Part shown: piece after piece, positions 1 to 64,000 of the stretch | Layout: each line of letters begins with the position of its first letter | Numbering within the stretch: position 1 is the first letter of the stretch | Assembly (NCBI RefSeq): GCF_012295525.1 | Contig: NZ_CP051167.1 | Location: 3,765,501 to 3,829,500, forward strand | Length of the DNA: 64,000 nucleotides | Origin: Oxynema aestuarii AP17 | Lineage (GTDB): Bacteria > Cyanobacteriota > Cyanobacteriia > Cyanobacteriales > Laspinemataceae | Direction of reading: 5' to 3' | Made by a program: the position numbers and the translations under genes | The notes under the pieces: model-generated | The model's input: the letters and a program-made list of their open reading frames with translations, nothing else | Told to the model about the DNA's origin: nothing | Databases searched by the model: none

Positions 1-683
1 ACGCCTAATTCTCCTAACTGGCGAACGATATCCGGGTCGTCTACAGTCCAGGCGACAATTTCGACCCCGGCGCGATCGCTGGCTTCTACTAATTGAGGAT
101 TCGCCAATAAAATCTTATACAAACTAATTATGACGGTATTTCTAGCGGAAGCGGCTTTAGCTAACTCCTGTTGGTAGCTGTCGGCGTCGGCGACGATATA
201 ACCGAGGGTAAAATTATAATTGCGTTGGCGGACGCGATTGACGAAAGATTCGTTAAACGATGAAATAATACAGCGCGTTTCCCATCCTTCTCGGAGGAGG
301 AGGGCGAGTAAATCGTCGATTTGGCGATCGCTCCAGTCGCAGTGAGGTTTGACGTCGAGATAGAGATGTTTGGGTAGGGAGGCGATCGCCGCTAACACTT
401 GTGAGAAGGTGGGAATCCGTTCTCCGGCGAAGCGATCGCCAAACCAGGCGCCGACATCTAACCCTTGCAAGACCGCGATCGGAGTTTCCCTCACTTTATC
501 CGGTTTTCCCGCAATCCGTTCTAAGGTTTCGTCGTGAATGACCACGGGTATGCCATCGGCGGACAGTTGCAAGTCTAACTCGATCGAATCGGCGCCTTCG
601 CGGAGGGCGCTGGAAAAGGCGGCGAGGGTGTTTTCTGGTGCGATCGCGGAAAAACCGCGATGGGCGATGACTTCAAATTCCAC
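1..683 (-). CDS. Glycerophosphodiester phosphodiesterase family protein (3' end cut by window edge)
   Basis: Reading the minus strand from a GTG at 683 gives VEFEVIAHRGFSAIAPENTL, the start of a GDPD TIM barrel. The catalytic HRG motif and the E-N-T loop are visible, followed by DSIELDLQLSADGIPVVIHDE with the metal-binding E-D pair and second catalytic His. Later come LYLDVKPH and, close to the edge, VEIVAWTVDDPD, a typical near-C-terminal strand of the family. The family hydrolyses glycerophosphodiesters to glycerol-3-phosphate and an alcohol. No signal peptide is visible, so a cytoplasmic enzyme is likely. The start is chosen because AGGGG lies about 8 bases upstream and HRG then falls within the first dozen residues. 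The gene is divergent from recQ, about 50 bases apart. Its last residues lie outside the window. Confidence 0.88.
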   Translation of the reverse strand, partial: MEFEVIAHRGFSAIAPENTLAAFSSALREGADSIELDLQLSADGIPVVIHDETLERIAGKPDKVRETPIAVLQGLDVGAWFGDRFAGERIPTFSQVLAAIASLPKHLYLDVKPHCDWSDRQIDDLLALLLREGWETRCIISSFNESFVNRVRQRNYNFTLGYIVADADSYQQELAKAASARNTVIISLYKILLANPQLVEASDRAGVEIVAWTVDDPDIVRQLGELG

Positions 684-733
684 AATTAAATCCCCTACAA
701 TAATCCCATTTATTGTACGTAGCGGAGGGTCTG

Positions 734-2200
734 ATGTCGCCATCGGGTGCCGACGAATACGATCGCGTGCGCGCGAAACTGCGCGAAATTTGGGGATACG
801 AGGATTTTCGACCGCCCCAAGGGGAAATCGTTCGCACGTTGTTAGAGGGACGCGATGCGGCGATCGTGCTGCCGACGGGGGGCGGTAAGTCGATTTGTTT
901 CCAACTTCCGGCGCTGTTACAAACGGGCTTAACCCTGGTGGTGTCGCCGTTGGTGGCGTTGATGGAGAATCAGGTGCAGGAATTGCGCGATCGCCGTCTT
1001 CCCGCCGCCTTATTACACGGACAACTCGATCGCCGCGTCCGTCGGGATACGTTAAATGCTATAGAACGTAACCGCTTGCGCTTGTTATACCTATCCCCGG
1101 AAACTTTGCTCAGTCCTCCGGTCTGGGAGCGTTTGTGTCAGCCCCAGGTCAGAATTAACGGCTCGATCCTCGACGAAGCCCATTGTCTGGTGCAGTGGGG
1201 CGATACCTTTCGTCCGGCGTATCGGCGCTTGGGGGCGGTTCGTCCGGCGCTGTTGAAAACGAAGCCGCCGGGAACGAAAATCGCGATCGCCGCGTTTACC
1301 GCAACCGCCGATCCCGAAGCCCAGCAAACGATCGCGACGGTGTTGGGGTTACAACGCCCCCGTCAGTTCCTCTACAGTCCCTATCGAGAAAATTTATACT
1401 TAGCGTTAAAAGTGGCTTGGACGCCGCGCGATCGCCGTCAGAAGTTATTCAAATTTATTCAAAGTCAGGGGAAAACCTCGGGATTGGTTTACGTTCGCAC
1501 GCGGGGAGACAGTGAGAAACTCGCCCGGGAGGCGAGCGCACGCGGGTATGCGGTGGCGGCGTATCACGCGGGGTTGAGTGGGGAGGAACGGCGGGCGATC
1601 GAACGGGGTTGGATCGAGAATCAGTTGCAATTTGTGGTCTGTACGTCGGCGTTCGGGATGGGGGTCAACAAGCCGGACGTGCGCTGGGTGGCTCACTTTC
1701 AGGCGCCCGCCTTACTCTCGGAGTACGTGCAGGAAGTGGGACGGGCGGGACGGGACGGACGATCGGCGCGGGCGTTAACCTTAGTGAGCGAATGTACTGG
1801 GTTGCTCGATCCCGAGGACAAACAACGGCGAGAATCTGTCAGGCGCCAGCAGCGAGAGATCTTCAAGCGATCGCGACAGTTGGCGAAGCAGTTCCCGCAG
1901 CAGGGGGAGGTCGAGGCGATCGCGCGGCAGTTTCGCGAGGGGGCGATCGCCCTGTCGGTACTCCATTGTTGCGGAGGGTTACAATGGCGAGACCCGTTTC
2001 ACTATCAGCTCGTTCCCGGCGGCGGTTCCGGTCGCGGCGTACCCGCAATCGATGCTACGGGAACGATGGCGCGTTATGTTAAGTGGCGCGGTTGTCGCTG
2101 GCAGTTTTTACTCGCCGCCTTTGGTTTCAAGAGCGAATCGGCGGTTATGCATTGCGGACATTGCGATAATTGTTTTCCGCATAAATTCAACTCTAGCTAA
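734..2200 (+). CDS. recQ: ATP-dependent DNA helicase, RecQ family (short form)
   Basis: A superfamily 2 3'-5' DNA helicase of about 488 residues. Motif I (LPTGGGKSICFQLPAL) lies near residue 50, the DEAH box in ILDEAHCLVQWG, motif III in AAFTATADPEAQ, and the second RecA domain carries VVCTSAFGMGVNKPDVRWV and YVQEVGRAGRDG. The C-terminal Zn-binding region ends in HCGHCDNC. The protein stops right after the Zn/winged-helix region, so the HRDC domain of E. coli RecQ is absent. An in-frame TTG lies at 713, but the ATG at 734 is preferred because GGAGG sits just upstream. RecQ proteins unwind recombination and replication-fork structures. It is a single gene, divergent from the phosphodiesterase. 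Confidence 0.93.
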   Translation: MSPSGADEYDRVRAKLREIWGYEDFRPPQGEIVRTLLEGRDAAIVLPTGGGKSICFQLPALLQTGLTLVVSPLVALMENQVQELRDRRLPAALLHGQLDRRVRRDTLNAIERNRLRLLYLSPETLLSPPVWERLCQPQVRINGSILDEAHCLVQWGDTFRPAYRRLGAVRPALLKTKPPGTKIAIAAFTATADPEAQQTIATVLGLQRPRQFLYSPYRENLYLALKVAWTPRDRRQKLFKFIQSQGKTSGLVYVRTRGDSEKLAREASARGYAVAAYHAGLSGEERRAIERGWIENQLQFVVCTSAFGMGVNKPDVRWVAHFQAPALLSEYVQEVGRAGRDGRSARALTLVSECTGLLDPEDKQRRESVRRQQREIFKRSRQLAKQFPQQGEVEAIARQFREGAIALSVLHCCGGLQWRDPFHYQLVPGGGSGRGVPAIDATGTMARYVKWRGCRWQFLLAAFGFKSESAVMHCGHCDNCFPHKFNSS

Positions 2201-2519
2201 AAATAACTAACGAATTTTGTGGCGATCGCCGAAGTCTTATTTCAAGATTTCTCGACAATTTTAAAAAATATAAAAAAATCGAGATTCGATCGCCGTACCG
2301 TGGGTGAGATCGCCCTTAGAACTGATTTGACGTACCGCAATGATAAGTTTTTGTCAAGATTTCAAACAAGTTTGTAACACTTTGAAGAAAAAATAAACTG
2401 GAGAGGGGTAAATTGAGGGTCAAGCTAGCTCAAAGAGGAATTTGATTTTGTGTAATTTGTTGCTGAAATCGCAGAAAAGTTCGGCTTAAACTATTAACAA
2501 GCGGTTAAGAGTTGGATTC
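2201..2519. other. Intergenic, AT-rich, no gene
   Basis: 319 bases between recQ and the large GGDEF/EAL gene. It holds an A/T-rich stretch around 2255-2280 and several long A runs near 2385-2395. No open frame, tRNA or convincing hairpin is seen. It presumably carries the promoter of the downstream signalling gene, but I cannot assign -35/-10 boxes. Confidence 0.5.
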
Positions 2520-5500
2520 GTGTTAAACCAATCGGCAGCGCTTGGACAATCCCACACCAATACCATGCAGCAAGTGGGGAGATACCGAGGGACTCACGCT
2601 CGCATCTGTCAAGCGGGAAGTGCCTTGTGGAGAGTTTTAGAAGATTCCTCAGACGGGTTGTTCGTCGTCAACTTGGAGTCGGAGAGCGCTTCAGTCTGGG
2701 TCGATTGTCGGTGCGGCGATCGCGACCCGTTCCGATTCGTGTTGGCCAATCGAGCCGGTCGCGAACTGCTCGGATACCGCGACCGCACGGGAGAGTGCAC
2801 GCGCCTGGGCGACTGCTTGCCCCCGGCGATCGCCCATCGACTGCAACAAGCCCTCACCCGGTGTCTGAAAGAACGCACCCGGGTCGAACTCGAACTGGTC
2901 GGCCCTCGCCACCGCCGCCAACCGACCGAAACCCTGCACGTCCGCCTCGAACCCGAGATCGGCCCGGGGGGCAAAGTCGTGCGGATTTTCGGGTGGTGTC
3001 AGGCGATCGCCGCCCCGGGGCGGCGCCCGGGACTCGTCAGCGATCGCGCCCTCGCCCATCAGATCGCCGTCGCCGTAGCGGCTGCCCCAAACTTGGACGA
3101 TGGATTTCATCTAGCCTTAGAACAAATCGGCAAAACCCTCGGCTGGGACTACGGCGAAGTTTGGACGCCGAGGAGCGACGGCAGTCATTTAGAATGCGAG
3201 CGAGCCTGGTACCGCAGCACCCGGGCGCTGCTCCAATTTCGTCGCATCGGCGAAAAACTCACCTTTCCCCCCGCGATGGGATTGCCCGGACGCATCTGGG
3301 TTTCGCAACAGCCGGAATGGCATCCCGATGTCTCTCAAGTGAGTACGGCAATTTTCCATCGTAGCCAATTGGCGAAACGAGTCAAATTAAAAGCGGCGGT
3401 CGGCTTGCCGATCGTCTTTGAGGGTCAAGTGCAAGCAGTGTTCGTATTTCTGGGGTACGAACGACGCGAAGAAGACCCGCAAACGTTGCAAACTTTAAAG
3501 GCGATCGCCGCCGAATTGGGATCGGTCGTTCGTCAAAAACTGGCAGACGATGCCCTGCGTCAAGCCGAGCAAAAATATCGAAGTTTGTTCGAGAACGCCG
3601 TCGAGGGCATTTTTCAAACGACCCCAGAGGGAAAATACCTAACGGTCAACCCCATGTTAGCTAAAATTTATGGCTACGATTCTCAAAGCGAACTGATTGG
3701 CGAGATCGAAGATATCGAGGTGCAACTCTACGTGGATCCGAACCGTCGCAGCGAATTCAAACGGCTATTGGAAAAACACGATGCGATCTGGGATTTTCAA
3801 TCGCAGATTTACCGCCGCGACGGGAGTATTATTTGGATTTCCGAGAATGCCCGTACCCTGCGCGATTCCAACGGCAAAGTCATCGCCTACGAAGGCACGG
3901 TGAAAGATATCAACGAACACAAACAAGCCGAAGAACGGTTTGCCGCCTTAGTCCAGAACTCCTCGGACATCATTATCGTTCTGGAAGAAGACGGAACGAT
4001 TCAATATGGCAGTCCCTCTTTAGAACGAATTGTGGGCTACGCTCCCGAAACTCTCTGCGGTCAAAACCTGTTAGATTACGTTCACCCTCAAGATCGGGCC
4101 GCCCTGCAAGCGGTGTTCGACGATCGCCCCACCCCCTCCCCGTCCCCGGTCGAGGCGATCGAATATCGTCTGCGCCATGCGGACGGAAGCTGGGTTCATT
4201 TAGAATCCGCCATTAACAACCGCTTAAACGATCCCAACATTGGCGGCTGGATCGTCAACTCCCACGACATCAGCCACCGCATCGCCACGGAAAACGAAAT
4301 CCGCCACCGCTTGAGCGCCCAAGAAGCGCTCTCGCGGATTTCCCGCTTGTTCGTGACCGCCCAAGACCCGGACTGGAAAGCCCTGCTCGCCATTTTGGGC
4401 AGCGCCCTCGGCGTCGATCGCGCCTACATTCTCCAACTCAACGCCCAAGGTCGTTTGATGGGCCACCCCCACTGCTGGCCGTACCGACAAACGGAGGGAT
4501 CCCCCGCCAGTCCATCCCTGCTGCTGCCGGAGTCCTCCCCCTGGATTCTCGGTTGCCTGCACTCCGGTCGCCTGTTGCGGATCGGCGATCGCGATCGCCT
4601 CCCCGGAACCCGTCACCTGGAAAAAAGCTTACTCGAACGTCACCAGATCCGCGCCCTGATCCTGATCCCGATCCACTCCCAAGACGGCAACCTACTCGGC
4701 TGTCTGGGCGCCGATCGCACCGACAAGCGCCACCCTTGGAGCGACACCGACGCCCATCTGCTCCAAGTCGTCTCGGAAATGCTTTCCGGGTACTACCAGC
4801 GCAAACAAGCGGAAATCGCCTTGCGCCAAGCAGAGCAGAAATATCGCAGTATTTTCGAGAATGCCGTCGAAGGCATCTTTCAAACCAGTCCCGACGGCCA
4901 ATATCTCACCGTCAACCCGATGTTGGCCAAAATTTACGGCTACGACTCCCCTCAAGAGTTGATGGCGTCCCTGACCGATATCGAACACCAGCTCTACGTC
5001 GATCCCGACCGCCGCGCTTATTTCCAACTGCTGATGCAAGAACGGGACGCCGTGTGGAATTTCGAGTCGCAAATCTACCGCAAAGACGGCAGCACGATTT
5101 GGATTGCCGAAAGCGCCCGACCGATTCGCGACGAGGCGGGCAACTTGCTCGGCTACGAAGGCACCGTGGTCGATATCACCCAACGCAAGCAAGCCGAACT
5201 CGAAGTGCAACGGCGAGATCGCCTCCTGCAGGGGGTCGCCGAAGCCATGAACCACCTGCTCACCGAAACTCGCCACGAAGCCGCTATTTCTAAAGCCCTA
5301 GCCACCCTCGGCGAAGCGGTGGATGTCGATCGCGTCTATATCTGTCAGTTGAAAAACGGCATCCGCTCCTTTCCCCAACCGATCGCGATCGCCCACGGTA
5401 ACGGACACGGCGCCTTTCCGCGACCGGACGCCGGGCCCTCAGAAAACCCCTTCAATACGATCGCCCAAGTCAACGCCGACGAGGCCCGCGATCGCGAGGG

Positions 5501-7196
5501 CTGGGAATTTTATACTCAGTTCGAGTGGACCCGAGAAGGTGGCTCGCGCCTGTGCGGCGATCGCTGTTCCCTGCTCGCCGAGCGCCGCGCCACCGCCGAA
5601 GCCCTATTCGCCGGAAACGCCGTCACCATCGCCGCCGACAACCCCCCCATTCGCGGAGATCGCCACTTCGACGACGATCCGGCCCGCTCGTTTCTGCTCG
5701 TGCCGATCGTCCTGAGCGATCGGGTCTGGGGCTATATCGGCTTTGACGATCGCGGCAACACCAACACCAGCGCCGCCGATCCGACCGTTCGCCGTTGGAC
5801 CGAGAGCGAAGAATCGATCTTGCTGGCGATCGCCGGAAGCCTCGGAGGCGCCCTCAAACGGCACAGCTACGAAGAATTCATGCGCCACCAAGCCTATCAC
5901 GACCTGCTCACGGGCTTGCCCAACCGCCAACTGCTCGACGATCGCCTCCCCCTGGCATTGGAAATCGCCCGCGAACGCGGACACCAACTCGCCGTCATGT
6001 TTCTCGACCTCGACCGCTTTAAAATTATCAACGATACCCTCGGTCATGCCGTCGGCGACGAACTGCTCAAAAGCGCCGCCCAGCGACTGCGCGGTTGTCT
6101 GCGCGAAGAAGATACCCTAGTACGCTGGGGCGGTGACGAATTTATCCTCATCCTCGATTCCCTCGTCGGCGAACGCGATGCGATCCACGTCGCCGAACGT
6201 CTCTTAGAAGTGCTGCGCCCTCCCTTCGAGATCGACGGACACCAACTCTACATCACCAGCAGCATCGGGATCGCCCTCTACCCGCGCGACGGCGACGATG
6301 CCGAAACCCTGATTAAAAATGCCGACATTGCCCTCTATGAAGTCAAACAACGGGGACGCAATAATTACCACGTCTATACCTGCGCTACCAACGCGGAAAC
6401 CCCCCACTTTTTGATTCTCGACAACTACTTACATCACGCCTTAGAACGGGAAGAATTTGCCCTCGAATACCAACCGATTTTCGACACGCGGTCCGGCAGC
6501 ATTTGCGCCGTTGAAGCCCTGCTACGCTGGCACCATCCCGACCTCGGACTCGTCTCCCCTCAAACCTTCCTCCCCATTGCCGAAGAAAACGGGGCGATCG
6601 TCGAACTCGGTCAATGGGCCATTCGCGCCGCTTGCACCCAAACCCGCGCTTGGCAAGACGCCGGACTCACCTGGGTTCCCCTCGTCGTCAACCTTTCCAC
6701 CCGCCAGTTTCAGCAAAGCGATTTGGTCCCGATGTTAGTCGAGATTTTGCAAGAAACGGGATTAGACCCGCGCTGGTTGGAATTGGAAATTACCGAAATG
6801 ACCGCCATGCAAGATGTGGAACTCACCGCCCAAGTTTTAATGAAACTCAAGCGTGCAGGGGTTTCCCTGTCGATCGACGATTTCGGTATCGGTTACGCCT
6901 CCCTCAACTATCTCAAACAATTTGCCTTTCAAACTCTCAAAATCGATCGCTCTTTCGTCGGTAATTTAACCGTCGATCCCGCCCAAAAAGCAATTGTCGC
7001 CGCCACGATCGCCCTCGCCGATGCTTTGAATATGAAAGTGGTCGCCGAAGGGGTCGAAACCGACGCGCAACGGGAAAGTTTGCAAAGTCTCGGCTGCGAT
7101 CGAATGCAGGGCTATCTTTTCAAACCTCCAGTCAGTGCGGAGGCGATCGCCCCTTTACTCGTCCCGCAACTCCCCCGACCGTCCCCCTCGTCCTAA
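2520..7196 (+). CDS. Multi-sensor diguanylate cyclase/phosphodiesterase (PAS/GAF-GGDEF-EAL)
   Basis: A 1558-residue cyclic-di-GMP signalling protein with no clear membrane segment. Approximate order: PAS-like (45-150), GAF (175-335), PAS (347-470), PAS (475-600), GAF (610-760), PAS (769-893), GAF (900-1120), GGDEF, EAL. The GGDEF motif is intact at 1204-1208, preceded by an RxxD inhibitory site (REED) five residues upstream. EAL is intact at 1332-1334, with later LEITEMTAM and SIDDFGIGYASL matching the metal-binding and catalytic loops. By sequence the protein could therefore both make and degrade c-di-GMP. The PAS units at bases 3558-3935 and 4824-5195 are close copies. The start is GTG at 2520; an in-frame ATG at 2565 is an alternative. 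The stop overlaps that of the opposing kinase gene. Confidence 0.93.
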   Translation: MLNQSAALGQSHTNTMQQVGRYRGTHARICQAGSALWRVLEDSSDGLFVVNLESESASVWVDCRCGDRDPFRFVLANRAGRELLGYRDRTGECTRLGDCLPPAIAHRLQQALTRCLKERTRVELELVGPRHRRQPTETLHVRLEPEIGPGGKVVRIFGWCQAIAAPGRRPGLVSDRALAHQIAVAVAAAPNLDDGFHLALEQIGKTLGWDYGEVWTPRSDGSHLECERAWYRSTRALLQFRRIGEKLTFPPAMGLPGRIWVSQQPEWHPDVSQVSTAIFHRSQLAKRVKLKAAVGLPIVFEGQVQAVFVFLGYERREEDPQTLQTLKAIAAELGSVVRQKLADDALRQAEQKYRSLFENAVEGIFQTTPEGKYLTVNPMLAKIYGYDSQSELIGEIEDIEVQLYVDPNRRSEFKRLLEKHDAIWDFQSQIYRRDGSIIWISENARTLRDSNGKVIAYEGTVKDINEHKQAEERFAALVQNSSDIIIVLEEDGTIQYGSPSLERIVGYAPETLCGQNLLDYVHPQDRAALQAVFDDRPTPSPSPVEAIEYRLRHADGSWVHLESAINNRLNDPNIGGWIVNSHDISHRIATENEIRHRLSAQEALSRISRLFVTAQDPDWKALLAILGSALGVDRAYILQLNAQGRLMGHPHCWPYRQTEGSPASPSLLLPESSPWILGCLHSGRLLRIGDRDRLPGTRHLEKSLLERHQIRALILIPIHSQDGNLLGCLGADRTDKRHPWSDTDAHLLQVVSEMLSGYYQRKQAEIALRQAEQKYRSIFENAVEGIFQTSPDGQYLTVNPMLAKIYGYDSPQELMASLTDIEHQLYVDPDRRAYFQLLMQERDAVWNFESQIYRKDGSTIWIAESARPIRDEAGNLLGYEGTVVDITQRKQAELEVQRRDRLLQGVAEAMNHLLTETRHEAAISKALATLGEAVDVDRVYICQLKNGIRSFPQPIAIAHGNGHGAFPRPDAGPSENPFNTIAQVNADEARDREGWEFYTQFEWTREGGSRLCGDRCSLLAERRATAEALFAGNAVTIAADNPPIRGDRHFDDDPARSFLLVPIVLSDRVWGYIGFDDRGNTNTSAADPTVRRWTESEESILLAIAGSLGGALKRHSYEEFMRHQAYHDLLTGLPNRQLLDDRLPLALEIARERGHQLAVMFLDLDRFKIINDTLGHAVGDELLKSAAQRLRGCLREEDTLVRWGGDEFILILDSLVGERDAIHVAERLLEVLRPPFEIDGHQLYITSSIGIALYPRDGDDAETLIKNADIALYEVKQRGRNNYHVYTCATNAETPHFLILDNYLHHALEREEFALEYQPIFDTRSGSICAVEALLRWHHPDLGLVSPQTFLPIAEENGAIVELGQWAIRAACTQTRAWQDAGLTWVPLVVNLSTRQFQQSDLVPMLVEILQETGLDPRWLELEITEMTAMQDVELTAQVLMKLKRAGVSLSIDDFGIGYASLNYLKQFAFQTLKIDRSFVGNLTVDPAQKAIVAATIALADALNMKVVAEGVETDAQRESLQSLGCDRMQGYLFKPPVSAEAIAPLLVPQLPRPSPSS

Positions 7197-8578
7197 CCCG
7201 TCGCTCTCCCCGTGGAATGACACTCGCTGGAACTCACAGGTAACACAATTTCAAACTGCGTTCCCCACCCCGGTTCCGACTTTAAATTGAGTCGTCCGCC
7301 GTGTTTTTCTTTGACAATTTCGTTACTGATCGCCAACCCCAAACCCGTCCCTTTTCCAACGGGTTTGGTCGTGAAAAAATTCTGAAAAATACGCTGTTGG
7401 ATCTCCTTGGGAATCCCCGGTCCGTTATCTCTGATGCAGACCGACACCCAGGGCTGACTGTTACTACTCTCCCGAATTTTCGTCTCTATTTCGATCCTCG
7501 GCTTCCAGGATGAATTTTCTGGGGACGCCGCTTGCGTAGCTTCTAACTGGTCGAGCAGCGCGTCGATCGCGTTGCTGATAATATTTGTAAACACTTGAGA
7601 CAACTGCCCGGAATAACACTCGACCAACGGCAGTTCGTCGTACTGCTTGACCACTTCGATCTCGTATTTGAGGCGGTTTTCGAGAATTAACAGGGTGCTG
7701 TCGAGACATTCGTGGAGGTCCGCAGGTTTGCGAGTGGTTTCGTCCATGTGGGAAAAGTTTTGCATCCCCCCGACCATTTTCGTCAGCCGTTCCGCCGCCA
7801 CCCGCACCGTACCGAGAATTTTGGGCAAATCTTGTTTTAAAAAGTCGAGATCGACTTCTTCTTTTTTTTCGACGATCGCCTCCGTTTCGCGATCGATTTC
7901 TCCTTCGTAAACTGCTAGTAAATCGAGCAAGTCTTGGGAATAATTGGCTAAAAATCCCATGTTTCCCCAAATACAATTAATGGGATTTTTGATTTCGTGA
8001 GCCAGTCCCGCCACCATCCGACCCAAACTCGCCATTTTTTCCGTTTGAATCATGTGGGAACGAGTTTGTTCGTGGAGCATTTTCGTCGTCAATTCGTGGA
8101 TTTGCGATTGAGCGACGAGCAGTTGATGAACGTCGAGCAAGCGATAATCGCACGAGTTCAGTTGGACGACGATCGGTTCGTAGAGCAGTTCGGGCGATCG
8201 TTCCAGCGATCGCCGCGCCGCCATCACCACTAAGGTATTACTCGGGAAAACTGATAGCTCGGTCTCGACGAAATGATATAACTTTTCAAGGGGTCTTCGG
8301 GAAAATAATTCGATTCCATAAGGACGACTGAGGTGTTCTAAAAAACGACGCCGCGAAATCATGCCCACGAACTTTCCGCTATCTTTTAAAATCGCTCCAG
8401 GCATCAGAGGATTGTTAGTAAATTCTTTGGCCAGTTCCTGACCGGGTTCGCCAACGTCAATCTCAAACTCGTAAAGCGTCAGATCTTCGAGGGTCGATTC
8501 TAAGTGCAGGTCGCGATTAGACAAATCGTTCCCCCGCGCAGTTGATAATCCTAAATGCTTGTCTGTCACGGCTAACAT
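7193..8578 (-). CDS. Sensor histidine kinase with CBS-like N-terminal region
   Basis: 461 residues. The N-terminal ~165 residues lack membrane segments and resemble a CBS-type pair (LMPGAILKDSGKFVGMISRRRFLE). A short helical linker follows, then MASLGRMVAGLAHEIKNPIN with the phospho-accepting H194. The ATPase domain follows, with N-box FTNIISNAIDALLDQ, G1 box RDNGPGIP and G2 box GKGTGLGLAISNEIV. The layout, including the DLHECLDSTLLILENRLK segment, recurs in the kinases at 32905-34806 and 46084-48360. The protein is probably cytoplasmic; no receiver or partner regulator is adjacent. It converges on the GGDEF/EAL gene with a 4-base overlap of stop codons, so read-through would produce antisense RNA for both. 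Confidence 0.9.
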   Translation of the reverse strand: MLAVTDKHLGLSTARGNDLSNRDLHLESTLEDLTLYEFEIDVGEPGQELAKEFTNNPLMPGAILKDSGKFVGMISRRRFLEHLSRPYGIELFSRRPLEKLYHFVETELSVFPSNTLVVMAARRSLERSPELLYEPIVVQLNSCDYRLLDVHQLLVAQSQIHELTTKMLHEQTRSHMIQTEKMASLGRMVAGLAHEIKNPINCIWGNMGFLANYSQDLLDLLAVYEGEIDRETEAIVEKKEEVDLDFLKQDLPKILGTVRVAAERLTKMVGGMQNFSHMDETTRKPADLHECLDSTLLILENRLKYEIEVVKQYDELPLVECYSGQLSQVFTNIISNAIDALLDQLEATQAASPENSSWKPRIEIETKIRESSNSQPWVSVCIRDNGPGIPKEIQQRIFQNFFTTKPVGKGTGLGLAISNEIVKEKHGGRLNLKSEPGWGTQFEIVLPVSSSECHSTGRATG

Positions 8579-9115
8579 GACCTATTCCCCCTACTTTTTA
8601 AGTATAGACGACAACGTTTTACTCTCGTAATAATTTTACAAGAATGTTAAAACTTCGAGCTTAAAAATATTTGCTATAGAGGGATTTACAAGAAGATAAT
8701 CTATTGTTAACCTAATATTAACCGAGCTGTCTGTTCGCTAATATCTGGTTTTCAGCATCGATCGTTATTGTTGGTTGCCCTTCCCCTTACAACAACGGCG
8801 AAATACCACCAGTATTTATTTAAAAGTAATTATGATTTTCTCTATTGTATGGGTTCTTTGCTTAAAAGAAAGTAAATTTTATGTTAAAAGTCAAGATTCT
8901 TGGCAAAAGGTGCCATCAATTTCACTACAAAATCCGTCGGATCGTTGTCTCGTAAGGGATCGATCGAGGTGGGTTCGATCGAGCTTCTATATTGGGCGCG
9001 ATCGCCGGATCGATGGCGATCGAAAATGAATTTTAAAAGTTCCGATCTTTGAAAAATAGAAGGTTAAAATACCGGGAGACGGGCGATCGCCCCCTTGCAT
9101 TGCCCCCTCGAACAG
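8579..9115. other. Intergenic region, no supported gene
   Basis: 537 bases between a divergent kinase start and the 3' end of the aminotransferase gene. Around 8700-8725 TTAACC occurs twice, separated by TAATA, which could be a regulator site for the kinase promoter. An 84-codon plus-strand frame at 8775-9029 has no recognisable protein character. Nothing else stands out beyond HIP1 octamers. Confidence 0.45.
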
Positions 9116-9934
9116 TCACGCCGGGTGGTGGTGCGATCGCCCAAAGCCAGCGATTTGTCGCAACGCGGCGATCGCGCCGTGGGTAGGATCGAAGGATCGC
9201 GATCGTCCTTCGCCGACCGCCGCCGCAATCGGGACGATTTCCACGACGCTATTACTGTAGGCGATCGCCTCGAACTCCCTCACCCGTTGCGCCGTCCAGG
9301 GTAGCTCGCACACCTTTTGACGTTGAGCGTGCAAGGTTTCGAGGAGGTGCGATCGCATCACCCCGGGCAAAATCTCCGCCCCTAACGGCGGCGTATACCA
9401 GCATCCGTCCCGCCATCCCCACAGATTCCCCGTTGCCGTTTCCAGCCAGTTTCCAGACTCGTCAACGAGAATTGCTTCCGACAGCCCCCGCCGTTTTGCT
9501 TCTTGCAACGCCAAATAACACGGCAGGTAGTTTCCCGTTTTATAATGAGCCAAACTGCGCCGATATCGCGGCCCCTCCGCAATCCAAGCGCCAATTCCCC
9601 GGCGTTGGCGTTCCTCCAAATCCGGCGGTAACTCCCGTCCGGTAATCCATTCCCGTCCGTCGGGAAAAATCGCAAGGCGCAGAACCGGATAAGCGGCTAT
9701 CATGTTCTCGGCTCCCAGGCGAACCCGTTCCCAATCCGGTTGCGACCAGTGAAAAGCGGCGACGGTTCGTTCCACCCGCCGACAATGGGCCTCCCACTGG
9801 GTCAATCCCGCATCGAGGGAGCGATCGTACACCCGCAAGGTCGTAAACGCCGTGGCGCCGTAGAGCAAACCGGGATCGGCGATCGATAACTTTAAGTTTT
9901 CTGAAGTATTTAACTTCCCGTCATACCAGAACAT
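9116..9934 (-). CDS. pabC: Class IV aminotransferase, probable aminodeoxychorismate lyase
   Basis: 272 residues of the PLP-dependent fold-type IV family. It begins MFWYDGKLNTSENLKLSIAD and has GLLYGATAFTTLRVY, the usual start of the D-amino-acid/branched-chain aminotransferase and PabC group. The PLP lysine is K132 in HYKTGNYLPCYLALQEAKRRG. Later LVDESGNWLETATGNLW and LPGVMRSHLLE match the cofactor phosphate and substrate loops. Cyanobacterial proteins of this size and motif are usually annotated as 4-amino-4-deoxychorismate lyase, which makes p-aminobenzoate for folate. A D-amino-acid or branched-chain aminotransferase cannot be excluded by eye. The gene is single, divergent from the FkbM gene 41 bases away. 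Confidence 0.8.
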   Translation of the reverse strand: MFWYDGKLNTSENLKLSIADPGLLYGATAFTTLRVYDRSLDAGLTQWEAHCRRVERTVAAFHWSQPDWERVRLGAENMIAAYPVLRLAIFPDGREWITGRELPPDLEERQRRGIGAWIAEGPRYRRSLAHYKTGNYLPCYLALQEAKRRGLSEAILVDESGNWLETATGNLWGWRDGCWYTPPLGAEILPGVMRSHLLETLHAQRQKVCELPWTAQRVREFEAIAYSNSVVEIVPIAAAVGEGRSRSFDPTHGAIAALRQIAGFGRSHHHPA

Positions 9935-9975
9935 ATTAATTACTTAAATAAGTATCTCCATTCAAAATATAATTT

Positions 9976-11562
9976 ATGGAAAATAGCAATTTAACGAGTT
10001 ACCTAGATTATCTCAATAAAATTACAGGTTCTAATATCGGTTTAGACTTATCCGATCGACTCAGTTACATTTTTGAAAATACCGATTGGGACGAACCTCA
10101 TTCAGGTGCAGATTTTAATAACTTTGCCGTCATGGCCTTAGTCGAGGCAGAAGACTGTGAAAACTCTGGGATGCGGCAAATGTATTTAGAAATGGCGATC
10201 GAGGCATTGCAAGAAGGAATAGATACACATGACGACCTTCTCTGTCAGGCTCATTTTGCCCTCGTTTTAGTCATGACTGGGGAAAAACATCAAGCCATGC
10301 AAATGGCTTTTTCTCTGTGCGTAGCTAAAATTCATGATTTTTATGAAGATCGAACACAAACACATCCCGCTCTGATTTATCTTCCTTCTTCTAAATGTTT
10401 GCTGAATATCGATCGCAGCAATTCTATAATCCTCAAGCTGTTATTAGCTCAAAATTCTGAAACTCAAGGATTTTTGCTGTTAATCGAAATTATTTGCCAA
10501 TCTCAGACCATTTTTTACAACGCCGCAGGATTGAGAATTCTGCATCTCGCCGCTCAAATTTTTCCCGATCTCGTTTCTGTCAATCTCAAGCTCGGTATCG
10601 CCAGCTTGATGAATGGTCAGCCAGAAGGAATATTGTATTTACACCGCGCTCAGAAAAGCCTTTCAAATAATCCATCAGTGTTGCAGGCATTATATTTAGC
10701 TTACCGAGATTTAAAAGATGCCGATAAAGCAAGTTTTTGGCTCGAATACGCACGAAAATTCGCTCGGGACAATCCCAAAGCTAAAGATTGGCTGTGGACA
10801 GATGTATCGGTTAATACCAACTTAACTTATGTTTTATTTGATGATTTAAATATCGCACTAGAGCCGAGTTTTAACAGCATTGCTACTAGTGTATTAATTG
10901 CTGAAAAAGATTGGTTTGAGTCAGAAATGGAGTTTTGGCGAACTTCGTTAAAACCGGGAATGACGGCGATCGATGTCGGTGCAAATGTTGGTGTTTATAC
11001 CTTCAGTGCCGCTCAAAAAGTAGGATCTAAGGGCAAAGTTTTAGCAATTGAACCTTTTTCAGGTTGCGTGCAATGCTTACAGGAAACCTGTAGGATCGAT
11101 CGGCTCGATTGGGTCAAAGTTATTGCAGCAGCAGCGAGCGATCGCCCCGGAACAGCTCGCCTATCTCTGTACTCAGCTAGCGAACTCAATCAACTGGTTG
11201 CAGACGATTCTAGTGCTTTACAACCTGGTGCTTTTGAAGAAGTCGAATGTTTGACTTTAGATAGTTTAATCGAATCCGAACAGCTCCAGCAAGTAGATTT
11301 TCTCAAAATTGATGCGGAAGGTCACGAGTTATCTGTACTAAGAGGTGCAACTCGCATTTTATCTGAGTTTAAGCCAATAATTCTTTATGAAAATATTGCA
11401 GGAAGCAAAGGGAGTAATCTACCTGTAGCAAAGTATTTAAGAGAGCATGGCTATCATCTTTTTTATTATAAACCTTATGTAAATGAGTTGGAGTCTATTG
11501 AATCGACCGAAGAGTTCAATCACCAGTTGAATATTATTGCCATTGCCAATGAGAATAGTTAA
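9976..11562 (+). CDS. FkbM family methyltransferase with N-terminal helical repeats
   Basis: 528 residues. The first ~290 residues are helical and TPR-like (for example ILYLHRAQKSLSNNPSVLQALYLAYRDLKDADKASFWL). A SAM-dependent FkbM methyltransferase domain follows: TAIDVGANVGVYTFSAAQKV is the SAM-binding glycine motif, VLAIEPF the acidic strand, and VDFLKIDAEGHELSVLRGA the family hallmark. FkbM enzymes O-methylate sugars or small molecules. Fused to TPRs they are common in cyanobacterial surface-polysaccharide loci. No signal peptide is seen. A second, smaller FkbM gene follows 78 bases later and an OGT-type glycosyltransferase faces it, suggesting work on glycans or glycoproteins. The real substrate is unknown. 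The sequence is more AT-rich than recQ or the GGDEF/EAL gene. Confidence 0.85.
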   Translation: MENSNLTSYLDYLNKITGSNIGLDLSDRLSYIFENTDWDEPHSGADFNNFAVMALVEAEDCENSGMRQMYLEMAIEALQEGIDTHDDLLCQAHFALVLVMTGEKHQAMQMAFSLCVAKIHDFYEDRTQTHPALIYLPSSKCLLNIDRSNSIILKLLLAQNSETQGFLLLIEIICQSQTIFYNAAGLRILHLAAQIFPDLVSVNLKLGIASLMNGQPEGILYLHRAQKSLSNNPSVLQALYLAYRDLKDADKASFWLEYARKFARDNPKAKDWLWTDVSVNTNLTYVLFDDLNIALEPSFNSIATSVLIAEKDWFESEMEFWRTSLKPGMTAIDVGANVGVYTFSAAQKVGSKGKVLAIEPFSGCVQCLQETCRIDRLDWVKVIAAAASDRPGTARLSLYSASELNQLVADDSSALQPGAFEEVECLTLDSLIESEQLQQVDFLKIDAEGHELSVLRGATRILSEFKPIILYENIAGSKGSNLPVAKYLREHGYHLFYYKPYVNELESIESTEEFNHQLNIIAIANENS

Positions 11563-11640
11563 TTGCAGGCAGTTCACAAAGGATTGACAAAGTATTTCAA
11601 GTAGCAACTTCAGATAAAATATCAATAATGAGGAGTTTTT

Positions 11641-12624
11641 ATGGCAGTCTTTTTGAAGAGTTTAAAAAAAAGCGGACATTTAGAAAAAGTATACATAACT
11701 ATTTGTAATGTAGGCTCTCGCAAAGTCAATCAGCAAGATGACTATGCTACCCAAGGCTGGGAAATTTTTGCTCCTCGACTGAACATTTATGGATTTGATG
11801 CAGATCTTGATGCTTGCGATCGCGCAAATAGTGATTTAAAACACAGACAAGTGAATTGGAAAGAGAAACATATTCCAATTGCTTTAAGTAACTCAGTTGG
11901 TTTATCTACGCTTTACGTAACCCAACATCCCATGTGCAGTTCACTCTATCCACCCAATGAAATTTATCTAGATAGATTTACTGGACTTCCAGAATTAGTA
12001 AACTTGGATTTCAGTATCGAAATTGAAACAACCACCTTAGATGATGTTTGTATTACTGAAAAAATTAGCGAAATCGACTTTTTGCAAATCGACGTTCAAG
12101 GTGCAGATCTTCAGGTTTTAGAGGGGGCATCAAAAATTTTGTCTAAAAGCGTTCTTACCATTCAAGTTGAAGTCGAATTCTCTGAACTATACTCAAATCA
12201 ACCATTATTTGCTGATGTAGATATTTACTTGAGAAAACATGGCTTTACCCTCTTTGATTTAACCAAAGCCTATCGTAGACGCCGACATTCTCCAATTCAT
12301 TCGACTGTTCATCCAGGACAACTACTCTGGGGAGATGCATTTTATTTCCGCGATCTTATTGAAGAAAATCTCAATACAGACTTAAAAAATCCTGAGACTA
12401 TTCTAAAACTTGCTTGTATTGCCGATGTTCTAGAGTTTTCTGATTATGCCTTGGAGTTATTAGAGTATTTAACCATAAACTATGGAGACGATCCAAATTA
12501 TAATTTTGCTTCTGATATCATTCAAAGCTTATCCCAATTCCCAGAATTAGTAGATCGGGGGTTAAATTCATTACCAATCGTTCAAAGAATTTATAAACTT
12601 TCAAATCTTGATAGTATTGAATAA
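11641..12624 (+). CDS. FkbM-like methyltransferase
   Basis: 327 residues. VYITICNVGSRK at the start replaces the usual DVGANxG SAM loop, followed by IYGFDADLDACD (acidic ribose-binding strand) and the FkbM hallmark IDFLQIDVQGADLQVLEGASKIL. The C-terminal ~90 residues are an extra helical tail (ETILKLACIADVLEFSDYALELLEYL). A ribosome-binding GAGG lies just before the ATG. The glycine-poor SAM loop could mean an altered cofactor site. The gene lies in the same direction as the preceding FkbM gene and probably shares its transcript. It converges on the OGT-like gene. A role in sugar methylation is inferred from family and neighbours only. Confidence 0.78.
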   Translation: MAVFLKSLKKSGHLEKVYITICNVGSRKVNQQDDYATQGWEIFAPRLNIYGFDADLDACDRANSDLKHRQVNWKEKHIPIALSNSVGLSTLYVTQHPMCSSLYPPNEIYLDRFTGLPELVNLDFSIEIETTTLDDVCITEKISEIDFLQIDVQGADLQVLEGASKILSKSVLTIQVEVEFSELYSNQPLFADVDIYLRKHGFTLFDLTKAYRRRRHSPIHSTVHPGQLLWGDAFYFRDLIEENLNTDLKNPETILKLACIADVLEFSDYALELLEYLTINYGDDPNYNFASDIIQSLSQFPELVDRGLNSLPIVQRIYKLSNLDSIE

Positions 12625-12664
12625 AACTACGAATAGTACGAATTGATTTATTTTTTTAACTATT

Positions 12665-14911
12665 TCACTTTTGCAAAAAAATATCCCACATTTGTTCGTA
12701 TGCTTGCTCCATATTCCGAGTAAATTTTTCTGCATTCCATAACGGCGCTGTTTGGCGCGATCGCAACAACCGCCAGGAAATATCTTTTCGTAAAGCCGGA
12801 TCCTTACCTAACCTAACCCCCCATTCTACATATTCTTCATCGTTCCAAGCAATCCCCTCCGTTATCCCGGCATTTACCATCATTGTATAGCTGTTACGCG
12901 CTGCAAATTGCTCGCCGACTCGGGTTACCAAAGGAACACCCATCCAAAGCGTTTCTAAAGTAGTGGTTGCTCCGTTATAAGGATAAGTATCGAGTACCAC
13001 ATCAGCAATCCCCAAATTGGCGCGATGAATCGCTTCCGCCGAATCTCGCGGGACAAAAACTAGGCGATCGCATGATACACCTTCTTCTTCTGCAAGCTGA
13101 ATGAAGAAAGTTTTAATCAGTTGGGGATCGGCCAAACCTTTAATCAAAAAGTAGCTATTCGGAACTTCCTTGAGGATTTTCATTTGCAATCGGGCTGTAT
13201 GGGGATGTCTCTTATAGCCCCGTTGAGCACTATAATAAATGACTGCATCGTTCGGAACTCCCAGGAGATCGCGCCGCAATGTCGGTACGCCGATCTCAAA
13301 TCCATCGACGGCAATATACGTTTGTGGTAATCGCCAAATAGTTTCGCTGTAATAGTCTTGCGCTGATTCCGGTAAAACATACGGATCGGCAATAAAGTAG
13401 TCAATCGCTGGAATGCCTGAAGCATCCCACCCTAACCAGGTTGCCTGAACTGGAGCAGGTTTTTGAGCCATGATGCCACAGCTAATATCGAGGGTAATAC
13501 TATCAAGATCGACTAAAATATCGATTTTATCTTTAGCAATCTGCTCGGCCATTTTGAATTTATCAATCGTGTAATGCGCTTCAGCAACATGATTGAGATA
13601 CCATTTCTCTAAAGGAGTATTTTGATAATCCTTATTGGTAAAATAACCAACAATATAAAAACGTTGGCGATCGTGATGGTGGAATAGCCATCTAGCTAAC
13701 CAACCCACCGAATGTTCTTTAAAGCAAGCAGATAAATATCCAATTTTAAGAACTTTCTTGCTTTGGGGAGGATTGTTATAATAAAACTTTCGTTGTAAAT
13801 GCTTCTCCTGAAAATTCGTAGAGTGATTTTGAGAATCTATCAATATCCTCTTCTGACAAAAGTCAGAGATTTTATTTTGTATAACTCTATTAATCTTAGG
13901 GTTATCTTGGATGTAAGGAGCAAAGTAAAACGAATTAACTAACTCTAAGGTTAATGATGAATTCATATTTTCTTGATTAGAATTAAACCATTCCCTTAGT
14001 AAATCCTGCTGTTTTTCAAAGAAACTTAAAGTTTCTGGATTTGCTCCTCCAGCACTCATCAAGCACTTAATTACTAAATAAGTAACAAAAACTTTATCAG
14101 CCAAGCGATCGGTTAACTCAAAACATAATTGAGCTGTTTGTATTCCTTGGACATAACGTCCAGCTTTTTCACAAAAAGCCGCTAAAGCACGCAAAATCTC
14201 TAAGTTGGAACGATCTACTATTAAGCAAAGTTCTGCAAATTTTATAGCGATATCTGGTCGGTGTTGCGTATATGCCAAATCTAAACTGGTAGTGAATAAA
14301 ACTTGAACCAGAGGATTCGGATTAGGCAGTAAAGACAAACTTATTTCTGCTAATTGAAATACAGCAGGATGAGATGGAATATACTCTAACAGTTTATTTA
14401 AAGTGTCAGTTAGAAGATTGGTGTTTAATTCACTCAAATCATCGATACTTATTGCTTTAGTAAGATCGATTACTCCCCATTCTTCCAACTCGTCCCCGGT
14501 AAGTTGCTCTTGTTCAAGAGTCGCTTGAACAAGAGCTAATAGATTGTTGAGATCGTTAGGGTTAATTTCTCGAATCTGCTGACGGATGAGCCAGACAGCA
14601 CGGTATTCTTTCGTTTCTTCTCTCTGTCGTGCTTCAAATTCAAGGATTTCAAGGATTTCTTGAGTCCATTTTTCGATTTGTGCAGCGTCCGCCTCCATCA
14701 TCCCGACAAGCCAGGTCGTATGAGCTTCTGAAACTTGTTCTGCTAATAAAAGAGATAAACCCAAATACCAGTAATTTGAGTGAATCTCCGGTCGATCGTT
14801 AATTAGTGTTTCATAAAAATTAATCGCTTGTTTATACTGCTTTTCTAGCAAATATTGATATCCTCGTCTTTGCAGCTCTTCAAAGTCACCTAGCGCTCGA
14901 TCTGAAACCAT
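12665..14911 (-). CDS. TPR / O-GlcNAc transferase-like (SPINDLY, GT41) protein
   Basis: 748 residues. The N-terminal ~370 residues are TPR-like helices (GDFEELQRRGYQYLLEKQY, YWYLGLSLLLAEQ). From about residue 385 the GT41 catalytic region is clear: KVLKIGYLSACFKEHSVGWL, then VQATWLGWDASGIPAIDYFI, then YNGATTTLETLWMGVPLVTRVG, the UDP-sugar site of OGT/SPINDLY enzymes. Such enzymes glycosylate Ser/Thr of proteins, or in bacteria sometimes adhesins and pilins. It lies directly downstream of the pilin gene on the same strand, but a strong hairpin separates them. Modification of pilin is therefore an idea from proximity, not shown. No signal peptide, so a cytoplasmic protein. Confidence 0.87.
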   Translation of the reverse strand: MVSDRALGDFEELQRRGYQYLLEKQYKQAINFYETLINDRPEIHSNYWYLGLSLLLAEQVSEAHTTWLVGMMEADAAQIEKWTQEILEILEFEARQREETKEYRAVWLIRQQIREINPNDLNNLLALVQATLEQEQLTGDELEEWGVIDLTKAISIDDLSELNTNLLTDTLNKLLEYIPSHPAVFQLAEISLSLLPNPNPLVQVLFTTSLDLAYTQHRPDIAIKFAELCLIVDRSNLEILRALAAFCEKAGRYVQGIQTAQLCFELTDRLADKVFVTYLVIKCLMSAGGANPETLSFFEKQQDLLREWFNSNQENMNSSLTLELVNSFYFAPYIQDNPKINRVIQNKISDFCQKRILIDSQNHSTNFQEKHLQRKFYYNNPPQSKKVLKIGYLSACFKEHSVGWLARWLFHHHDRQRFYIVGYFTNKDYQNTPLEKWYLNHVAEAHYTIDKFKMAEQIAKDKIDILVDLDSITLDISCGIMAQKPAPVQATWLGWDASGIPAIDYFIADPYVLPESAQDYYSETIWRLPQTYIAVDGFEIGVPTLRRDLLGVPNDAVIYYSAQRGYKRHPHTARLQMKILKEVPNSYFLIKGLADPQLIKTFFIQLAEEEGVSCDRLVFVPRDSAEAIHRANLGIADVVLDTYPYNGATTTLETLWMGVPLVTRVGEQFAARNSYTMMVNAGITEGIAWNDEEYVEWGVRLGKDPALRKDISWRLLRSRQTAPLWNAEKFTRNMEQAYEQMWDIFLQK

Positions 14912-14973
14912 TGTTATCCATTTAAGTAGACAACTGTAAGAAGGAAAAAAAGAAAAACAATGACTGTACCAAA

Positions 14974-15012
14974 GAATAAAGAGTGAGCAACTAGAGTACT
15001 CACTCTTTATTC
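14974..15012 (-). terminator. Perfect 14-bp hairpin between pilin and glycosyltransferase genes
   Basis: Stems GAATAAAGAGTGAG (14974-14987) and CTCACTCTTTATTC (14999-15012) are perfectly complementary around an 11-base loop. In the direction of the pilin gene, which ends at 15057, the hairpin is followed by TTT and shortly after by a T-rich stretch. It is well placed to end the pilin transcript before the next gene at 14911. Confidence 0.75.
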
Positions 15013-15056
15013 AGCTAATCAAAACTCAGCGTAAAATTACTAACATAAACTAGATA

Positions 15057-15599
15057 TTATTCACCTAATTTAACGTCATCACCACAATCCCCCGTATCAT
15101 CACCACCTTTGGTAGCCGTGATTCCATCAGCATCTTGATCGGGTAATTGAGATTCACAAACAATTGCACGAGCGACAGTCTCAGTTACTCCATCTTGCTC
15201 TAGTTCAATGGTAAAAGTATAGCCTTTATAAGATTTCAGCTTGGTGTCTCTTCGGTTAGCGAGATTGTTAGCATCACTAGCTTCCGAACCACCACCATCA
15301 ATGCTATACTCATAGTTCGTGGTCTGCGAAGGAATCCCCAAACCTAACTTACCAATCTGATCGGCAAAGCCAGGTTTTTCTAAGTTATAAGCTTGTTGAG
15401 CGCGGTTCATGGCACCAATGTTGTTACGGGCTTCAACCTGCTTGGCTTTATTGGCTTGGCTGAGCAACGAAGGTAACGCAACAGCTGCCAAAATACCGAT
15501 AATGATAACAACAACGAGAAGTTCGATCAGGGTAAAGCCTTTCTCTTGCTTTTTGTTGTTGAGGTGTTGGAGGAACTTCGCTTGAAAGTCGCGCTTCAT
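15057..15599 (-). CDS. pilA: Type IV pilin (PilA-like major pilin)
   Basis: 180 residues. A 21-residue charged leader ends in KG, then FTLIELLVVVIIIGILAAVA, the class III signal and hydrophobic pilin helix. Cleavage by PilD is expected between G21 and F22, leaving E26 as the conserved mature Glu5. The rest, with QANKAKQVEARNNIGAMNRAQQAY, is the usual cyanobacterial PilA shape. It has a C-terminal cysteine pair (IVCES and GDCGDD) that could form the disulfide loop. Pilins of this kind build the pili for twitching, phototaxis and DNA uptake. AAGGAG lies 9 bases before the ATG, and a 14-bp hairpin follows the gene. A methyltransferase gene lies just upstream on the same strand. Confidence 0.93.
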   Translation of the reverse strand: MKRDFQAKFLQHLNNKKQEKGFTLIELLVVVIIIGILAAVALPSLLSQANKAKQVEARNNIGAMNRAQQAYNLEKPGFADQIGKLGLGIPSQTTNYEYSIDGGGSEASDANNLANRRDTKLKSYKGYTFTIELEQDGVTETVARAIVCESQLPDQDADGITATKGGDDTGDCGDDVKLGE

Positions 15600-15608
15600 A
15601 ATTAACGT

Positions 15609-15614
15609 CTCCTT
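15609..15614 (-). promoter_or_regulatory. Strong ribosome-binding site of the pilin gene
   Basis: On the minus strand AAGGAG stands 9 bases before the pilin ATG at 15599. This fits the high expression expected for a major pilin and fixes the start with its long leader. Confidence 0.7.
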
Positions 15615-15709
15615 GAGGTGTGGGATGGTCGATGTCTAACTCCTGGATATAACTTACCCACACCTTTTCCATTTGATATCACCCCCACTCAAAAATTTTT
15701 GGCTTCGAC

Positions 15710-17032
15710 CTAAGCCGAATTCTCCAAAAGCGCGTATAGAAACGGTTCTAAACTGCTCAAGAGTTCTTTGACTTGCTCGAAAGCACGGTTTTCGCTGGTT
15801 GGTTCGAGGGTGACGGGGTCGATGGGCCGGGTTTTGAGGGCGCGTTGTGCAAGATGAGAGACGGTTTGCGCTCCCTCCCAGAGAGGAAGCAGACAGGAAA
15901 CGAGGGTGCTTTCCATGAAAAAAGTATTCCGGGTTTGAGTATTGAGGTACTTGCTGCACTCAAATGGTCTTTGTTCCTCGATGCAGCGAACTAAGTCAGT
16001 GCGTACTTCTTCTCTTCTGAGTTGGGGGTGGAGCTGAACTTTCGCGCTTTTCCACTGAGCGTCCGTCCAATTCTCAATTGGAACAAAGGGCTGTTTCCAA
16101 TCTGGATGGGCACACCAAAAATCGAGTAAGCGAGAGGGACAATGCAGCAGTTCGACGAAGCGTAGCTTGTCTTCGATCGCCAATTCTGGCAAGCTCATAG
16201 CCAGGAATGCAGGTAAGTCATCTGTATCTTGAAAGAGATCGAGGGGTTCCCAGTAGCGCCAATTGACCATACTGACAAATTCCAGGTCGGCACCTTGGAG
16301 AGCTTGGAACAGTTCAGGAATCGTGAACCCTTTATCTCTCTGGAAGAGATAATTCATGAAGAACCACTCTTCATTATGTTCGTGTTTTGTTTTCCAGGTC
16401 TGCGATTTGAGCTGAACGTTATCCTTGAGAGATTTCATCAAGTCGCGAACGATACCGACTTCCAATTTTCCTGGGTTTTCATCCATTAATCCCATCATTT
16501 TGAACAGTTCTTGAGCGCGGTAGAAGAAGACGCGCTGTATGGAACTGTGGAGATTTCCACGAATTAAACCCTGTGGGTTGAGGACTGCTTTTAAACTCGA
16601 TAAGCCCGAGACGAGATCGTCGAGTAAATATAAAACATCATCACAGTTGATATAATCGAATGTCATGCCTAATGTGGGCAAATCCTCGATCGCCATCACG
16701 AAGAATTCGGCGCGATCGCCTTTCCCGTGATATTCTAAACGCTTTTTAGCCAGATCGATCGACTGTGCGGATAGATCGATGCCGACGATCTTGGCTTCCG
16801 GGTTGGCTTCTGCGAGAGCGAGCATTTTGTAACCACTGCCGCATCCGACATCTAAAATTACTTTATTCCTACGATCGATAACTTTTTGATTCCTGAGATA
16901 AAAAGGAGTCGTGATATCGTGTAGAAATAATAAGTTATAGTCTGATTTTGGACTTTTTTCTAAGGGCGTTCTTGGATAAGGCGAACCGTCGAATTGCTGT
17001 CTGATTTTTTCAAGGTTTTCTGGATCGAGCAT
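15710..17032 (-). CDS. Class I SAM-dependent methyltransferase with long C-terminal extension
   Basis: 440 residues. VILDVGCGSGYKMLALAEANP (about 58-78) is motif I, IVGIDLSAQSIDLAKKRL the acidic strand, and FDYINCDDVLYLLDD with LKAVLNPQGLI the later motifs of a Rossmann methyltransferase. Residues after ~190 form an unassigned extension containing EEWFFMNYLFQRDKGFTIPEL and WRYWEPLDLFQ. The substrate is unknown. The gene ends about 110 bases before the pilin gene in the same direction, so it may act on pilus components, but this is guesswork. Similar long proteins in cyanobacteria are annotated only as methyltransferase-domain proteins. Confidence 0.85.
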   Translation of the reverse strand: MLDPENLEKIRQQFDGSPYPRTPLEKSPKSDYNLLFLHDITTPFYLRNQKVIDRRNKVILDVGCGSGYKMLALAEANPEAKIVGIDLSAQSIDLAKKRLEYHGKGDRAEFFVMAIEDLPTLGMTFDYINCDDVLYLLDDLVSGLSSLKAVLNPQGLIRGNLHSSIQRVFFYRAQELFKMMGLMDENPGKLEVGIVRDLMKSLKDNVQLKSQTWKTKHEHNEEWFFMNYLFQRDKGFTIPELFQALQGADLEFVSMVNWRYWEPLDLFQDTDDLPAFLAMSLPELAIEDKLRFVELLHCPSRLLDFWCAHPDWKQPFVPIENWTDAQWKSAKVQLHPQLRREEVRTDLVRCIEEQRPFECSKYLNTQTRNTFFMESTLVSCLLPLWEGAQTVSHLAQRALKTRPIDPVTLEPTSENRAFEQVKELLSSLEPFLYALLENSA

Positions 17033-17114
17033 TGGTTTTTAGAAAGTTGAAGGATAACAAATATCGATCGCGCGCGATCGATATTTCTACGGTGCTGTTC
17101 GGCCAATAAACAGA

Positions 17115-17142
17115 GTAGGGACACGACATGTCGTGTCCCTAC
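17115..17142. repeat. 28-bp perfect palindrome (dispersed-repeat type)
   Basis: GTAGGGACACGACA followed by its exact reverse complement TGTCGTGTCCCTAC. It lies between a methyltransferase start and an ExbD gene end, in a spacer otherwise empty. GTAGGGACAC...GTGTCCCTAC palindromes of this type are dispersed in many cyanobacterial genomes. On RNA it would form a loopless-looking 14-bp stem and could act as a processing or termination element. Confidence 0.8.
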
Positions 17143-17228
17143 AATAAAGCTTATCTGGTGCGATGAATTGATTTTTTTTGAAACGGAACACAAACCAACG
17201 ATCGCCGAACGTCATATCACTATCCGAT

Positions 17229-17786
17229 TCAATTATTGGGCAGCAAGTCGGCTTCGGGAGTCGTCGCATCCCCACCCCCCTCACTCTCTGCTGGCGGGTC
17301 GGGGAGTTGCAAGTTTTCCGGACTCGGGGGTAAGCCGAGGGGATTGAGGCTATCCGGATTGGGATTTTCGGGAATTTCTCCGGAACTGGGGATGGTGGCG
17401 AGGGCCACCCGATCGCCTCCCACTTCGCGCAACAAATCCAACACCTGCACCACGTCATTGTAACTGGCCATCTTCGACGCATACAGCACCAACAAGCCGT
17501 CTGGTCTGGCTTTCTTGTAAGCGCGCAACCACTGACTGAGTTCCTGACGATCGCGCGGTTGGTCGTCGATGTAAGTCTGTCCGAAACGATCCACGCTGAC
17601 AATGAGCATTTCGCGCATTTGGGCGCTTCCCGTTTCCGCCTGGGGCAAATCGACGTTAATCGCTTGCTGGCGGGTAAGCTGCAAGGCGGCGAGCAAGAAA
17701 AAGGTCAGAATGCAAAAAATGACATCAATCAGGGGAATCAGTTCGATGCGAACTTCTTCGTCGGGGGAATCGAAGTTAATCTTCAT
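17229..17786 (-). CDS. exbD: ExbD/TolR family biopolymer transport protein
   Basis: 185 residues: a short cytoplasmic N-terminus (MKINFDSPDEEVRIELIPLI), one membrane helix DVIFCILTFFLLAALQL with the conserved Asp at its start, then a periplasmic domain (EMLIVSVDRFGQTYIDDQP). A Pro/Ser-rich tail follows (ENPNPDSLNPLGLPPSPENLQ). ExbD partners ExbB to convert proton flow into motion for TonB-dependent uptake or envelope maintenance. The ExbB gene lies upstream on the same strand, 74 bases away, so the two are probably one operon. No TonB or receptor gene is in the window. The acidic, proline-rich tail after residue ~135 is longer than in E. coli ExbD. Confidence 0.92.
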   Translation of the reverse strand: MKINFDSPDEEVRIELIPLIDVIFCILTFFLLAALQLTRQQAINVDLPQAETGSAQMREMLIVSVDRFGQTYIDDQPRDRQELSQWLRAYKKARPDGLLVLYASKMASYNDVVQVLDLLREVGGDRVALATIPSSGEIPENPNPDSLNPLGLPPSPENLQLPDPPAESEGGGDATTPEADLLPNN

Positions 17787-17860
17787 CAGGTCAACGAGTC
17801 GGGAGGGAAGTGGAAACGAACACTAGAACCACAGGCGATCGCAGCCGATCTCCATCAGTC

Positions 17861-18667
17861 CTACTCTGGACTATTGGAACGATCGACTTTACCCGTTTCC
17901 TCAGCATCGGGAGGCGGGGGAGGGGGTTCGCTCAGACCGAGATCGCCATCGCCTCCCATTTTATAAGATCCCTGGGCGATCGGTTCCGGCGTCCACGGCG
18001 CTACCGTCGGCGCCGTTTCCGGCGAAGAATGAAGAACTTGAGACCAGTGCTGGCGGTAGAGCAATTCTAATTCGCTGCCGCACTTGCGAAACACCTTCAT
18101 CTGAGAAAACAAGAACGCCTGAAACACCCGATAAAACGCTAAAGTAAAAATCGCCACCGCCAGACCCGTCGCCGTACTGATCAGCGCTTCCCCAATCCCG
18201 AGGGTGACCCCTTGGGTGGAAGCCGTACCGATATCGCCGATGCGGATCGATCCGAGGGAATTAATCAACCCCCACACCGTCCCGAACAATCCCAACAACG
18301 GGGATAACGCGATCACCGCTTCTAAAACTTTATCTCCCCGCCGCATGGAAGCCAACTCGTCATCGGCACTGGCTTCGAGGGCCAAGCGAAACACTTCCGG
18401 ATCCGGCGTTTCCAGTTTCAACGGCGCGTAGAGAAACCGTCCTACTGGGGTTTTGCGCGCTTGTCGGGCAATTTCGTGGGCGACACGCCAATCGTAGCGG
18501 GCCGCTTCCAAAATTCGGTTGACCAGTTCTTTTTCTCTGCTCAGAACCGATCCCCAAAACCACAGGCGTTCGATAATCGTCCCGAGCGATAAGATCGACA
18601 GAAATAGCAACGGCCACATGGACACGCCGCCTTTCTGAAAAATCTCTTCAACATTCACGCGCTTCAC
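17861..18667 (-). CDS. exbB: MotA/TolQ/ExbB proton channel family protein
   Basis: 268 residues. A first hydrophobic segment [21 protein letters not shown], a cytoplasmic loop, then the paired channel helices [20 protein letters not shown] and [23 protein letters not shown]. These contain the family signature around [11 protein letters not shown] and the conserved Thr/Ala face. It forms the proton channel with ExbD encoded next. The C-terminal ~60 residues are Pro-rich and cytoplasmic. Possible substrates are iron complexes or cobalamin, but nothing nearby tells. Confidence 0.93.
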
Positions 18668-18845
18668 CCTCCTCTATCAAGACGGTTCCCTTCTGTGACA
18701 ATCGGATCTCTTTAACCCATCTATCCTAGGGTATTTTGATTCCATTCGTTCACAATGCTTTACAAGGGCAGCGCCACGATTCCGAAAATTTAGAGGAGTC
18801 GATCGCGCCGTTCGCCTCTCCCCGCGCTGTCTGAAGGATCCATAC

Positions 18846-18888
18846 AAAAACGGAGCAGCGTCTCTCTCTTCAAGTCAGACGCTGCTCC
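18846..18888 (-). terminator. Rho-independent terminator downstream of tRNA-His
   Basis: Stem GGAGCAGCGTCT (18852-18863) with AGACGCTGCTCC (18877-18888), 13-base loop. On the minus strand it is followed by G and TTTTT (18846-18850). It sits about 35 bases past the tRNA 3' end, in the right orientation. Confidence 0.88.
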
Positions 18889-18922
18889 GATCGAACCTAG
18901 AACTACGATTCCCTCGTCGAAG

Positions 18923-18996
18923 GGCGAACGACCGGAATCGAACCGGCGAATGGTGGAACCACAATCCACTGCCTTAACCACTTGGCTACGCTCGCC
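18923..18996 (-). tRNA. trnH: tRNA-His (anticodon GTG)
   Basis: The minus strand folds as a tRNA. Acceptor GCGAGCG pairs with CGTTCGC (one G-U). The extra G at -1 (18996) faces C73 (18923), the His identity pair. Anticodon stem GTGGA/TCCAC encloses TTGTGGT with GTG at 34-36. The T arm is GCCGG-TTCGATT-CCGGT. The 3' CCA is not encoded. A terminator follows, and the next plus-strand gene is divergent. Confidence 0.97.
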
Positions 18997-19143
18997 ATCG
19001 CGTTAGCTACTATAACATACCGATCCCCATCGATCTACCCTTTTTTCGGAAAAAACGAAATTTTTCCCAAGGCGGCAGGAATAGGGCAGACATGGTTACC
19101 CTGGAAAGGATGGGTTCGCTAACTTGGCAAAAATCGTGTCGCT

Positions 19144-19518
19144 ATGAAATACGTGCATGGGATAGCCTTACTCGGGGGGGTGGCCACGATCGCCCTAGGC
19201 GCCGCGATGGCGATCTCCAATCCGGGACTGGATCGCTACAACGAATACGCCACGGACGAAATTACCGGATATCTTCGAGAACAAGGCTGCGATCGCGTTC
19301 CCATCGCCCGCGATCGTTGCGAGTCCCTCCTCGATTCGGCACGCCCGCAAATTGGCGAAATCGTCGAAGAACATACAGAACGAGCCAACTTTTTCGTTTT
19401 CAGTCTTTACAAAACTGAGTTTTCTCCCCAATTTTTGCCCTTTATTCCCTCTTACGAATTAGAAACCGTTGGCGCTTTCAATCGTTTTTACACTTATCGC
19501 GCCGGATCGGGTAATTAG
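19144..19518 (+). CDS. DUF4359 domain protein, small secreted or membrane-anchored
   Basis: 124 residues. The N-terminal hydrophobic helix HGIALLGGVATIALGAAMAIS serves as signal anchor. The pattern NPGLDRYNEYATDEITGYLREQGC ... ERANFFVFSLYKTEF is the DUF4359 family known mainly from cyanobacteria, with a conserved Cys pair and an F-S-L-Y-x-T-x-F motif. Function is unknown. The gene is divergent from tRNA-His and precedes the gas-vesicle locus, with 179 bases between it and the next gene. No operon partner is evident. Confidence 0.8.
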   Translation: MKYVHGIALLGGVATIALGAAMAISNPGLDRYNEYATDEITGYLREQGCDRVPIARDRCESLLDSARPQIGEIVEEHTERANFFVFSLYKTEFSPQFLPFIPSYELETVGAFNRFYTYRAGSGN

Positions 19519-19697
19519 ACTCAAATTGTTCGGTTCATTCACTGGAAGCCGGGCGATCGCACGTTCCTTTCACGAGTTCTTTTTCCCTTCTATACAGACC
19601 CTTCTATAAAGAAATATTGCACAGCCGAGGGCAGCCCTTGGCGATCGCCCCTCGTCTACTATAATGCGAATAGATAAAAAAGCCATAAAAATAAGCC

Positions 19698-20081
19698 ATG
19701 CAACGACCGAGACCCCAGACGCCAATCCACTCTAAACTGACTAATATTCCTCGAAATAATACCGAAGCGGGAGAGCAATTGGAACTTTATAAACTGCTCA
19801 CGCAACGCCAGCGCATCGAGCAAGAAATGAAGGTGATGCAGCAGCGCCTTCAGGTCTTAGAAGAACAATTAGAAGTCATCGATCGCCACATCGAAAATAG
19901 CGAGCAGAAAGCTCGGCAATTGCGCCAATCTTCCTCTTTGTCATCGGGAAAGACCGCAGTTTCTCAACGGTCTACATCTTCTAAAACAGGGGGAAGTCAA
20001 GCACCGCCTCACTCTAGAACGACAGGGTCAAATTCTGGCGATCGCCCCCGTCATTTTGAAACCTTTTATCTGGACTATTAA
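19698..20081 (+). CDS. Small coiled-coil protein, probable gas-vesicle protein GvpV-like
   Basis: 127 residues. Residues ~22-75 form a heptad-rich helix (EQLELYKLLTQRQRIEQEMK and onward). A Ser/Gly/Thr-rich linker and the short end HFETFYLDY follow. Cyanobacterial GvpV proteins are similar in length, start with a basic tail, have an L-E-L-Y-x-L-x-T coiled coil and end in an aromatic-rich FxTxxLxY peptide, so the match is plausible but from memory. It converges with gvpJ 43 bases away, supporting a gas-vesicle role. The alternative is an unrelated coiled-coil adaptor. Confidence 0.6.
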   Translation: MQRPRPQTPIHSKLTNIPRNNTEAGEQLELYKLLTQRQRIEQEMKVMQQRLQVLEEQLEVIDRHIENSEQKARQLRQSSSLSSGKTAVSQRSTSSKTGGSQAPPHSRTTGSNSGDRPRHFETFYLDY

Positions 20082-20124
20082 TCGCTGGATAAACCATCGC
20101 CGATCGCCCCAAAATCGCATCACA

Positions 20125-20556
20125 TTAGGTGGGAGAGTCCGGGCTTGCTTCCCCAGAGGACGATTCGGACGGGGGGCGATCGTCCGTGCTGAGTTCGACG
20201 GGGTTGGTCGTCAGCGATCGCAACGATCGTACTTCTGTTTCTAACTGGTTCAATCGTTCTTGTAATTGTTGATTTTCCGCGATTAATGCTTGGGCTTTAC
20301 TGCTGAGATAGGGGTCGTTTTCCCACCAATTAATCCCCATTTCTTTTGCTTTATCGACGGAAGAGATTAACAGGCGAATGCGGATGTGCAGCAGTTCGGT
20401 GGTGGCGATCGAAATTGAAATATCCCCTGCAATCACGATCCCTTTATCTAAAACTCGTTCGAGAATATCGGCGAGGGAGGAGCTTTGGGTAGAAGTCGCG
20501 ATCGCGCGATGGGAGGAAGAGGGATAATTTTTGGGTTGGATGGGGGTAGAAGACAC
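20125..20556 (-). CDS. gvpJ: Gas vesicle protein GvpJ (GvpA-fold minor protein)
   Basis: 143 residues. The core SSLADILERVLDKGIVIAGDISISIATTELLHIRIRLLISSVDKAK is the GvpA/J/M fold (helix-strand-strand-helix) with the J-type GDI and TELLHI motifs rather than GvpA's [13 protein letters not shown]. After it comes NWWENDPYLSSKAQALIAEN, typical of GvpJ, then a coiled coil and an acidic, Ser/Pro-rich tail. GvpJ is thought to help nucleate the vesicle tips. The GTG at 20556 is the start that gives the full N-terminus. It reads away from gvpA with nearly 1 kb of shared upstream DNA, an inverted placement relative to the usual gvpA-C-N-J order. Confidence 0.9.
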   Translation of the reverse strand: MSSTPIQPKNYPSSSHRAIATSTQSSSLADILERVLDKGIVIAGDISISIATTELLHIRIRLLISSVDKAKEMGINWWENDPYLSSKAQALIAENQQLQERLNQLETEVRSLRSLTTNPVELSTDDRPPSESSSGEASPDSPT

Positions 20557-21029
20557 GATAAGTTAGAACGGGTAAAATGGACAAAACAATCGCCGGATTT
20601 ACTAAATTTTAACGAATTGTTCGGGAGGATTTTTCGATGCTGACCGAGGACTTGAATTCGGAGATGTTATCGATCGCAGTTCGGGTTCGGCGTGGCGCAC
20701 GATTCGGCGACAAACGGATGCTTTTAACTGATGGGTTCGATCGCGGGTTTCGAGAGAACGGACTCGGCGAGCATTTCCCTGGTTTTATTCTTTTTTTACT
20801 ATAGATCGGGTTCGACTTTTTTGAAATAGGGAATGGCTAAATTGCCAAGGGAGTAGAAACACGGACGATCGCGCGAAATTAACCGTTTTTTGGATAACGG
20901 AGCGATCGCGAAGCGGTCGATCTAAAATCTCTAGAAAATTGCCAAAAGATCGGCGAAGCCGTACCGAATACCGACGGGAATTCGGCGATCGCTAGGGCGG
21001 GAAACGATCGGGGCGATCGCCAGAATTGT

Positions 21030-21058
21030 TAATGTTTGTAATGTTTTGGCTAATGTTT
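21030..21058 (+). promoter_or_regulatory. Triple TAATGTTT repeat upstream of gvpA
   Basis: TAATGTTT occurs at 21030-21037, 21039-21046 and 21051-21058, starts 9 and 12 bases apart. The last copy runs into the possible -10 box. Clustered direct repeats upstream of gvpA look like an activator or repressor array. No factor can be named. Confidence 0.4.
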
Positions 21059-21529
21059 ATAGACAGGTGCAGCCAGTAGAGCTACGATGACAAAGAATAG
21101 ACTGACTCGCCAGCTTCCAAATTTTATCAGTCAAATTCACATTTATAAATAGAGTGGCGATCGTGTTAGAGCGGCTTCATTCGGGCGATTTGCAGTTAAA
21201 AGTACGGGATCGAAGTAACCGAAATTTGCCAAAATAGAGTAAAATGAGAGCTTGAGTGTTCGGGGGAGCGATCGTCAAGAAAACTCAATAACGCGGATCG
21301 ATTATTCCTCCCGTCGATTGCACGGCAACGGCAAAGGGAACCGGGCAAAATCCGCAAAAACGATCGCCCCAGATGCCAAAAATCTATCCGCTCGAACCGA
21401 TTCGATTGGATGGGACGGGTCGAGCTATATAGACTGGGTTTAGCAGATCGGGGGAAGCAATCGAAGAACTGAACCACGGGGATTTTTCTTCAAAGAGAAA
21501 CCTCAAATCGAGCTTGTGAGCGAATTGAT

Positions 21530-21535
21530 AAGGAG
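21530..21535 (+). promoter_or_regulatory. Ribosome-binding site of gvpA
   Basis: AAGGAG stands 8 bases before the ATG at 21544, the strongest Shine-Dalgarno in this cluster. This is as expected for the main structural protein. Confidence 0.75.
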
Positions 21536-21543
21536 CAACTATC

Positions 21544-21762
21544 ATGGCTGTTGAAAAAGTTAACTCATCTTCCAGTTTGGCCGAAGTGGTCGATCGCATT
21601 TTGGATAAAGGCGTCGTGATCGACGTATGGGCGCGGGTTTCCTTAGTGGGGATCGAGCTGCTGGCGGTGGAAGCGAGAATCGTGGTGGCCTCGGTGGAAA
21701 CCTATTTGAAATATGCTGAAGCCGTGGGCTTGACCGCACAGGCGGCGGTTCCTGCGGTGTAG
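21544..21762 (+). CDS. gvpA: Gas vesicle major structural protein GvpA
   Basis: 72 residues, the usual GvpA length. [20 protein letters not shown], then [20 protein letters not shown], then [20 protein letters not shown] is the near-invariant rib protein of the vesicle wall, with hydrophobic beta strands facing the gas space. The tail [11 protein letters not shown] is close to other cyanobacterial GvpA ends. It forms the cylindrical shell that gives buoyancy. Only one gvpA copy is present here; some species have two to five. A hairpin downstream probably lets only part of the transcription continue to gvpC and gvpN. Confidence 0.98.
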
Positions 21763-21786
21763 GAATCGAGACCGGGCGGAGATCGA

Positions 21787-21821
21787 ACCTGCGGGGTGCT
21801 TGAGGACCGCCGCAGGTCTTT
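21787..21821 (+). terminator. Hairpin downstream of gvpA (terminator or attenuator)
   Basis: ACCTGCGG (21787-21794) pairs with CCGCAGGT (21810-21817). The inner GGT/ACC extends it over an 8-base loop, and CTTTCCCCC follows. A partial stop here would keep gvpA mRNA in excess over gvpC-gvpN. Hairpins at this position are known from other cyanobacterial gvp operons. Confidence 0.6.
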
Positions 21822-21905
21822 CCCCCGATCGCCGTGGAAAAAAGATTGGCAACAACAACCCTAGCAACGATCGTGTAATTACAAGTAGATCGGGAGGACT
21901 GAGGC

Positions 21906-22256
21906 GTGTCTTTGCGAGAAGAATGGTACGCAGCCCGAGAGCGGCGTCAAGAAGAAGTCCAGTTACGTCAACAGCAAGTTGCAGACGAGTTATCCGAGTT
22001 AACGGCGCAACGGTTGGCAATGGGGGCGAGTTTGAGACAGTCCCTCAGCGAATTTCACGGGAATTTACAAACCGAGGTCGCCACGTTTCTAGAGGAGACG
22101 CGATCGCGACAGCAGGAGATCTGGATCGAAGAACGCGATCGGCGCCGGGCCTACGTCATCGACCTCAAAGATTACGTTTGGGGAAGTTCTGCACCGCCTG
22201 CACCGAAAGCCACGGCCCGTCCCCCTGCGATCGCCAAACCCACCCCCAAGCGTTAG
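21906..22256 (+). CDS. gvpC: Short GvpC-like gas vesicle outer protein
   Basis: 116 residues. The N-terminus MSLREEWYAARERRQEEVQL followed by QVADELSELTAQRLAMGASL and SLSEFHGNLQTEVATFLEET has the GvpC rhythm. In GvpC, 33-residue helical repeats of the type L-x-x-F-x-x-x-L-x-x-x-x-x-x-F-L wrap the ribs. Only one full repeat and a partial one are present, while Anabaena GvpC carries five. The C-terminus ends in a Pro/Ala/Lys tail. GTG at 21906 is used because GGGAGG lies 8 bases ahead. The position between gvpA and gvpN supports the call. A shortened GvpC would predict weaker vesicles. The alternative is a different small coiled-coil gvp protein. Confidence 0.72.
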   Translation: MSLREEWYAARERRQEEVQLRQQQVADELSELTAQRLAMGASLRQSLSEFHGNLQTEVATFLEETRSRQQEIWIEERDRRRAYVIDLKDYVWGSSAPPAPKATARPPAIAKPTPKR

Positions 22257-22303
22257 GGTCGGGCCGTTTGATGCGCAGAACCTTAGAAGAGACCGATTGA
22301 ATC

Positions 22304-23209
22304 GTGACCACTATTTTGCAAGCTAACTCGCAAAATTTTGTCGATACCCCCAGCATTCAGCGACTGAGCAGGCGCGCCTTACGCTACCTGCAAGCCGGAT
22401 TTTCCGTTCACCTGCGCGGTCCGGCAGGAACCGGAAAAACCACCTTGGCGGTTCATCTGGCCAATCTGTTAGCCCGTCCGATCGTCTTGATCTTCGGGGA
22501 TGACGAATACAAATCCTCCGATCTCGTCGGCAACCAACGGGGCTACAACCGCAAGAAAGTCGTCGATAACTTTATCCATACCGTGGTTAAAGTCGAAGAC
22601 GAATTTCGTCAATCCTGGGTCGATGCACGGCTGACGACCGCTTGTCGCGAAGGATTTACCCTAATTTACGACGAGTTCAACCGATCTCGACCGGAAGTGA
22701 ATAACGTGCTGCTGTCGGTGTTGGAAGAAAAACTATTAGTTTTACCTGCCAGCGTCCGACAACAAGAGTACATCCACGCTCATCCCGAATTTCGAGCGAT
22801 TTTCACCTCCAATCCCGAGGAATATTGCGGCATTCACGAAACCCAGGACGCCTTGATGGATCGGCTGATCACGATCGACATTCCCGAACCGGACGAACTG
22901 ACGCAACAGGAGATCGTCGTTCAAAAATCGGGATTGAGTCGCCCTCATGCTGGGACGATCGTCAAATTGGTGAAAGGATTCCGCGATCGCACCCCCACCC
23001 CGGAAAACTCCTCCGGATTGCGTGCTTGTCTGATCGTCGCGACGGTCTGCGAGCGCAACGAGATCGCCGTAGACCCCGCCCACCAGGACTTTCGGGAGAT
23101 TTGTACCGACGTGTTGCTGTCGCGGTCTAAGGGGTCGGCGAGCCAAGGACGGGCAATTCTCGACGAACTCCTCGACGAGGCGATCGCCGCCGAACAACTG
23201 TCTGCCTGA
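22304..23209 (+). CDS. gvpN: Gas vesicle ATPase GvpN
   Basis: 301 residues, an AAA+ ATPase of the MoxR/GvpN group. It has Walker [17 protein letters not shown], Walker [21 protein letters not shown], sensor [20 protein letters not shown], and the arginine-finger region [16 protein letters not shown]. GvpN is needed for vesicles to grow past small bicones, probably by acting on GvpC or shell proteins. GTG at 22304 gives the full N-terminus [18 protein letters not shown]. It lies 47 bases after gvpC, and the LamG gene begins one base after its stop, so a common transcript is expected. Confidence 0.96.
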
Positions 23210-23210
23210 C

Positions 23211-26200
23211 ATGGGCCAACCTTCCCCACCGACTAGCGAACTAGGGACAGCGATGGTTTTCCAATCCCCTCCCCTCGGGTCCGAACCCAAAACAATCGAC
23301 CTCGGGGCGACGCCGCCGGGGATTGTCTACTTTAATGGCAGTAGTGACGAGATCCAACGCCATCACTCTCAGGATTTCAATCCCGCCAGTTTTACCGTCG
23401 AGATCTGGGTAGAATTTCACGGGGGACTCGGCTATCGAGCGCTGTTGACCTCCGTAAGCGGATCCGCCGCCGAAGGCAGACGGGGCTATCTGTTCTGCGT
23501 CAGTGCCTCCGGACATTGGCAATTTTGGCTCGGTGGCGGTCAGAAAAACGCGCCTTGGGTGACCCTCTCCGGACCGACGGCCCCGGCGAAGACCTGGACC
23601 CATTTAGTCGGGAGTTACGATCGCGCCTCCCGAACTGCAGTATTTTACGTCAACGGGGCGATCGCCGCCCGCCTCAACGACGTGGACTTTCAGCCCAACG
23701 ATCGCCATCCCCTCCATGTCGGAGCAGGAGCCACCCACCAAGCCGGAGCCAATCCGTGCTTTTTCCACGGTCGGATCGCTCGGGTGCGGATCTGGAAACG
23801 GGCCCTAGCCGAAACCGAAGTCGAGACCTTGAGCCGATCTCGAACCCCCGAGACGCCACCGACGGACAGCGCCGCATCGCCCTCTATTCCCGAACTAGAC
23901 GGCGAACGCCCCCCCGCCGTCCTCCAGTCCGTATTAGCCTTCGACGGCATCGACGATCGCCTCGAAATCGCCTATCCGTTTAAAAACAACACCACCTTTA
24001 CCCTGTCCCTGTGGGTCAAACCGTCCCAGCTTGACGATGGCTGGCGGCTCCTCTTCGGCGAAGCCGGGGACGAACCCGGGGACGACACCCCCCACGGGCC
24101 GGGACTGTGGATCGCCCCGAGGGAACGGGGTTTATACTACGATTCCTTTCGTGCGGACGGCAGCGATCGCCACGCGGGAAGCCTCGATCGCTTCTTTCCC
24201 ACGGGCGATCGCTGGGTTCAGATCGCCTGGGTGAAAGACGGCAGCGAATACCGCTTTTATCGTAACGGCGAACGGTTCGCCACGGAAGCCGCCCCGGAAA
24301 ATTTTTACGGCCATCCGCAGATTTTATACAACATCGGCGGCAACGATACCTTCTTTCGCGGCGCGATCGCCCATTTGAGTATCTGGACGATCGCCCTAAA
24401 TCCCAACCAAATTCGAGAGCGCGTCACTCGCCCGCCCCACGGTGACGAACCCGGATTGTGCTACTACTGGCCCTTGGACGAAGGCAGTGGGGCGATCGCC
24501 CACAACCGCGCCCGTCGCCACAACCCGGCTACGATCTACGGCGCAACCTGGGGGGAATCCGATCTGGCGATCGCCGCAGACGACAGCGACGAAAAGCCCT
24601 TGCAGACAGTCTTGTGCTTCGACGGACAAGACGACTATCTCGAAATTGACGACCCCTTCGACAATCCGGAGAACTTCACCATATCCCTGTGGGTCAAGCC
24701 CGTCCTCGACGGTTCCGGCTACTCCTACCTGATGGGGAAACGCTGGTGGGCGTCGGCGTTAAAACCGGAATTGTTTATCGCCAAACGAATTAAATCGCTC
24801 TTATCGTATAGCAGCGCCGTTCGCCCAGCGACTCCCCAAGCAGTCATTTTATCTAACTTTTTTGACGGACTCGAACAGCGATGGGTTCACATTACCTGGG
24901 TCAAAGACGGGAAAGAATATAGATACTATCGCGACGGGGAACTCGTTCGCACTCAAGTCGCACCAGAAAAAATTTATACAGAAAAAACAACCTATTGGTT
25001 CGGCAAAATCGGCGGCGGCCAACCCCTCGAACCGCCCAATATTGGCTACTTTGAAGGCCAAATGAGCGAGATTCGCATCTGGAGCGTCGCGCGCAGCGAG
25101 GCCGAAATTCGCGGCGATCGCGAGCGGCGCTTGACCGGAAACGAGCCGGGATTGGCCTATTATTGGCCGTTAAATGACGGTGGCGGCGATCGCGCCGACG
25201 ATCGCGCCAACCCGCCCAACGACGCCAAAATAATCGGGGCAAGCTGGCAGCAAAGCGAAGGCCCGTTTTCAGAGCACCTGCCCAGGAGAATCGCATCCCC
25301 GGACGCCGGAGGTGAGATCGAGGACGAGATCCAAGCGGCGGTCAGTTTGGACGGGGAAGACGACGCGATCGCCATCGACAACCCCTTCCAGGACGATCGC
25401 CAGTTTACGATCGCCCTCTGGCTGAAACCGTCGGCGATCGATGACGAAACCTGGCACGGCATTTTAGGCGATCGTCGCTACGGCGATCGGTGCCAACCCG
25501 GCTTGTCCCTCTGTCCCTACGACGGCACCGTGTTATATCATGCTCGCGCCGCCGAGAGTCAAAGCGATCGCAGCGATTTGTTATGTAACTTCTTAGAAAC
25601 GGGCGATCGCTGGGTGCATCTGACCTGGGTCAAAGACGGCAGCGAATACCGCTTTTATCGCAACGGCGAGCCGTTCGCCAGCCGCCGAGCGCCCGAGCGC
25701 GTGTATATCCAAGGATCGGTTTATTACTTGGGCAAAGTCGCCATTTCCGAAACCCTCGATACCTTCTTTCGCGGTCAACTCGCCGATGTGAGATTTTGGA
25801 GCGTCCCGCGCACCGACGCCGAAATTAGGGCCGACCTGCACCGACGCCTGCGAGGAAACGAACCGGGATTGAGCTATTATTGGCCGTTGAACGAAGGACG
25901 GGGAACGGCGATCGGCGATCGCGGACCGCAGCGATCGCGCGGGGAATTGTGCGGCGCCACCTGGCAACAGCTCCCCATCCCGATTGCCAGTGCGATCGCC
26001 CCCGCAAAAGCCCTCAACCAGTGGGTTTTACGCTTTGACGGTCGCGACGATTATCTCGCCGTTCCCGACTGTCCCGGCTTGCAGGTCGAGGCGTACACCG
26101 TCGAACTCTGGCTCAACGCCGACGGCAAACCCGAGGAAGCCGAAACCGGAATCGTCGGCAAACCCGGACGCAATTTTAATGTTTGGTTGCACGATAACGG

Positions 26201-26663
26201 CGCGATCGCCCACCGCTTCCACAACGGCGCCACCACCGACGCGGGCATCCCGGACACCCCGCCGGGGGCGATCGCCTGGAACCAATGGCATCACGTCGCC
26301 ATTACCAACGATGGAACCACGGCTAAAACCTATATCGACGGTCAATTAATGGCCGAAGGAGCCAGCCACGGGCCTTTAATTGTGGATCGAACCCCGCTTT
26401 ATATCGGTCGCCATTTAGACGGAGAACCGCGCGGTTATTTTAACGGTCAAATGAGCGACATTCGGATTTGGAATCGTGCCAGAACTGCAGTAGAAATTGA
26501 AGCGGAAATGTCCTCGCGGTTGACCGGGGAAGAAGACGGATTAATCGCCTATTGGCCCTTAGATGAAGGCAGTGGCGTCCTGTTGCGCGATCGCACCGCT
26601 TGCAGTGCCTTCGCTCAGGCGATCGGAGGAACTTGGGAAGAAGTTGAGTTACCGATTGTTTGA
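23211..26663 (+). CDS. Large protein of five LamG-like (concanavalin A-fold) domains in the gas-vesicle operon
   Basis: 1150 residues made of five LamG/jelly-roll lectin-like units starting near residues 37, 239, 465, 709 and 938. Each opens with a F-D-G-x-D-D-x-L-x-I type strand, continues as F-T-x-S-L-W-V-K-P, has a W-V-x-I-x-W-V-K-D-G-x-E-Y-R-F-Y strand, and closes with G-x-x-Y-Y-W-P-L-x-E-G-x-G. There is no signal peptide or membrane helix, so the protein should be cytoplasmic unless exported some other way. The ATG at 23211 follows the gvpN TGA by one base; another ATG at 23253 is possible. The fold commonly binds glycans or proteins. A role on vesicle shells is inferred only from the operon position. 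Confidence 0.85.
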   Translation: MGQPSPPTSELGTAMVFQSPPLGSEPKTIDLGATPPGIVYFNGSSDEIQRHHSQDFNPASFTVEIWVEFHGGLGYRALLTSVSGSAAEGRRGYLFCVSASGHWQFWLGGGQKNAPWVTLSGPTAPAKTWTHLVGSYDRASRTAVFYVNGAIAARLNDVDFQPNDRHPLHVGAGATHQAGANPCFFHGRIARVRIWKRALAETEVETLSRSRTPETPPTDSAASPSIPELDGERPPAVLQSVLAFDGIDDRLEIAYPFKNNTTFTLSLWVKPSQLDDGWRLLFGEAGDEPGDDTPHGPGLWIAPRERGLYYDSFRADGSDRHAGSLDRFFPTGDRWVQIAWVKDGSEYRFYRNGERFATEAAPENFYGHPQILYNIGGNDTFFRGAIAHLSIWTIALNPNQIRERVTRPPHGDEPGLCYYWPLDEGSGAIAHNRARRHNPATIYGATWGESDLAIAADDSDEKPLQTVLCFDGQDDYLEIDDPFDNPENFTISLWVKPVLDGSGYSYLMGKRWWASALKPELFIAKRIKSLLSYSSAVRPATPQAVILSNFFDGLEQRWVHITWVKDGKEYRYYRDGELVRTQVAPEKIYTEKTTYWFGKIGGGQPLEPPNIGYFEGQMSEIRIWSVARSEAEIRGDRERRLTGNEPGLAYYWPLNDGGGDRADDRANPPNDAKIIGASWQQSEGPFSEHLPRRIASPDAGGEIEDEIQAAVSLDGEDDAIAIDNPFQDDRQFTIALWLKPSAIDDETWHGILGDRRYGDRCQPGLSLCPYDGTVLYHARAAESQSDRSDLLCNFLETGDRWVHLTWVKDGSEYRFYRNGEPFASRRAPERVYIQGSVYYLGKVAISETLDTFFRGQLADVRFWSVPRTDAEIRADLHRRLRGNEPGLSYYWPLNEGRGTAIGDRGPQRSRGELCGATWQQLPIPIASAIAPAKALNQWVLRFDGRDDYLAVPDCPGLQVEAYTVELWLNADGKPEEAETGIVGKPGRNFNVWLHDNGAIAHRFHNGATTDAGIPDTPPGAIAWNQWHHVAITNDGTTAKTYIDGQLMAEGASHGPLIVDRTPLYIGRHLDGEPRGYFNGQMSDIRIWNRARTAVEIEAEMSSRLTGEEDGLIAYWPLDEGSGVLLRDRTACSAFAQAIGGTWEEVELPIV

Positions 26664-26732
26664 ACGAAGTCCGGGTTTTAACTCCTTTCAACGAAACGGT
26701 AAAATCTTGGAAAAAGAGAAGCCGGAGGGCGG

Positions 26733-28634
26733 ATGAATTCGACTGCCAAACTGTTTGAAACGATCGAACTTTACGATAACATTCACCTGGTCTTGTTGAG
26801 CGGCAAAGGGGGCGTGGGCAAAACCACCCTCGCCTGTGCTTTTGCCAGAGATTGGGCGAAATGCTTCCCCGACGAACAAATTTTATTAATTTCCACCGAT
26901 CCGGCTCATTCCCTCGCCGACGTGCTGCAAACCCCAGTCAGCGATACGGGTTCGGCTTTAGCCGACTTGCCTAATTTGAGCGCACGATCGCTCTGCGCGA
27001 AAACATTACTGTCAGAATTTAAAGCAAAATACGGCAATTTTTTAGAAATCTTGGTCGAACGGGGAAGTTTTGTTGAGGGAGAAGATTTAACCCCCGTTTG
27101 GGATTTAGAATGGCCCGGATTGGATGAAATTATGGGACTGCTCGAAATCCAACGGTTATTAACTGAAGGAGAAGCCGATCGCATCGTCGTCGATATGGCG
27201 CCTTCCGGTCATACGTTAAATTTATTGGCGATTAAAGACTTTTTAGATGTTGTTTTAAATTCTTTGGAATTATTCCAAGAAAAACATCGCGCGATCGCCC
27301 ACAGTTTTCGCAAAACTTATACCCCGGACGAGATCGATCGCTTTCTAGTGGAGATGAAAGCGGACTTGAATCGCGGGCGAGAATTATTACAAGATCCGAC
27401 CTTCACCGCTTGCTCGGTGGTGGCGATCGCCGAACCGATGAGCTGGTTGGAAACGCGCCGATTTGTAGAAAGCTTGCAACAACTTTCAATTCCTTTTTCT
27501 GGATTGTTTGTCAATCAAATTGCCCCAGAAAACGAACTCGATCCCGATCGCTATAGCGAACAGCAGCAATTACTCGCCCAATTTCTCGATTTAAGCCCCA
27601 ACAAAACGATGTTCGCGATTCCCGAATGGCAGTCCGAACCCGTGGGAGGGGATGCTTTAGATGCACTGTTTTCACAAATTAGACCGATCGAGGGCGTGGC
27701 GACCGCCCCCGAGGCGATCGTGGAATGGCCCGAGCCCGTCCCGCCTCAGTTCGACGATTTCATCGCTGAAGGTCGCCAACTCATTTTAATTGGCGGAAAA
27801 GGAGGGGTCGGAAAAACCACTGTAGCGGCGGCGATCGGTTGGGCTTTAGCCAATCGCTATCCCGACAAAAACATTCGCATCATTTCCATCGATCCAGCTC
27901 ATTCTTTGGGGGATGCTTTCGGTCGAGACATGGGTCACGAAGCCCGGGAAATTCTGCCGAATTTAAGCGGTCAAGAAATCGACGCCCAAATGATGCTCGA
28001 ACAATTTAGAACTGATTATTTGTGGGAATTGGCGGCGATGATCGGCGGCGAATCAACGGAAGCGGGAGCGGTACAGTTAGCTTATACGCCGCAAGCTTGG
28101 CGGCAAATTGTAGCGCAAGCCTTGCCGGGAATTGATGAAATGCTGTCTCTGATTGCGACGATCGACTTATTAGAAGAACATCGGCAGGATTTAATTATTT
28201 TAGATACGGCACCGACGGGTCATTTACTGCGGTTTTTAGAAATGCCTTCGGCGTTGGCGGATTGGTTGGCGTGGATTTTTAAACTATGGATGAAATATCA
28301 AAATGTTTTGGGTCGGGTGGAGTTGATGGGACGGTTGCGAACCTTGCGTCAAAAGGTGGTGAAAGCCCAGAAAAAATTAACCGATCCGAGTCATACGGAG
28401 TTTATCGGCGTGACCCAGGGGAGATCGGCGATCGTGTCCGAACATTTACGCTTGAGCGAATCGTTAAAAACGATGGGGGTTTGTCAACGGTATCTCGTTC
28501 ACAATCGCTATAGCGATTTGGGGGAAATTAATGCTAATTTATTTCCAGAACAAAAGATTATTCGGCTTCCGGTTTTACCGCGATCGGTCGAACCGATCGC
28601 CCGCGTTCGAGGGGCGGCAAAATTGTTGTTTTAA
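26733..28634 (+). CDS. Tandem-domain ArsA/Get3-type ATPase
   Basis: 633 residues with two ArsA-like P-loop halves. The first has LLSGKGGVGKTTLACAFARD near residue 24 and LLISTDPAHSLADVL; the second has LIGGKGGVGKTTVAAAIGWA near 352 and IRIISIDPAHSLGDAF. Both keep the deviant Walker A lysine, the switch I DPAHS and a switch II motif (DMAPSGHTLNLL, DTAPTGHLLRFLEM), so both sites look active. The architecture is that of ArsA. No ars genes are near and no obvious As-binding cysteine trio is seen. Get3-type ATPases deliver membrane proteins or act as chaperones. Here the gene follows the gvp-LamG genes 69 bases later with GGAGG before its ATG, so a chaperone role in vesicle assembly is conceivable. 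Confidence 0.88.
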   Translation: MNSTAKLFETIELYDNIHLVLLSGKGGVGKTTLACAFARDWAKCFPDEQILLISTDPAHSLADVLQTPVSDTGSALADLPNLSARSLCAKTLLSEFKAKYGNFLEILVERGSFVEGEDLTPVWDLEWPGLDEIMGLLEIQRLLTEGEADRIVVDMAPSGHTLNLLAIKDFLDVVLNSLELFQEKHRAIAHSFRKTYTPDEIDRFLVEMKADLNRGRELLQDPTFTACSVVAIAEPMSWLETRRFVESLQQLSIPFSGLFVNQIAPENELDPDRYSEQQQLLAQFLDLSPNKTMFAIPEWQSEPVGGDALDALFSQIRPIEGVATAPEAIVEWPEPVPPQFDDFIAEGRQLILIGGKGGVGKTTVAAAIGWALANRYPDKNIRIISIDPAHSLGDAFGRDMGHEAREILPNLSGQEIDAQMMLEQFRTDYLWELAAMIGGESTEAGAVQLAYTPQAWRQIVAQALPGIDEMLSLIATIDLLEEHRQDLIILDTAPTGHLLRFLEMPSALADWLAWIFKLWMKYQNVLGRVELMGRLRTLRQKVVKAQKKLTDPSHTEFIGVTQGRSAIVSEHLRLSESLKTMGVCQRYLVHNRYSDLGEINANLFPEQKIIRLPVLPRSVEPIARVRGAAKLLF

Positions 28635-28788
28635 AAAGGGGCTGGAGGGCAGATCCATCGGGGGCGATCGCACGCCGATTGATACAGAGGGATATTCGGG
28701 GGAGTGAAAAAATTCTCTACAAACTGAGCGTGATGCTACTCGATTGAGCCTCACCAATCGTCGATCGCAAGATGGAGTACAACCCCGA

Positions 28789-28826
28789 ATGCTCGATATC
28801 ACCTTTTGTCCCGGCGAAGACTGTCC
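28789..28826 (+). pseudogene. 5' fragment of a small cysteine-containing gene split by the IS element
   Basis: ATG at 28789 reads MLDITFCPGEDC and then enters the right end of the TnpB element. Resuming at 30145 continues the same reading frame as P-I-V-K-E-Q-C-Y-R-F-T-A-E. The combined protein would be about 92 residues and resembles small cyanobacterial proteins with a CP-x-K-E-x-C-Y-R-F-T motif and a DUF2934-like C-terminus. Confidence 0.65.
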
Positions 28827-28836
28827 GAGTGAACTA

Positions 28837-28866
28837 CCGCTATTGAATCAAAGATTACAATAGCGG
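28837..28866 (-). repeat. Right-end hairpin overlapping the tnpB stop
   Basis: CCGCTATTG (28837-28845) and CAATAGCGG (28858-28866) pair perfectly around 12 bases. The second arm lies inside the last codons of tnpB. In TnpB systems this region is the 3' end of the reRNA/omegaRNA scaffold, and the sequence just past it (here the split host gene) would be the guide. Confidence 0.75.
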
Positions 28867-30044
28867 CTTCCCTCTTCACTGGGGACTGCGCTAGATAGAA
28901 CTGAAGTTCTACCACCTCGTCTTACATCCCCTCCAAGGGCAGGAGAGCGAGTTCCTAACTCTAATATCCGTAAGCCTTCATTTTTGAGATTGATGGCGGC
29001 ATTGATATCCCTGTCATGATAGGTTTGGCAATGTTCGCAAGTCCAGCTCCTCACATCAAGAGACAGGCTTTTGATTTGATTGAGGCATACATGGCAGGTT
29101 TTAGAAGAAGGAAAAAATCGATCGACTTCTAGATAAACTTTTCCTTCTGATTCAGCCTTGTACTTCAACATCGTACAAAACATTCCCCAACCGACATCAC
29201 TAATCGCTTTGGCGAGTTGGTGATTGCGAACCATGCCTTTAACATTGAGATTCTCGACCACAATCACTTGGTTTTCGTTCACTATCTTACGGGATAGCTT
29301 GTGGAGAAAATCTTCACGACAGCGACTTATTTTGGCGTGAATCTTGGCAACTTTTACCCGCGATTTATTGCGGTTGTTGCTGCCTTTCCTTTTTCGAGCA
29401 TGTTTTTGCTGTTTTCTTTTTAGGTTGCGCGCGTGTTTATCAAAATGCTTGGGATTATTGTATTTCGACCCCTCACTGGTAATCGCAAAATCGGTCAGCC
29501 CTAAATCAATGCCAATTGCTTTTCCTTCAGTTGAGGGAAAGGGAGGTTCTTCTCTACCCTCCACCAAAACTGAAACATAATATTTACCATCTGGATTTTT
29601 GGAGAGGGTTACAGTTTTGATTTTTCCCTCAAAACTTCGATGCTGACGACAACGCACTAACCCAACTTTAGGCAGTTTGATATAATTTCCCTCAAACTTA
29701 ACATTTTGAGGATAACTGATAGATTGCCTTCCCTGCTTGGATTTGAATCGGGGTAATTTTGCCCGTTTCTCAAAGAAGTTTCGATAAGCGGTCGATAAGT
29801 TCAACGCCACGACTTGCAAGCATTGGGAATAGACATCTTCTTTAAGCCAAGGGTGTTCCTTTTTGAGGGCAGGTAATAATCCCTGAAGATAACCCCTTGA
29901 TAGACCTTTCCCGGTCGATTGATAAGTCTCTTGGCACAAATTTAACGCATAGTTCCAATACCAACGACAGCAACCAAAGCTCTTGGCTAAAGTCCCTTGT
30001 TGCTCGTGGGTTGGATAGATGCGGTATTTGTACGCCTTGAACAT
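28848..30044 (-). CDS. tnpB: TnpB, RNA-guided nuclease of IS605 type
   Basis: 398 residues. MFKAYKYRIYPTHEQQGTLA opens the N-terminal OrfB helix-turn-helix region. RuvC residues are all present: D180 (GIDLGLTDFAI), E264 (VVENLNVKGM) and D346 (HDRDINAAINL). The zinc ribbon has CHVC ... CEHC between the second and third. So a complete, probably active nuclease is encoded. TnpB is the ancestor of Cas12. It uses an RNA from its own 3' end to cut and restore donor sites. The ATG at 30044 lies about 100 bases inside the left end. Orientation is opposite to the disrupted gene and to the ArsA and kinase genes on either side. Confidence 0.95.
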   Translation of the reverse strand: MFKAYKYRIYPTHEQQGTLAKSFGCCRWYWNYALNLCQETYQSTGKGLSRGYLQGLLPALKKEHPWLKEDVYSQCLQVVALNLSTAYRNFFEKRAKLPRFKSKQGRQSISYPQNVKFEGNYIKLPKVGLVRCRQHRSFEGKIKTVTLSKNPDGKYYVSVLVEGREEPPFPSTEGKAIGIDLGLTDFAITSEGSKYNNPKHFDKHARNLKRKQQKHARKRKGSNNRNKSRVKVAKIHAKISRCREDFLHKLSRKIVNENQVIVVENLNVKGMVRNHQLAKAISDVGWGMFCTMLKYKAESEGKVYLEVDRFFPSSKTCHVCLNQIKSLSLDVRSWTCEHCQTYHDRDINAAINLKNEGLRILELGTRSPALGGDVRRGGRTSVLSSAVPSEEGSRYCNL

Positions 30045-30103
30045 TATCGCCGATATAGCCAGATGATAAGATTATAACTGATTTGCCGAAGAGTCGCTTT
30101 CAT

Positions 30104-30132
30104 CCCACGATTCACCTTCGGTAGAATCGGGG
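30104..30132 (-). repeat. Imperfect left-end hairpin of the IS element
   Basis: CCCACGATTC (30104-30113) pairs with GAATCGGGG (30124-30132) with one bulged base and a 10-base loop. It sits near the left end upstream of tnpB, where IS200/IS605 elements carry the subterminal hairpin recognised by TnpA. Confidence 0.55.
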
Positions 30133-30144
30133 AATTCCTGCTCC

Positions 30145-30382
30145 CATTGTTAAAGAGCAATGCTATCGCTTCACTGCCGAACATTGGGGACGAGTCGATT
30201 ATTTTGCGATCGCTCCTTATAACTTCCAGCGTCAAAGCTGCGATTATTTCATGGTTCCCTACACGCCGAGTGACGCAGATCTTCGCACGAGAGCGTATCA
30301 TATTTGGCAAAGCTGGGGCTGTCCCGACGACAAGGCCGATGAGTGCTGGTTCGAGGCCCAACGGCAACTACGCCGTCAATAA
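30145..30382 (+). pseudogene. 3' fragment of the split small gene (DUF2934-like C-terminus)
   Basis: The frame reads IVKEQCYRFTAEHWGRVDYF, then APYNFQRQSCDYFMVPYTPS, then DLRTRAYHIWQSWGCPDDKA and ECWFEAQRQLRRQ, ending in TAA at 30380-30382. The R-x-R-A-Y-x-I-W-x-x-x-G-x-P ... W-x-x-A-x-x-x-L pattern resembles DUF2934. No start codon precedes the conserved part on this side, consistent with truncation by the insertion. Its normal function is unknown. Confidence 0.65.
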
Positions 30383-30421
30383 TGGGGCGATCGCCTCTCA
30401 CGCTCAACTCCAAAAGATCCA

Positions 30422-31921
30422 ATGGTTTATTGTATCAAACCCGGGTGTTCCGATCCCGATCGCAATCCAGACGGGGCGATCCTCTGCCAGTGTTGCGGTT
30501 CTCCCCTGTATTTGCAAGATCGCTATCGGGCGATCGCCCCCCTGGGACAAGGCGGTATGGGACGCACCTTTCTGGCGATCGACAGCCAACGCCCCTCACA
30601 ACCCCAATGCGTCATCAAACAACTCTACCTCCCCCAAGCCGATCCCGCCCAACTCCAAAAAGCAGTAGAACTGTTTGAACGAGAAGCCCTCCGCCTCGAC
30701 ACCCTCGGCGTTCATCCCCAAATTCCCCAATTACTCGCCCATTTCGAGCAAGATCGACAACTCTATCTCGTCCAAGAGTTTATCGAAGGCTTGCCCCTCG
30801 ATCGCGAACTCCAGCAACGAAAATTCTATTCAGCCGCCGAAATCTGCCAACTCCTGCGCGACCTGTTACCCGTTTTAAGCTTTATTCACGATCGCAACAT
30901 CATTCACCGCGACCTCAAACCCGCCAACCTGATTCGACGCGGCGACGGTCAACTGATGTTAATCGATTTTGGCATTGCCAAAACCATTTCCACCGTCACC
31001 GTCATGCAAACGGGGACGATTGTCGGTACCCCGGAATATATGCCCCCGGAACAAATACGCGGCAAAGTCGTTCCCGCCAGCGACCTCTACAGTTTGGGGG
31101 TCACCTGCATCGAATTACTCACCGGAGTCTCCCCCCGCCAACTGTTCGATGCGGACGAGGATCGCTGGATCTGGCGCCAGTTTTTACCTCCTCAAAACCC
31201 CGTGGGCGATCGCCTCGGCGCCCTCCTCGATCGACTGTTGCAAAATGCCCCCAAGCGTCGCTATCCATCCGCCGCCGAAGTCCTGCACGATCTCGATCGC
31301 GCCACAGTTCGACCCGTCCCGTCGCCTCCAGTCTCCACCCCAGTCATCCCGCCCCGAAAACCGTCCCTCATCCAAGCCATTTGGCGATGGCTGACCGGGG
31401 CGCCCCCGCCGACCGACGGCGATCGCCTCGATTCCGCCGTCGGCGTAGACTATACTCGTTTACGCGATCTACTGGCCAAACAACAGTGGCAAGAAGCCGA
31501 CCGCGAAACCCGGGCGTTACTGTGCCAAGTCGTCGGAAAACCGCCCCTAGGCTATCTCGACGCAAGCGACTGGCAGAAATTCCCCTGTCCCGACTTAAAA
31601 ACCCTCGATCGCCTCTGGCTGAAATACAGTGGCGGACGGTTTGGCTTCAGCGTACAAGCGCGCATTTTCTACACCCTCGGCGAAGATTACGGCAAATTCT
31701 GCGATCGCGTCGGTTGGCAAAGTTACAATAGCGTGCGTCCTTACACGGGGGTCAATTTCTCGCGAACGGCCCGGGTCGGACATCTGCCCTATCGCACCTG
31801 GGCCAGTGGGATCCATTGGTGGCGTCATTTAAGTGCGTTGTGCGATCGCTGGTATCGATGCGAAGGAGGGTGGGAACCGGGAATGGGAAGTGGGGAATGG
31901 GAAGTGGGGAGTAGGGAGTAG
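30422..31921 (+). CDS. 4-Cys Ser/Thr protein kinase fused to a GUN4 domain
   Basis: 499 residues. An N-terminal zinc-ribbon-like motif has C4, C9, C22 and C25, as in cyanobacterial 4-Cys kinases. A Hanks-type kinase domain follows: GQGGMGRTFLA (P-loop), CVIKQLYL (lysine), IIHRDLKPANLI near 160, IDFGIAK, and GTPEYMPPEQ as APE region. All catalytic residues are present. After a Pro-rich linker, residues ~344-470 form a GUN4 domain (LRDLLAKQQWQEADRETRAL, LDRLWLKYSGGRFGFSVQ). GUN4 binds protoporphyrin IX and Mg-protoporphyrin. The fusion suggests a tetrapyrrole-controlled kinase; a chelatase gene follows. The last ~16 codons come from a G-rich low-complexity repeat (about 31879-31923), so the C-terminus may be variable. 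Confidence 0.92.
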   Translation: MVYCIKPGCSDPDRNPDGAILCQCCGSPLYLQDRYRAIAPLGQGGMGRTFLAIDSQRPSQPQCVIKQLYLPQADPAQLQKAVELFEREALRLDTLGVHPQIPQLLAHFEQDRQLYLVQEFIEGLPLDRELQQRKFYSAAEICQLLRDLLPVLSFIHDRNIIHRDLKPANLIRRGDGQLMLIDFGIAKTISTVTVMQTGTIVGTPEYMPPEQIRGKVVPASDLYSLGVTCIELLTGVSPRQLFDADEDRWIWRQFLPPQNPVGDRLGALLDRLLQNAPKRRYPSAAEVLHDLDRATVRPVPSPPVSTPVIPPRKPSLIQAIWRWLTGAPPPTDGDRLDSAVGVDYTRLRDLLAKQQWQEADRETRALLCQVVGKPPLGYLDASDWQKFPCPDLKTLDRLWLKYSGGRFGFSVQARIFYTLGEDYGKFCDRVGWQSYNSVRPYTGVNFSRTARVGHLPYRTWASGIHWWRHLSALCDRWYRCEGGWEPGMGSGEWEVGSRE

Positions 31922-32013
31922 GAAAGAAGAAGAAAAGCATCTCCATCTAAAATTAAAATGGGCTAAAATGACGATCGCTTGTCATTTTAGCCGCAGTTTA
32001 TCTCAGGGTATCC

Positions 32014-32838
32014 GTGCCATCGATCGTTCCAACAATTCCTCTCCATTGCCTCGATCGTGCCTATCTCTTAGTCATGCATGGCAGTCGCGATCCGCGTCCG
32101 CGACAGGCGATCGATCGCCTCGCCGACCGCTTGCGCGATCGCCTCGCGGACTCCCTCGATTCTTCTACCCCCAATCTAGCGAAAAACGATCGCCGACCCT
32201 ATATCGAAACGGCTCAATTAGAATTACATCCCTTACCTTTATCCGAGCAAATTTGTCAGTTCGCCGATCGCGCGATCGCACGGGGTTATCGGCGGATTCA
32301 ACTCATTCCCCTGTTTCTTTTAGAAGGAGTTCACGTTCGCGAAGATATTCCCGAACAAGTTAAAAAAGCGCGCGCCCTTGTCGGCGATCGCCTCGCGATC
32401 GAAATGACCCCGGCGATCGGCTCTCGTCTCGATTCCATGTATCATTTATTAGCCGCAAAAATTGACCGCTTTGCTTCTCGACAATGGATTCTTTTATCCC
32501 ACGGCAGTCGTCGGGAAGGAGGCAACCGACAGGTTGAAGAACTCGGAAAAAAATTAGGTGTTTTTACGGCTTATTGGTCCGTATCGCCGACTTTAGAAGA
32601 AACCATCGCCCAATTGCGCGATCTGCCGGAGGGGTCGCGAAGCGATCGCGGCGCGCGCGAAATCGCCATTTTTCCTTATTTTTTATTCGTCGGGGGCATG
32701 ACCGAGGCGATCGCCGATTTAATCGGCGAATTATCGCTCAAATTTAGCGATTTACAGTTCCATTTAGCCGACCCTCTCGGAGACAGTGACAGCCTCGCCC
32801 AAATCATTTTCGAGTTGATGGCAACCTGCGCCGCATAA
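32014..32838 (+). CDS. sirB: Sirohydrochlorin chelatase, CbiX/SirB family
   Basis: 274 residues, two chelatase-like halves as in the long CbiX type. AYLLVMHGSRDPRPRQAIDR carries the first catalytic His, and the helix EGVHVREDIPEQVKKA the second His. The second half repeats the fold with WILLSHGSRREGGNRQVEEL and IFPYFLFVGGMTEAIADLI. The family inserts Fe2+ into sirohydrochlorin to make sirohaem for nitrite and sulfite reductases, or Co2+ for cobalamin. Which metal is used cannot be read from sequence. GTG at 32014 is assumed. It lies 92 bases after the GUN4-kinase gene on the same strand and converges with a histidine kinase. Confidence 0.88.
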   Translation: MPSIVPTIPLHCLDRAYLLVMHGSRDPRPRQAIDRLADRLRDRLADSLDSSTPNLAKNDRRPYIETAQLELHPLPLSEQICQFADRAIARGYRRIQLIPLFLLEGVHVREDIPEQVKKARALVGDRLAIEMTPAIGSRLDSMYHLLAAKIDRFASRQWILLSHGSRREGGNRQVEELGKKLGVFTAYWSVSPTLEETIAQLRDLPEGSRSDRGAREIAIFPYFLFVGGMTEAIADLIGELSLKFSDLQFHLADPLGDSDSLAQIIFELMATCAA

Positions 32839-32904
32839 GGACTCAAAAACTGGATCGGTCGTGCAGATTTTGTTTTTCTTTGTCTCTACATTCAAGCTCA
32901 ATTA

Positions 32905-34806
32905 TTAATCTTGAGGATAGGGAGGAATGGAAATAACAAACTCCGTTCCTTTCCCTTGTTCCGAGATACATTCGAGTTGTCCGCCGTGTCTTTCGACGAC
33001 AATTTGATAGCTAATTGCCAAGCCCAATCCCGTCCCTTTTCCGGGAGGTTTCGTGGTGAAGAACGGATCGAATAATTTATTTTTAGTTTTCTCGTCAATC
33101 CCGCCAGCATTATCGCCGATCCGAATTTCAACTCGATTATCGTCGAGCATTTGGGTGCGAATCCAAATCTTAAACGAATGCCGTTCGCTGTCGGATTCTG
33201 CTAACTCTTCCAAGGCATCGATCGCGTTGCCCAAAATATTCATAAATACTTGGTTCATTTGTCCTGCGTAGCATTCCACCAGGGGCAATTTGCCGTATTC
33301 TTTGATAATTTCGATCTTGCACGAATTCCCTTTGGATTTGAAGCGATGTTTTAACAACAGTAAGGTGTTTTCAATTCCTTCATGGAGATCGACCACTTGG
33401 CATTCGGCGCGATCGGAACGGGAAAAGTTGCGTAAACTTCTGACAATTTCGCGAATTCGCTCGGCGCCGACTTGCATGGAAGCGAGCATTTTCGGTAAAT
33501 CTTTTAAAATAAAGTAGAGGTCGATATCATCGGCGAGTTCTTCAATTTCTGCGATCGGTTCCGGGTAATATTTTTGATAGAGTTCGATGGTTTTGAGCAA
33601 ATCTTCCATATATTGTTTGGTATGGTTGAGATTGCCGTAAATGAAATTAACCGGATTGTTAATTTCGTGGGCGACTCCGGCCACGAGTTGACCCAAACTC
33701 GACATTTTCTCAGTTTGAATTAACTGAGCTTGGGTATTTTTCAACTCTTCCAAGGTATGTTTTAACTGTCGGTTTTTTTCGCGCAACCGAGCTTCGGATT
33801 CGCGCAAGGCGGCTTCGGCGTCTTTGCGATCGCTGATATCGTGATTAATTTCTAAAATAGCGCTCGGATTGCCGTCGTCGTCGTATTGCAAAGTCCAGCG
33901 ACTTTCGACGACGATGCGGCTGCCATCGCGTTTGCTGTGAACTAATTCCCCCTGCCAGTAGCCGCGATCGAGTAAAGTGCGCTTAATCTGTTCGGGAGGG
34001 TAGGGAAATTCCGTTTTCAAGAAGTCGTGAACGGGTTGAGAGAGGGCTTCGGTGCGCGTCCATTTATACAAGCGTTCGGCCCCGTGGTTCCAATAAACGA
34101 TGCGATAATTCAAATCGAGAATCATAATCGTATCGTTTGCCAGATCTAGCATTTGGGCGTGTCGCCGTAAGGCGATCTGGTCTTGTTCGTGGGCGCGGAT
34201 TTCGTCGTGCAGTCGGCTGTTTGTCTGTTGCAGTTGGCGATTGCGCTCTTGAAAGCGCTTGTCCAACTCTTTATACAAACGTAACAAGGAAGAATAGGCG
34301 GCGTTGGCATTGTCGCGGAAACTCGGCAAGGCACAGCGATCGCCCATCCCCGGATTCAACACCTCGCGATAGACCACTACCCCTCTCACGTTTCCCCGTT
34401 CGTCGAACCAAGGCTGCATTTGCCAGCGAACCCAATCGGTTGTCTCTTCATCGTGCGGGTCGGGAATCAGTTCGCATTGTTCCTGCCCCGATTCGAGACA
34501 AGATTTATACATCTCCTGCCATTGCGCGCCGAAATCGGGCAAGTCCTCCTCGTCGTCCCTCGTGGGATCTCCCTCATCCCCGGATTCCCTAAGATAAAGA
34601 TCTCTCGTCCAGGAACGAGACACCGCTAAATAACTCATTTGCTCGTCGAGTAAGGCGGCGGGAATCGGCAGCGATCGGACAAAGCGACAGAATTGCTCGC
34701 GACAGCTACATCGGGAATCTGCATTGGCTTGAATGGACTCCACTGACGCCGAGAACCCGATAAGATGTTCGGAGCTTTTGTCGATTTTGGGGTTAGAATT
34801 TTGCAT
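32905..34806 (-). CDS. PAS-containing sensor histidine kinase
   Basis: 633 residues, no membrane helix evident. The N-terminal PAS-like region has FCRFVRSLPIPAALLDEQMS. A coiled-coil linker (LYKELDKRFQERNRQLQQTN) precedes a typical PAS with PAC (MLDLANDTIMILDLNYRIVY and DGSRIVVESRWTLQYDDDGN). Another coiled coil leads to MSSLGQLVAGVAHEINNPVN with H380. The ATPase domain has MNILGNAIDALEEL, IGDNAGGID and GKGTGLGLAISYQIV. The start ATG at 34806 fits the PAS alignment. No response regulator is adjacent. The kinase half is closely related to that of the CHASE2 kinase at 46084, suggesting domain shuffling or duplication. Confidence 0.92.
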   Translation of the reverse strand: MQNSNPKIDKSSEHLIGFSASVESIQANADSRCSCREQFCRFVRSLPIPAALLDEQMSYLAVSRSWTRDLYLRESGDEGDPTRDDEEDLPDFGAQWQEMYKSCLESGQEQCELIPDPHDEETTDWVRWQMQPWFDERGNVRGVVVYREVLNPGMGDRCALPSFRDNANAAYSSLLRLYKELDKRFQERNRQLQQTNSRLHDEIRAHEQDQIALRRHAQMLDLANDTIMILDLNYRIVYWNHGAERLYKWTRTEALSQPVHDFLKTEFPYPPEQIKRTLLDRGYWQGELVHSKRDGSRIVVESRWTLQYDDDGNPSAILEINHDISDRKDAEAALRESEARLREKNRQLKHTLEELKNTQAQLIQTEKMSSLGQLVAGVAHEINNPVNFIYGNLNHTKQYMEDLLKTIELYQKYYPEPIAEIEELADDIDLYFILKDLPKMLASMQVGAERIREIVRSLRNFSRSDRAECQVVDLHEGIENTLLLLKHRFKSKGNSCKIEIIKEYGKLPLVECYAGQMNQVFMNILGNAIDALEELAESDSERHSFKIWIRTQMLDDNRVEIRIGDNAGGIDEKTKNKLFDPFFTTKPPGKGTGLGLAISYQIVVERHGGQLECISEQGKGTEFVISIPPYPQD

Positions 34807-35012
34807 GATCGATCGAAAAAAAACGGGGGTGAATCTTCGAGCCTATTTCTTCAAAAAGCTATTTTCTAAGTTAACCGATAAGCTTTATTTTTTATGAGAT
34901 GATTCTCGATGTTGCCTGACTTCTCAAACAGTCATCTCAATTCTCTTTCCTCCAAAAGTAGAATAAATCAGGGGATCGAGTCCAGTTGAGATCGCTAAGG
35001 GTTTTCAACGAC

Positions 35013-35050
35013 AAACAAACGGGCGATCGCCAAAGTTTACCCGTTTGTTT
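35013..35050 (+). terminator. Orphan hairpin, terminator-like
   Basis: AAACAAACGGG (35013-35023) and CCCGTTTGTTT (35040-35050) pair perfectly across 16 bases that include a HIP1 octamer. TGTTCGATTTTT follows on the plus strand. No plus-strand gene precedes it, so it could end an unannotated RNA or be a leader structure. Confidence 0.35.
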
Positions 35051-35563
35051 TGTTCGATTTTTGCATTAAACTCAAATCGGTAGACCCGATGGCTGGCGCA
35101 CGATCCCGGCGGCGTCTCTACGGCTTCTGCCGGGGGAGATACCGCCCGAGAGGGACGATCCGGTTGGATGGGGTTCCGCTCAGCCGCCGTGCTTTAACGC
35201 TCCGGGATCCGATCCCATTCTAGTTTAAATGAAAAAATCGTGTTTCGATATTCTAGAAAAAGTTTCAAACGCGATCGCGAAGCGCTTCTCGAATTAGTTG
35301 CTCGCCCTGGGTTTATTCGTTTCATTTTACCTGAAATCTGCGGACAGCCTAGATTTATGATAAACATAAGAAAGCCCGAACATTTTGCCCGATTTCATCC
35401 TGATTTTCTCGAAAATGGCCTAAAAGCGATCGCCCCAACCGATCCGGTTCCGGTGAAATTCTAAAATAGAAGGGGTTAAACCTTAGACCGCTTTAAACGA
35501 GGGCTTGACCCCCACGAGACCGACAACAATCGCAGTAGCACTTGATGACAATCGTCACGATCG

Positions 35564-35605
35564 GATTTTAGATTGTAGATTTTAGATTGTAGATTTTAGA
35601 TTGTA
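35564..35605 (+). repeat. Three 14-bp direct repeats
   Basis: GATTTTAGATTGTA is repeated three times head to tail, immediately upstream of the lipoprotein gene. Related TAGATTTTAGATT strings recur at about 48390-48420. They look like slippage-prone intergenic repeats rather than protein-binding sites. Confidence 0.7.
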
Positions 35606-35636
35606 GATCGGGAGTCGGGAGTCGCAAAAGAAATCG

Positions 35637-37568
35637 ATGAGAATCTGGAAAACCCTAGGACTGCTGGCTCTAATACTGAGTGCGATCGCCTCTGGCGGTT
35701 GCGGATCCGGCGCGCGAGGGGATCTCGGGACAAAAACCGAGACCGTGCAAGGGCTGCGCGATCGCAGTATCGACCTCGATCGCCGTCCCGAACTCCCGTG
35801 GCAAGATCCCTCTGAAGCGGGCTTTCGGCGTCGCAGTCGAGCTATCCGGGAAAAACTCGCCCGGGCCGATTTGAGCGAACTCGATCGCTGGTGGCGACGG
35901 GAACAGATCGGCGACCCTCACAAATACCTCCTTCCGGCGATCGTCGCCCGTTTGAGCTTGAGCGATCTCTACGGTCGCGGAGAGTCTGCCCAGGAGAATC
36001 GCCCTTCCCCTTGGGAAGCCCTTCTCACCTTAGAGCGCGATCGCCCGGACCTCTATCACTTTCGCAGCATTTTCGACATCCGCCTCTTTTTTCTCCACCG
36101 TGAAACCATGCCGCCAGCCGTGCGGGAGTCCTATCGCAGCATGACCGTCAAACCCCGCGTCGAAGAATGGCTCGAAGGCGGCACCGAAAATCATCTGTTC
36201 ATGCAATACGCCTCCGGATTGGCCTTTCTCAAAGGCAGTCAGTGGCCCCCGGATTTGCCCCACATTCAAGCCGTCCAGGAAGGTTGGTTGCGATTGCAGC
36301 TCAAAAAATTTCTCACGATCGGACAAGGAGAATTTCACTCCTCCACCTATTACGGCTACAGTATCGCCGGAGTGCTCAATCTCTACGACTTCGCGCCGAC
36401 CCCGGAACTGCGATCGCTCGCCACCGCACTGTTAGATTGGTATGCGGCGAATATGGCCGTGCGCTTCAGTTGGGGAACCGCCGGAGGGGCCGAAAGTCGC
36501 AAGTTCGATCGCGGCACCTGGGACAGTGGGTTGAGTTGGATCGCGTGGCTGTGGTGGGGAGACGAGGACGACCCGCACGCCAACGTCGAAGAGGCGATCG
36601 ACAATCACCTGCGCGTCGCCTTACTCCCCGCCCTGAGCGACTATCGACCGCCGCCGCACTTGCGCGCGATCGCCCGCAAAGAAATTCCCCTCCCCTTCGA
36701 GTTGCGCGCCAGTCATCCGGCTTATTTCAGTTCTTCCGAAGATAACCACCTTTGGGAGGACTTTTACGCCACCGAAGACTATACCCTCGGTACGTTACTC
36801 GAACCGTCCCGTTCCTATCAAGTCGAAGGCACGATCCGCGCCCAATACGCGACCTACAAACTCGTCATTCGCGATCGCAACGGTGGCGACAACGCGGTCG
36901 TCAGTCTCGCCGGAACCTACCACACCCCAATGGCCACCGGGCGATCGCCTGCAGACCAATACCTACAAGATCGCGGTACTGTCCTCTACCAGCAAGTTCT
37001 CAACGCCGCCGATCGCGCCGCCGGAGTTCCCGCCCGGTCTCACCTAGTGCTGCCCCGCCGCTACGGCGAACCCCGATCCTGGCAAGGATGGCAAATTTGG
37101 AAGATCGAGAACGTCTGGCTGGTGACCCGTCCCTGGGGCGATCGCCTGTGGTGGAACCCCTCGATCTCCGAAACCGATCCCGAGTACGCCGCCTTCGTCG
37201 CCGAAGGGGAACGAACCGCGTGGATTACCGAAGTTGCCCGGGTGAAGGATTACCCGACTTGGGAAGCCCTCACCCGGGCTTTGGCAAAAACCGAGATCGA
37301 CGATCGCGCCTGGAATGACGAGCATACTTTAATTTATACAAATTTGGCCGGACGACCCTTGCAGATGACCTACAACCGCTACGGGGCGATCGCCGCCGCC
37401 CAAATCGACGGTCGCGATCGCGTTCTCGACGACTGGCCCGTGTTGGAGAGCCCTTACCTGCGCGTTCCCCTCGATGGCGGTCTGCTCGAAATCGACCATC
37501 CGACCTTGGGACGCTGGCAGTTAAGCGCGATCGACGCCCGCCCCGAATGGAAGGCGATCGCCGAATAA
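35637..37568 (+). CDS. Large lipoprotein, possible (alpha/alpha)-toroid polysaccharide lyase-like enzyme
   Basis: 643 residues. MRIWKTLGLLALILSAIASG followed by G and C22 is a lipoprotein signal (lipobox ASGGC). Residues ~190-340 are helical with GGTENHLFMQYASGLAFLKG, GQGEFHSSTYYGYSIAGVLN and RFSWGTAGGAESRKFDRGTW. A strand-rich C-terminal half includes NLAGRPLQMTYNRYGAIAAA. A helical toroid with an N-H and Y-Y-G-Y cluster followed by beta sandwich layers is the plan of several polysaccharide lyases and related hydrolases. I recognise the plan but not a named family. If correct it would trim exopolysaccharide at the outer membrane. A GGDEF-type gene follows 90 bases later; c-di-GMP pathways often control exopolysaccharide. 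Confidence 0.6.
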   Translation: MRIWKTLGLLALILSAIASGGCGSGARGDLGTKTETVQGLRDRSIDLDRRPELPWQDPSEAGFRRRSRAIREKLARADLSELDRWWRREQIGDPHKYLLPAIVARLSLSDLYGRGESAQENRPSPWEALLTLERDRPDLYHFRSIFDIRLFFLHRETMPPAVRESYRSMTVKPRVEEWLEGGTENHLFMQYASGLAFLKGSQWPPDLPHIQAVQEGWLRLQLKKFLTIGQGEFHSSTYYGYSIAGVLNLYDFAPTPELRSLATALLDWYAANMAVRFSWGTAGGAESRKFDRGTWDSGLSWIAWLWWGDEDDPHANVEEAIDNHLRVALLPALSDYRPPPHLRAIARKEIPLPFELRASHPAYFSSSEDNHLWEDFYATEDYTLGTLLEPSRSYQVEGTIRAQYATYKLVIRDRNGGDNAVVSLAGTYHTPMATGRSPADQYLQDRGTVLYQQVLNAADRAAGVPARSHLVLPRRYGEPRSWQGWQIWKIENVWLVTRPWGDRLWWNPSISETDPEYAAFVAEGERTAWITEVARVKDYPTWEALTRALAKTEIDDRAWNDEHTLIYTNLAGRPLQMTYNRYGAIAAAQIDGRDRVLDDWPVLESPYLRVPLDGGLLEIDHPTLGRWQLSAIDARPEWKAIAE

Positions 37569-37658
37569 GAAGCGATCGGATAGGATGGGAGGGGCGGAGA
37601 ATTCCTCCCCAATAGCGAATGGGCGATCTAGTTTCAAAGCGGTGGAGGCGATCGAAAC

Positions 37659-38696
37659 ATGAGCCGAATTCATCCCAACTTCGAGAGCAATCCCCCCTCG
37701 GTCCTCCTGGTGCACGAGGACGAGGCAGTGAGAGCGCAGTTGCGCCAACCGATCGACAATCGGGGCTATTTGACCGTCGAAGCGGCCACCGACGCACAAT
37801 GTTTACAACTGTGCGGACAGGTGACGCCGGATTCGATCGTCCTTCCGGCGAAGGGCGCCGGAATCGACGGGTTCGCCTGTTGCGAGCAGTTACAGCAATT
37901 GTTAGGCGATCGCTGTCCCCCAATTTTAATGGCGATCGCCGACGACGACGACGCAACCGTGCGGCGGGCTTTTGCCGTCGGCGCCAGCGAGTGCATCCGC
38001 CAGCCGATCTCCCCAGTCCTTCTAGAACGGCGCGTCCATCAGTTACTCACACTCGGCTGGGCCGCCAGACAACTCGACGATCTCCGCCGCCGGGAACGAC
38101 AACTCAACGATGCTTTAACGGACCTTCAAGAACAGTTGGAACTGTTCGTCATCGACCCGTCTACTCAAATTCCCCATCGCCGTTATTTTGACGAGTATTT
38201 GGATCGGGAATGGAGACGTTTGGCGCGGGATTTAGAACCGTTATCTTTAATTTTAGGGGCGATCGATTGCTTTCAACTTTATAACGAAGTTTACGGCGTA
38301 GAGGTGGGCGATGAATGCTTGCAACACATTGCCCGCGCGATCGCCGGGACGGTCAAACGTCCGGCGGATTTAGTCGCCCGTTATGGCGGCGATACTTTTG
38401 CGGCCATTTTGCCAAAAACCGATGGCAAAGGAGCTACCGATGTCGCCGAAGAAATGCGCCGACGAATTAAGGATTTAGCGATCGCCCACGAACGCTCTCC
38501 GGTGAGTTCTTTGGTCACCGTCAGTTTTGGGGTGGCTAGCGTGATTCCCCGTCCGGCGTTATCGAGCGATCGCGACCGCGACGAACCCCGAGAACGACAA
38601 CTGATCGAGGCGGCAGAAAATGCCTTACAAGAGGCGAAAGAACAGGGGCGCGATCGCATTATCTTTCAGCAAGTTCACCTCAGCCCCCGGGACTAA
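37659..38696 (+). CDS. Degenerate PleD-like protein: pseudo-receiver plus GGDTF domain
   Basis: 345 residues. Residues ~13-130 have receiver shape (VLLVHEDEAVRAQLRQPIDN, ILMAIADDDDATVRRAFAVG, CIRQPISPVLLERRV). However, the phospho-acceptor strand reads PDSIVLPAKGAGIDG, with P63 where Asp belongs. A coiled-coil linker joins it to a GGDEF-family domain (LSLILGAIDCFQLYNEVYGV, VSFGVASVIPRP). Its signature is GGDTF, with Thr at position 246 instead of the catalytic Glu. Both key activities therefore look lost or altered. Such proteins can still act as c-di-GMP or partner-binding scaffolds. ATG at 37659 follows GGTGGAGG by 10 bases. Confidence 0.85.
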   Translation: MSRIHPNFESNPPSVLLVHEDEAVRAQLRQPIDNRGYLTVEAATDAQCLQLCGQVTPDSIVLPAKGAGIDGFACCEQLQQLLGDRCPPILMAIADDDDATVRRAFAVGASECIRQPISPVLLERRVHQLLTLGWAARQLDDLRRRERQLNDALTDLQEQLELFVIDPSTQIPHRRYFDEYLDREWRRLARDLEPLSLILGAIDCFQLYNEVYGVEVGDECLQHIARAIAGTVKRPADLVARYGGDTFAAILPKTDGKGATDVAEEMRRRIKDLAIAHERSPVSSLVTVSFGVASVIPRPALSSDRDRDEPRERQLIEAAENALQEAKEQGRDRIIFQQVHLSPRD

Positions 38697-39251
38697 TTAT
38701 GATTCAGTTGTTTTTCGGCTCAATACCATTAAAGGGGGGGGCGATCGTCAAATCAGTATAGTATTTCTCAATCCGTTGAGTCGGGGTTGCCCACGTGAAC
38801 CCCTTGTGAAGAGGAGCAAAATGCTCCCAGTTTGGGTGAAAAATTATTCAGGATTGCTATATTTTACAAATTAATAAAATTTTTATTCACGCCTTGACAA
38901 AAATCCCGAAACGGGTCAATCTGGAAAAATATTAACAATCCTCAAAAAACAACATAAAGTTCTGTCCTCATTCAATTTCAAGGGAGAATTTTAAGCCTTC
39001 CCTTTTTAGTCGTTCAGATTTTATCGTTCGATGGGGCGATCGCCGTGCCAACATTCCATCGATAAATTTTCGGATTGGATCCTCGAACTGCTAGGGCTTA
39101 TCGGTATGGGAAAGGTCGGGCGATCGCGCCATTCGACCGTCAAAAAATGATGGTGCGATCGGTAGTTCGATGGATGGATGTTTGGCCGAGTTCCCGACTC
39201 CAAAAAGATCGGACTCTTCGACCTGTTTATTAATCGAGTCAGTTTAAATCA
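38697..39251. other. Intergenic region with two short hairpins, no gene
   Basis: 555 bases. GGGGTT (38783-38788) with AACCCC (38798-38803) and GGAGCA (38813-38818) with TGCTCC (38822-38827) form two neighbouring stem-loops. A T/A-rich stretch around 38860-38885 follows. Together they could end the upstream transcript. The right half presumably holds the promoter of the haemagglutinin gene but no boxes are clear. Confidence 0.45.
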
Positions 39252-41819
39252 ATGTTCACTTTTAGCAAAGCCCATGTTCTCCTCTCTCTGGCGCTGAGGC
39301 GAGTGATTTTACTCCTCGACGGGGCGATCGCCGCCAGCGTATGCTACGGCGTGCTACCCACAGCCGCTCAAATCATTCCCGATCGCACCTTGCCGAACCC
39401 TTCCCGGGTCGTTACGGGCGATCGCGCCGTCGAGATCGAAGGGGGAACCCAACGCGGCGGCAATTTATTTCACAGTTTCACAGAATTTTCGATACCGACC
39501 AACGGCGAAGCCAGTTTTAGCAACCCGGAAACCGTCAACCAAATCGTCACCCGGGTGACCGGGGGGAAACGGTCTGACATTGACGGCATGTTACGGGCGA
39601 ACGGAAGCGCGCATTTAATTTTAATCAATCCGGCGGGGATTCATTTCGGGGCCAACGCTCGCTTGGAGATTGGCGGCGCCTTCCTGGGGACTACGGCGCG
39701 ATCGCTGGAGTTTGCCGACGGGACGAGCTTCGACGCCGTCAACCCGCGAGAGCGACCGTTATTGACCGTCAGCGTGCCGATCGGGCTCAATCTGGGAGTC
39801 GAGTCCGGAAACATCCAGATAGACGGCTCCGGACACCAGCTCGCGCGGGTCGTACCGGGGATGTCCCCCGCGATCGAAGTAGGGGCAAACGAGGGGGGAT
39901 TGAGGGCGCGATCGCTCGCCTTCGTCGGGAGTGAGATTGCCTTGTCCGGGGGAATCGTGCGATCGTCGGGAGGGGCGATCGAATTCGCGAGCCTTCGCCG
40001 AGGGACGATCGCCGTCAACCCCGATGCTACGGGCTGGAATTTAGGCACGGGGGCGCTCGCCGACTACGGAAATGTCACCTTAACCCGGCGGGCCTTAGTC
40101 GATAGCAGTGGGGCGCCGTCCGGGCCGATTCGAGTCGTGGCGCGTCGGCTCAATGCGGAAGACGGCTCGGTATTTTTTGCTCAGAATCGAGGCAGTGAGG
40201 CGAGTGGGGCGATCGCCTTGCACGCCACCGACGCGATCCAACTGACCGGATCTACCGCCGGAGATAACATCGGCAGTGGGGCGATCGCCGAAACCTTCGC
40301 TACAGGTTCCGGAGCCGACATTTCCCTATCCAGTCCGATCGTGCAGTTAGTCGATGGCGGTAAAATTGAGAGCTTTAGCTTCGGGTCGGGGAGTGGCGGG
40401 GCGATCGAGATCGTAGCCTCGCAACAGATCGACTTGTTTGGCACCTCTCCCTTGAACCCGTTGGCAACCAGTCGGGTGATGACGATAAGTGCGGACATGG
40501 GAATCGCCGGAGCCATCGATTTGATGACCCCTCGGTTGAGTTTGTCTGATGGAGCCGTGATTTCCTCCATAGCGAGGGGATTGGCCCCTTCAGGAGCTTT
40601 ACGAATCAATGCCTCTGAAAAAATCTCTATTCATGGTTTCAATAGTTTCGATCGCAACAATTTCCAGCCGAGCATCCTCGGGTCTTCTACCTTTGGGGAA
40701 GGTCATGCGGGAACGGTAGAGATTCAAACGGCGCAGTTGAGTTTGAGTGAAGGGGCGCGTATTTCTTCTTCGACCTTTGCCAGTGGCGACGCGGGTAATA
40801 TTAGGATCGCCGTCGCCGAACGGATCGAATTGAGTGGCGAACTGCCCGGAAGCATTTTGCCCACGACGATCGAATCCGGAGCCGTTGGGCTCGACAGTTT
40901 CACTCGGCAACTGTTGGCGGTGCCGGAATTTCCCACGGGAGCGGGGGGAACGGTGAGGCTGAGTGCGTCGGAGTTGAGGGTAACCGACGGCGCCCGCATC
41001 GATGTCAAAAATGACGGAACGGGTAATGGCGGTCAATTAGAGATTGTCGTCGGTAACTTGCTATTGCGCGATCGCGGTTCCCTCTCGGCGACGACGACCT
41101 CCGGAGAAGGGGGCAATATCGAAATTGCCGTCGCGGGTAGGTTGCAACTGCAAGGGGGTAGCACGATCGCCACGAGTGCCGGGGGAACGGGGAATGGGGG
41201 CAATCTGCGGCTGTCCTCCCCAACGATCGCCGCATTGGGCAATAGCGATCTTGTCGCCAATGCGGTCGCCGGACGCGGGGGGAATATCGCGATCGATACC
41301 CAGGGGTTGTTTGGGATCGAGTTTCGCGACCGACCGACGCCCCAAAGCGATATTACGGCGAGTTCTCAATTCGGTCTTTCCGGAACGGTGACCCTCGCCA
41401 ATCCGGAAGTAAACGATCCGTCGAAATTAGTCGATTTACCGACGGGGATCGTCGAGCCGCGCGATCGTCTCGTCACCGGGTGCAGCCCCGGGGAGAATCG
41501 CTTTACCGTGACCGGACGCGGCGGTTTGCCGTTCGGTCCCGACGCGGTGGGAGCGAGCGATCGCCCCTGGCAAGATTTGCAAGATTTCAGCGATTCTTCC
41601 TCCTCTTTTCACTCGGACTCTTCCCCGACGATCGCCCGGGGACACTCACGAGGGATCCGGGTACCGGATGGCGATCGCTTAGAAGAAGCCAAAGGATGGG
41701 TCAAAGATCGGTCGGGAACCGTTCATTTACTGGTCGATCGGGTAGATAGGAGTCCCTTCGCAACGGGCGATCGCCCCGAAACCTGTGGTAATTTAACAAT
41801 AGAAAGTTTCCGTTTCTAA
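39252..41819 (+). CDS. Filamentous haemagglutinin-type secreted protein (TpsA)
   Basis: 855 residues. The N-terminal hydrophobic stretch ILLLDGAIAASVCYG ends near TAAQ, a likely signal cleavage. The two-partner secretion domain follows (IPDRTLPNPSRVVTGDRAVE, GGNLFHSFTEFSIPTNGEAS, SAHLILINPAGIHFGANARL) and matches the haemagglutinin activity domain. After it come beta-helix-like Gly/Ser-rich repeats (SGGAIEIVAS, GAGGTVRLSASELRVTDGAR). The C-terminal part has VTGCSPGENRFTVTGRGGLP, common in cyanobacterial members. Such proteins are exported by a TpsB/FhaC pore; no pore gene lies in the window. The TPR-CHAT gene follows on the same strand, 134 bases later. Role: adhesion, aggregation or defence, not resolved. 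Confidence 0.9.
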   Translation: MFTFSKAHVLLSLALRRVILLLDGAIAASVCYGVLPTAAQIIPDRTLPNPSRVVTGDRAVEIEGGTQRGGNLFHSFTEFSIPTNGEASFSNPETVNQIVTRVTGGKRSDIDGMLRANGSAHLILINPAGIHFGANARLEIGGAFLGTTARSLEFADGTSFDAVNPRERPLLTVSVPIGLNLGVESGNIQIDGSGHQLARVVPGMSPAIEVGANEGGLRARSLAFVGSEIALSGGIVRSSGGAIEFASLRRGTIAVNPDATGWNLGTGALADYGNVTLTRRALVDSSGAPSGPIRVVARRLNAEDGSVFFAQNRGSEASGAIALHATDAIQLTGSTAGDNIGSGAIAETFATGSGADISLSSPIVQLVDGGKIESFSFGSGSGGAIEIVASQQIDLFGTSPLNPLATSRVMTISADMGIAGAIDLMTPRLSLSDGAVISSIARGLAPSGALRINASEKISIHGFNSFDRNNFQPSILGSSTFGEGHAGTVEIQTAQLSLSEGARISSSTFASGDAGNIRIAVAERIELSGELPGSILPTTIESGAVGLDSFTRQLLAVPEFPTGAGGTVRLSASELRVTDGARIDVKNDGTGNGGQLEIVVGNLLLRDRGSLSATTTSGEGGNIEIAVAGRLQLQGGSTIATSAGGTGNGGNLRLSSPTIAALGNSDLVANAVAGRGGNIAIDTQGLFGIEFRDRPTPQSDITASSQFGLSGTVTLANPEVNDPSKLVDLPTGIVEPRDRLVTGCSPGENRFTVTGRGGLPFGPDAVGASDRPWQDLQDFSDSSSSFHSDSSPTIARGHSRGIRVPDGDRLEEAKGWVKDRSGTVHLLVDRVDRSPFATGDRPETCGNLTIESFRF

Positions 41820-41953
41820 TTGATGGAAAATGAGAGCATTTAATCGATCGCAAAAAAATAAAGAGTTTGTAAAAAATCGGTACATTTGCCATCAAACTTT
41901 GAAAAAGTTTTAAGGTTGACGAACCGATCGAGATCGGAGCGAAAAAAAGAGAA

Positions 41954-44638
41954 ATGTTTCGACTTAATAGCAACTGCCTGTGCTCCACCCGGGGGAACGC
42001 GGGCTTGTGGGATCGTCGTCCGACCTGTCGGGAGGTTAAAACTAGCGATCGCCTGCGTTCGCTACCGCGATCGGTTCGTTCTTTTATTCGATTAGCCGTG
42101 TTGAGCGGCTTGCTCGTGGCGATCGCCCTTCCGGCGGCAGTCAGACCGTTGCACGCCCGAGGGGTGCAGCCTGCGGAAACAGTGGCGCTCCCCACTGCCG
42201 AGGGAGAAAGCAATCCGTTACAAGCAGGACGCCGCCTCTACGATGCGGGACGGGTGTTTGAGGCGACCCAACTTTGGGAAAGAGCGGCGCGCGATTATGC
42301 GGCGAGGGGCGATCGCCTCAACCAGGCCCTGAGTCAGAATTATTTGGGAGTAGCTTACCAGCAGTTGGGAGCGTGGGAGCGATCGCGATCGGCGATCGAT
42401 ACCAGCTTGGAGGTCCTGGGCGCCGAAAACCAGCTCGACCGCCGGGGTAATGCGATTCTCGCTCAAGCGCTCAATACCCTCGGCAACTGGCAACTGGCGC
42501 GGGGCCAAACCGAGGAAGCCCTCGAAACCTGGCGTCAAGCGCAAAGCGCCTACGAACGCGCCGAAAACCAAACGGGAACGATCGGCAGTCAAATTAATCA
42601 AGCCCAAGCCTTGCAAGCCCTGGGGCAGTACCGCCGCGCTCGGGCGCGCTTGGAAGAACTGGTCGAGAGCGTCCGAGGACAACCGGATTCGTCCTTAAAG
42701 GCCGATGCCTTGCACAGTTTGGGGATCGCCCTGCAAATGACCGGGGAATTGGAAGCCTCGAAAGCCGCTCTAGAAAACAGTTGGGCGATCGCGGAGCGCT
42801 TGGGCGATCGCGCTACCCTCAGTCAAAGTCTGCTCGGAATCGGCAATATCGCCCGGGATTTAGACCGCGACGAGGTCGCCCGGGCCTACTATCGCGAAGC
42901 GGCGAAGCAAGCGCCGGACGAGTTGAGTATCGTACAAGCTCGCCTCAACGAATTAAATTTGAACGTTCGGGGAGAGCGTTGGGCCGAGGCGATCGCCCTG
43001 GTGCCGGAGATCGAGCGCCGATTGGCGAATTTGAGTCCGTCGCGCCCGTCAATTTACGCCCGGGTCAACCTCGCCGCCCATTGGCTCCAAATCGACGAAC
43101 AGCAGCCCCAAACGGCGGCGCGAAGCCAAATTGCCGAGCTGCTGGCCACGGCGATCGCTCAAGCCCAGGAAATTGGAGACGAACGCGCCCAAGCCCACGC
43201 CCGTTACCAACTCGGGCAACTCTACGAACGCAACGGACAACTGGAACAAGCCCGTCACCTGACCGAACAAGCCCTGACCCTGGCCGATCCCCTGGAAGCG
43301 GAAGATATCGAAGCGCGCGCCGCGTGGCAGTTGGGACGGCTCTGGGTGCGAGAGGGACGGCGCGATCGCGCGATCGCCGCCTATGAAGATGCGTTCGAGA
43401 CCTTGCAAACCCTGCGCGCCGATTTGGTGTCGGTCAATACCGACGTGCAATTTAATTTTCAAGAAAGCGTCGAACCCCTGTATCGGGAGTTTGTCAGCTT
43501 GTTACTCGCACCGGATGCCCCGCAAGAGTACCTCGTGCGAGCGCGCGAAGTGATGGAAGCATTGCAACTGGCGGAACTCGATAACTTTTTCCGCGATAGT
43601 TGCTTGGAGACCAAACCGACCCAAATCGACCGGATCGACCCGGAAGCGGCGGCGATTTATCCGATCGTGCTCGCAGATCGCCTCGAAGTCATCGTTTCGA
43701 TTCCCAATCGTCCCCTGAGCCACTACGCTACAACCTTGAGCCGCGATCGCGTCGAGCAGACCTTGCAACAACTCTACATGTCTTTATTCTTGGGCTATTC
43801 TGGGAACGAGCGGTTGCAATGGTCGCGCCAAGTTTACGACTGGCTGATCCGCCCCGCCGTTGACGAACTCGACGCCGCCGGGATTAAAACCCTCGTTTTC
43901 GTTCTCGACGGCTGGTTTCGGAATGTGCCGATGGGCGCACTCTACGACGGTCAGCAGTATCTCGTCGAGCGCTACGGCGTGGCGCTCTCCCCGGGATTGC
44001 AACTGTTTCCCGAAGGACTCAAACGCAGCGATTTGAACGTGTTGGCCGTCGGACTGACCGAAGCGCGACAGGGATTTTCGGCGTTGCCGGGAGTGGAACG
44101 GGAAGTGCGACAAATTGAATCCGATCTCAAATCGGAAGTTTTGCTCGATCGCCAATTTACCCGGGAGAATTTCCAACAGTGGGTCAATGCCAAATCGTTT
44201 CGCGTCGTCCATTTAGCCACTCACGGACAATTCAGTTCCCGTCCGGAAGAGACGTTCTTGCTGACTTGGAACGATCGCATCGACGTTAAAGCGTTCGAGC
44301 GCTTGTTGGAAAATCGCGAGCAAGCCGAATTTTATCCGATCGACCTGCTCGTTCTCAGTGCCTGTCAAACGGCGTCGGGAGACAAACGCGCCACCCTCGG
44401 ATTGGCCGGATTTGCCTTGCGTTCCGGGGCGCGCAGCACCTTGGCGACCTTGTGGTCCGTCAGCGATCGCTCGACTGCCGAGTTAATGGGGTACTTCTAC
44501 GACTTTCTCGCTCGCGAGGATCTCAAGCTCAGTAAAGCTGAAGCCTTGCGTCGGGCGCAATTGCGGCTGATTCAGGATCCGCAATACAACCATCCCTATT
44601 TTTGGGCGCCGTTCGTCTTAGTCGGGAATTGGTTGTAA
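41954..44638 (+). CDS. TPR-CHAT protein (caspase-fold peptidase), exported
   Basis: 894 residues. A hydrophobic segment FIRLAVLSGLLVAIALPAAV near 45-65 suggests a signal or anchor, after an unusually long N-tail; the true start may be later than ATG 41954. TPR repeats fill ~80-480 (RLYDAGRVFEATQLWERAAR, LNQALSQNYLGVAYQQLGAW). The C-terminal CHAT domain has VVHLATHGQFSSRPEETFLL with catalytic His (H757) and LLVLSACQTASGDKRATLGL with catalytic Cys (C804), both intact. CHAT peptidases are related to caspases and separase. The neighbours, a secreted haemagglutinin and a DUF928 protein, suggest a periplasmic protease for an exported system. Confidence 0.9.
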   Translation: MFRLNSNCLCSTRGNAGLWDRRPTCREVKTSDRLRSLPRSVRSFIRLAVLSGLLVAIALPAAVRPLHARGVQPAETVALPTAEGESNPLQAGRRLYDAGRVFEATQLWERAARDYAARGDRLNQALSQNYLGVAYQQLGAWERSRSAIDTSLEVLGAENQLDRRGNAILAQALNTLGNWQLARGQTEEALETWRQAQSAYERAENQTGTIGSQINQAQALQALGQYRRARARLEELVESVRGQPDSSLKADALHSLGIALQMTGELEASKAALENSWAIAERLGDRATLSQSLLGIGNIARDLDRDEVARAYYREAAKQAPDELSIVQARLNELNLNVRGERWAEAIALVPEIERRLANLSPSRPSIYARVNLAAHWLQIDEQQPQTAARSQIAELLATAIAQAQEIGDERAQAHARYQLGQLYERNGQLEQARHLTEQALTLADPLEAEDIEARAAWQLGRLWVREGRRDRAIAAYEDAFETLQTLRADLVSVNTDVQFNFQESVEPLYREFVSLLLAPDAPQEYLVRAREVMEALQLAELDNFFRDSCLETKPTQIDRIDPEAAAIYPIVLADRLEVIVSIPNRPLSHYATTLSRDRVEQTLQQLYMSLFLGYSGNERLQWSRQVYDWLIRPAVDELDAAGIKTLVFVLDGWFRNVPMGALYDGQQYLVERYGVALSPGLQLFPEGLKRSDLNVLAVGLTEARQGFSALPGVEREVRQIESDLKSEVLLDRQFTRENFQQWVNAKSFRVVHLATHGQFSSRPEETFLLTWNDRIDVKAFERLLENREQAEFYPIDLLVLSACQTASGDKRATLGLAGFALRSGARSTLATLWSVSDRSTAELMGYFYDFLAREDLKLSKAEALRRAQLRLIQDPQYNHPYFWAPFVLVGNWL

Positions 44639-44758
44639 CGGCGATCGGGTAAGGGCGATCGTTCTGGGGAATACTGACAATAAACCCGCTTGGGGCAAAG
44701 GATTCGCACTCTATCCCCCGGCTCTTGCGGGTGGGCTCTAACCCAACAGTTCGGATTG

Positions 44759-44864
44759 TATAGCGGGAGGGAATATGGACGAGTTAGATTATATTCAACC
44801 GGATTTTCGGTGAAAACAGTTACCGAGTAACCCTCGGCTCGCTTATTTTTTAAATCCCGCTATA
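44759..44864. repeat. 10-bp inverted repeat flanking an 86-base spacer
   Basis: TATAGCGGGA (44759-44768) and TCCCGCTATA (44855-44864) are perfect inverted copies in the spacer between the CHAT and DUF928 genes. Between them are smaller hairpins, for example GTTAC-CGA-GTAAC. It could be a MITE-like remnant or a large stem-loop. Confidence 0.5.
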
Positions 44865-44915
44865 TCGACCCGAATCCCCGTTCGTTTTCTCACATATCTT
44901 TCAAAGGATTGAGCT

Positions 44916-46067
44916 ATGAAGCGATTGAAACTGTATTTTTCCTACCCTTTACTCCTTTTCAGTGTGGCGGGTAGTCTCCTCTGGCTCGCTGCCGCCAGCG
45001 AAGCCGCCCGGGCGGGCGATCGCCACGCCCCCAGCGACTGGTCGGCTCCCAGCCGAGGGCAAATCAGCTTAAACTTCCAACCCCCCGGCGATGCGGCGCC
45101 TTTGGATACCACCGGAGGCGGCACGCGCGGCACGGTTAATTTTAAACCCCCCGGCGATGCGGCGCCTGCCAACTCCCTCGGCGGCGGCACCCGAGGGAAT
45201 ATCAACTTCCAAGCTCCCGGCGATGCGGCTCCGAATAACAGCGCTTCCGGCGGGACGCGCGGAAATGTGGGTTTCCAAGCTCCCGGCGATGCGGCTCCGA
45301 ATAACAGCGCTTCCGGCGGGACGCGCGGAAATGTGGGTTTCCAAGCTCCCGGCGATGCGGCTCCGAATAACAGCGCTTCCGGCGGGACGCGCGGAAATGT
45401 GGGCTTTGAGGCGCCGGGAGAAGCCGCCCCAAGTAACAGCGCTTCCGGCGGGACGCGCGGAAATGTGGGCTTTGAGCCGCCGGGAGAAGGCGCCCCGAGT
45501 AACAGCGTATCCGGCGGCACTCGGAGTGAAGCCTTGGCGGAGGTCAAGCCCTTGTTGCCGTCTACACAACACGGACGCACGGTTTCGGCGCGTCCGACTA
45601 TCTTCGTATACGTGCCGCCTACCGACGCGCGCCAAGTGTTTTTCAGCTTGCAAGACCAATATCGTAACCATCACTATCAAACCGTCGTCGAAATTTCCGG
45701 GCGGGGAGGAATTGTGAGCGTGACTTTACCGGAAGACGCACCGGAATTGGAAATCGGCAAAGACTACGTGTGGTTTTTTGCCCCGATTCAACCGGGAGAA
45801 CCACTCGGACCCGATACGTACAAAGTGACCGGATGGGTCAAACGGGTGGAGTCCCCGAGTTCGGAAAACGCCAGGGTGAGTGCCAACCCCATGCAGCAGG
45901 CGACGACCTACGCGGAGTCGGGGATTTGGTACGATACCCTGTCGGTGTTGGCGGCGGCGAAACAAGCTCAACCGGAGGAGGCAACCTGGGTTGAGGAGTG
46001 GCACGACTTGCTCGAACAGGTGGGTTTGGAGGCGATCGCCTCTCAACCTTTCAGCGATCGGTTGTAG
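44916..46067 (+). CDS. DUF928 protein with N-terminal 22-residue tandem repeats
   Basis: 383 residues. A signal peptide (FSYPLLLFSVAGSLLWLAAA ... ARAG) precedes seven copies of a 22-residue unit like FQAPGDAAPNNSASGGTRGN plus V-G. DUF928 follows from ~215: PTIFVYVPPTDARQVFFSLQ, GIVSVTLPEDAPELEIGKDY, VWFFAPIQPGEPLGPDTYKV. A helical tail ends DLLEQVGLEAIASQPF. DUF928 is a cyanobacterial family of unknown function, usually found beside CHASE2 and CHAT genes, as here. Secretion to the periplasm is expected. The repeat number is likely variable because the middle copies are almost identical in DNA. The next gene starts 17 bases after the stop, so an operon with the kinase is likely. Confidence 0.9.
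   Translation: MKRLKLYFSYPLLLFSVAGSLLWLAAASEAARAGDRHAPSDWSAPSRGQISLNFQPPGDAAPLDTTGGGTRGTVNFKPPGDAAPANSLGGGTRGNINFQAPGDAAPNNSASGGTRGNVGFQAPGDAAPNNSASGGTRGNVGFQAPGDAAPNNSASGGTRGNVGFEAPGEAAPSNSASGGTRGNVGFEPPGEGAPSNSVSGGTRSEALAEVKPLLPSTQHGRTVSARPTIFVYVPPTDARQVFFSLQDQYRNHHYQTVVEISGRGGIVSVTLPEDAPELEIGKDYVWFFAPIQPGEPLGPDTYKVTGWVKRVESPSSENARVSANPMQQATTYAESGIWYDTLSVLAAAKQAQPEEATWVEEWHDLLEQVGLEAIASQPFSDRL
45075..45536 (+). repeat. Seven tandem 66-bp repeats inside the DUF928 gene
   Basis: Units start at 45075, 45141, 45207, 45273, 45339, 45405 and 45471. The copies at 45207, 45273 and 45339 are nearly identical in DNA, and outer copies diverge. Each encodes 22 residues with G-D-A-A-P and S-G-G-T-R-G. 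In-frame copy-number change by slippage would lengthen or shorten the stalk without a frameshift. Confidence 0.92.
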
Positions 46068-46083
46068 TTATCCTCAAAGCTAG

Positions 46084-48360
46084 ATGTGGCAGCAGGCGAG
46101 AGACCGAATCGAACAGTTACCGAAAGGGTTCGGCCCTTGGCTCAAACAATGGCGGGGAGTCTTGACCCTCGCCCCGGTGGTCGCCGCCAGCGCGATTGGC
46201 GGCAACCTCCTCGGGGTGTTTCAGCTATTGGAATGGGCTACTCTCGACAGTTTCGTGCTGTTGCGTCCGCAAGAGGCACTCGACTCGCGGATCGTCATTG
46301 TCACGATCTCCGAAGAAGATATTACTCGGGTCGGACAGTGGCCCGCGAGCGATCGGGTTCTGACCCGCGCCATGAGTCACATTGCGGCACAAAATCCGAC
46401 GGCGATCGGTCTCGACCTCTATCGCGATTTACCTGTCGAACCGGGTCACGACGAATGGGTCGAACTGATCGAATCGACCCCCAATTTAATCGGCATTCAA
46501 AAAGTGGCGGGAAACCCGGTGGCGCCGCCGCCGAACCTCAAAGATGCCGGACAAGTGGCGGCGTCGGATTTGATTTTGGATGCGGACGGGAAAGTGCGAC
46601 GGGGTTTGATTTTAATCGGGACGGAAAGCGGCGAATTTCTCGAAGGACTCGGGGCGAAATTGGCGCTGATGTATCTGGAACGGTCCGGTCTCGAACTCGA
46701 AACGGTAGACGCGGAGAATAATATTTATCGTCTCGGTCGGGCGTTGTTCGTTCCCCTACGCGGCAATGAAGGGGGTTATGTCGGCAAAGATACTGGGGGC
46801 TATCAGATTTTAATTAATTTTCGCGGCGGTCTCGATCGTTTCGAGCATATTTCGTTTACGGATGTGTTAGAAAACCGGATTCCTGAAGATTTGATGCGCG
46901 ATCGCCTCGTCTTCATTGGCGCTACGGCGGAAAGTTTAAAAGATATTTTTCAAACTCCTTATACCAATACGATTTTAGGGACGCCGGAGTTAACTCCCGG
47001 GGTTGTTATTCATGCCAATTTTGCCAGTCAAATTATCGCGGCGGCTCTCGACGGTCGCCCGATGTTGCGGGCGTGGACAAAACCGTTGAATTATTTGTGG
47101 ATTGTCCTGTGGTCGTTTACGGCGGCGATCGCCTGCTGGCTGGTTCTCGAACGCCACCAATCCCATCGTTACTTCTTCCTGCGCGCGATCGTCTTGGGCT
47201 GGCTCCCGACGACGGGAGCTCTGGTCACCATCACTTATCTCGCGTTTATTCACGGGTGGGCCATTCCGGTTTTTTCTCCCTTGTTGGCGGCGACTTTTTC
47301 GGCGATTTTAATCCTCAATTATTACAATCAATGGCAACTTAAAGTTACCAATGAAAAGTTAGAAACTGCCAATGAAAAACTCGAAGAATATTCCCACACT
47401 CTCGAAGACAAAGTGGAAGAACGAACCCGAGAGTTAAAAGATGCTTTAGAAAATTTGAAATCCACTGAGGCTCAACTGATTCACACTGAAAAAATGTCAA
47501 GTTTGGGACAACTCGTGGCCGGAGTTGCCCACGAAATTAACAATCCAGTCAATTTTATTTATGCCAATATTGACCATGCCAATGATTATTTAGAAGATCT
47601 AGTATATTTAATCAGATTATATCAAAAACAATATCCCGAACCGGATCCAGAAATTCTAGAAGAAATCGAAGATTTGGAGTTAGATTTTATTCTAGAAGAT
47701 TTTCCTAATTTGCTCGTTTCGATGAAATCGGGAGCCGAACGGATTGGCAAGATCGTGACGGGATTGCGGAATTTCTCGCGATTGGACGAGTCGGAAATGA
47801 AACCCGTGGATCTTCATGAAGGAATTGACTCTAGTTTATTAATTTTACAATCGCGATTGCAAAAAGAGGCGATCGAGATTATTAAAGAGTATGGAAATTT
47901 GCCGAAAGTAGCGTGTTATGCGTCTCAAGTCAATCAAGTTTTTATGAATATTTTGAGCAACGCGATCGATGCGTTGGTGGAAAGCAAAATGAAGGCGATC
48001 GCACCGTCTGAGAATGGCAACCACGACGGGGAGGAAGGAACGGAGCATCGCGGATTGAAGATTTGGATTACCACCAGCGTGTCCGGGTCGGATGCGGTGA
48101 TGGTGAAAATCACCGACAACGGACCGGGAATCAGTGAGGCGGTGGCTAAAAAGATCTTCGACCCATTTTTTACGACCAAACCCGTCGGGTCGGGAACCGG
48201 GCTGGGACTGTCGATCGGCTATCAGATTATTGTCGAAAAACACGGCGGCAAATTGAGCTGTTTTTCGCCCCCGGGGGGCGGCGCCCAATTTATTATCGAA
48301 ATTCCGCGATCGCCGCAAACGAAAAAACCCGGAGATCGCGCGGCGATCGCATCGGGATAG
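46084..48360 (+). CDS. CHASE2 sensor histidine kinase
   Basis: 758 residues. One membrane helix near 30-50, then the extracytoplasmic CHASE2 domain (SFVLLRPQEALDSRIVIVTI, PTAIGLDLYRDLPVEPGHDE, DRLVFIGATAESLKDIFQTP). Three membrane helices lie around 345-425 (LWIVLWSFTAAIACWLVL, IVLGWLPTTGALVTITYLAF). A coiled coil then leads to MSSLGQLVAGVAHEINNPVN with H483 and an ATPase domain (FMNILSNAIDALVES, DNGPGIS, GSGTGLGLSIGYQII). It senses an unknown extracellular signal. It lies 17 bases downstream of DUF928 and in line with the haemagglutinin and CHAT genes, so one transcription unit is possible. The cyclase at 58662 has the same sensor half with a different output. Confidence 0.93.
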   Translation: MWQQARDRIEQLPKGFGPWLKQWRGVLTLAPVVAASAIGGNLLGVFQLLEWATLDSFVLLRPQEALDSRIVIVTISEEDITRVGQWPASDRVLTRAMSHIAAQNPTAIGLDLYRDLPVEPGHDEWVELIESTPNLIGIQKVAGNPVAPPPNLKDAGQVAASDLILDADGKVRRGLILIGTESGEFLEGLGAKLALMYLERSGLELETVDAENNIYRLGRALFVPLRGNEGGYVGKDTGGYQILINFRGGLDRFEHISFTDVLENRIPEDLMRDRLVFIGATAESLKDIFQTPYTNTILGTPELTPGVVIHANFASQIIAAALDGRPMLRAWTKPLNYLWIVLWSFTAAIACWLVLERHQSHRYFFLRAIVLGWLPTTGALVTITYLAFIHGWAIPVFSPLLAATFSAILILNYYNQWQLKVTNEKLETANEKLEEYSHTLEDKVEERTRELKDALENLKSTEAQLIHTEKMSSLGQLVAGVAHEINNPVNFIYANIDHANDYLEDLVYLIRLYQKQYPEPDPEILEEIEDLELDFILEDFPNLLVSMKSGAERIGKIVTGLRNFSRLDESEMKPVDLHEGIDSSLLILQSRLQKEAIEIIKEYGNLPKVACYASQVNQVFMNILSNAIDALVESKMKAIAPSENGNHDGEEGTEHRGLKIWITTSVSGSDAVMVKITDNGPGISEAVAKKIFDPFFTTKPVGSGTGLGLSIGYQIIVEKHGGKLSCFSPPGGGAQFIIEIPRSPQTKKPGDRAAIASG

Positions 48361-48549
48361 GCTGGTATGCTTTTGGACATGCAAGAGATTTTAGATTTTA
48401 GAGTTTAGATTTTAGATTGAGAGGGTAAAGCTTCCGGTCTGAGGTCTGATTTCCTCCCGAAAGCGGGCAACCTGTCCGCGCCACGGGTTCGACACTCGTG
48501 CTTCCTGCCTTTTGCCTTTTACCTTTTGCCTTTTGCCTCCCAACCTCCC
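48361..48549. repeat. Low-complexity spacer (TAGATTTTAGATT and TTTTGCC-type repeats)
   Basis: 48390-48420 has repeated ATTTTAGA/TTTAGATT strings, and 48505-48540 has a run of TGCCTTTT variants. No coding capacity, but the second run contains in-frame TTG codons that can mis-extend the next gene upstream. Confidence 0.6.
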
Positions 48550-50082
48550 ATGAGACTTAATAACTTAGAGTGGCTCGATCTCGCTGAATATCTCTGTCTG
48601 ACCCTCGCCGTCGTCGGTGCGGTGGCGGGAGTGGGCGATCGCCAGATCCTCTATGCGGCTTTGCCTTTAGCGGCTTGCATTTTCCTCAATCTCGTCCGGC
48701 GCCAACAAACGCAACAGTCCGACCGCCAGAGTGCGATGAGCGCGATCGCCGTGTTAGAAGAACGCTTGACCCGCTTGCGAACGCAATGGGAGGGCGATCT
48801 CGAACAGATGCAACAGCTACGAGCATCGATCGAACACCTCGGCGATCGCCTCGATCGGTTCGATCGCGAATCCCCCGCTTCCGAATCCCCGGCGGCGAAC
48901 GAGTCGAACCGCGAAGAACTTGACTGTCTGGTGGCGGCGATGCAGCAGCAACAACGGCAACTGAGAACCCTACGCGAACGCCTCGACGCGATCGGCACCT
49001 CGGCGCCGGAACCCCCCGCAGAGTCGCCGCAATCGCAACCGCCTCAGACGCCCCCCGCGTCGGAACCGAACTGGGAACAATTGCAAAATTTGCCGGAGGC
49101 GATCGCCACCCTGACCGATCGCATCGCCCAACTCGGTCGCGGAATGGCACAAGTGCTGCAACGTCTCGAACGCGCCAGCGATACCCCCGACCGTTCCCCC
49201 GGGCCCTCGGTGGGGGATTTAGCCGACGCCCTCCAACCCCTCGCCCGCGCCGTGAGCGAAATTCAGCAGCAAATTGCCGGACTCGAACCGCGAACGGGTA
49301 CCCGTCCCACCACGGCGCCTTCGGAAACGGCGATCGCCCGCACCACACCCTCCCCCGGGCCCGTTCCCACCAACTTCGGCATCGGCGGCGATCCCCGCCA
49401 AAATTTACCCCAATGGGGCAACACTCCCAATATTCCGCCAGAATCGAGCATCACTCCCGCCGCCTTTCCCAACGCCCAACCCGCCACCGTCGCCCCCCAG
49501 GAATTCGTCCGCCGCTACCAACAAGGCGAACGCAACTTTCCTGGCGTCAACCTCGAAGCCGCCGATCTCGCCCGGGTTTATCCCAGCCAACCCGGTAGCC
49601 CCATCGACCTGCGCGGCGTCAACCTCGTCGGTAGCAGCCTCACCGGGGCCAATTTTGCCGGAGGCGACCTCGCCGAAGCCAACCTCAGCGAAGCCGATTT
49701 AAGTCACGCCGATTTAAGACAAGCCAACTTAGCCGGGGCCAACTTAGCCGGGGCCAATCTCGACGGCGCCGACCTCGAAGGCGCCAACTTGATCGCTGCC
49801 GACCTGCGAGGCATTGATTTCAGAAACGTTTATCTCCGCCAAGTCAACCTCAGTAGCGCCAATCTCTGCCGTCAAAATTTCGCCGGGTTCGACCTGTCCG
49901 GCTTCAATCTCAGTCGCGCCAATCTCACTTACGCCGATTTGAGCGGCGCCACTTTAGAAGGCGCCGACTTGACGGGCGCCGACCTGACGGGGGCCAATCT
50001 CGACGGCACCTATTTCGGCGACGGCGAAACCGCCGCCCGTTTGGATGGGGCGATCTTGCCCGACGGCAGCAGATTTGAATGA
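48550..50082 (+). CDS. Pentapeptide-repeat protein with membrane and coiled-coil N-terminus
   Basis: 510 residues from ATG 48550; an earlier TTG at 48526 lies in repeat DNA and is not favoured. A hydrophobic hairpin near 10-50 (EYLCLTLAVVGAVAGVGDRQ, LYAALPLAACIFLNLVRR) is followed by coiled coils (LEERLTRLRTQWEGDLEQMQ, LVAAMQQQQRQLRTLRERLD). Then a Pro-rich linker, and from ~345 about twenty five-residue A(D/N)LXX repeats (ANLAGANLDGADLEGANLIA, ADLSGATLEGADLTGADLTG) forming a right-handed quadrilateral helix. Such proteins are abundant in cyanobacteria; function is unknown here. It may anchor at the membrane with the repeat helix in the cytoplasm. Confidence 0.87.
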   Translation: MRLNNLEWLDLAEYLCLTLAVVGAVAGVGDRQILYAALPLAACIFLNLVRRQQTQQSDRQSAMSAIAVLEERLTRLRTQWEGDLEQMQQLRASIEHLGDRLDRFDRESPASESPAANESNREELDCLVAAMQQQQRQLRTLRERLDAIGTSAPEPPAESPQSQPPQTPPASEPNWEQLQNLPEAIATLTDRIAQLGRGMAQVLQRLERASDTPDRSPGPSVGDLADALQPLARAVSEIQQQIAGLEPRTGTRPTTAPSETAIARTTPSPGPVPTNFGIGGDPRQNLPQWGNTPNIPPESSITPAAFPNAQPATVAPQEFVRRYQQGERNFPGVNLEAADLARVYPSQPGSPIDLRGVNLVGSSLTGANFAGGDLAEANLSEADLSHADLRQANLAGANLAGANLDGADLEGANLIAADLRGIDFRNVYLRQVNLSSANLCRQNFAGFDLSGFNLSRANLTYADLSGATLEGADLTGADLTGANLDGTYFGDGETAARLDGAILPDGSRFE

Positions 50083-50497
50083 AAATCCCTATAAAAAATC
50101 CCTCCAGGGGATGGATGGGAGGGAATGGGGTGTATTAAGTCAAACACTTTCAGTCTTTTCTATTTTCTCGTCTGTTTTCGATCCTGACGAGGGGGTTGTT
50201 TCCCCCAAGTGGTCTGACCCCAATCGGACGGAAAAAACACCCCTGCACGGGCAGAGGTGGACGGGGAAAATTCTCGTTAGTTTAATTCTAACCTAACGCC
50301 TTCTCAGGTTCGCCCGCTTTTTCTTCGATCGGGCTGAATATTCCCGCTATCGATCGCGCGATCGCCCGTATTTTTTGGCCAAAATAACGATAAAATATGC
50401 TTCGACTTGTACGCAGATCGGCGATCGCGAATCCTCGGACTGCGATCGACCTTATCGAGCCTTATCGAGCGGCTTTTCCCTCTAAAATCCTCTAAAC
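50083..50497. other. Intergenic region, weak hairpins only
   Basis: 415 bases. TCCCTCC at about 50100 can pair with GGAGGGA 12 bases on, and GGGGG-TTGTTT-CCCCC lies near 50190. Either could end the pentapeptide gene transcript though T tracts are poor. GCCTTATCGA is duplicated at about 50450-50470. No gene is evident. Confidence 0.4.
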
Positions 50498-51445
50498 ATG
50501 AAACGATTAATTTCGATCGCCGTCAGCTTAATTATTTTAACGATTATTTATACCAAAATTGACTTTTTAGGACTGATTCGCGTTTTTGAAAACAGCGATC
50601 GTGGCTGGACGATTGCCAGTTTTGCCATGTTAATCCCCTTAGTGTTGATTACCAGTTGGCGGTTGCAAGAATTAACCCCTTCGGGAGTACGATTGAGATT
50701 TGCCGAAGCCAATCGGCTGATCTTAGCCGCCAGCGTCTTAAATATGGTCTTGCCCTCTAAAATGGGGGATCTGGCAAAAGCTTACTTTATGCGCGATCGC
50801 GGTCATTTGAGCGGGTCGCTAGCCCTATCTCTCGTCGTTTTTGAAAAAGCTTGCGACCTACTTTCTTTACTGCTATGGTGTATTTTTGGTTTGTGTTTGT
50901 ATCCCGACAAAAACTTTTTATTTTGGGTGATGACCGTTGCTGTCAGCAGTAGTTTTATTTTTGGCATTTTATTGCTCAGTTCCCGCAAATTTGCTCATTT
51001 ATTTTTCGATCTCACTGGCCGAATTGCTCCTAAAAAGATCGGGGTTAAACTCGATAAAATGCGCTTTTCTTGGGGAGAAATGCACGAATATTTCTGGAGC
51101 GATCGCCGCCAATTGGCGAAAATTTGCCTCACCTCAATATTTCTGTGGTTTTGTCATTTATTGCAAATTTGGTTTTTTATCCTCGCCCTCAAAGCTTGGA
51201 CCCCCTTTCTGGCGAATTTAGCCCTGTCCCCCCTAGCCATTTTAGCCGGATTAATGCCCCTCACCTTTGCGGGAGTCGGAACCCGAGACGCGGCCCTGAT
51301 TTTGTTTTATCAACCCTATTTTAACGAAGCCACTGGTGCAGCTTTGGGCTTATTATGTACCTCTCGTTATTTCATCCCCGCGATCGCCGGACTCCCTTTT
51401 CTCAGTCAATATTTAGCAACCGTTCGCAATTTTAAAAAATCGTGA
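50498..51445 (+). CDS. Lysylphosphatidylglycerol synthase-TM/UPF0104-type membrane protein
   Basis: 315 residues with about eight membrane helices (ISIAVSLIILTIIYTKI, IASFAMLIPLVLITSWRL, SLVVFEKACDLLSLLLWCIF, LWFCHLLQIWFFILALKAWT). Conserved family motifs are LPSKMGDLAKAYFMRDRGHL and PLTFAGVGTRDAALILFYQP. The family includes transmembrane parts of MprF and AglD-like proteins thought to flip or move lipid-linked molecules. It starts a block of membrane glycan genes, so flipping of a lipid-linked sugar is plausible, not proven. The codon use is AT-richer than the CHASE2/DUF928 region. Confidence 0.85.
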   Translation: MKRLISIAVSLIILTIIYTKIDFLGLIRVFENSDRGWTIASFAMLIPLVLITSWRLQELTPSGVRLRFAEANRLILAASVLNMVLPSKMGDLAKAYFMRDRGHLSGSLALSLVVFEKACDLLSLLLWCIFGLCLYPDKNFLFWVMTVAVSSSFIFGILLLSSRKFAHLFFDLTGRIAPKKIGVKLDKMRFSWGEMHEYFWSDRRQLAKICLTSIFLWFCHLLQIWFFILALKAWTPFLANLALSPLAILAGLMPLTFAGVGTRDAALILFYQPYFNEATGAALGLLCTSRYFIPAIAGLPFLSQYLATVRNFKKS

Positions 51446-51500
51446 TTTTTTTAAGTTCCTAAATTTAATCGGTCAATGTGATTGACTTTTTTTCATTTTT

Positions 51501-53249
51501 ATGATCGAATTTACGATCGAATTTTGCCGCTATCTGCTGTCAACTTCACCGCCGACCAAAGCCCGAGAACGGTTTTGGTTAGGATTGACGGTGGTTTTTT
51601 CTTTAACTTATAGCTTGATGGCATTACAAAAAGCCTTTGACAGCACTTATGTCGTGCAAGATGACGCCCGCCAACATGTATTTTGGATGCAGCGTTTTCT
51701 CGATCCGAGTTTATTTCCCAATGATTTAATTGCGGATTATTTTCAAACCGTCGCCCCTAGCGGATACACCACGGTTTATCGCCTAGCCGCCGGATGGGGA
51801 ATCGATCCGTTATTATTCAGTAAATTATTGCCGGTGGCGATCGCACTGGTAACGACAATTTACTGTTTTTATTGTACTTTACTGCTGTTTCCCGTCGCGA
51901 TCGCCGCCTTTAGCAGTAGTTTGCTCTTAGCCCAAAGTTTTTGGATGAATTTTGATGTTGTTTCGGCGACACCTAGGGCATTTTTATATCCAATCTTTAT
52001 TGCTTTTGTGTATTACTTTTTAAAGCGATCGTGGCTGGGGATTGGCGGGGCGATCGCCCTGTTGGGTTTATTTTATCCTCAATATGTTTTTATTGCATCG
52101 GGACTGTTACTATTACAAGTCATTGAAGTTGAAAAAGGTTCGTTAAAACTCTGCAAAAATTGGCAAACTTATCGTTTTTGTGGCTGGGGATTGGCGATCG
52201 CCTTTGCGGTCATGTTACCGTATGCGTTAAAAACGAATGTTTACGGTCCGGTCATTGATGGGAGTCAAGCGGTGAACTTGCCGGAATTTTGGGCGGAAGG
52301 ACGCGCTCAATTTTTTAATAAAAATGCTTTCTTATTTTGGACGATTGGGGAGCGATCGGGCATTTTACCGCCCTTATTACCGCCCTTAATTTGGTTGGGA
52401 GTTTTTCTCCCCTTTTGTCTGCCAAGGTTGCGGCGATCGCGCGATCGCTTCCCTTTAGTCGGTTTAATTCAGCCTCAAATCCGAGGGCTTTTTTTACGCT
52501 TGGGTTGCTCTTCCTTAGGGATGTTTGTTGCCGCCCATTTATTTTTATTCAAATTACATTTACCGAACCGTTATATCGAACATACTTGGCGCTTTTTACT
52601 GGCGATCGCCTCCGGTATTTTTATCGCCATTCTCTGGGATGCTGCTTTAAAACTTAAGGTCGAAAAACATCAGTTATGGGGTCGAATGGCGGCGATAGGA
52701 TTGGCGATCGCCTTATTAGGTTATCCGATCTACACGCCGAGTTTTCCCAGAACGAATTATCGTCCCGGTCGTTTACCGGAACTCTATAGCTTTTTCCAAC
52801 AACAACCGAAAAACATCGCGATCGCTTCCCTGTCCGGAGAAGCGAACAATTTACCGACATTTTCCCATCGTTCGATTTTGGTCGGTCGCGAGTATGCGAT
52901 CCCCTATCATCTCGGCTATTATCGTCAATTTAGCCAGCGAATTCGTGACTTAATTGAGGCACAATATACCCCGGAATTGTCTGTTGTCAAACAGTTTATC
53001 GATCGCTATCGTGTTAATTTTTGGTTGGTCGAACGATCGGCATTTTCACCGGAGTATTTGGAAAACCAGGGATGGTTACACCAATATCAACCCCAAACTC
53101 AACAGGCGATCGCCGATTTGCGATCGTCAGAAGCTACTGTTAAGGTTCCAGTTGTAGCGGCGGCGATCGATCGCTGTCGGGTATTTGAATCGGGAGATTT
53201 TGTCGTTTTAGATGCACGATGTATTGTTGGAAATCCATCTCTAGAATGA
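51501..53249 (+). CDS. Polytopic membrane protein, GT-C glycosyltransferase-like (paralogue 1)
   Basis: 582 residues. An N-terminal helix, then the loop motif YVVQDDARQHVFWMQRFLDP and FPNDLIADYFQTVAPSGYTT, followed by about ten membrane helices (LLPVAIALVTTIYCFYC, FAVMLPYALKTNVYG, FLPFCLPRL). A soluble C-terminal domain includes PELYSFFQQQPKNIAIASLS and VVKQFIDRYRVNFWLVERSA. The acidic DD pair in the first loop and topology resemble lipid-sugar-dependent GT-C enzymes, but I cannot name a family. It is clearly paralogous to the gene starting 104 bases later. It lies in a run of glycan-related membrane genes. Confidence 0.7.
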   Translation: MIEFTIEFCRYLLSTSPPTKARERFWLGLTVVFSLTYSLMALQKAFDSTYVVQDDARQHVFWMQRFLDPSLFPNDLIADYFQTVAPSGYTTVYRLAAGWGIDPLLFSKLLPVAIALVTTIYCFYCTLLLFPVAIAAFSSSLLLAQSFWMNFDVVSATPRAFLYPIFIAFVYYFLKRSWLGIGGAIALLGLFYPQYVFIASGLLLLQVIEVEKGSLKLCKNWQTYRFCGWGLAIAFAVMLPYALKTNVYGPVIDGSQAVNLPEFWAEGRAQFFNKNAFLFWTIGERSGILPPLLPPLIWLGVFLPFCLPRLRRSRDRFPLVGLIQPQIRGLFLRLGCSSLGMFVAAHLFLFKLHLPNRYIEHTWRFLLAIASGIFIAILWDAALKLKVEKHQLWGRMAAIGLAIALLGYPIYTPSFPRTNYRPGRLPELYSFFQQQPKNIAIASLSGEANNLPTFSHRSILVGREYAIPYHLGYYRQFSQRIRDLIEAQYTPELSVVKQFIDRYRVNFWLVERSAFSPEYLENQGWLHQYQPQTQQAIADLRSSEATVKVPVVAAAIDRCRVFESGDFVVLDARCIVGNPSLE

Positions 53250-53353
53250 TATAATTGCGCTTCCCTTTGTCTTTTCTATGATTCAACTAACCGAGTTAAG
53301 CCTCAACAAATTGAATTCATCGCCTAAAAATTGACTCAATTCACTAAATTAAT

Positions 53354-55117
53354 ATGCCAATTTCTAGCGTCCATCAATTTTTAACAGGTTCGACCGATAA
53401 AGTTTCTCGAAAAACCACTCTATTTTGGTGGAATTTAACGGCTATTTTTGTCATTGGTTTTGGTTGGTTGGTCTTAAAAGAAGCATTATCGGCGGAATAT
53501 GTAGTGCAAGACGACGCCCGCCAACATGTTTTTTGGATGCAGCGTTTTCTCGATCCGCAGTTATTTCCCAACGATTTAATTGCGGACTATTTTCAATCGG
53601 TCGCCCCCGCCGGATATACGGCATTTTATTGGATCTTTGCCAAATTGGGAATTGACCCAATTTTTTTACACAAACTCTTACCGCCTATCTTAGGGGCGAT
53701 CGCCAGTTTCTACTGTTTTTTACTGACTTTAGAATTATTTCCCGTTCCCTTAGCTAGCTTTTTGAGTGTTTCGTTACTCAACCATTATTTATGGATGCGT
53801 GACGATCTAATTTCCGCGACTCCCGCCGCTTTTGTCTATCCTTTGTTTTTAGGATTTCTCTATGCACTGTTTCGCCGTCAACTTATTTTTACCTGTGTAA
53901 CTCTCGCCCTTTTGGGTTTATTTTATCCCCAATGCGTATTAATTGCTGGGGGGATTTTATGCTTGCAAATCGTCGGTTTTTCACCTCGCGGAGTCTCCGT
54001 GAATCTCCACAAACCGACCGATCGCGTGGCGGCGATCGGTTTGGCGGTTACGTCCGTGGTGATTTTACTGTATGCATTGAAATCGAATGATTACGGTCCG
54101 GTGATTTCGGCGACGGAAGCAAAAGAGTTTCCGGAGTTTTGGACCGGGGGAAAAAGTGAATTTTTTACCCACAATCGCGAGGAATTTTGGTTTACCGGAC
54201 AGCGAACCGGGATCGTTCCCCGCTTTGGAACTATTTTACCGATTGTAGCGGGCGGGTTTTTGCCCCTATTTCTGTTATTGGATGCGATCGATCGCGGGTT
54301 GCGTCCCCAGGGCGATCGCTGGTTCTCCAGTTTGCAAAAGTTGCGAGAACGCGGCTTATTTTTACTGCAAATTATTATTTCCTCTTTAGTTCTATTTTTT
54401 CTCTCTCACGCCCTTTTATTCCGCTTGCATTTACCGAGTCGCTATACGGAACATACCCTGAGAATGGTCACGGCGATCGCCGCCGGAATCGCGATGACGG
54501 TTCTCATCGACGCGGCGTTTTCTTGGGCGAAAAAATTACGCCGGACGCCAATTCAAATCCTTCCGTTAACTCTAGCGGCGGTATTAATCGGATTGGTGGT
54601 ACTCGAACCGACTTGGTTAAAACGCTTTCCGCGAACGGAATATGTTATCGGCAAATTTCCCGAACTTTATCAATTTTTTTCCCAACAACCGAAAGATATT
54701 TTAATCGCTTCTGTAGCGGATGAAGTGAATAATATTCCTTCATTTAGTGCGCGATCGATCCTCATTGGTGGCGAAGGATATGCGGTTCCCTATCATAAGG
54801 GTTATTTTATGCCGATTCGAGAACGCAGTCTCAACACGATCGCCGCTACTTATACCCCCGATCGCGATCGCTTGCGCGAATTTCTTCAAACTTACCCGAT
54901 CGATTTCTGGTTACTCGAAGAAGGAACCTTTACTCCACCGTACATCGATCGCGATCCGTGGATGATGCAATACGATATCGCAAAAAAAGCGATCGCCCAA
55001 TTACAACAGGGTATCGTTCCCGCCCTCGCCCCCATCGGCGATCGGTGTCAGGTTTTTGAAACTGGACGCTTTGCGGTTTTAGAAGCTTCTTGTTTAGTAG
55101 AACAATTGCAAGATTAA
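53354..55117 (+). CDS. Polytopic membrane protein, GT-C glycosyltransferase-like (paralogue 2)
   Basis: 587 residues. It shares with the preceding gene the motif YVVQDDARQHVFWMQRFLDP without change, plus FPNDLIADYFQSVAPAGYTA, LLGLFYPQCVLIAGGIL and FRLHLPSRYTEHTLRMVTAI. The C-terminal soluble part is PELYQFFSQQPKDILIASVA with DRDRLREFLQTYPIDFWLLE. The duplication is tandem and both copies are intact. The stop codon overlaps the start of the next gene (TAATG), so translation is probably coupled. Substrate and acceptor are unknown. Confidence 0.72.
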   Translation: MPISSVHQFLTGSTDKVSRKTTLFWWNLTAIFVIGFGWLVLKEALSAEYVVQDDARQHVFWMQRFLDPQLFPNDLIADYFQSVAPAGYTAFYWIFAKLGIDPIFLHKLLPPILGAIASFYCFLLTLELFPVPLASFLSVSLLNHYLWMRDDLISATPAAFVYPLFLGFLYALFRRQLIFTCVTLALLGLFYPQCVLIAGGILCLQIVGFSPRGVSVNLHKPTDRVAAIGLAVTSVVILLYALKSNDYGPVISATEAKEFPEFWTGGKSEFFTHNREEFWFTGQRTGIVPRFGTILPIVAGGFLPLFLLLDAIDRGLRPQGDRWFSSLQKLRERGLFLLQIIISSLVLFFLSHALLFRLHLPSRYTEHTLRMVTAIAAGIAMTVLIDAAFSWAKKLRRTPIQILPLTLAAVLIGLVVLEPTWLKRFPRTEYVIGKFPELYQFFSQQPKDILIASVADEVNNIPSFSARSILIGGEGYAVPYHKGYFMPIRERSLNTIAATYTPDRDRLREFLQTYPIDFWLLEEGTFTPPYIDRDPWMMQYDIAKKAIAQLQQGIVPALAPIGDRCQVFETGRFAVLEASCLVEQLQD

Positions 55118-55824
55118 TGTTTTATTATCATCGAATATTTAGCGATAATAAGCTCAATATTATTCCTTTCTTACTGATTATCACTGTCGATTGTTTGGCT
55201 TTGAGTTTGGCGATTCTTCTAGCAGTATTTTCCGGGTTGGAACCGACCCATTTTATGGAAGAAGGAGAACCGATCACCTGGTTTTCGGCGGGACAATTGG
55301 CGGCGATCGGGGCGATCGCCGCGATCGTTGGCGCAATTCGTTTCCGCGATCGCTACTCTCGAAAAATCCCCCATGCTTCCCCCTGGATTTGGTTTTTTAT
55401 CGCTACTTGTTTCTGGTTTCTCGGGCTTGACGAACTCCAAGAAATCCACGAATCGATCGACCTATGGATTCATGAATTATTGAACATCGACCAAAGCCAT
55501 TTGAGCGATCGCCTCGACGATCTAGTTATTTTACTGTATGGGGCTGTGATGGGATTTGTTCTTTATAAAAATAAGCGCGAATTAAAACAATTCCGACAAG
55601 TGTGGAAATTATTAAAATTAGGAATTTATACGGCGATCGCGATGGTGATTCTCGATGCTATCACCAATCAAAATGATATTATTGCTAGTGAAACCGTCAA
55701 CGAATGGGTGGGAACTATTGAAGAATGCTTTAAAATTGGTGCTGAAGGCATCTTTTTATCGGTGAGTTACTACTGTTTGCAAATTGCTAAAATTTCGAGC
55801 ATTAGCAAACTCGAAAATAACTAA
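55117..55824 (+). CDS. Membrane protein of unknown function with D-E-x-x-E-I-H-E motif
   Basis: 235 residues from ATG 55117, overlapping the previous stop by one base. An upstream TTG at 55090 would overlap more and is less likely. Five or six membrane helices: IIPFLLIITVDCLALSLAIL, GQLAAIGAIAAIVGAIRF, IWFFIATCFWFLGLDELQEI, DLVILLYGAVMGFVL, LGIYTAIAMVILDAI. The motif LDELQEIHESIDLWIHELL and the later WVGTIEECFKIGAEG place acidic and His residues near the membrane surface, possibly metal ligands. The operon position between GT-C-like genes suggests a part in envelope glycan or lipid metabolism. Confidence 0.65.
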   Translation: MFYYHRIFSDNKLNIIPFLLIITVDCLALSLAILLAVFSGLEPTHFMEEGEPITWFSAGQLAAIGAIAAIVGAIRFRDRYSRKIPHASPWIWFFIATCFWFLGLDELQEIHESIDLWIHELLNIDQSHLSDRLDDLVILLYGAVMGFVLYKNKRELKQFRQVWKLLKLGIYTAIAMVILDAITNQNDIIASETVNEWVGTIEECFKIGAEGIFLSVSYYCLQIAKISSISKLENN

Positions 55825-55842
55825 ATCTGGAGGGCGATCGCC

Positions 55843-57483
55843 TTGAATCAAAATCCTTTTAATTCTACAAATAATCCCGATCGCCTCAAAATTGCGATCG
55901 CTTTGAGTGCGATCGTAGGCGTCAGCTTAATTATTAATATTATCGGCATTAATTGGGGATTACCGAGTACGATCGGCTGGGCCCCAGACGAACTCATTCC
56001 CTTACGAGTTTTAGAGGGATTAGAAAAAGGTTTTTCCAATGGGTGGTATTACAAATACCCACCCTTTCACTTCTATATTTTAGCCCTTCTCTATTCTCCT
56101 TTCTGGATTCTGCATCAATTCCAGATAGTTGACATTTACAGCAGTGAAATTTATACGATTTTATTTTATCTCGGTCGCGGTCTGACTTTGCTCATCTCTG
56201 TCGGCTTGCTGCTGGTGTTATACTTCTTGGCGTCGAAGGTTTTCGATCGCGCTTCTGCCCTCTTTTCTTTACTAATTATAATCGTCAGTTGTCCGTTTGT
56301 TTACTATTCAAAAACTCTCAATCTCGATATTCCGTATTTATTTTGGTTTTCCCTGTCGTTATTCTTCTATTTAAGAATTCTAGAACGACAACAATTACGA
56401 GATTATCTCCTCTTTTCTCTGATGGCGGCGATCGCTGTTGCTACAAAAGATCAAGCCTATGCTTTTTACCTACTCACGCCTCTAGTTATTATTTGGCAAC
56501 ACTATCGTTATTTAAAACAAGTCGATCCCGATATTCGTTTTAAAGACGCACTTTTAGATCGAAAAATTGTTTATTCGCTGTGGGTCGGATTCGGCGTATT
56601 TTTTCTCTTGCATAATCTTATTTTTAATTTGGAGGGTTTTTTCAAGCATGTTAACTTAATTACCTCCGGTAGTGCTCAAATTCGCCCCCGATACGAACAG
56701 AATCTCTGGGGACAATTAAAAATGTTTCGCCAAAGTTTGATCCATTTGCGCTTTTCTCTGGGATGGGGATTGTATTTTATTTCGATTTTGGGTTTCCTCA
56801 AAGTTGTTTCTAAGATAAGAAAGTATCGTTTATTCGCTTTTTTACTGGTTCCCCTCGTTTCTTACTATCTTTTTTATATTTGCATTGTTTGGTATAGTAA
56901 TATTCGTTATTTAATGCCCATTTTGTTAATTCTATCTCTGTGTGGCGGTAAATTTATTGCAGAATTTTTGGGAAGGCGATCGCCTTATCTCGCAGTTAAA
57001 GCGTTAGCCATTATTGCTATTTTTATTTACAGTTTTTCTTATTCGTTTACACTCAATATTTTGATGGTCAATGACTCCCGTTATCGGGTAGAAACCTGGA
57101 TGAATGAAAATATTGAAGCGAATGCACTGGTTTTGGGGGCGGGCGATCGCAAATATTTACCCAGACTGGAACCTTATCGTTCCCAAGTCATCACCGAACC
57201 CACCCTAGAAACAGTGACTAACCTCGATCCGGACTATATTGTTTTAACGAGTGCTTACGATATTCGTCGGTTTGAAAGTGGGACGCCGGAATATCAGTTT
57301 TTTGCCGAACTGCAAGATCGTAAATTACCTTATCGTCTGCAATTTAGATATCAATATCGACCGCAATGGTATTTTTTCAATCGCCAAGAATTGGAATATC
57401 GCAATGTAGACGATCGCTATATTTACTCAAATTTCGATAAAATCGATCCGGAAATTACTATTTTTCAAAAAGTTCGGGAATAA
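55843..57483 (+). CDS. GT39/ArnT-like membrane glycosyltransferase
   Basis: 546 residues, about ten to twelve membrane helices. It starts at TTG 55843, with GGAGGG 8 bases before. The first loop has GLPSTIGWAPDELIPLRVLE with the acidic DE pair typical of PMT/ArnT catalysis. Then NGWYYKYPPFHFYILALLYS, the helix SALFSLLIIIVSCPFVYYSK, and DIPYLFWFSLSLFFYLRI. Such enzymes transfer a sugar from a polyprenyl-phosphate carrier to protein or lipid. The GT2 gene that follows, in the opposite direction, is of the kind that makes polyprenyl-phosphate sugars, so donor synthesis and use may sit together. Confidence 0.8.
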   Translation: MNQNPFNSTNNPDRLKIAIALSAIVGVSLIINIIGINWGLPSTIGWAPDELIPLRVLEGLEKGFSNGWYYKYPPFHFYILALLYSPFWILHQFQIVDIYSSEIYTILFYLGRGLTLLISVGLLLVLYFLASKVFDRASALFSLLIIIVSCPFVYYSKTLNLDIPYLFWFSLSLFFYLRILERQQLRDYLLFSLMAAIAVATKDQAYAFYLLTPLVIIWQHYRYLKQVDPDIRFKDALLDRKIVYSLWVGFGVFFLLHNLIFNLEGFFKHVNLITSGSAQIRPRYEQNLWGQLKMFRQSLIHLRFSLGWGLYFISILGFLKVVSKIRKYRLFAFLLVPLVSYYLFYICIVWYSNIRYLMPILLILSLCGGKFIAEFLGRRSPYLAVKALAIIAIFIYSFSYSFTLNILMVNDSRYRVETWMNENIEANALVLGAGDRKYLPRLEPYRSQVITEPTLETVTNLDPDYIVLTSAYDIRRFESGTPEYQFFAELQDRKLPYRLQFRYQYRPQWYFFNRQELEYRNVDDRYIYSNFDKIDPEITIFQKVRE

Positions 57484-57579
57484 GAAGCCTAAATTTTAAA
57501 ACATTTTGATGCGGGCAGAATGCCCGCCCCCTAACAATCATTCAATCTAACAATTCAACATCTAAAATCTAAAATCCTT

Positions 57580-58494
57580 TTACCGACTGCGCTTGTCAAT
57601 CATATCTGCAAGGAGGGCAAACATCCCTAATTGAGTAGAAGTGACTAGTAAAATTAAAGTTCTTTCAGTTAAATCTTGACGGATAAAAAGATCTTGAAAC
57701 AGAGTAATTAAAAACCCCGAAAAAAAGACCCCTGCAACGGGTAAAAATACACGCAAAGGAGCAAAATAAACCCCGGTTCTGAGAATAATTTGTAAGAAAC
57801 GTAGAGTATCGCGAATCGGTTGAATTTTACTTTTGCCAATGCGGGGGTGATAGTCGATCGGTTCGTAATCGACAATATAATGATTCGTCAACATGGCGAT
57901 CGCGATCGTGGTGGTGAAACTGAAACCGTCCGGGAGAATGTTGAGAAACTGTTCGGCGATATCTTTGCGAAAGACGCGCAAGCCACTGTTGAGGTCGGGG
58001 ATGCGACATCGGGTGACCCATTCGGCGAAGCGGACGAGAAACCATTTGGGGATTTTGCGGAGGTTGGAATAGCGGACGTTGGCGCCGATGCGGGCGCCGA
58101 TGACCATGTCGGCGTCGCGAGTGAGGGCGACGAGGTGGGGAATACGATCGCTCGGATAGGTTCCGTCGGCGTCGGTAATGGCGATTAAGGGATGTTTGGC
58201 GTGACGGATGCCTGTTTTGAGGGCGGCGCCGTAGCCTAAGTTGTTGGAGTGGTGGTAGACGCGCAGGTGAGGGCTGGGACGAGGGCGATCGCGCTGCTGC
58301 CACTGTTGTAAAATGGCGGCGGTGGCGTCGCTGGAACCGTCGTCGATCGCCAAAATTTCGTAAGTCGATCCGGCGCGATCGAGGATTTGTTCTAATTCGT
58401 CGAGGGTATGGGCGATCGCCAGTTCTTCGTTATAAACCGGAATAATCACCGAAAATGGCAGATTTTCGCCGCGATCTCGTTCGATAGAGTCCAT
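57580..58494 (-). CDS. Family 2 glycosyltransferase, polyprenyl-phosphate sugar synthase type
   Basis: 304 residues. FSVIIPVYNEELAIAHTLDE and YEILAIDDGSSDATAAILQQ form the GT-A nucleotide-sugar site. HPLIAITDADGTYPSDRIPH is the D-x-D region, and IPDLNSGLRVFRKDIAEQFL the acceptor loop. Two membrane helices end the protein (FAPLRVFLPVAGVFFSGFLITLF and TLILLVTSTQLGMFALLAD), as in DPM1/GtrB-like enzymes that charge dolichyl- or undecaprenyl-phosphate with a sugar. ATG at 58494. It converges with the GT39-like gene and is divergent from the CHASE2-cyclase gene. Confidence 0.9.
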   Translation of the reverse strand: MDSIERDRGENLPFSVIIPVYNEELAIAHTLDELEQILDRAGSTYEILAIDDGSSDATAAILQQWQQRDRPRPSPHLRVYHHSNNLGYGAALKTGIRHAKHPLIAITDADGTYPSDRIPHLVALTRDADMVIGARIGANVRYSNLRKIPKWFLVRFAEWVTRCRIPDLNSGLRVFRKDIAEQFLNILPDGFSFTTTIAIAMLTNHYIVDYEPIDYHPRIGKSKIQPIRDTLRFLQIILRTGVYFAPLRVFLPVAGVFFSGFLITLFQDLFIRQDLTERTLILLVTSTQLGMFALLADMIDKRSR

Positions 58495-58661
58495 AGGGCT
58501 TGCAAAACAAGCATTTTAGCAGAACAGTTGCGGAAAATCGATTCTATCACGTCGGTTTGGGGGCGCAGTCGGCGCAATTTTTTATCGTGACGATCGCTAA
58601 AATAGGAACCCAATAGATACACTATTGGTGGTCCAATCCCGCGCCGTAACGCCACACGTCC

Positions 58662-60587
58662 TTGTTTACCAAGTTTTTTACGCGAGAGCTTCGAGATCGG
58701 CTGCACGCCGTGCGCCAGTCGCTGACGGCGACGCGGATCTTGATGGCGGTGGCGATCGCCGTGTTAATTGCGGGCTTACTGCTGGCGCAAACTTGGGGAT
58801 GGACCCAAAGCTTAGAACTGGCGGTGTTCGATCGCATGGTGCAGATGCAGCCCGATCCCGGCCCGGACCCGCGCCTGTTGGTGGTCGAAATTACCGAGTC
58901 TGACTTGCAACGTTTTCAAAAATGGCCGTTGAGCGATCGCATTTACGCCCACGCTTTGCAAGAACTCCAAAAACATCATCCCAAGGCGATCGCTCTCGAT
59001 ATTTTTCGCGATCTTCCCAATCCTCCCGGTTATGAGGAATTGGTCGCCCAATTGCAACAGCCTAACGTCATCGGTATTACCTATTTCGGCAATAGCAACA
59101 TCGAACGCATTCCGCCACCGCCGACGTTAGCAGAATCTCAGGTCGCCTTTAGCGATCTGCTCACCGATCCCGATGGGGTCGTCCGTCGCAATTTAATGTT
59201 TCTCCCTGAGGAGGACCGGATTTTCCAATCCCTCTCTTTGAGTCTGGCCCTGTTCGAGTTGGACGATCGCGGTCTGACCCCGAAAATCGCGGCAGATAAT
59301 AACTATCACCTGGGCAACGCTATTTTTACCCAACTCAAGCCCGATTCTGGCGGCTATCAAGCGATCGATGCGGGAGGCTACCAAATTCTCCTCCACTACC
59401 GATCGCGCGATCCCGCCCGCCGGGTCACTCTCGGCGATCTACTCGACGGACGCTACGATCCTGCGTGGGTCGAGGATAAACTGGTGGCGATCGGAACCAC
59501 GGCCCCGAGTTTAAAAGACACTTTTTTTACCCCCTACAGTGAAGTCGCCGAGGGCAATCGCAAAATGCCGGGGGTGTTGATTCACACCCAAATGGTCAGT
59601 CAGTTTTTGACTGCGGCGATCGACGATCGCCCCACTTTCTGGTTTTGGCCCGCATGGTTAGAAACCCTTTGGATTCTCACTTGGGAGGGCCTGGGAGTTT
59701 GTATCGGAATGCGGCTCAATCATCCGGCAATGCTGGCCGTTTGTACGGTCGTGAGTTTGTCCGCTTTGGCGCTAATTTCCTATCAATTCTTCCTCCACGG
59801 CGGCTGGATTCCCATAGCCACGCCCGGCTTAGGATTGTTGCTCGTATCGGCGGCGATCGTCACTTACGAACTCCAAAAAGCCCGACAACAACAATCGATG
59901 GTCATGCGCTTACTCGGTCAACAAACTTCGCCAGAAATTGCCCGAGCTCTTTGGCAACAACGCGACAGTCTACTCGAATCTGGAATGATTCCCGGAAGGA
60001 CATTAACTGCTACTGTATTGTTTAGCGACATTCACAATTTTACGACGATTTCCGAGCAGACTTCTACCGATCTTCTCATGAGTTGGCTCAATGAATATTT
60101 GCAAGCAATGACTCGAGAAGTCACGACCCATCACGGGATTGTTAATAAGTTTATTGGCGATGCCTTGATGGCGGTTTTTGGCCTTCCTTTATCCCATTAC
60201 AATACCTCAGAAGATGCCCGCAATGCCGTATCTTGCGCGTTGGCGATGCGCGATCGCCTCCGCGAACTCAATGACAACTGGGCCAAGCGCGGTTTACCCG
60301 TAATTCAAATTCGCATCGGAATTTACACCGGATCTGTAATGGCTGGCAGTTTGGGCGGGAAAGAACGGCTGGAATATGGCGTCATCGGCGATAGTGTCAA
60401 CATTGCTTCTCGTTTGGAAAGTTGCGAAAAAGACCGTCAAATCGATAATTGTCGGATTTTAATCGCCCGCCAAACCTTGATTCACGTTTACGGAGAATTT
60501 GAAGTCGAATTCTGGGGGCCGTTGCAACTCAAAGGTAAACAACATTCGGTGGAAGTTTATCGCGTTTTGGGTAAGTTGCGAAAGTAG
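58662..60587 (+). CDS. CHASE2-class III adenylate/guanylate cyclase
   Basis: 641 residues. A membrane helix near 27-47 (ILMAVAIAVLIAGLLLAQTW), then CHASE2 (LAVFDRMVQMQPDPGPDPRL, HPKAIALDIFRDLPNPPGYE, DKLVAIGTTAPSLKDTFFTP). Three membrane helices lie near 330-410, then a class III cyclase. Metal aspartates are D456 (LFSDIHNFTTISEQ) and D500 (KFIGDALMAVFG). Downstream are the transition-state region YGVIGDSVNIASRLES and G-K-E-R-L-E-Y. The substrate, ATP or GTP, is not certain. TTG 58662 is the assumed start; a later ATG at 58743 falls in the first helix. It heads a second CHASE2-DUF928-CHAT set. Confidence 0.9.
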   Translation: MFTKFFTRELRDRLHAVRQSLTATRILMAVAIAVLIAGLLLAQTWGWTQSLELAVFDRMVQMQPDPGPDPRLLVVEITESDLQRFQKWPLSDRIYAHALQELQKHHPKAIALDIFRDLPNPPGYEELVAQLQQPNVIGITYFGNSNIERIPPPPTLAESQVAFSDLLTDPDGVVRRNLMFLPEEDRIFQSLSLSLALFELDDRGLTPKIAADNNYHLGNAIFTQLKPDSGGYQAIDAGGYQILLHYRSRDPARRVTLGDLLDGRYDPAWVEDKLVAIGTTAPSLKDTFFTPYSEVAEGNRKMPGVLIHTQMVSQFLTAAIDDRPTFWFWPAWLETLWILTWEGLGVCIGMRLNHPAMLAVCTVVSLSALALISYQFFLHGGWIPIATPGLGLLLVSAAIVTYELQKARQQQSMVMRLLGQQTSPEIARALWQQRDSLLESGMIPGRTLTATVLFSDIHNFTTISEQTSTDLLMSWLNEYLQAMTREVTTHHGIVNKFIGDALMAVFGLPLSHYNTSEDARNAVSCALAMRDRLRELNDNWAKRGLPVIQIRIGIYTGSVMAGSLGGKERLEYGVIGDSVNIASRLESCEKDRQIDNCRILIARQTLIHVYGEFEVEFWGPLQLKGKQHSVEVYRVLGKLRK

Positions 60588-60619
60588 AAAAGAATTTTAC
60601 ATTTTCGCCGTTCGGCGGT

Positions 60620-60641
60620 ACATTTAGGGAGATCTAAATGT
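60620..60641 (+). terminator. Short perfect hairpin after the cyclase gene
   Basis: ACATTTAG (60620-60627) pairs with CTAAATGT (60634-60641) over a 6-base loop, preceded by another small stem CGCCG-TTCGGCG. T tract is lacking, so it may be a processing site rather than a terminator. Confidence 0.35.
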
Positions 60642-60767
60642 CTTGGATAGCAGAGGAAAAGGCTGTATCGATCGCGCGATCGAGAAGGACTCTCAGGATC
60701 GGTTACAATTAAAGAAATTAGATTAAATGTTTCGTTATAATTTTCAGTCAAAATATTTTTTAGTGCC

Positions 60768-61583
60768 ATGCCAGTTAAACATTTTCAAAACTCCATAATT
60801 TTTCGATCGCCGACCTCGGCGTTAGCGATCGCCACCCTCTTAGTCGTCGCGATCGCGCCGATGGGGAATCTGGCGACAGCCTCCGAAATCACGATCGCCG
60901 ATTCGCCTACCCCCAGAGTGAACGACCGTCCGGGAGGACGAGAACCGGGAGGCAACCGCGCGCCCCTTCCCGAAATTGACAACGCCCCGGGAGGACGAGA
61001 ACCGGGCGCAACCCGCAGCGCCAATGGATGTCTGGAAGAAGATAAAGCCTTGGCGATCGTGCAACCCGTCGGCGATCGCAACCGCATTACCACCAGTGCT
61101 ATCTATCCGACGTTCTTCTTCTACCTTCCAGAAACCAGCGCGCCCAAAGCCGAATTTGTTCTCACGGACGATAGGTATCAAGAAATTTACAAGACCACTT
61201 TCGACGTTTTCGATGCAGGTAGCACGATTCGGGTCACTATCCCCGCTTCTCTGCTGTCGCCGACATTGGAAGTGGGATCCGAGTATACTTGGTCTTTTTC
61301 CTTATTGTGCAATCCCAACGAACCCTCGGGGAATATCTTCATTCAAGGAACGATCGAACGGATGATGTCGAGTGAGGGATCGCAAGGGGAAATGATGGCA
61401 GCTTCGGCGAGCGATCGCCTCGCCCGCTTCCTGGAGGAGGAAAACTGGACCGATGCCCTGATTGCCTTAGCCGACCTGCGCCGCGAAAACCCGAATGACC
61501 GCAGTTTGCGCGATCGCTGGACGTCCCTCTTACAAGAGTTGGGACTCGAAGAGTACGCCAACGAACCGTTAGTGCAACCTTAA
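60768..61583 (+). CDS. DUF928 protein with P-G-G-R-E-P-G repeats
   Basis: 271 residues. A signal peptide (TSALAIATLLVVAIAPMGNLAT) precedes two PGGREPG units (VNDRPGGREPGGNR, DNAPGGREPGATRS). DUF928 follows from ~95: IYPTFFFYLPETSAPKAEFV, STIRVTIPASLLSPTLEVGS, YTWSFSLLCNPNEPSGNIFI. A tail similar to the first copy ends LLQELGLEEYANEPLVQP. The Cys pair (NGC and LLC) is absent from the other DUF928 protein here. It is periplasmic, and placed between the CHASE2 cyclase and a TPR-CHAT gene in the same direction, the mirror order of the first module. Confidence 0.88.
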   Translation: MPVKHFQNSIIFRSPTSALAIATLLVVAIAPMGNLATASEITIADSPTPRVNDRPGGREPGGNRAPLPEIDNAPGGREPGATRSANGCLEEDKALAIVQPVGDRNRITTSAIYPTFFFYLPETSAPKAEFVLTDDRYQEIYKTTFDVFDAGSTIRVTIPASLLSPTLEVGSEYTWSFSLLCNPNEPSGNIFIQGTIERMMSSEGSQGEMMAASASDRLARFLEEENWTDALIALADLRRENPNDRSLRDRWTSLLQELGLEEYANEPLVQP

Positions 61584-61667
61584 GCTGAAGATGAGTTATC
61601 ACGGGAAGAAGGGGAACGGCCCATCGGTGGCACCTTTCCCCGTGTCCATCTCAACGGTTCGAGCGTT

Positions 61668-64000
61668 ATGAGCTTTTCCGTATCTCTCTCACTTCTGCTA
61701 GCCTTCGGTCTTTCGGGAACCACCGATCGCCCGTTCGCGTCGCTCTCACCTAATCCCATCGTCACCCTGGCTCAAGGAGCTAGCGAAGACGACGCCCGGG
61801 GCGATCGCCTCCTGGAACAAGGACGCCAGCAGTTTAAAAACAGTCAGTTTCGCGAAGCGGCGGCGACCTGGGAACGGGCCTTAAGCGTGTATCGGGCCGA
61901 AGGCGATCGCCGGGGAGAACTGCAAGCGGTAGGGTTTTTGGGTATGATTTACCCGTACTTCGGCGAGTATCGAAAAGCCCTGGAGTTCGCCGAGCGACAG
62001 TTAGCCCTCGCCCGGGAATTGGGCGATCGCCAGGGAGAATCGAACGCCTGGGGCAATTTTTCGGTGATTTATATTTACCTCGGCGATTTTCCTCGGGCGA
62101 TTGAAGTCAGCGAAAAACTGTTAGAACTCTCCCGAGAACTCGACGATCGGGCGGGGGAACGCAGTGCGATCGGAAACTTGGGATTGATTTATTTATCTCG
62201 ATCGCAATACGGTAAGGCGATCGAATATATCCATAAAAGTTTGGAAATGAGCCGCGAAGATGGCAACAAGTTAAATCAATCCAATGGCTTGGGCAATCTC
62301 GGGGTCGCCTATCGGGCGATCGGCAATTACGATCGCGCCATCGAATATACCGAGGCACAATTGGAGATCGCCCGCGAGATCGGCAATCGCCAGCAAGAGG
62401 CCAACGCCCTCGGCAATCTCGGGATAATTTATATCTACAAGCAACAATATAATAGCGCCATCGAGTATAACGAACGACAGTTAGCGATCGCCCGCGAGAT
62501 CGGCGATCCGCGCGGTGCCAAAAATGCTTTGGGAAACATCGGCATCGTTGACTTCCTTCGCGAAGATTACGGCGGGGCGATCGCTCGGTTTAACGAGGTT
62601 TTGAGCCTCACGCGCCAGATCGGCGATCGCGCCGGGGAAGCCAATTCCCTCGGCAATCTCGCCCAAGCTCACCTGCGATCGGCGAACTATAGCGAAGCGA
62701 CGAACTACGCCCGAGAACAACTCGCCCTCGTGCGCGAATTGGGCGATCGCCGCGCGGAAGCCAACGCCCTGATGAGCTTGGGTGGCGCCCTGTTATACGA
62801 CGGTCGCAGTCAAGAGGCGATCCCGTTACTGCGTCAGGGGATTGAAGTCTTCGAGTCCCTAGTTCCCGGAGTCAGCAACGAGAATAAAATCACCTTACTC
62901 GATACTTTTGGCGACTCCTACGACCTCCTGCAACAGGCGCTGGTTCTGGTCGGTCGGGCCGAAGAAGCCTTAGAAGTCTCCGAACGCGGACGGGCGCGCG
63001 CGTTTGTCGAGTTATTAGCCCAACGTCGCAACCCGAATTCGACCGCCGAAATCGAGTTAGATCCGCCGACGATCGCCGATATCACACAAGTGGCACGCGA
63101 TCGCCAGGCGACCCTCGTCGAATATTCGATTGTCGATGCCGGATTATTAATTTGGGTCGTCACCCCGGAAGGTAACGTCCATCTGCGAACGGTGAAATTT
63201 TCCCCGGAACAACTGCAAAACCTTGCCGAACAAGGACGGGTCAGTGCTGCCGGAGGTGTCATTCTCAACGAAAACGAGATCGCCTTTGCGAATGCCGTGC
63301 GCGGCACGCGAGCGGCCCTCAACTTCAACCAAAGTGCCGCGCAAGAACAAGCGAATGCGGTAGAAGAGATCGAAGAAGAGCGCGAAAAGTTAAAAGAACT
63401 TTACAACCTCCTCATCAAACCGATCGAAGATCTGTTACCGGACAATCCCGACGCGCGGATCGTGTTTATTCCCGACGCTTCCTTATTTTTGGTGCCCTTT
63501 CCGGCGTTAATCGACGATCGCGACCGCTATTTAATCGAACGCTACACCCTGTTAAGCGCTCCTTCGATTCAAGTGCTGCAACTGACCGAACGGCGATCGC
63601 CCCCCTCCTCATCCGAGTCCGGCGAGGGGGAATTTTTAGTCGTGGGTAACCCGAAAATGCCCCCGGTTTACTCTCTAGAAAGGAATCAGCTAGAACCCTT
63701 GCGGGCGCTCCCTTACGCCCAAGCGGAGGCGATCGAAATTGCCAAAATTGTTAAAACCTTGGCTTTAGTCGGCGAGAAAGCCACCGAAGCGCTGCTCAAA
63801 CAACGGATGACCCAGGCGCGGGTCATTCACCTGGCGACTCACGGACTGATTGACGACCGTCACGCGATGGATAGCGCGATCGCGGTAACCCCGGATAGCG
63901 ATAACGACGGCTTGCTGACCGCCGAGGAAATTTTCGAGTTAGACCTCAAGGCGGATTTAGTAGTGCTGTCCGCTTGCGAGACCGGATTGGGGGAGATTAC
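61668..64000 (+). CDS. TPR-CHAT protein, exported (3' end cut by window edge)
   Basis: 777 residues are visible from ATG 61668; the frame is still open at the right edge. The hydrophobic N-terminus MSFSVSLSLLLAFGLSG suggests a signal peptide. About eight TPR units of 40 residues follow, of the kinesin-light-chain type with repeats of A-L-G-N-L-G and A-I-E-Y-x-E-x-x-L-x-I-A-R-E-I-G-D-R. The CHAT domain begins ~480 (RGRARAFVELLAQRR, VFIPDASLFLVPFPALIDDR). Catalytic His is H725 in VIHLATHGLIDDRHAMDSAI and Cys C770 in LVVLSACETGLGEI, close to the edge. It is probably co-transcribed with the DUF928 gene 84 bases upstream. Confidence 0.93.
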   Translation, partial: MSFSVSLSLLLAFGLSGTTDRPFASLSPNPIVTLAQGASEDDARGDRLLEQGRQQFKNSQFREAAATWERALSVYRAEGDRRGELQAVGFLGMIYPYFGEYRKALEFAERQLALARELGDRQGESNAWGNFSVIYIYLGDFPRAIEVSEKLLELSRELDDRAGERSAIGNLGLIYLSRSQYGKAIEYIHKSLEMSREDGNKLNQSNGLGNLGVAYRAIGNYDRAIEYTEAQLEIAREIGNRQQEANALGNLGIIYIYKQQYNSAIEYNERQLAIAREIGDPRGAKNALGNIGIVDFLREDYGGAIARFNEVLSLTRQIGDRAGEANSLGNLAQAHLRSANYSEATNYAREQLALVRELGDRRAEANALMSLGGALLYDGRSQEAIPLLRQGIEVFESLVPGVSNENKITLLDTFGDSYDLLQQALVLVGRAEEALEVSERGRARAFVELLAQRRNPNSTAEIELDPPTIADITQVARDRQATLVEYSIVDAGLLIWVVTPEGNVHLRTVKFSPEQLQNLAEQGRVSAAGGVILNENEIAFANAVRGTRAALNFNQSAAQEQANAVEEIEEEREKLKELYNLLIKPIEDLLPDNPDARIVFIPDASLFLVPFPALIDDRDRYLIERYTLLSAPSIQVLQLTERRSPPSSSESGEGEFLVVGNPKMPPVYSLERNQLEPLRALPYAQAEAIEIAKIVKTLALVGEKATEALLKQRMTQARVIHLATHGLIDDRHAMDSAIAVTPDSDNDGLLTAEEIFELDLKADLVVLSACETGLGEI

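Follow-up and report, generated by a model that had tools for sequence, protein, structure and literature searches.

A recurring cyanobacterial locus joining a secreted adhesin, a CHAT peptidase, DUF928 and a CHASE2 receptor

Receptors with a CHASE2 domain are common among bacteria, but what this domain binds is generally not known. The locus described here raises the question of whether a CHASE2 receptor, a DUF928 protein, a TPR-CHAT peptidase and a two-partner-secretion (TPS) adhesin, encoded side by side, belong to one system. The window, i.e. the whole 64,000-nucleotide stretch that was analysed, is part of a complete 6.36-Mb cyanobacterial genome and holds such a gene set (module A) and, further downstream, CHASE2, DUF928 and CHAT genes (unit B). 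The original prediction regarded the latter as a second copy of the former, with the gene order reversed and the output domain exchanged. The Pfam families of all genes of both units were confirmed (Table 1).

Table 1. Genes of module A and unit B (positions in the window)
Feature	Position	Strand	Basis
TpsA, filamentous-haemagglutinin-type exoprotein	39252-41819	+	Pfam TPS (PF05860), N-terminal, E 3.9e-56
TPR-CHAT cysteine peptidase (putative), module clade	41954-44638	+	Pfam, E 3.2e-63
DUF928, module A	44916-46067	+	Pfam, E 3.6e-50
CHASE2 receptor, histidine kinase output	46084-48360	+	Pfam CHASE2, HisKA and HATPase_c; TM segments
CHASE2 receptor, class III nucleotide cyclase output, unit B	58662-60587	+	Pfam
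DUF928, unit B	60768-61583	+	Pfam; tree position; orthologues
TPR-CHAT beside unit B	61668-64000, continuing beyond the window end	+	Pfam; tree; orthologous loci

Conservation of the gene set

Family matches in the source genome number 22 for CHASE2, 20 for DUF928, 47 for CHAT and 19 for TPS. A CHASE2 gene is found no more than 10 kb away from 16 of the 20 DUF928 genes, and a CHAT gene from 14, where random placement would give 1.4 and 2.7, respectively. Sixty DUF928 loci of 37 other cyanobacterial genomes, picked from the best-scoring matches and uncorrected for shared ancestry, had CHASE2 nearby in 41 cases (1.8 expected), CHAT in 27 (4.3 expected), TPS in 21 (1.9 expected) and TpsB in 14; the expectations derive from copy number alone, and no simulation attained the observed counts of CHASE2, CHAT or TPS. 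Among 67 class-level genomes, CHASE2 was found in all 49 that encode DUF928 versus 7 of the 18 that do not, and TPS in 48 of 49 versus 3 of 18. The co-occurrence of these families, anticipated from the window, thus goes well beyond random. Since many DUF928-CHASE2 pairs have neither CHAT nor TPS nearby, the protease and adhesin half appears to be optional.

Module A is a conserved locus and an instance of a four-gene unit that recurs in many cyanobacteria. The four families cluster repeatedly in the source genome, mostly in the order TPS-CHAT-DUF928-CHASE2, and this full order is kept at 8 of 10 orthologues of the module A CHAT in relatives. A contig scan, for which a closer subset of the DUF928 alignment was used (the first being too divergent), yielded 80 loci biased towards type A. 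The four-gene locus is also present in, among others, Oscillatoria, Limnofasciculus, Microseira and Calothrix parasitica. CHAT-DUF928-CHASE2 was seen in Moorena, Prochloron, Symploca and Baaleninema. No TpsB gene adjoins module A, four being encoded elsewhere in the genome, one of them fused to TpsA. TpsB adjacency was found in other loci of the module A type: TpsB-TpsA-CHAT-DUF928-CHASE2 runs on a single strand at loci L126 and L133, and a Planktothrix agardhii plasmid carries, according to public annotation, haemagglutinin, ShlB, CHAT, DUF928 and CHASE2 genes. The association with a secreted adhesin, first noticed for module A, is therefore real and general, as adhesin and CHAT genes also lie together in relatives, other genera and Planktothrix and, outside the cyanobacteria, in Sphingobium and Sphingomonas (see below).

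The output domain is the changeable part. DUF928-linked CHASE2 proteins of the source genome carry kinase, cyclase, GGDEF or GGDEF-EAL outputs or occur as AAA- or CHAT-fused forms, and relatives have SpoIIE phosphatase or kinase-receiver-cyclase outputs at the module A locus itself. The change of output noticed in the window is thus seen even among orthologous loci, and it is the extracytoplasmic half that is conserved.

Unit B did not turn out to be a second module, either as a copy or in reversed order. CHASE2 and DUF928 are kept at nine loci orthologous to it (on the same strand in eight), and CHAT is absent from all nine within the 20-kb stretch. In the maximum-likelihood tree, the CHAT beside unit B (full gene ending at genome position 3829747, 859 aa) sits with generic TPR-CHATs outside the module clade, and the DUF928 of unit B groups with CHAT-less relatives. 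Judging from the orthologous loci, the CHAT tree and the DUF928 lineage, this CHAT is probably a bystander, a non-conserved neighbour of what would be a plain DUF928-CHASE2 pair devoid of protease and adhesin. The region between the two units (window 50498-58494) encodes, as judged by eye, a flippase-like membrane protein, a family 2-type glycosyltransferase and several multi-pass membrane proteins, two of which (51501-53249 and 53354-55117) are clear paralogues.

The CHAT peptidase and the adhesin

In the maximum-likelihood tree, one well-supported clade unites 34 of the 35 module CHATs with the TPS-fused CHATs; the mean column identity of the 35 proteins is 47%. The His and Cys of the dyad are kept in 82 of 82 module CHATs and, as predicted, are intact in the proteins of both units. 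A hydrophobic N-terminal segment, called by a simple hydropathy rule rather than by SignalP, is present in 36 of 37 complete DUF928- or CHASE2-linked CHATs, the exception being a fragment. Most other CHATs of the source genome likewise start hydrophobic, so that export seems to be a general trait of these proteins. The export signal foreseen for both CHATs is clear in module A; the one beside unit B has just a hydrophobic start lacking basic residues. TPS and CHAT are joined in one protein in six cases in the source genome, with CHAT as the C-terminal part; one such fusion (1643 aa) adjoins DUF928 and CHASE2. The N-terminal TPS domain of these fusions implies crossing of the inner membrane. 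Together with the predicted signal peptides and a lipoprotein signal in Niveispirillum (below), the single-ORF fusions bear out an extracytoplasmic rather than cytoplasmic location.

The predicted structure of the module A CHAT (pLDDT 84) has Csx29 and separase as its nearest folds, the top Foldseek matches being 8eey (Csx29, 4.9e-14) and 9hma (separase, 2.5e-13); the full-length rmsd values are large and fold class alone is claimed. Csx29 of Craspase and separase share with the module CHAT a TPR superhelix, a CHAT/separase-type fold and the His-Cys dyad. Whereas these enzymes are intracellular, export is predicted for the module CHAT, which is linked to TPS and CHASE2. Going by sequence and model, it is likely to be a catalytically active cysteine peptidase of the separase/Csx29 type that works outside the cytoplasm. 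No paper joining two-partner secretion with CHAT was retrieved in a literature search.

Some loci combine these domains in other ways. A TpsA-TpsB fusion at positions 971517-976094 of the source genome (L078; TPS, POTRA_2 and ShlB domains) is followed directly by a CHAT gene, and similar cases were seen at L137 and L149. In the source genome, CHASE2 proteins with an N-terminal CHAT-like domain retaining the GH and NSC motifs are encoded at 979689-982004 (L078), adjoining a DUF1822 protein, and at 1114729-1117158 (L079). The CHAT-like domain of these receptors would be cytoplasmic, with an exported CHAT and DUF928 encoded alongside. At 6238819-6247299 (L093), next to a CHASE2 cyclase gene, two TPS adhesin genes flank one for an RPE65-type carotenoid oxygenase.

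The TpsA of module A has the TPS domain that defines two-partner secretion and also matches adhes_NPXG. The locus resembles FHA/FhaC-type systems in its TPS-domain exoprotein and, where complete, in the adjacent TpsB, and differs from them by an additional exported CHAT peptidase, DUF928 and CHASE2 receptor. Two candidate cleavage sites were considered. The C-terminal Cys...TGRGGLP...Cys region is common to most of the TpsA proteins compared, and TGRGGLP was discarded as a CHAT site because it is near-universal regardless of CHAT adjacency (basic residues in 35 of 37 versus 26 of 30, p 0.40). DUF928 proteins encoded beside CHAT more often carry many GGxRG repeats, at least four copies being found in 16 of 77 CHAT-adjacent proteins versus 2 of 90 others. 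Yet the proteins with many copies come mainly from a single part of the DUF928 tree, which leaves these repeats suggestive only and not accepted as a substrate. DUF928s of type A often contain 4-15 tandem motifs including GG(G/A)(T/S)R, as at window positions 45207-45469 and at L113, L131, L226-L232, L241-L247 and L287.

DUF928 and other exported partners of CHASE2

DUF928 has no assigned function and is named by a single paper of the literature that was searched. An N-terminal signal-like segment was detected in 178 of 186 DUF928 proteins and a second TM segment in none; the export signals predicted for the proteins of module A and unit B are both present. The repeat stalks ascribed to both exist in module A (66-bp unit, 4.7 copies) but not in unit B, which has just two short GGREPG copies. 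The module A protein consists of the signal peptide, the stalk of 22-aa repeats (PGDAAPxNSASGGTRG), an Ig-like domain and a C-terminal helical domain. Its DUF928 domain was modelled by AlphaFold with a mean pLDDT of 90 as a beta-sandwich followed by helices, and the best match of this model among solved structures is the C-terminal domain of MtxA (4Z29; VIA Z 10.7 over 148 residues, rmsd 3.9), the runner-up scoring Z 7.8. Homology in sequence to MtxA or FecR found no backing in profile comparisons: 4Z29 was absent at E up to 10 when the DUF928 profile was compared with PDB sequences, the DUF928s of module A and unit B gave no Pfam FecR match, and no profile match of DUF928 to a FecR partner was obtained. 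The likeness to MtxA is thus one of fold and context, with homology unproven.

Exported proteins beside CHASE2 receptors have been described in Proteobacteria. MtxA of magnetotactic bacteria has a signal peptide and Ig-like and TPR domains, and its gene is followed by that of a CHASE2-adenylate cyclase (PMC4439547). It resembles DUF928 in being an exported protein with an Ig-like and a helical part encoded beside a CHASE2 receptor, and differs in that it shares no sequence similarity with DUF928 and is not known to have a CHAT or TPS partner. Burkholderia encodes exported proteins of the FecR type beside CHASE2 receptors, a FecR/LysM-CHASE2 kinase operon being known there (BiofilmReg, PMC5192318), and plasmids of Ruegeria, Methylocystis, Paracoccus and Phyllobacterium carry FecR-domain genes next to genes for CHASE2 cyclases. 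In these pairs, as in the DUF928 loci, an exported protein is encoded directly beside a CHASE2 receptor of variable output; module A has DUF928 in the place of FecR and, in addition, the CHAT peptidase and the two-partner-secretion adhesin. In Sinorhizobium meliloti, the inner-membrane CHASE2 cyclases CyaK and CyaD receive their signal through NsrA, a protein of the outer membrane (PMC7529298, PMC13001267); NsrA, however, is a beta-barrel receptor, and no CHAT protease or TpsA has been described there. The gene for the sole FecR-domain protein found in the source genome lies immediately upstream of a DUF928-less CHASE2 cyclase gene (genome 4891263-4894410, L074), one random gene having a chance of about 1% of lying as near any CHASE2. 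In the light of this arrangement, DUF928 looks like the cyanobacterial counterpart of FecR/MtxA-type CHASE2 partners.

Domain distances of DUF928 and CHASE2 correlate among the 14 paralogous pairs of the source genome (r 0.61, p 0.0005), a relation that duplication of whole units alone could also produce. CHAT and TPS tree distances are uncorrelated in the same genome (r 0.02, n=8), which suggests that adhesins may be swapped or shared. CHASE2-DUF928 is also borne by a contig labelled Candidatus Gracilibacteria (JAAUUT010000051.1, L273), probably a mis-binned cyanobacterial one.

Comparable loci in Alphaproteobacteria and possible function

Plasmid pMSHV of Sphingobium herbicidovorans carries, in one run, genes for a CHAT protein with the dyad motifs, a CHASE2-cyclase, a 239-aa exported protein, TpsB and a 2092-aa adhesin-like protein, the last giving no Pfam TPS match and a weak filamentous-adhesin match only. 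Close homologues of the CHAT and 239-aa proteins are encoded on 11 other Sphingobium plasmids, on one of which the gene order was confirmed. In Niveispirillum, the end of a repetitive protein is followed by a CHAT that bears a lipoprotein-type signal (LLLLSAC-AGKG), and then by a CHASE2 protein. In Sphingomonas parapaucimobilis, CHAT comes directly after a haemagglutinin gene, CHASE2 being absent.

On balance, module A is probably one envelope-spanning system and unit B a simpler DUF928-CHASE2 pair. TpsA would be secreted to the surface through a TpsB encoded elsewhere in the genome, and TPR-CHAT would be exported and work as a cysteine peptidase beyond the cytoplasm. DUF928 may serve as an exported Ig-plus-helical adaptor binding the extracytoplasmic CHASE2 domain, a physical contact that we infer, and would thereby do for cyanobacterial CHASE2 what FecR/MtxA-type proteins appear to do in Proteobacteria. 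The receptor could then relay the state of the adhesin, protease and DUF928 assembly to whichever output domain it carries. Hypothetically, what the receptor senses is whether CHAT has cleaved TpsA or DUF928. A bolder version, to be taken as tentative, is a new form of trans-envelope signalling in which the exported caspase/separase-like CHAT cleaves the adhesin and/or the GGxRG stalk, DUF928 reports this cleavage to CHASE2, and the same principle, with a different exported adaptor, emerged in or spread to Alphaproteobacteria.

The genes might instead form two independent, merely neighbouring devices, TPS-CHAT maturing, trimming or releasing the adhesin and DUF928-CHASE2 regulating the operon or sensing something unrelated. 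The frequent solitary DUF928-CHASE2 pairs, the TPS-CHAT arrangement of Sphingomonas and the CHAT-TpsB neighbours devoid of DUF928 in the source genome speak for such a division. We nevertheless consider it rather unlikely, as the module CHAT clade is nearly restricted to DUF928- or TPS-linked loci, CHAT-linked DUF928s tend to group in the DUF928 tree, and the Sphingobium set of CHAT, CHASE2, exported protein, TpsB and adhesin recurs without DUF928. Contact-dependent antagonism or recognition, with TpsA delivering CHAT or another C-terminal effector and DUF928/CHASE2 acting as immunity or alarm, would account for the multiplied modules of a single genome and for the C-terminal CHAT of the fusions, the position that toxins occupy in CdiA proteins. 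This reading is improbable given how strongly the module CHAT is conserved; moreover, CHAT is in most cases encoded separately and has a Sec signal of its own, no variable toxin/immunity pair came to notice, and the TpsA C-termini that were compared are conserved rather than polymorphic. It is hardly credible that expanded families of envelope genes came to lie together through local duplication, with no functional tie. Every family involved is indeed expanded in this genome and the CHAT beside unit B would be exactly such a bystander, but the linkage in the 37 other genomes is well above the copy-number expectation, the gene order holds from one family to another, and Alphaproteobacteria have a comparable set.

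Under the favoured reading of module A as one system, exported partners of the DUF928, MtxA and FecR type are concrete, testable candidates for what CHASE2 listens to, and DUF928 itself gains a concrete, testable role as an exported CHASE2 partner. CHAT peptidases, familiar from the intracellular Craspase and separase, would now be placed in the bacterial envelope together with a secreted adhesin. Such loci are present in the cyanobacteria named above, Sphingobium has a related version, and the recurring unit points to an undescribed route by which the cell surface may be sensed or controlled from the cell interior.
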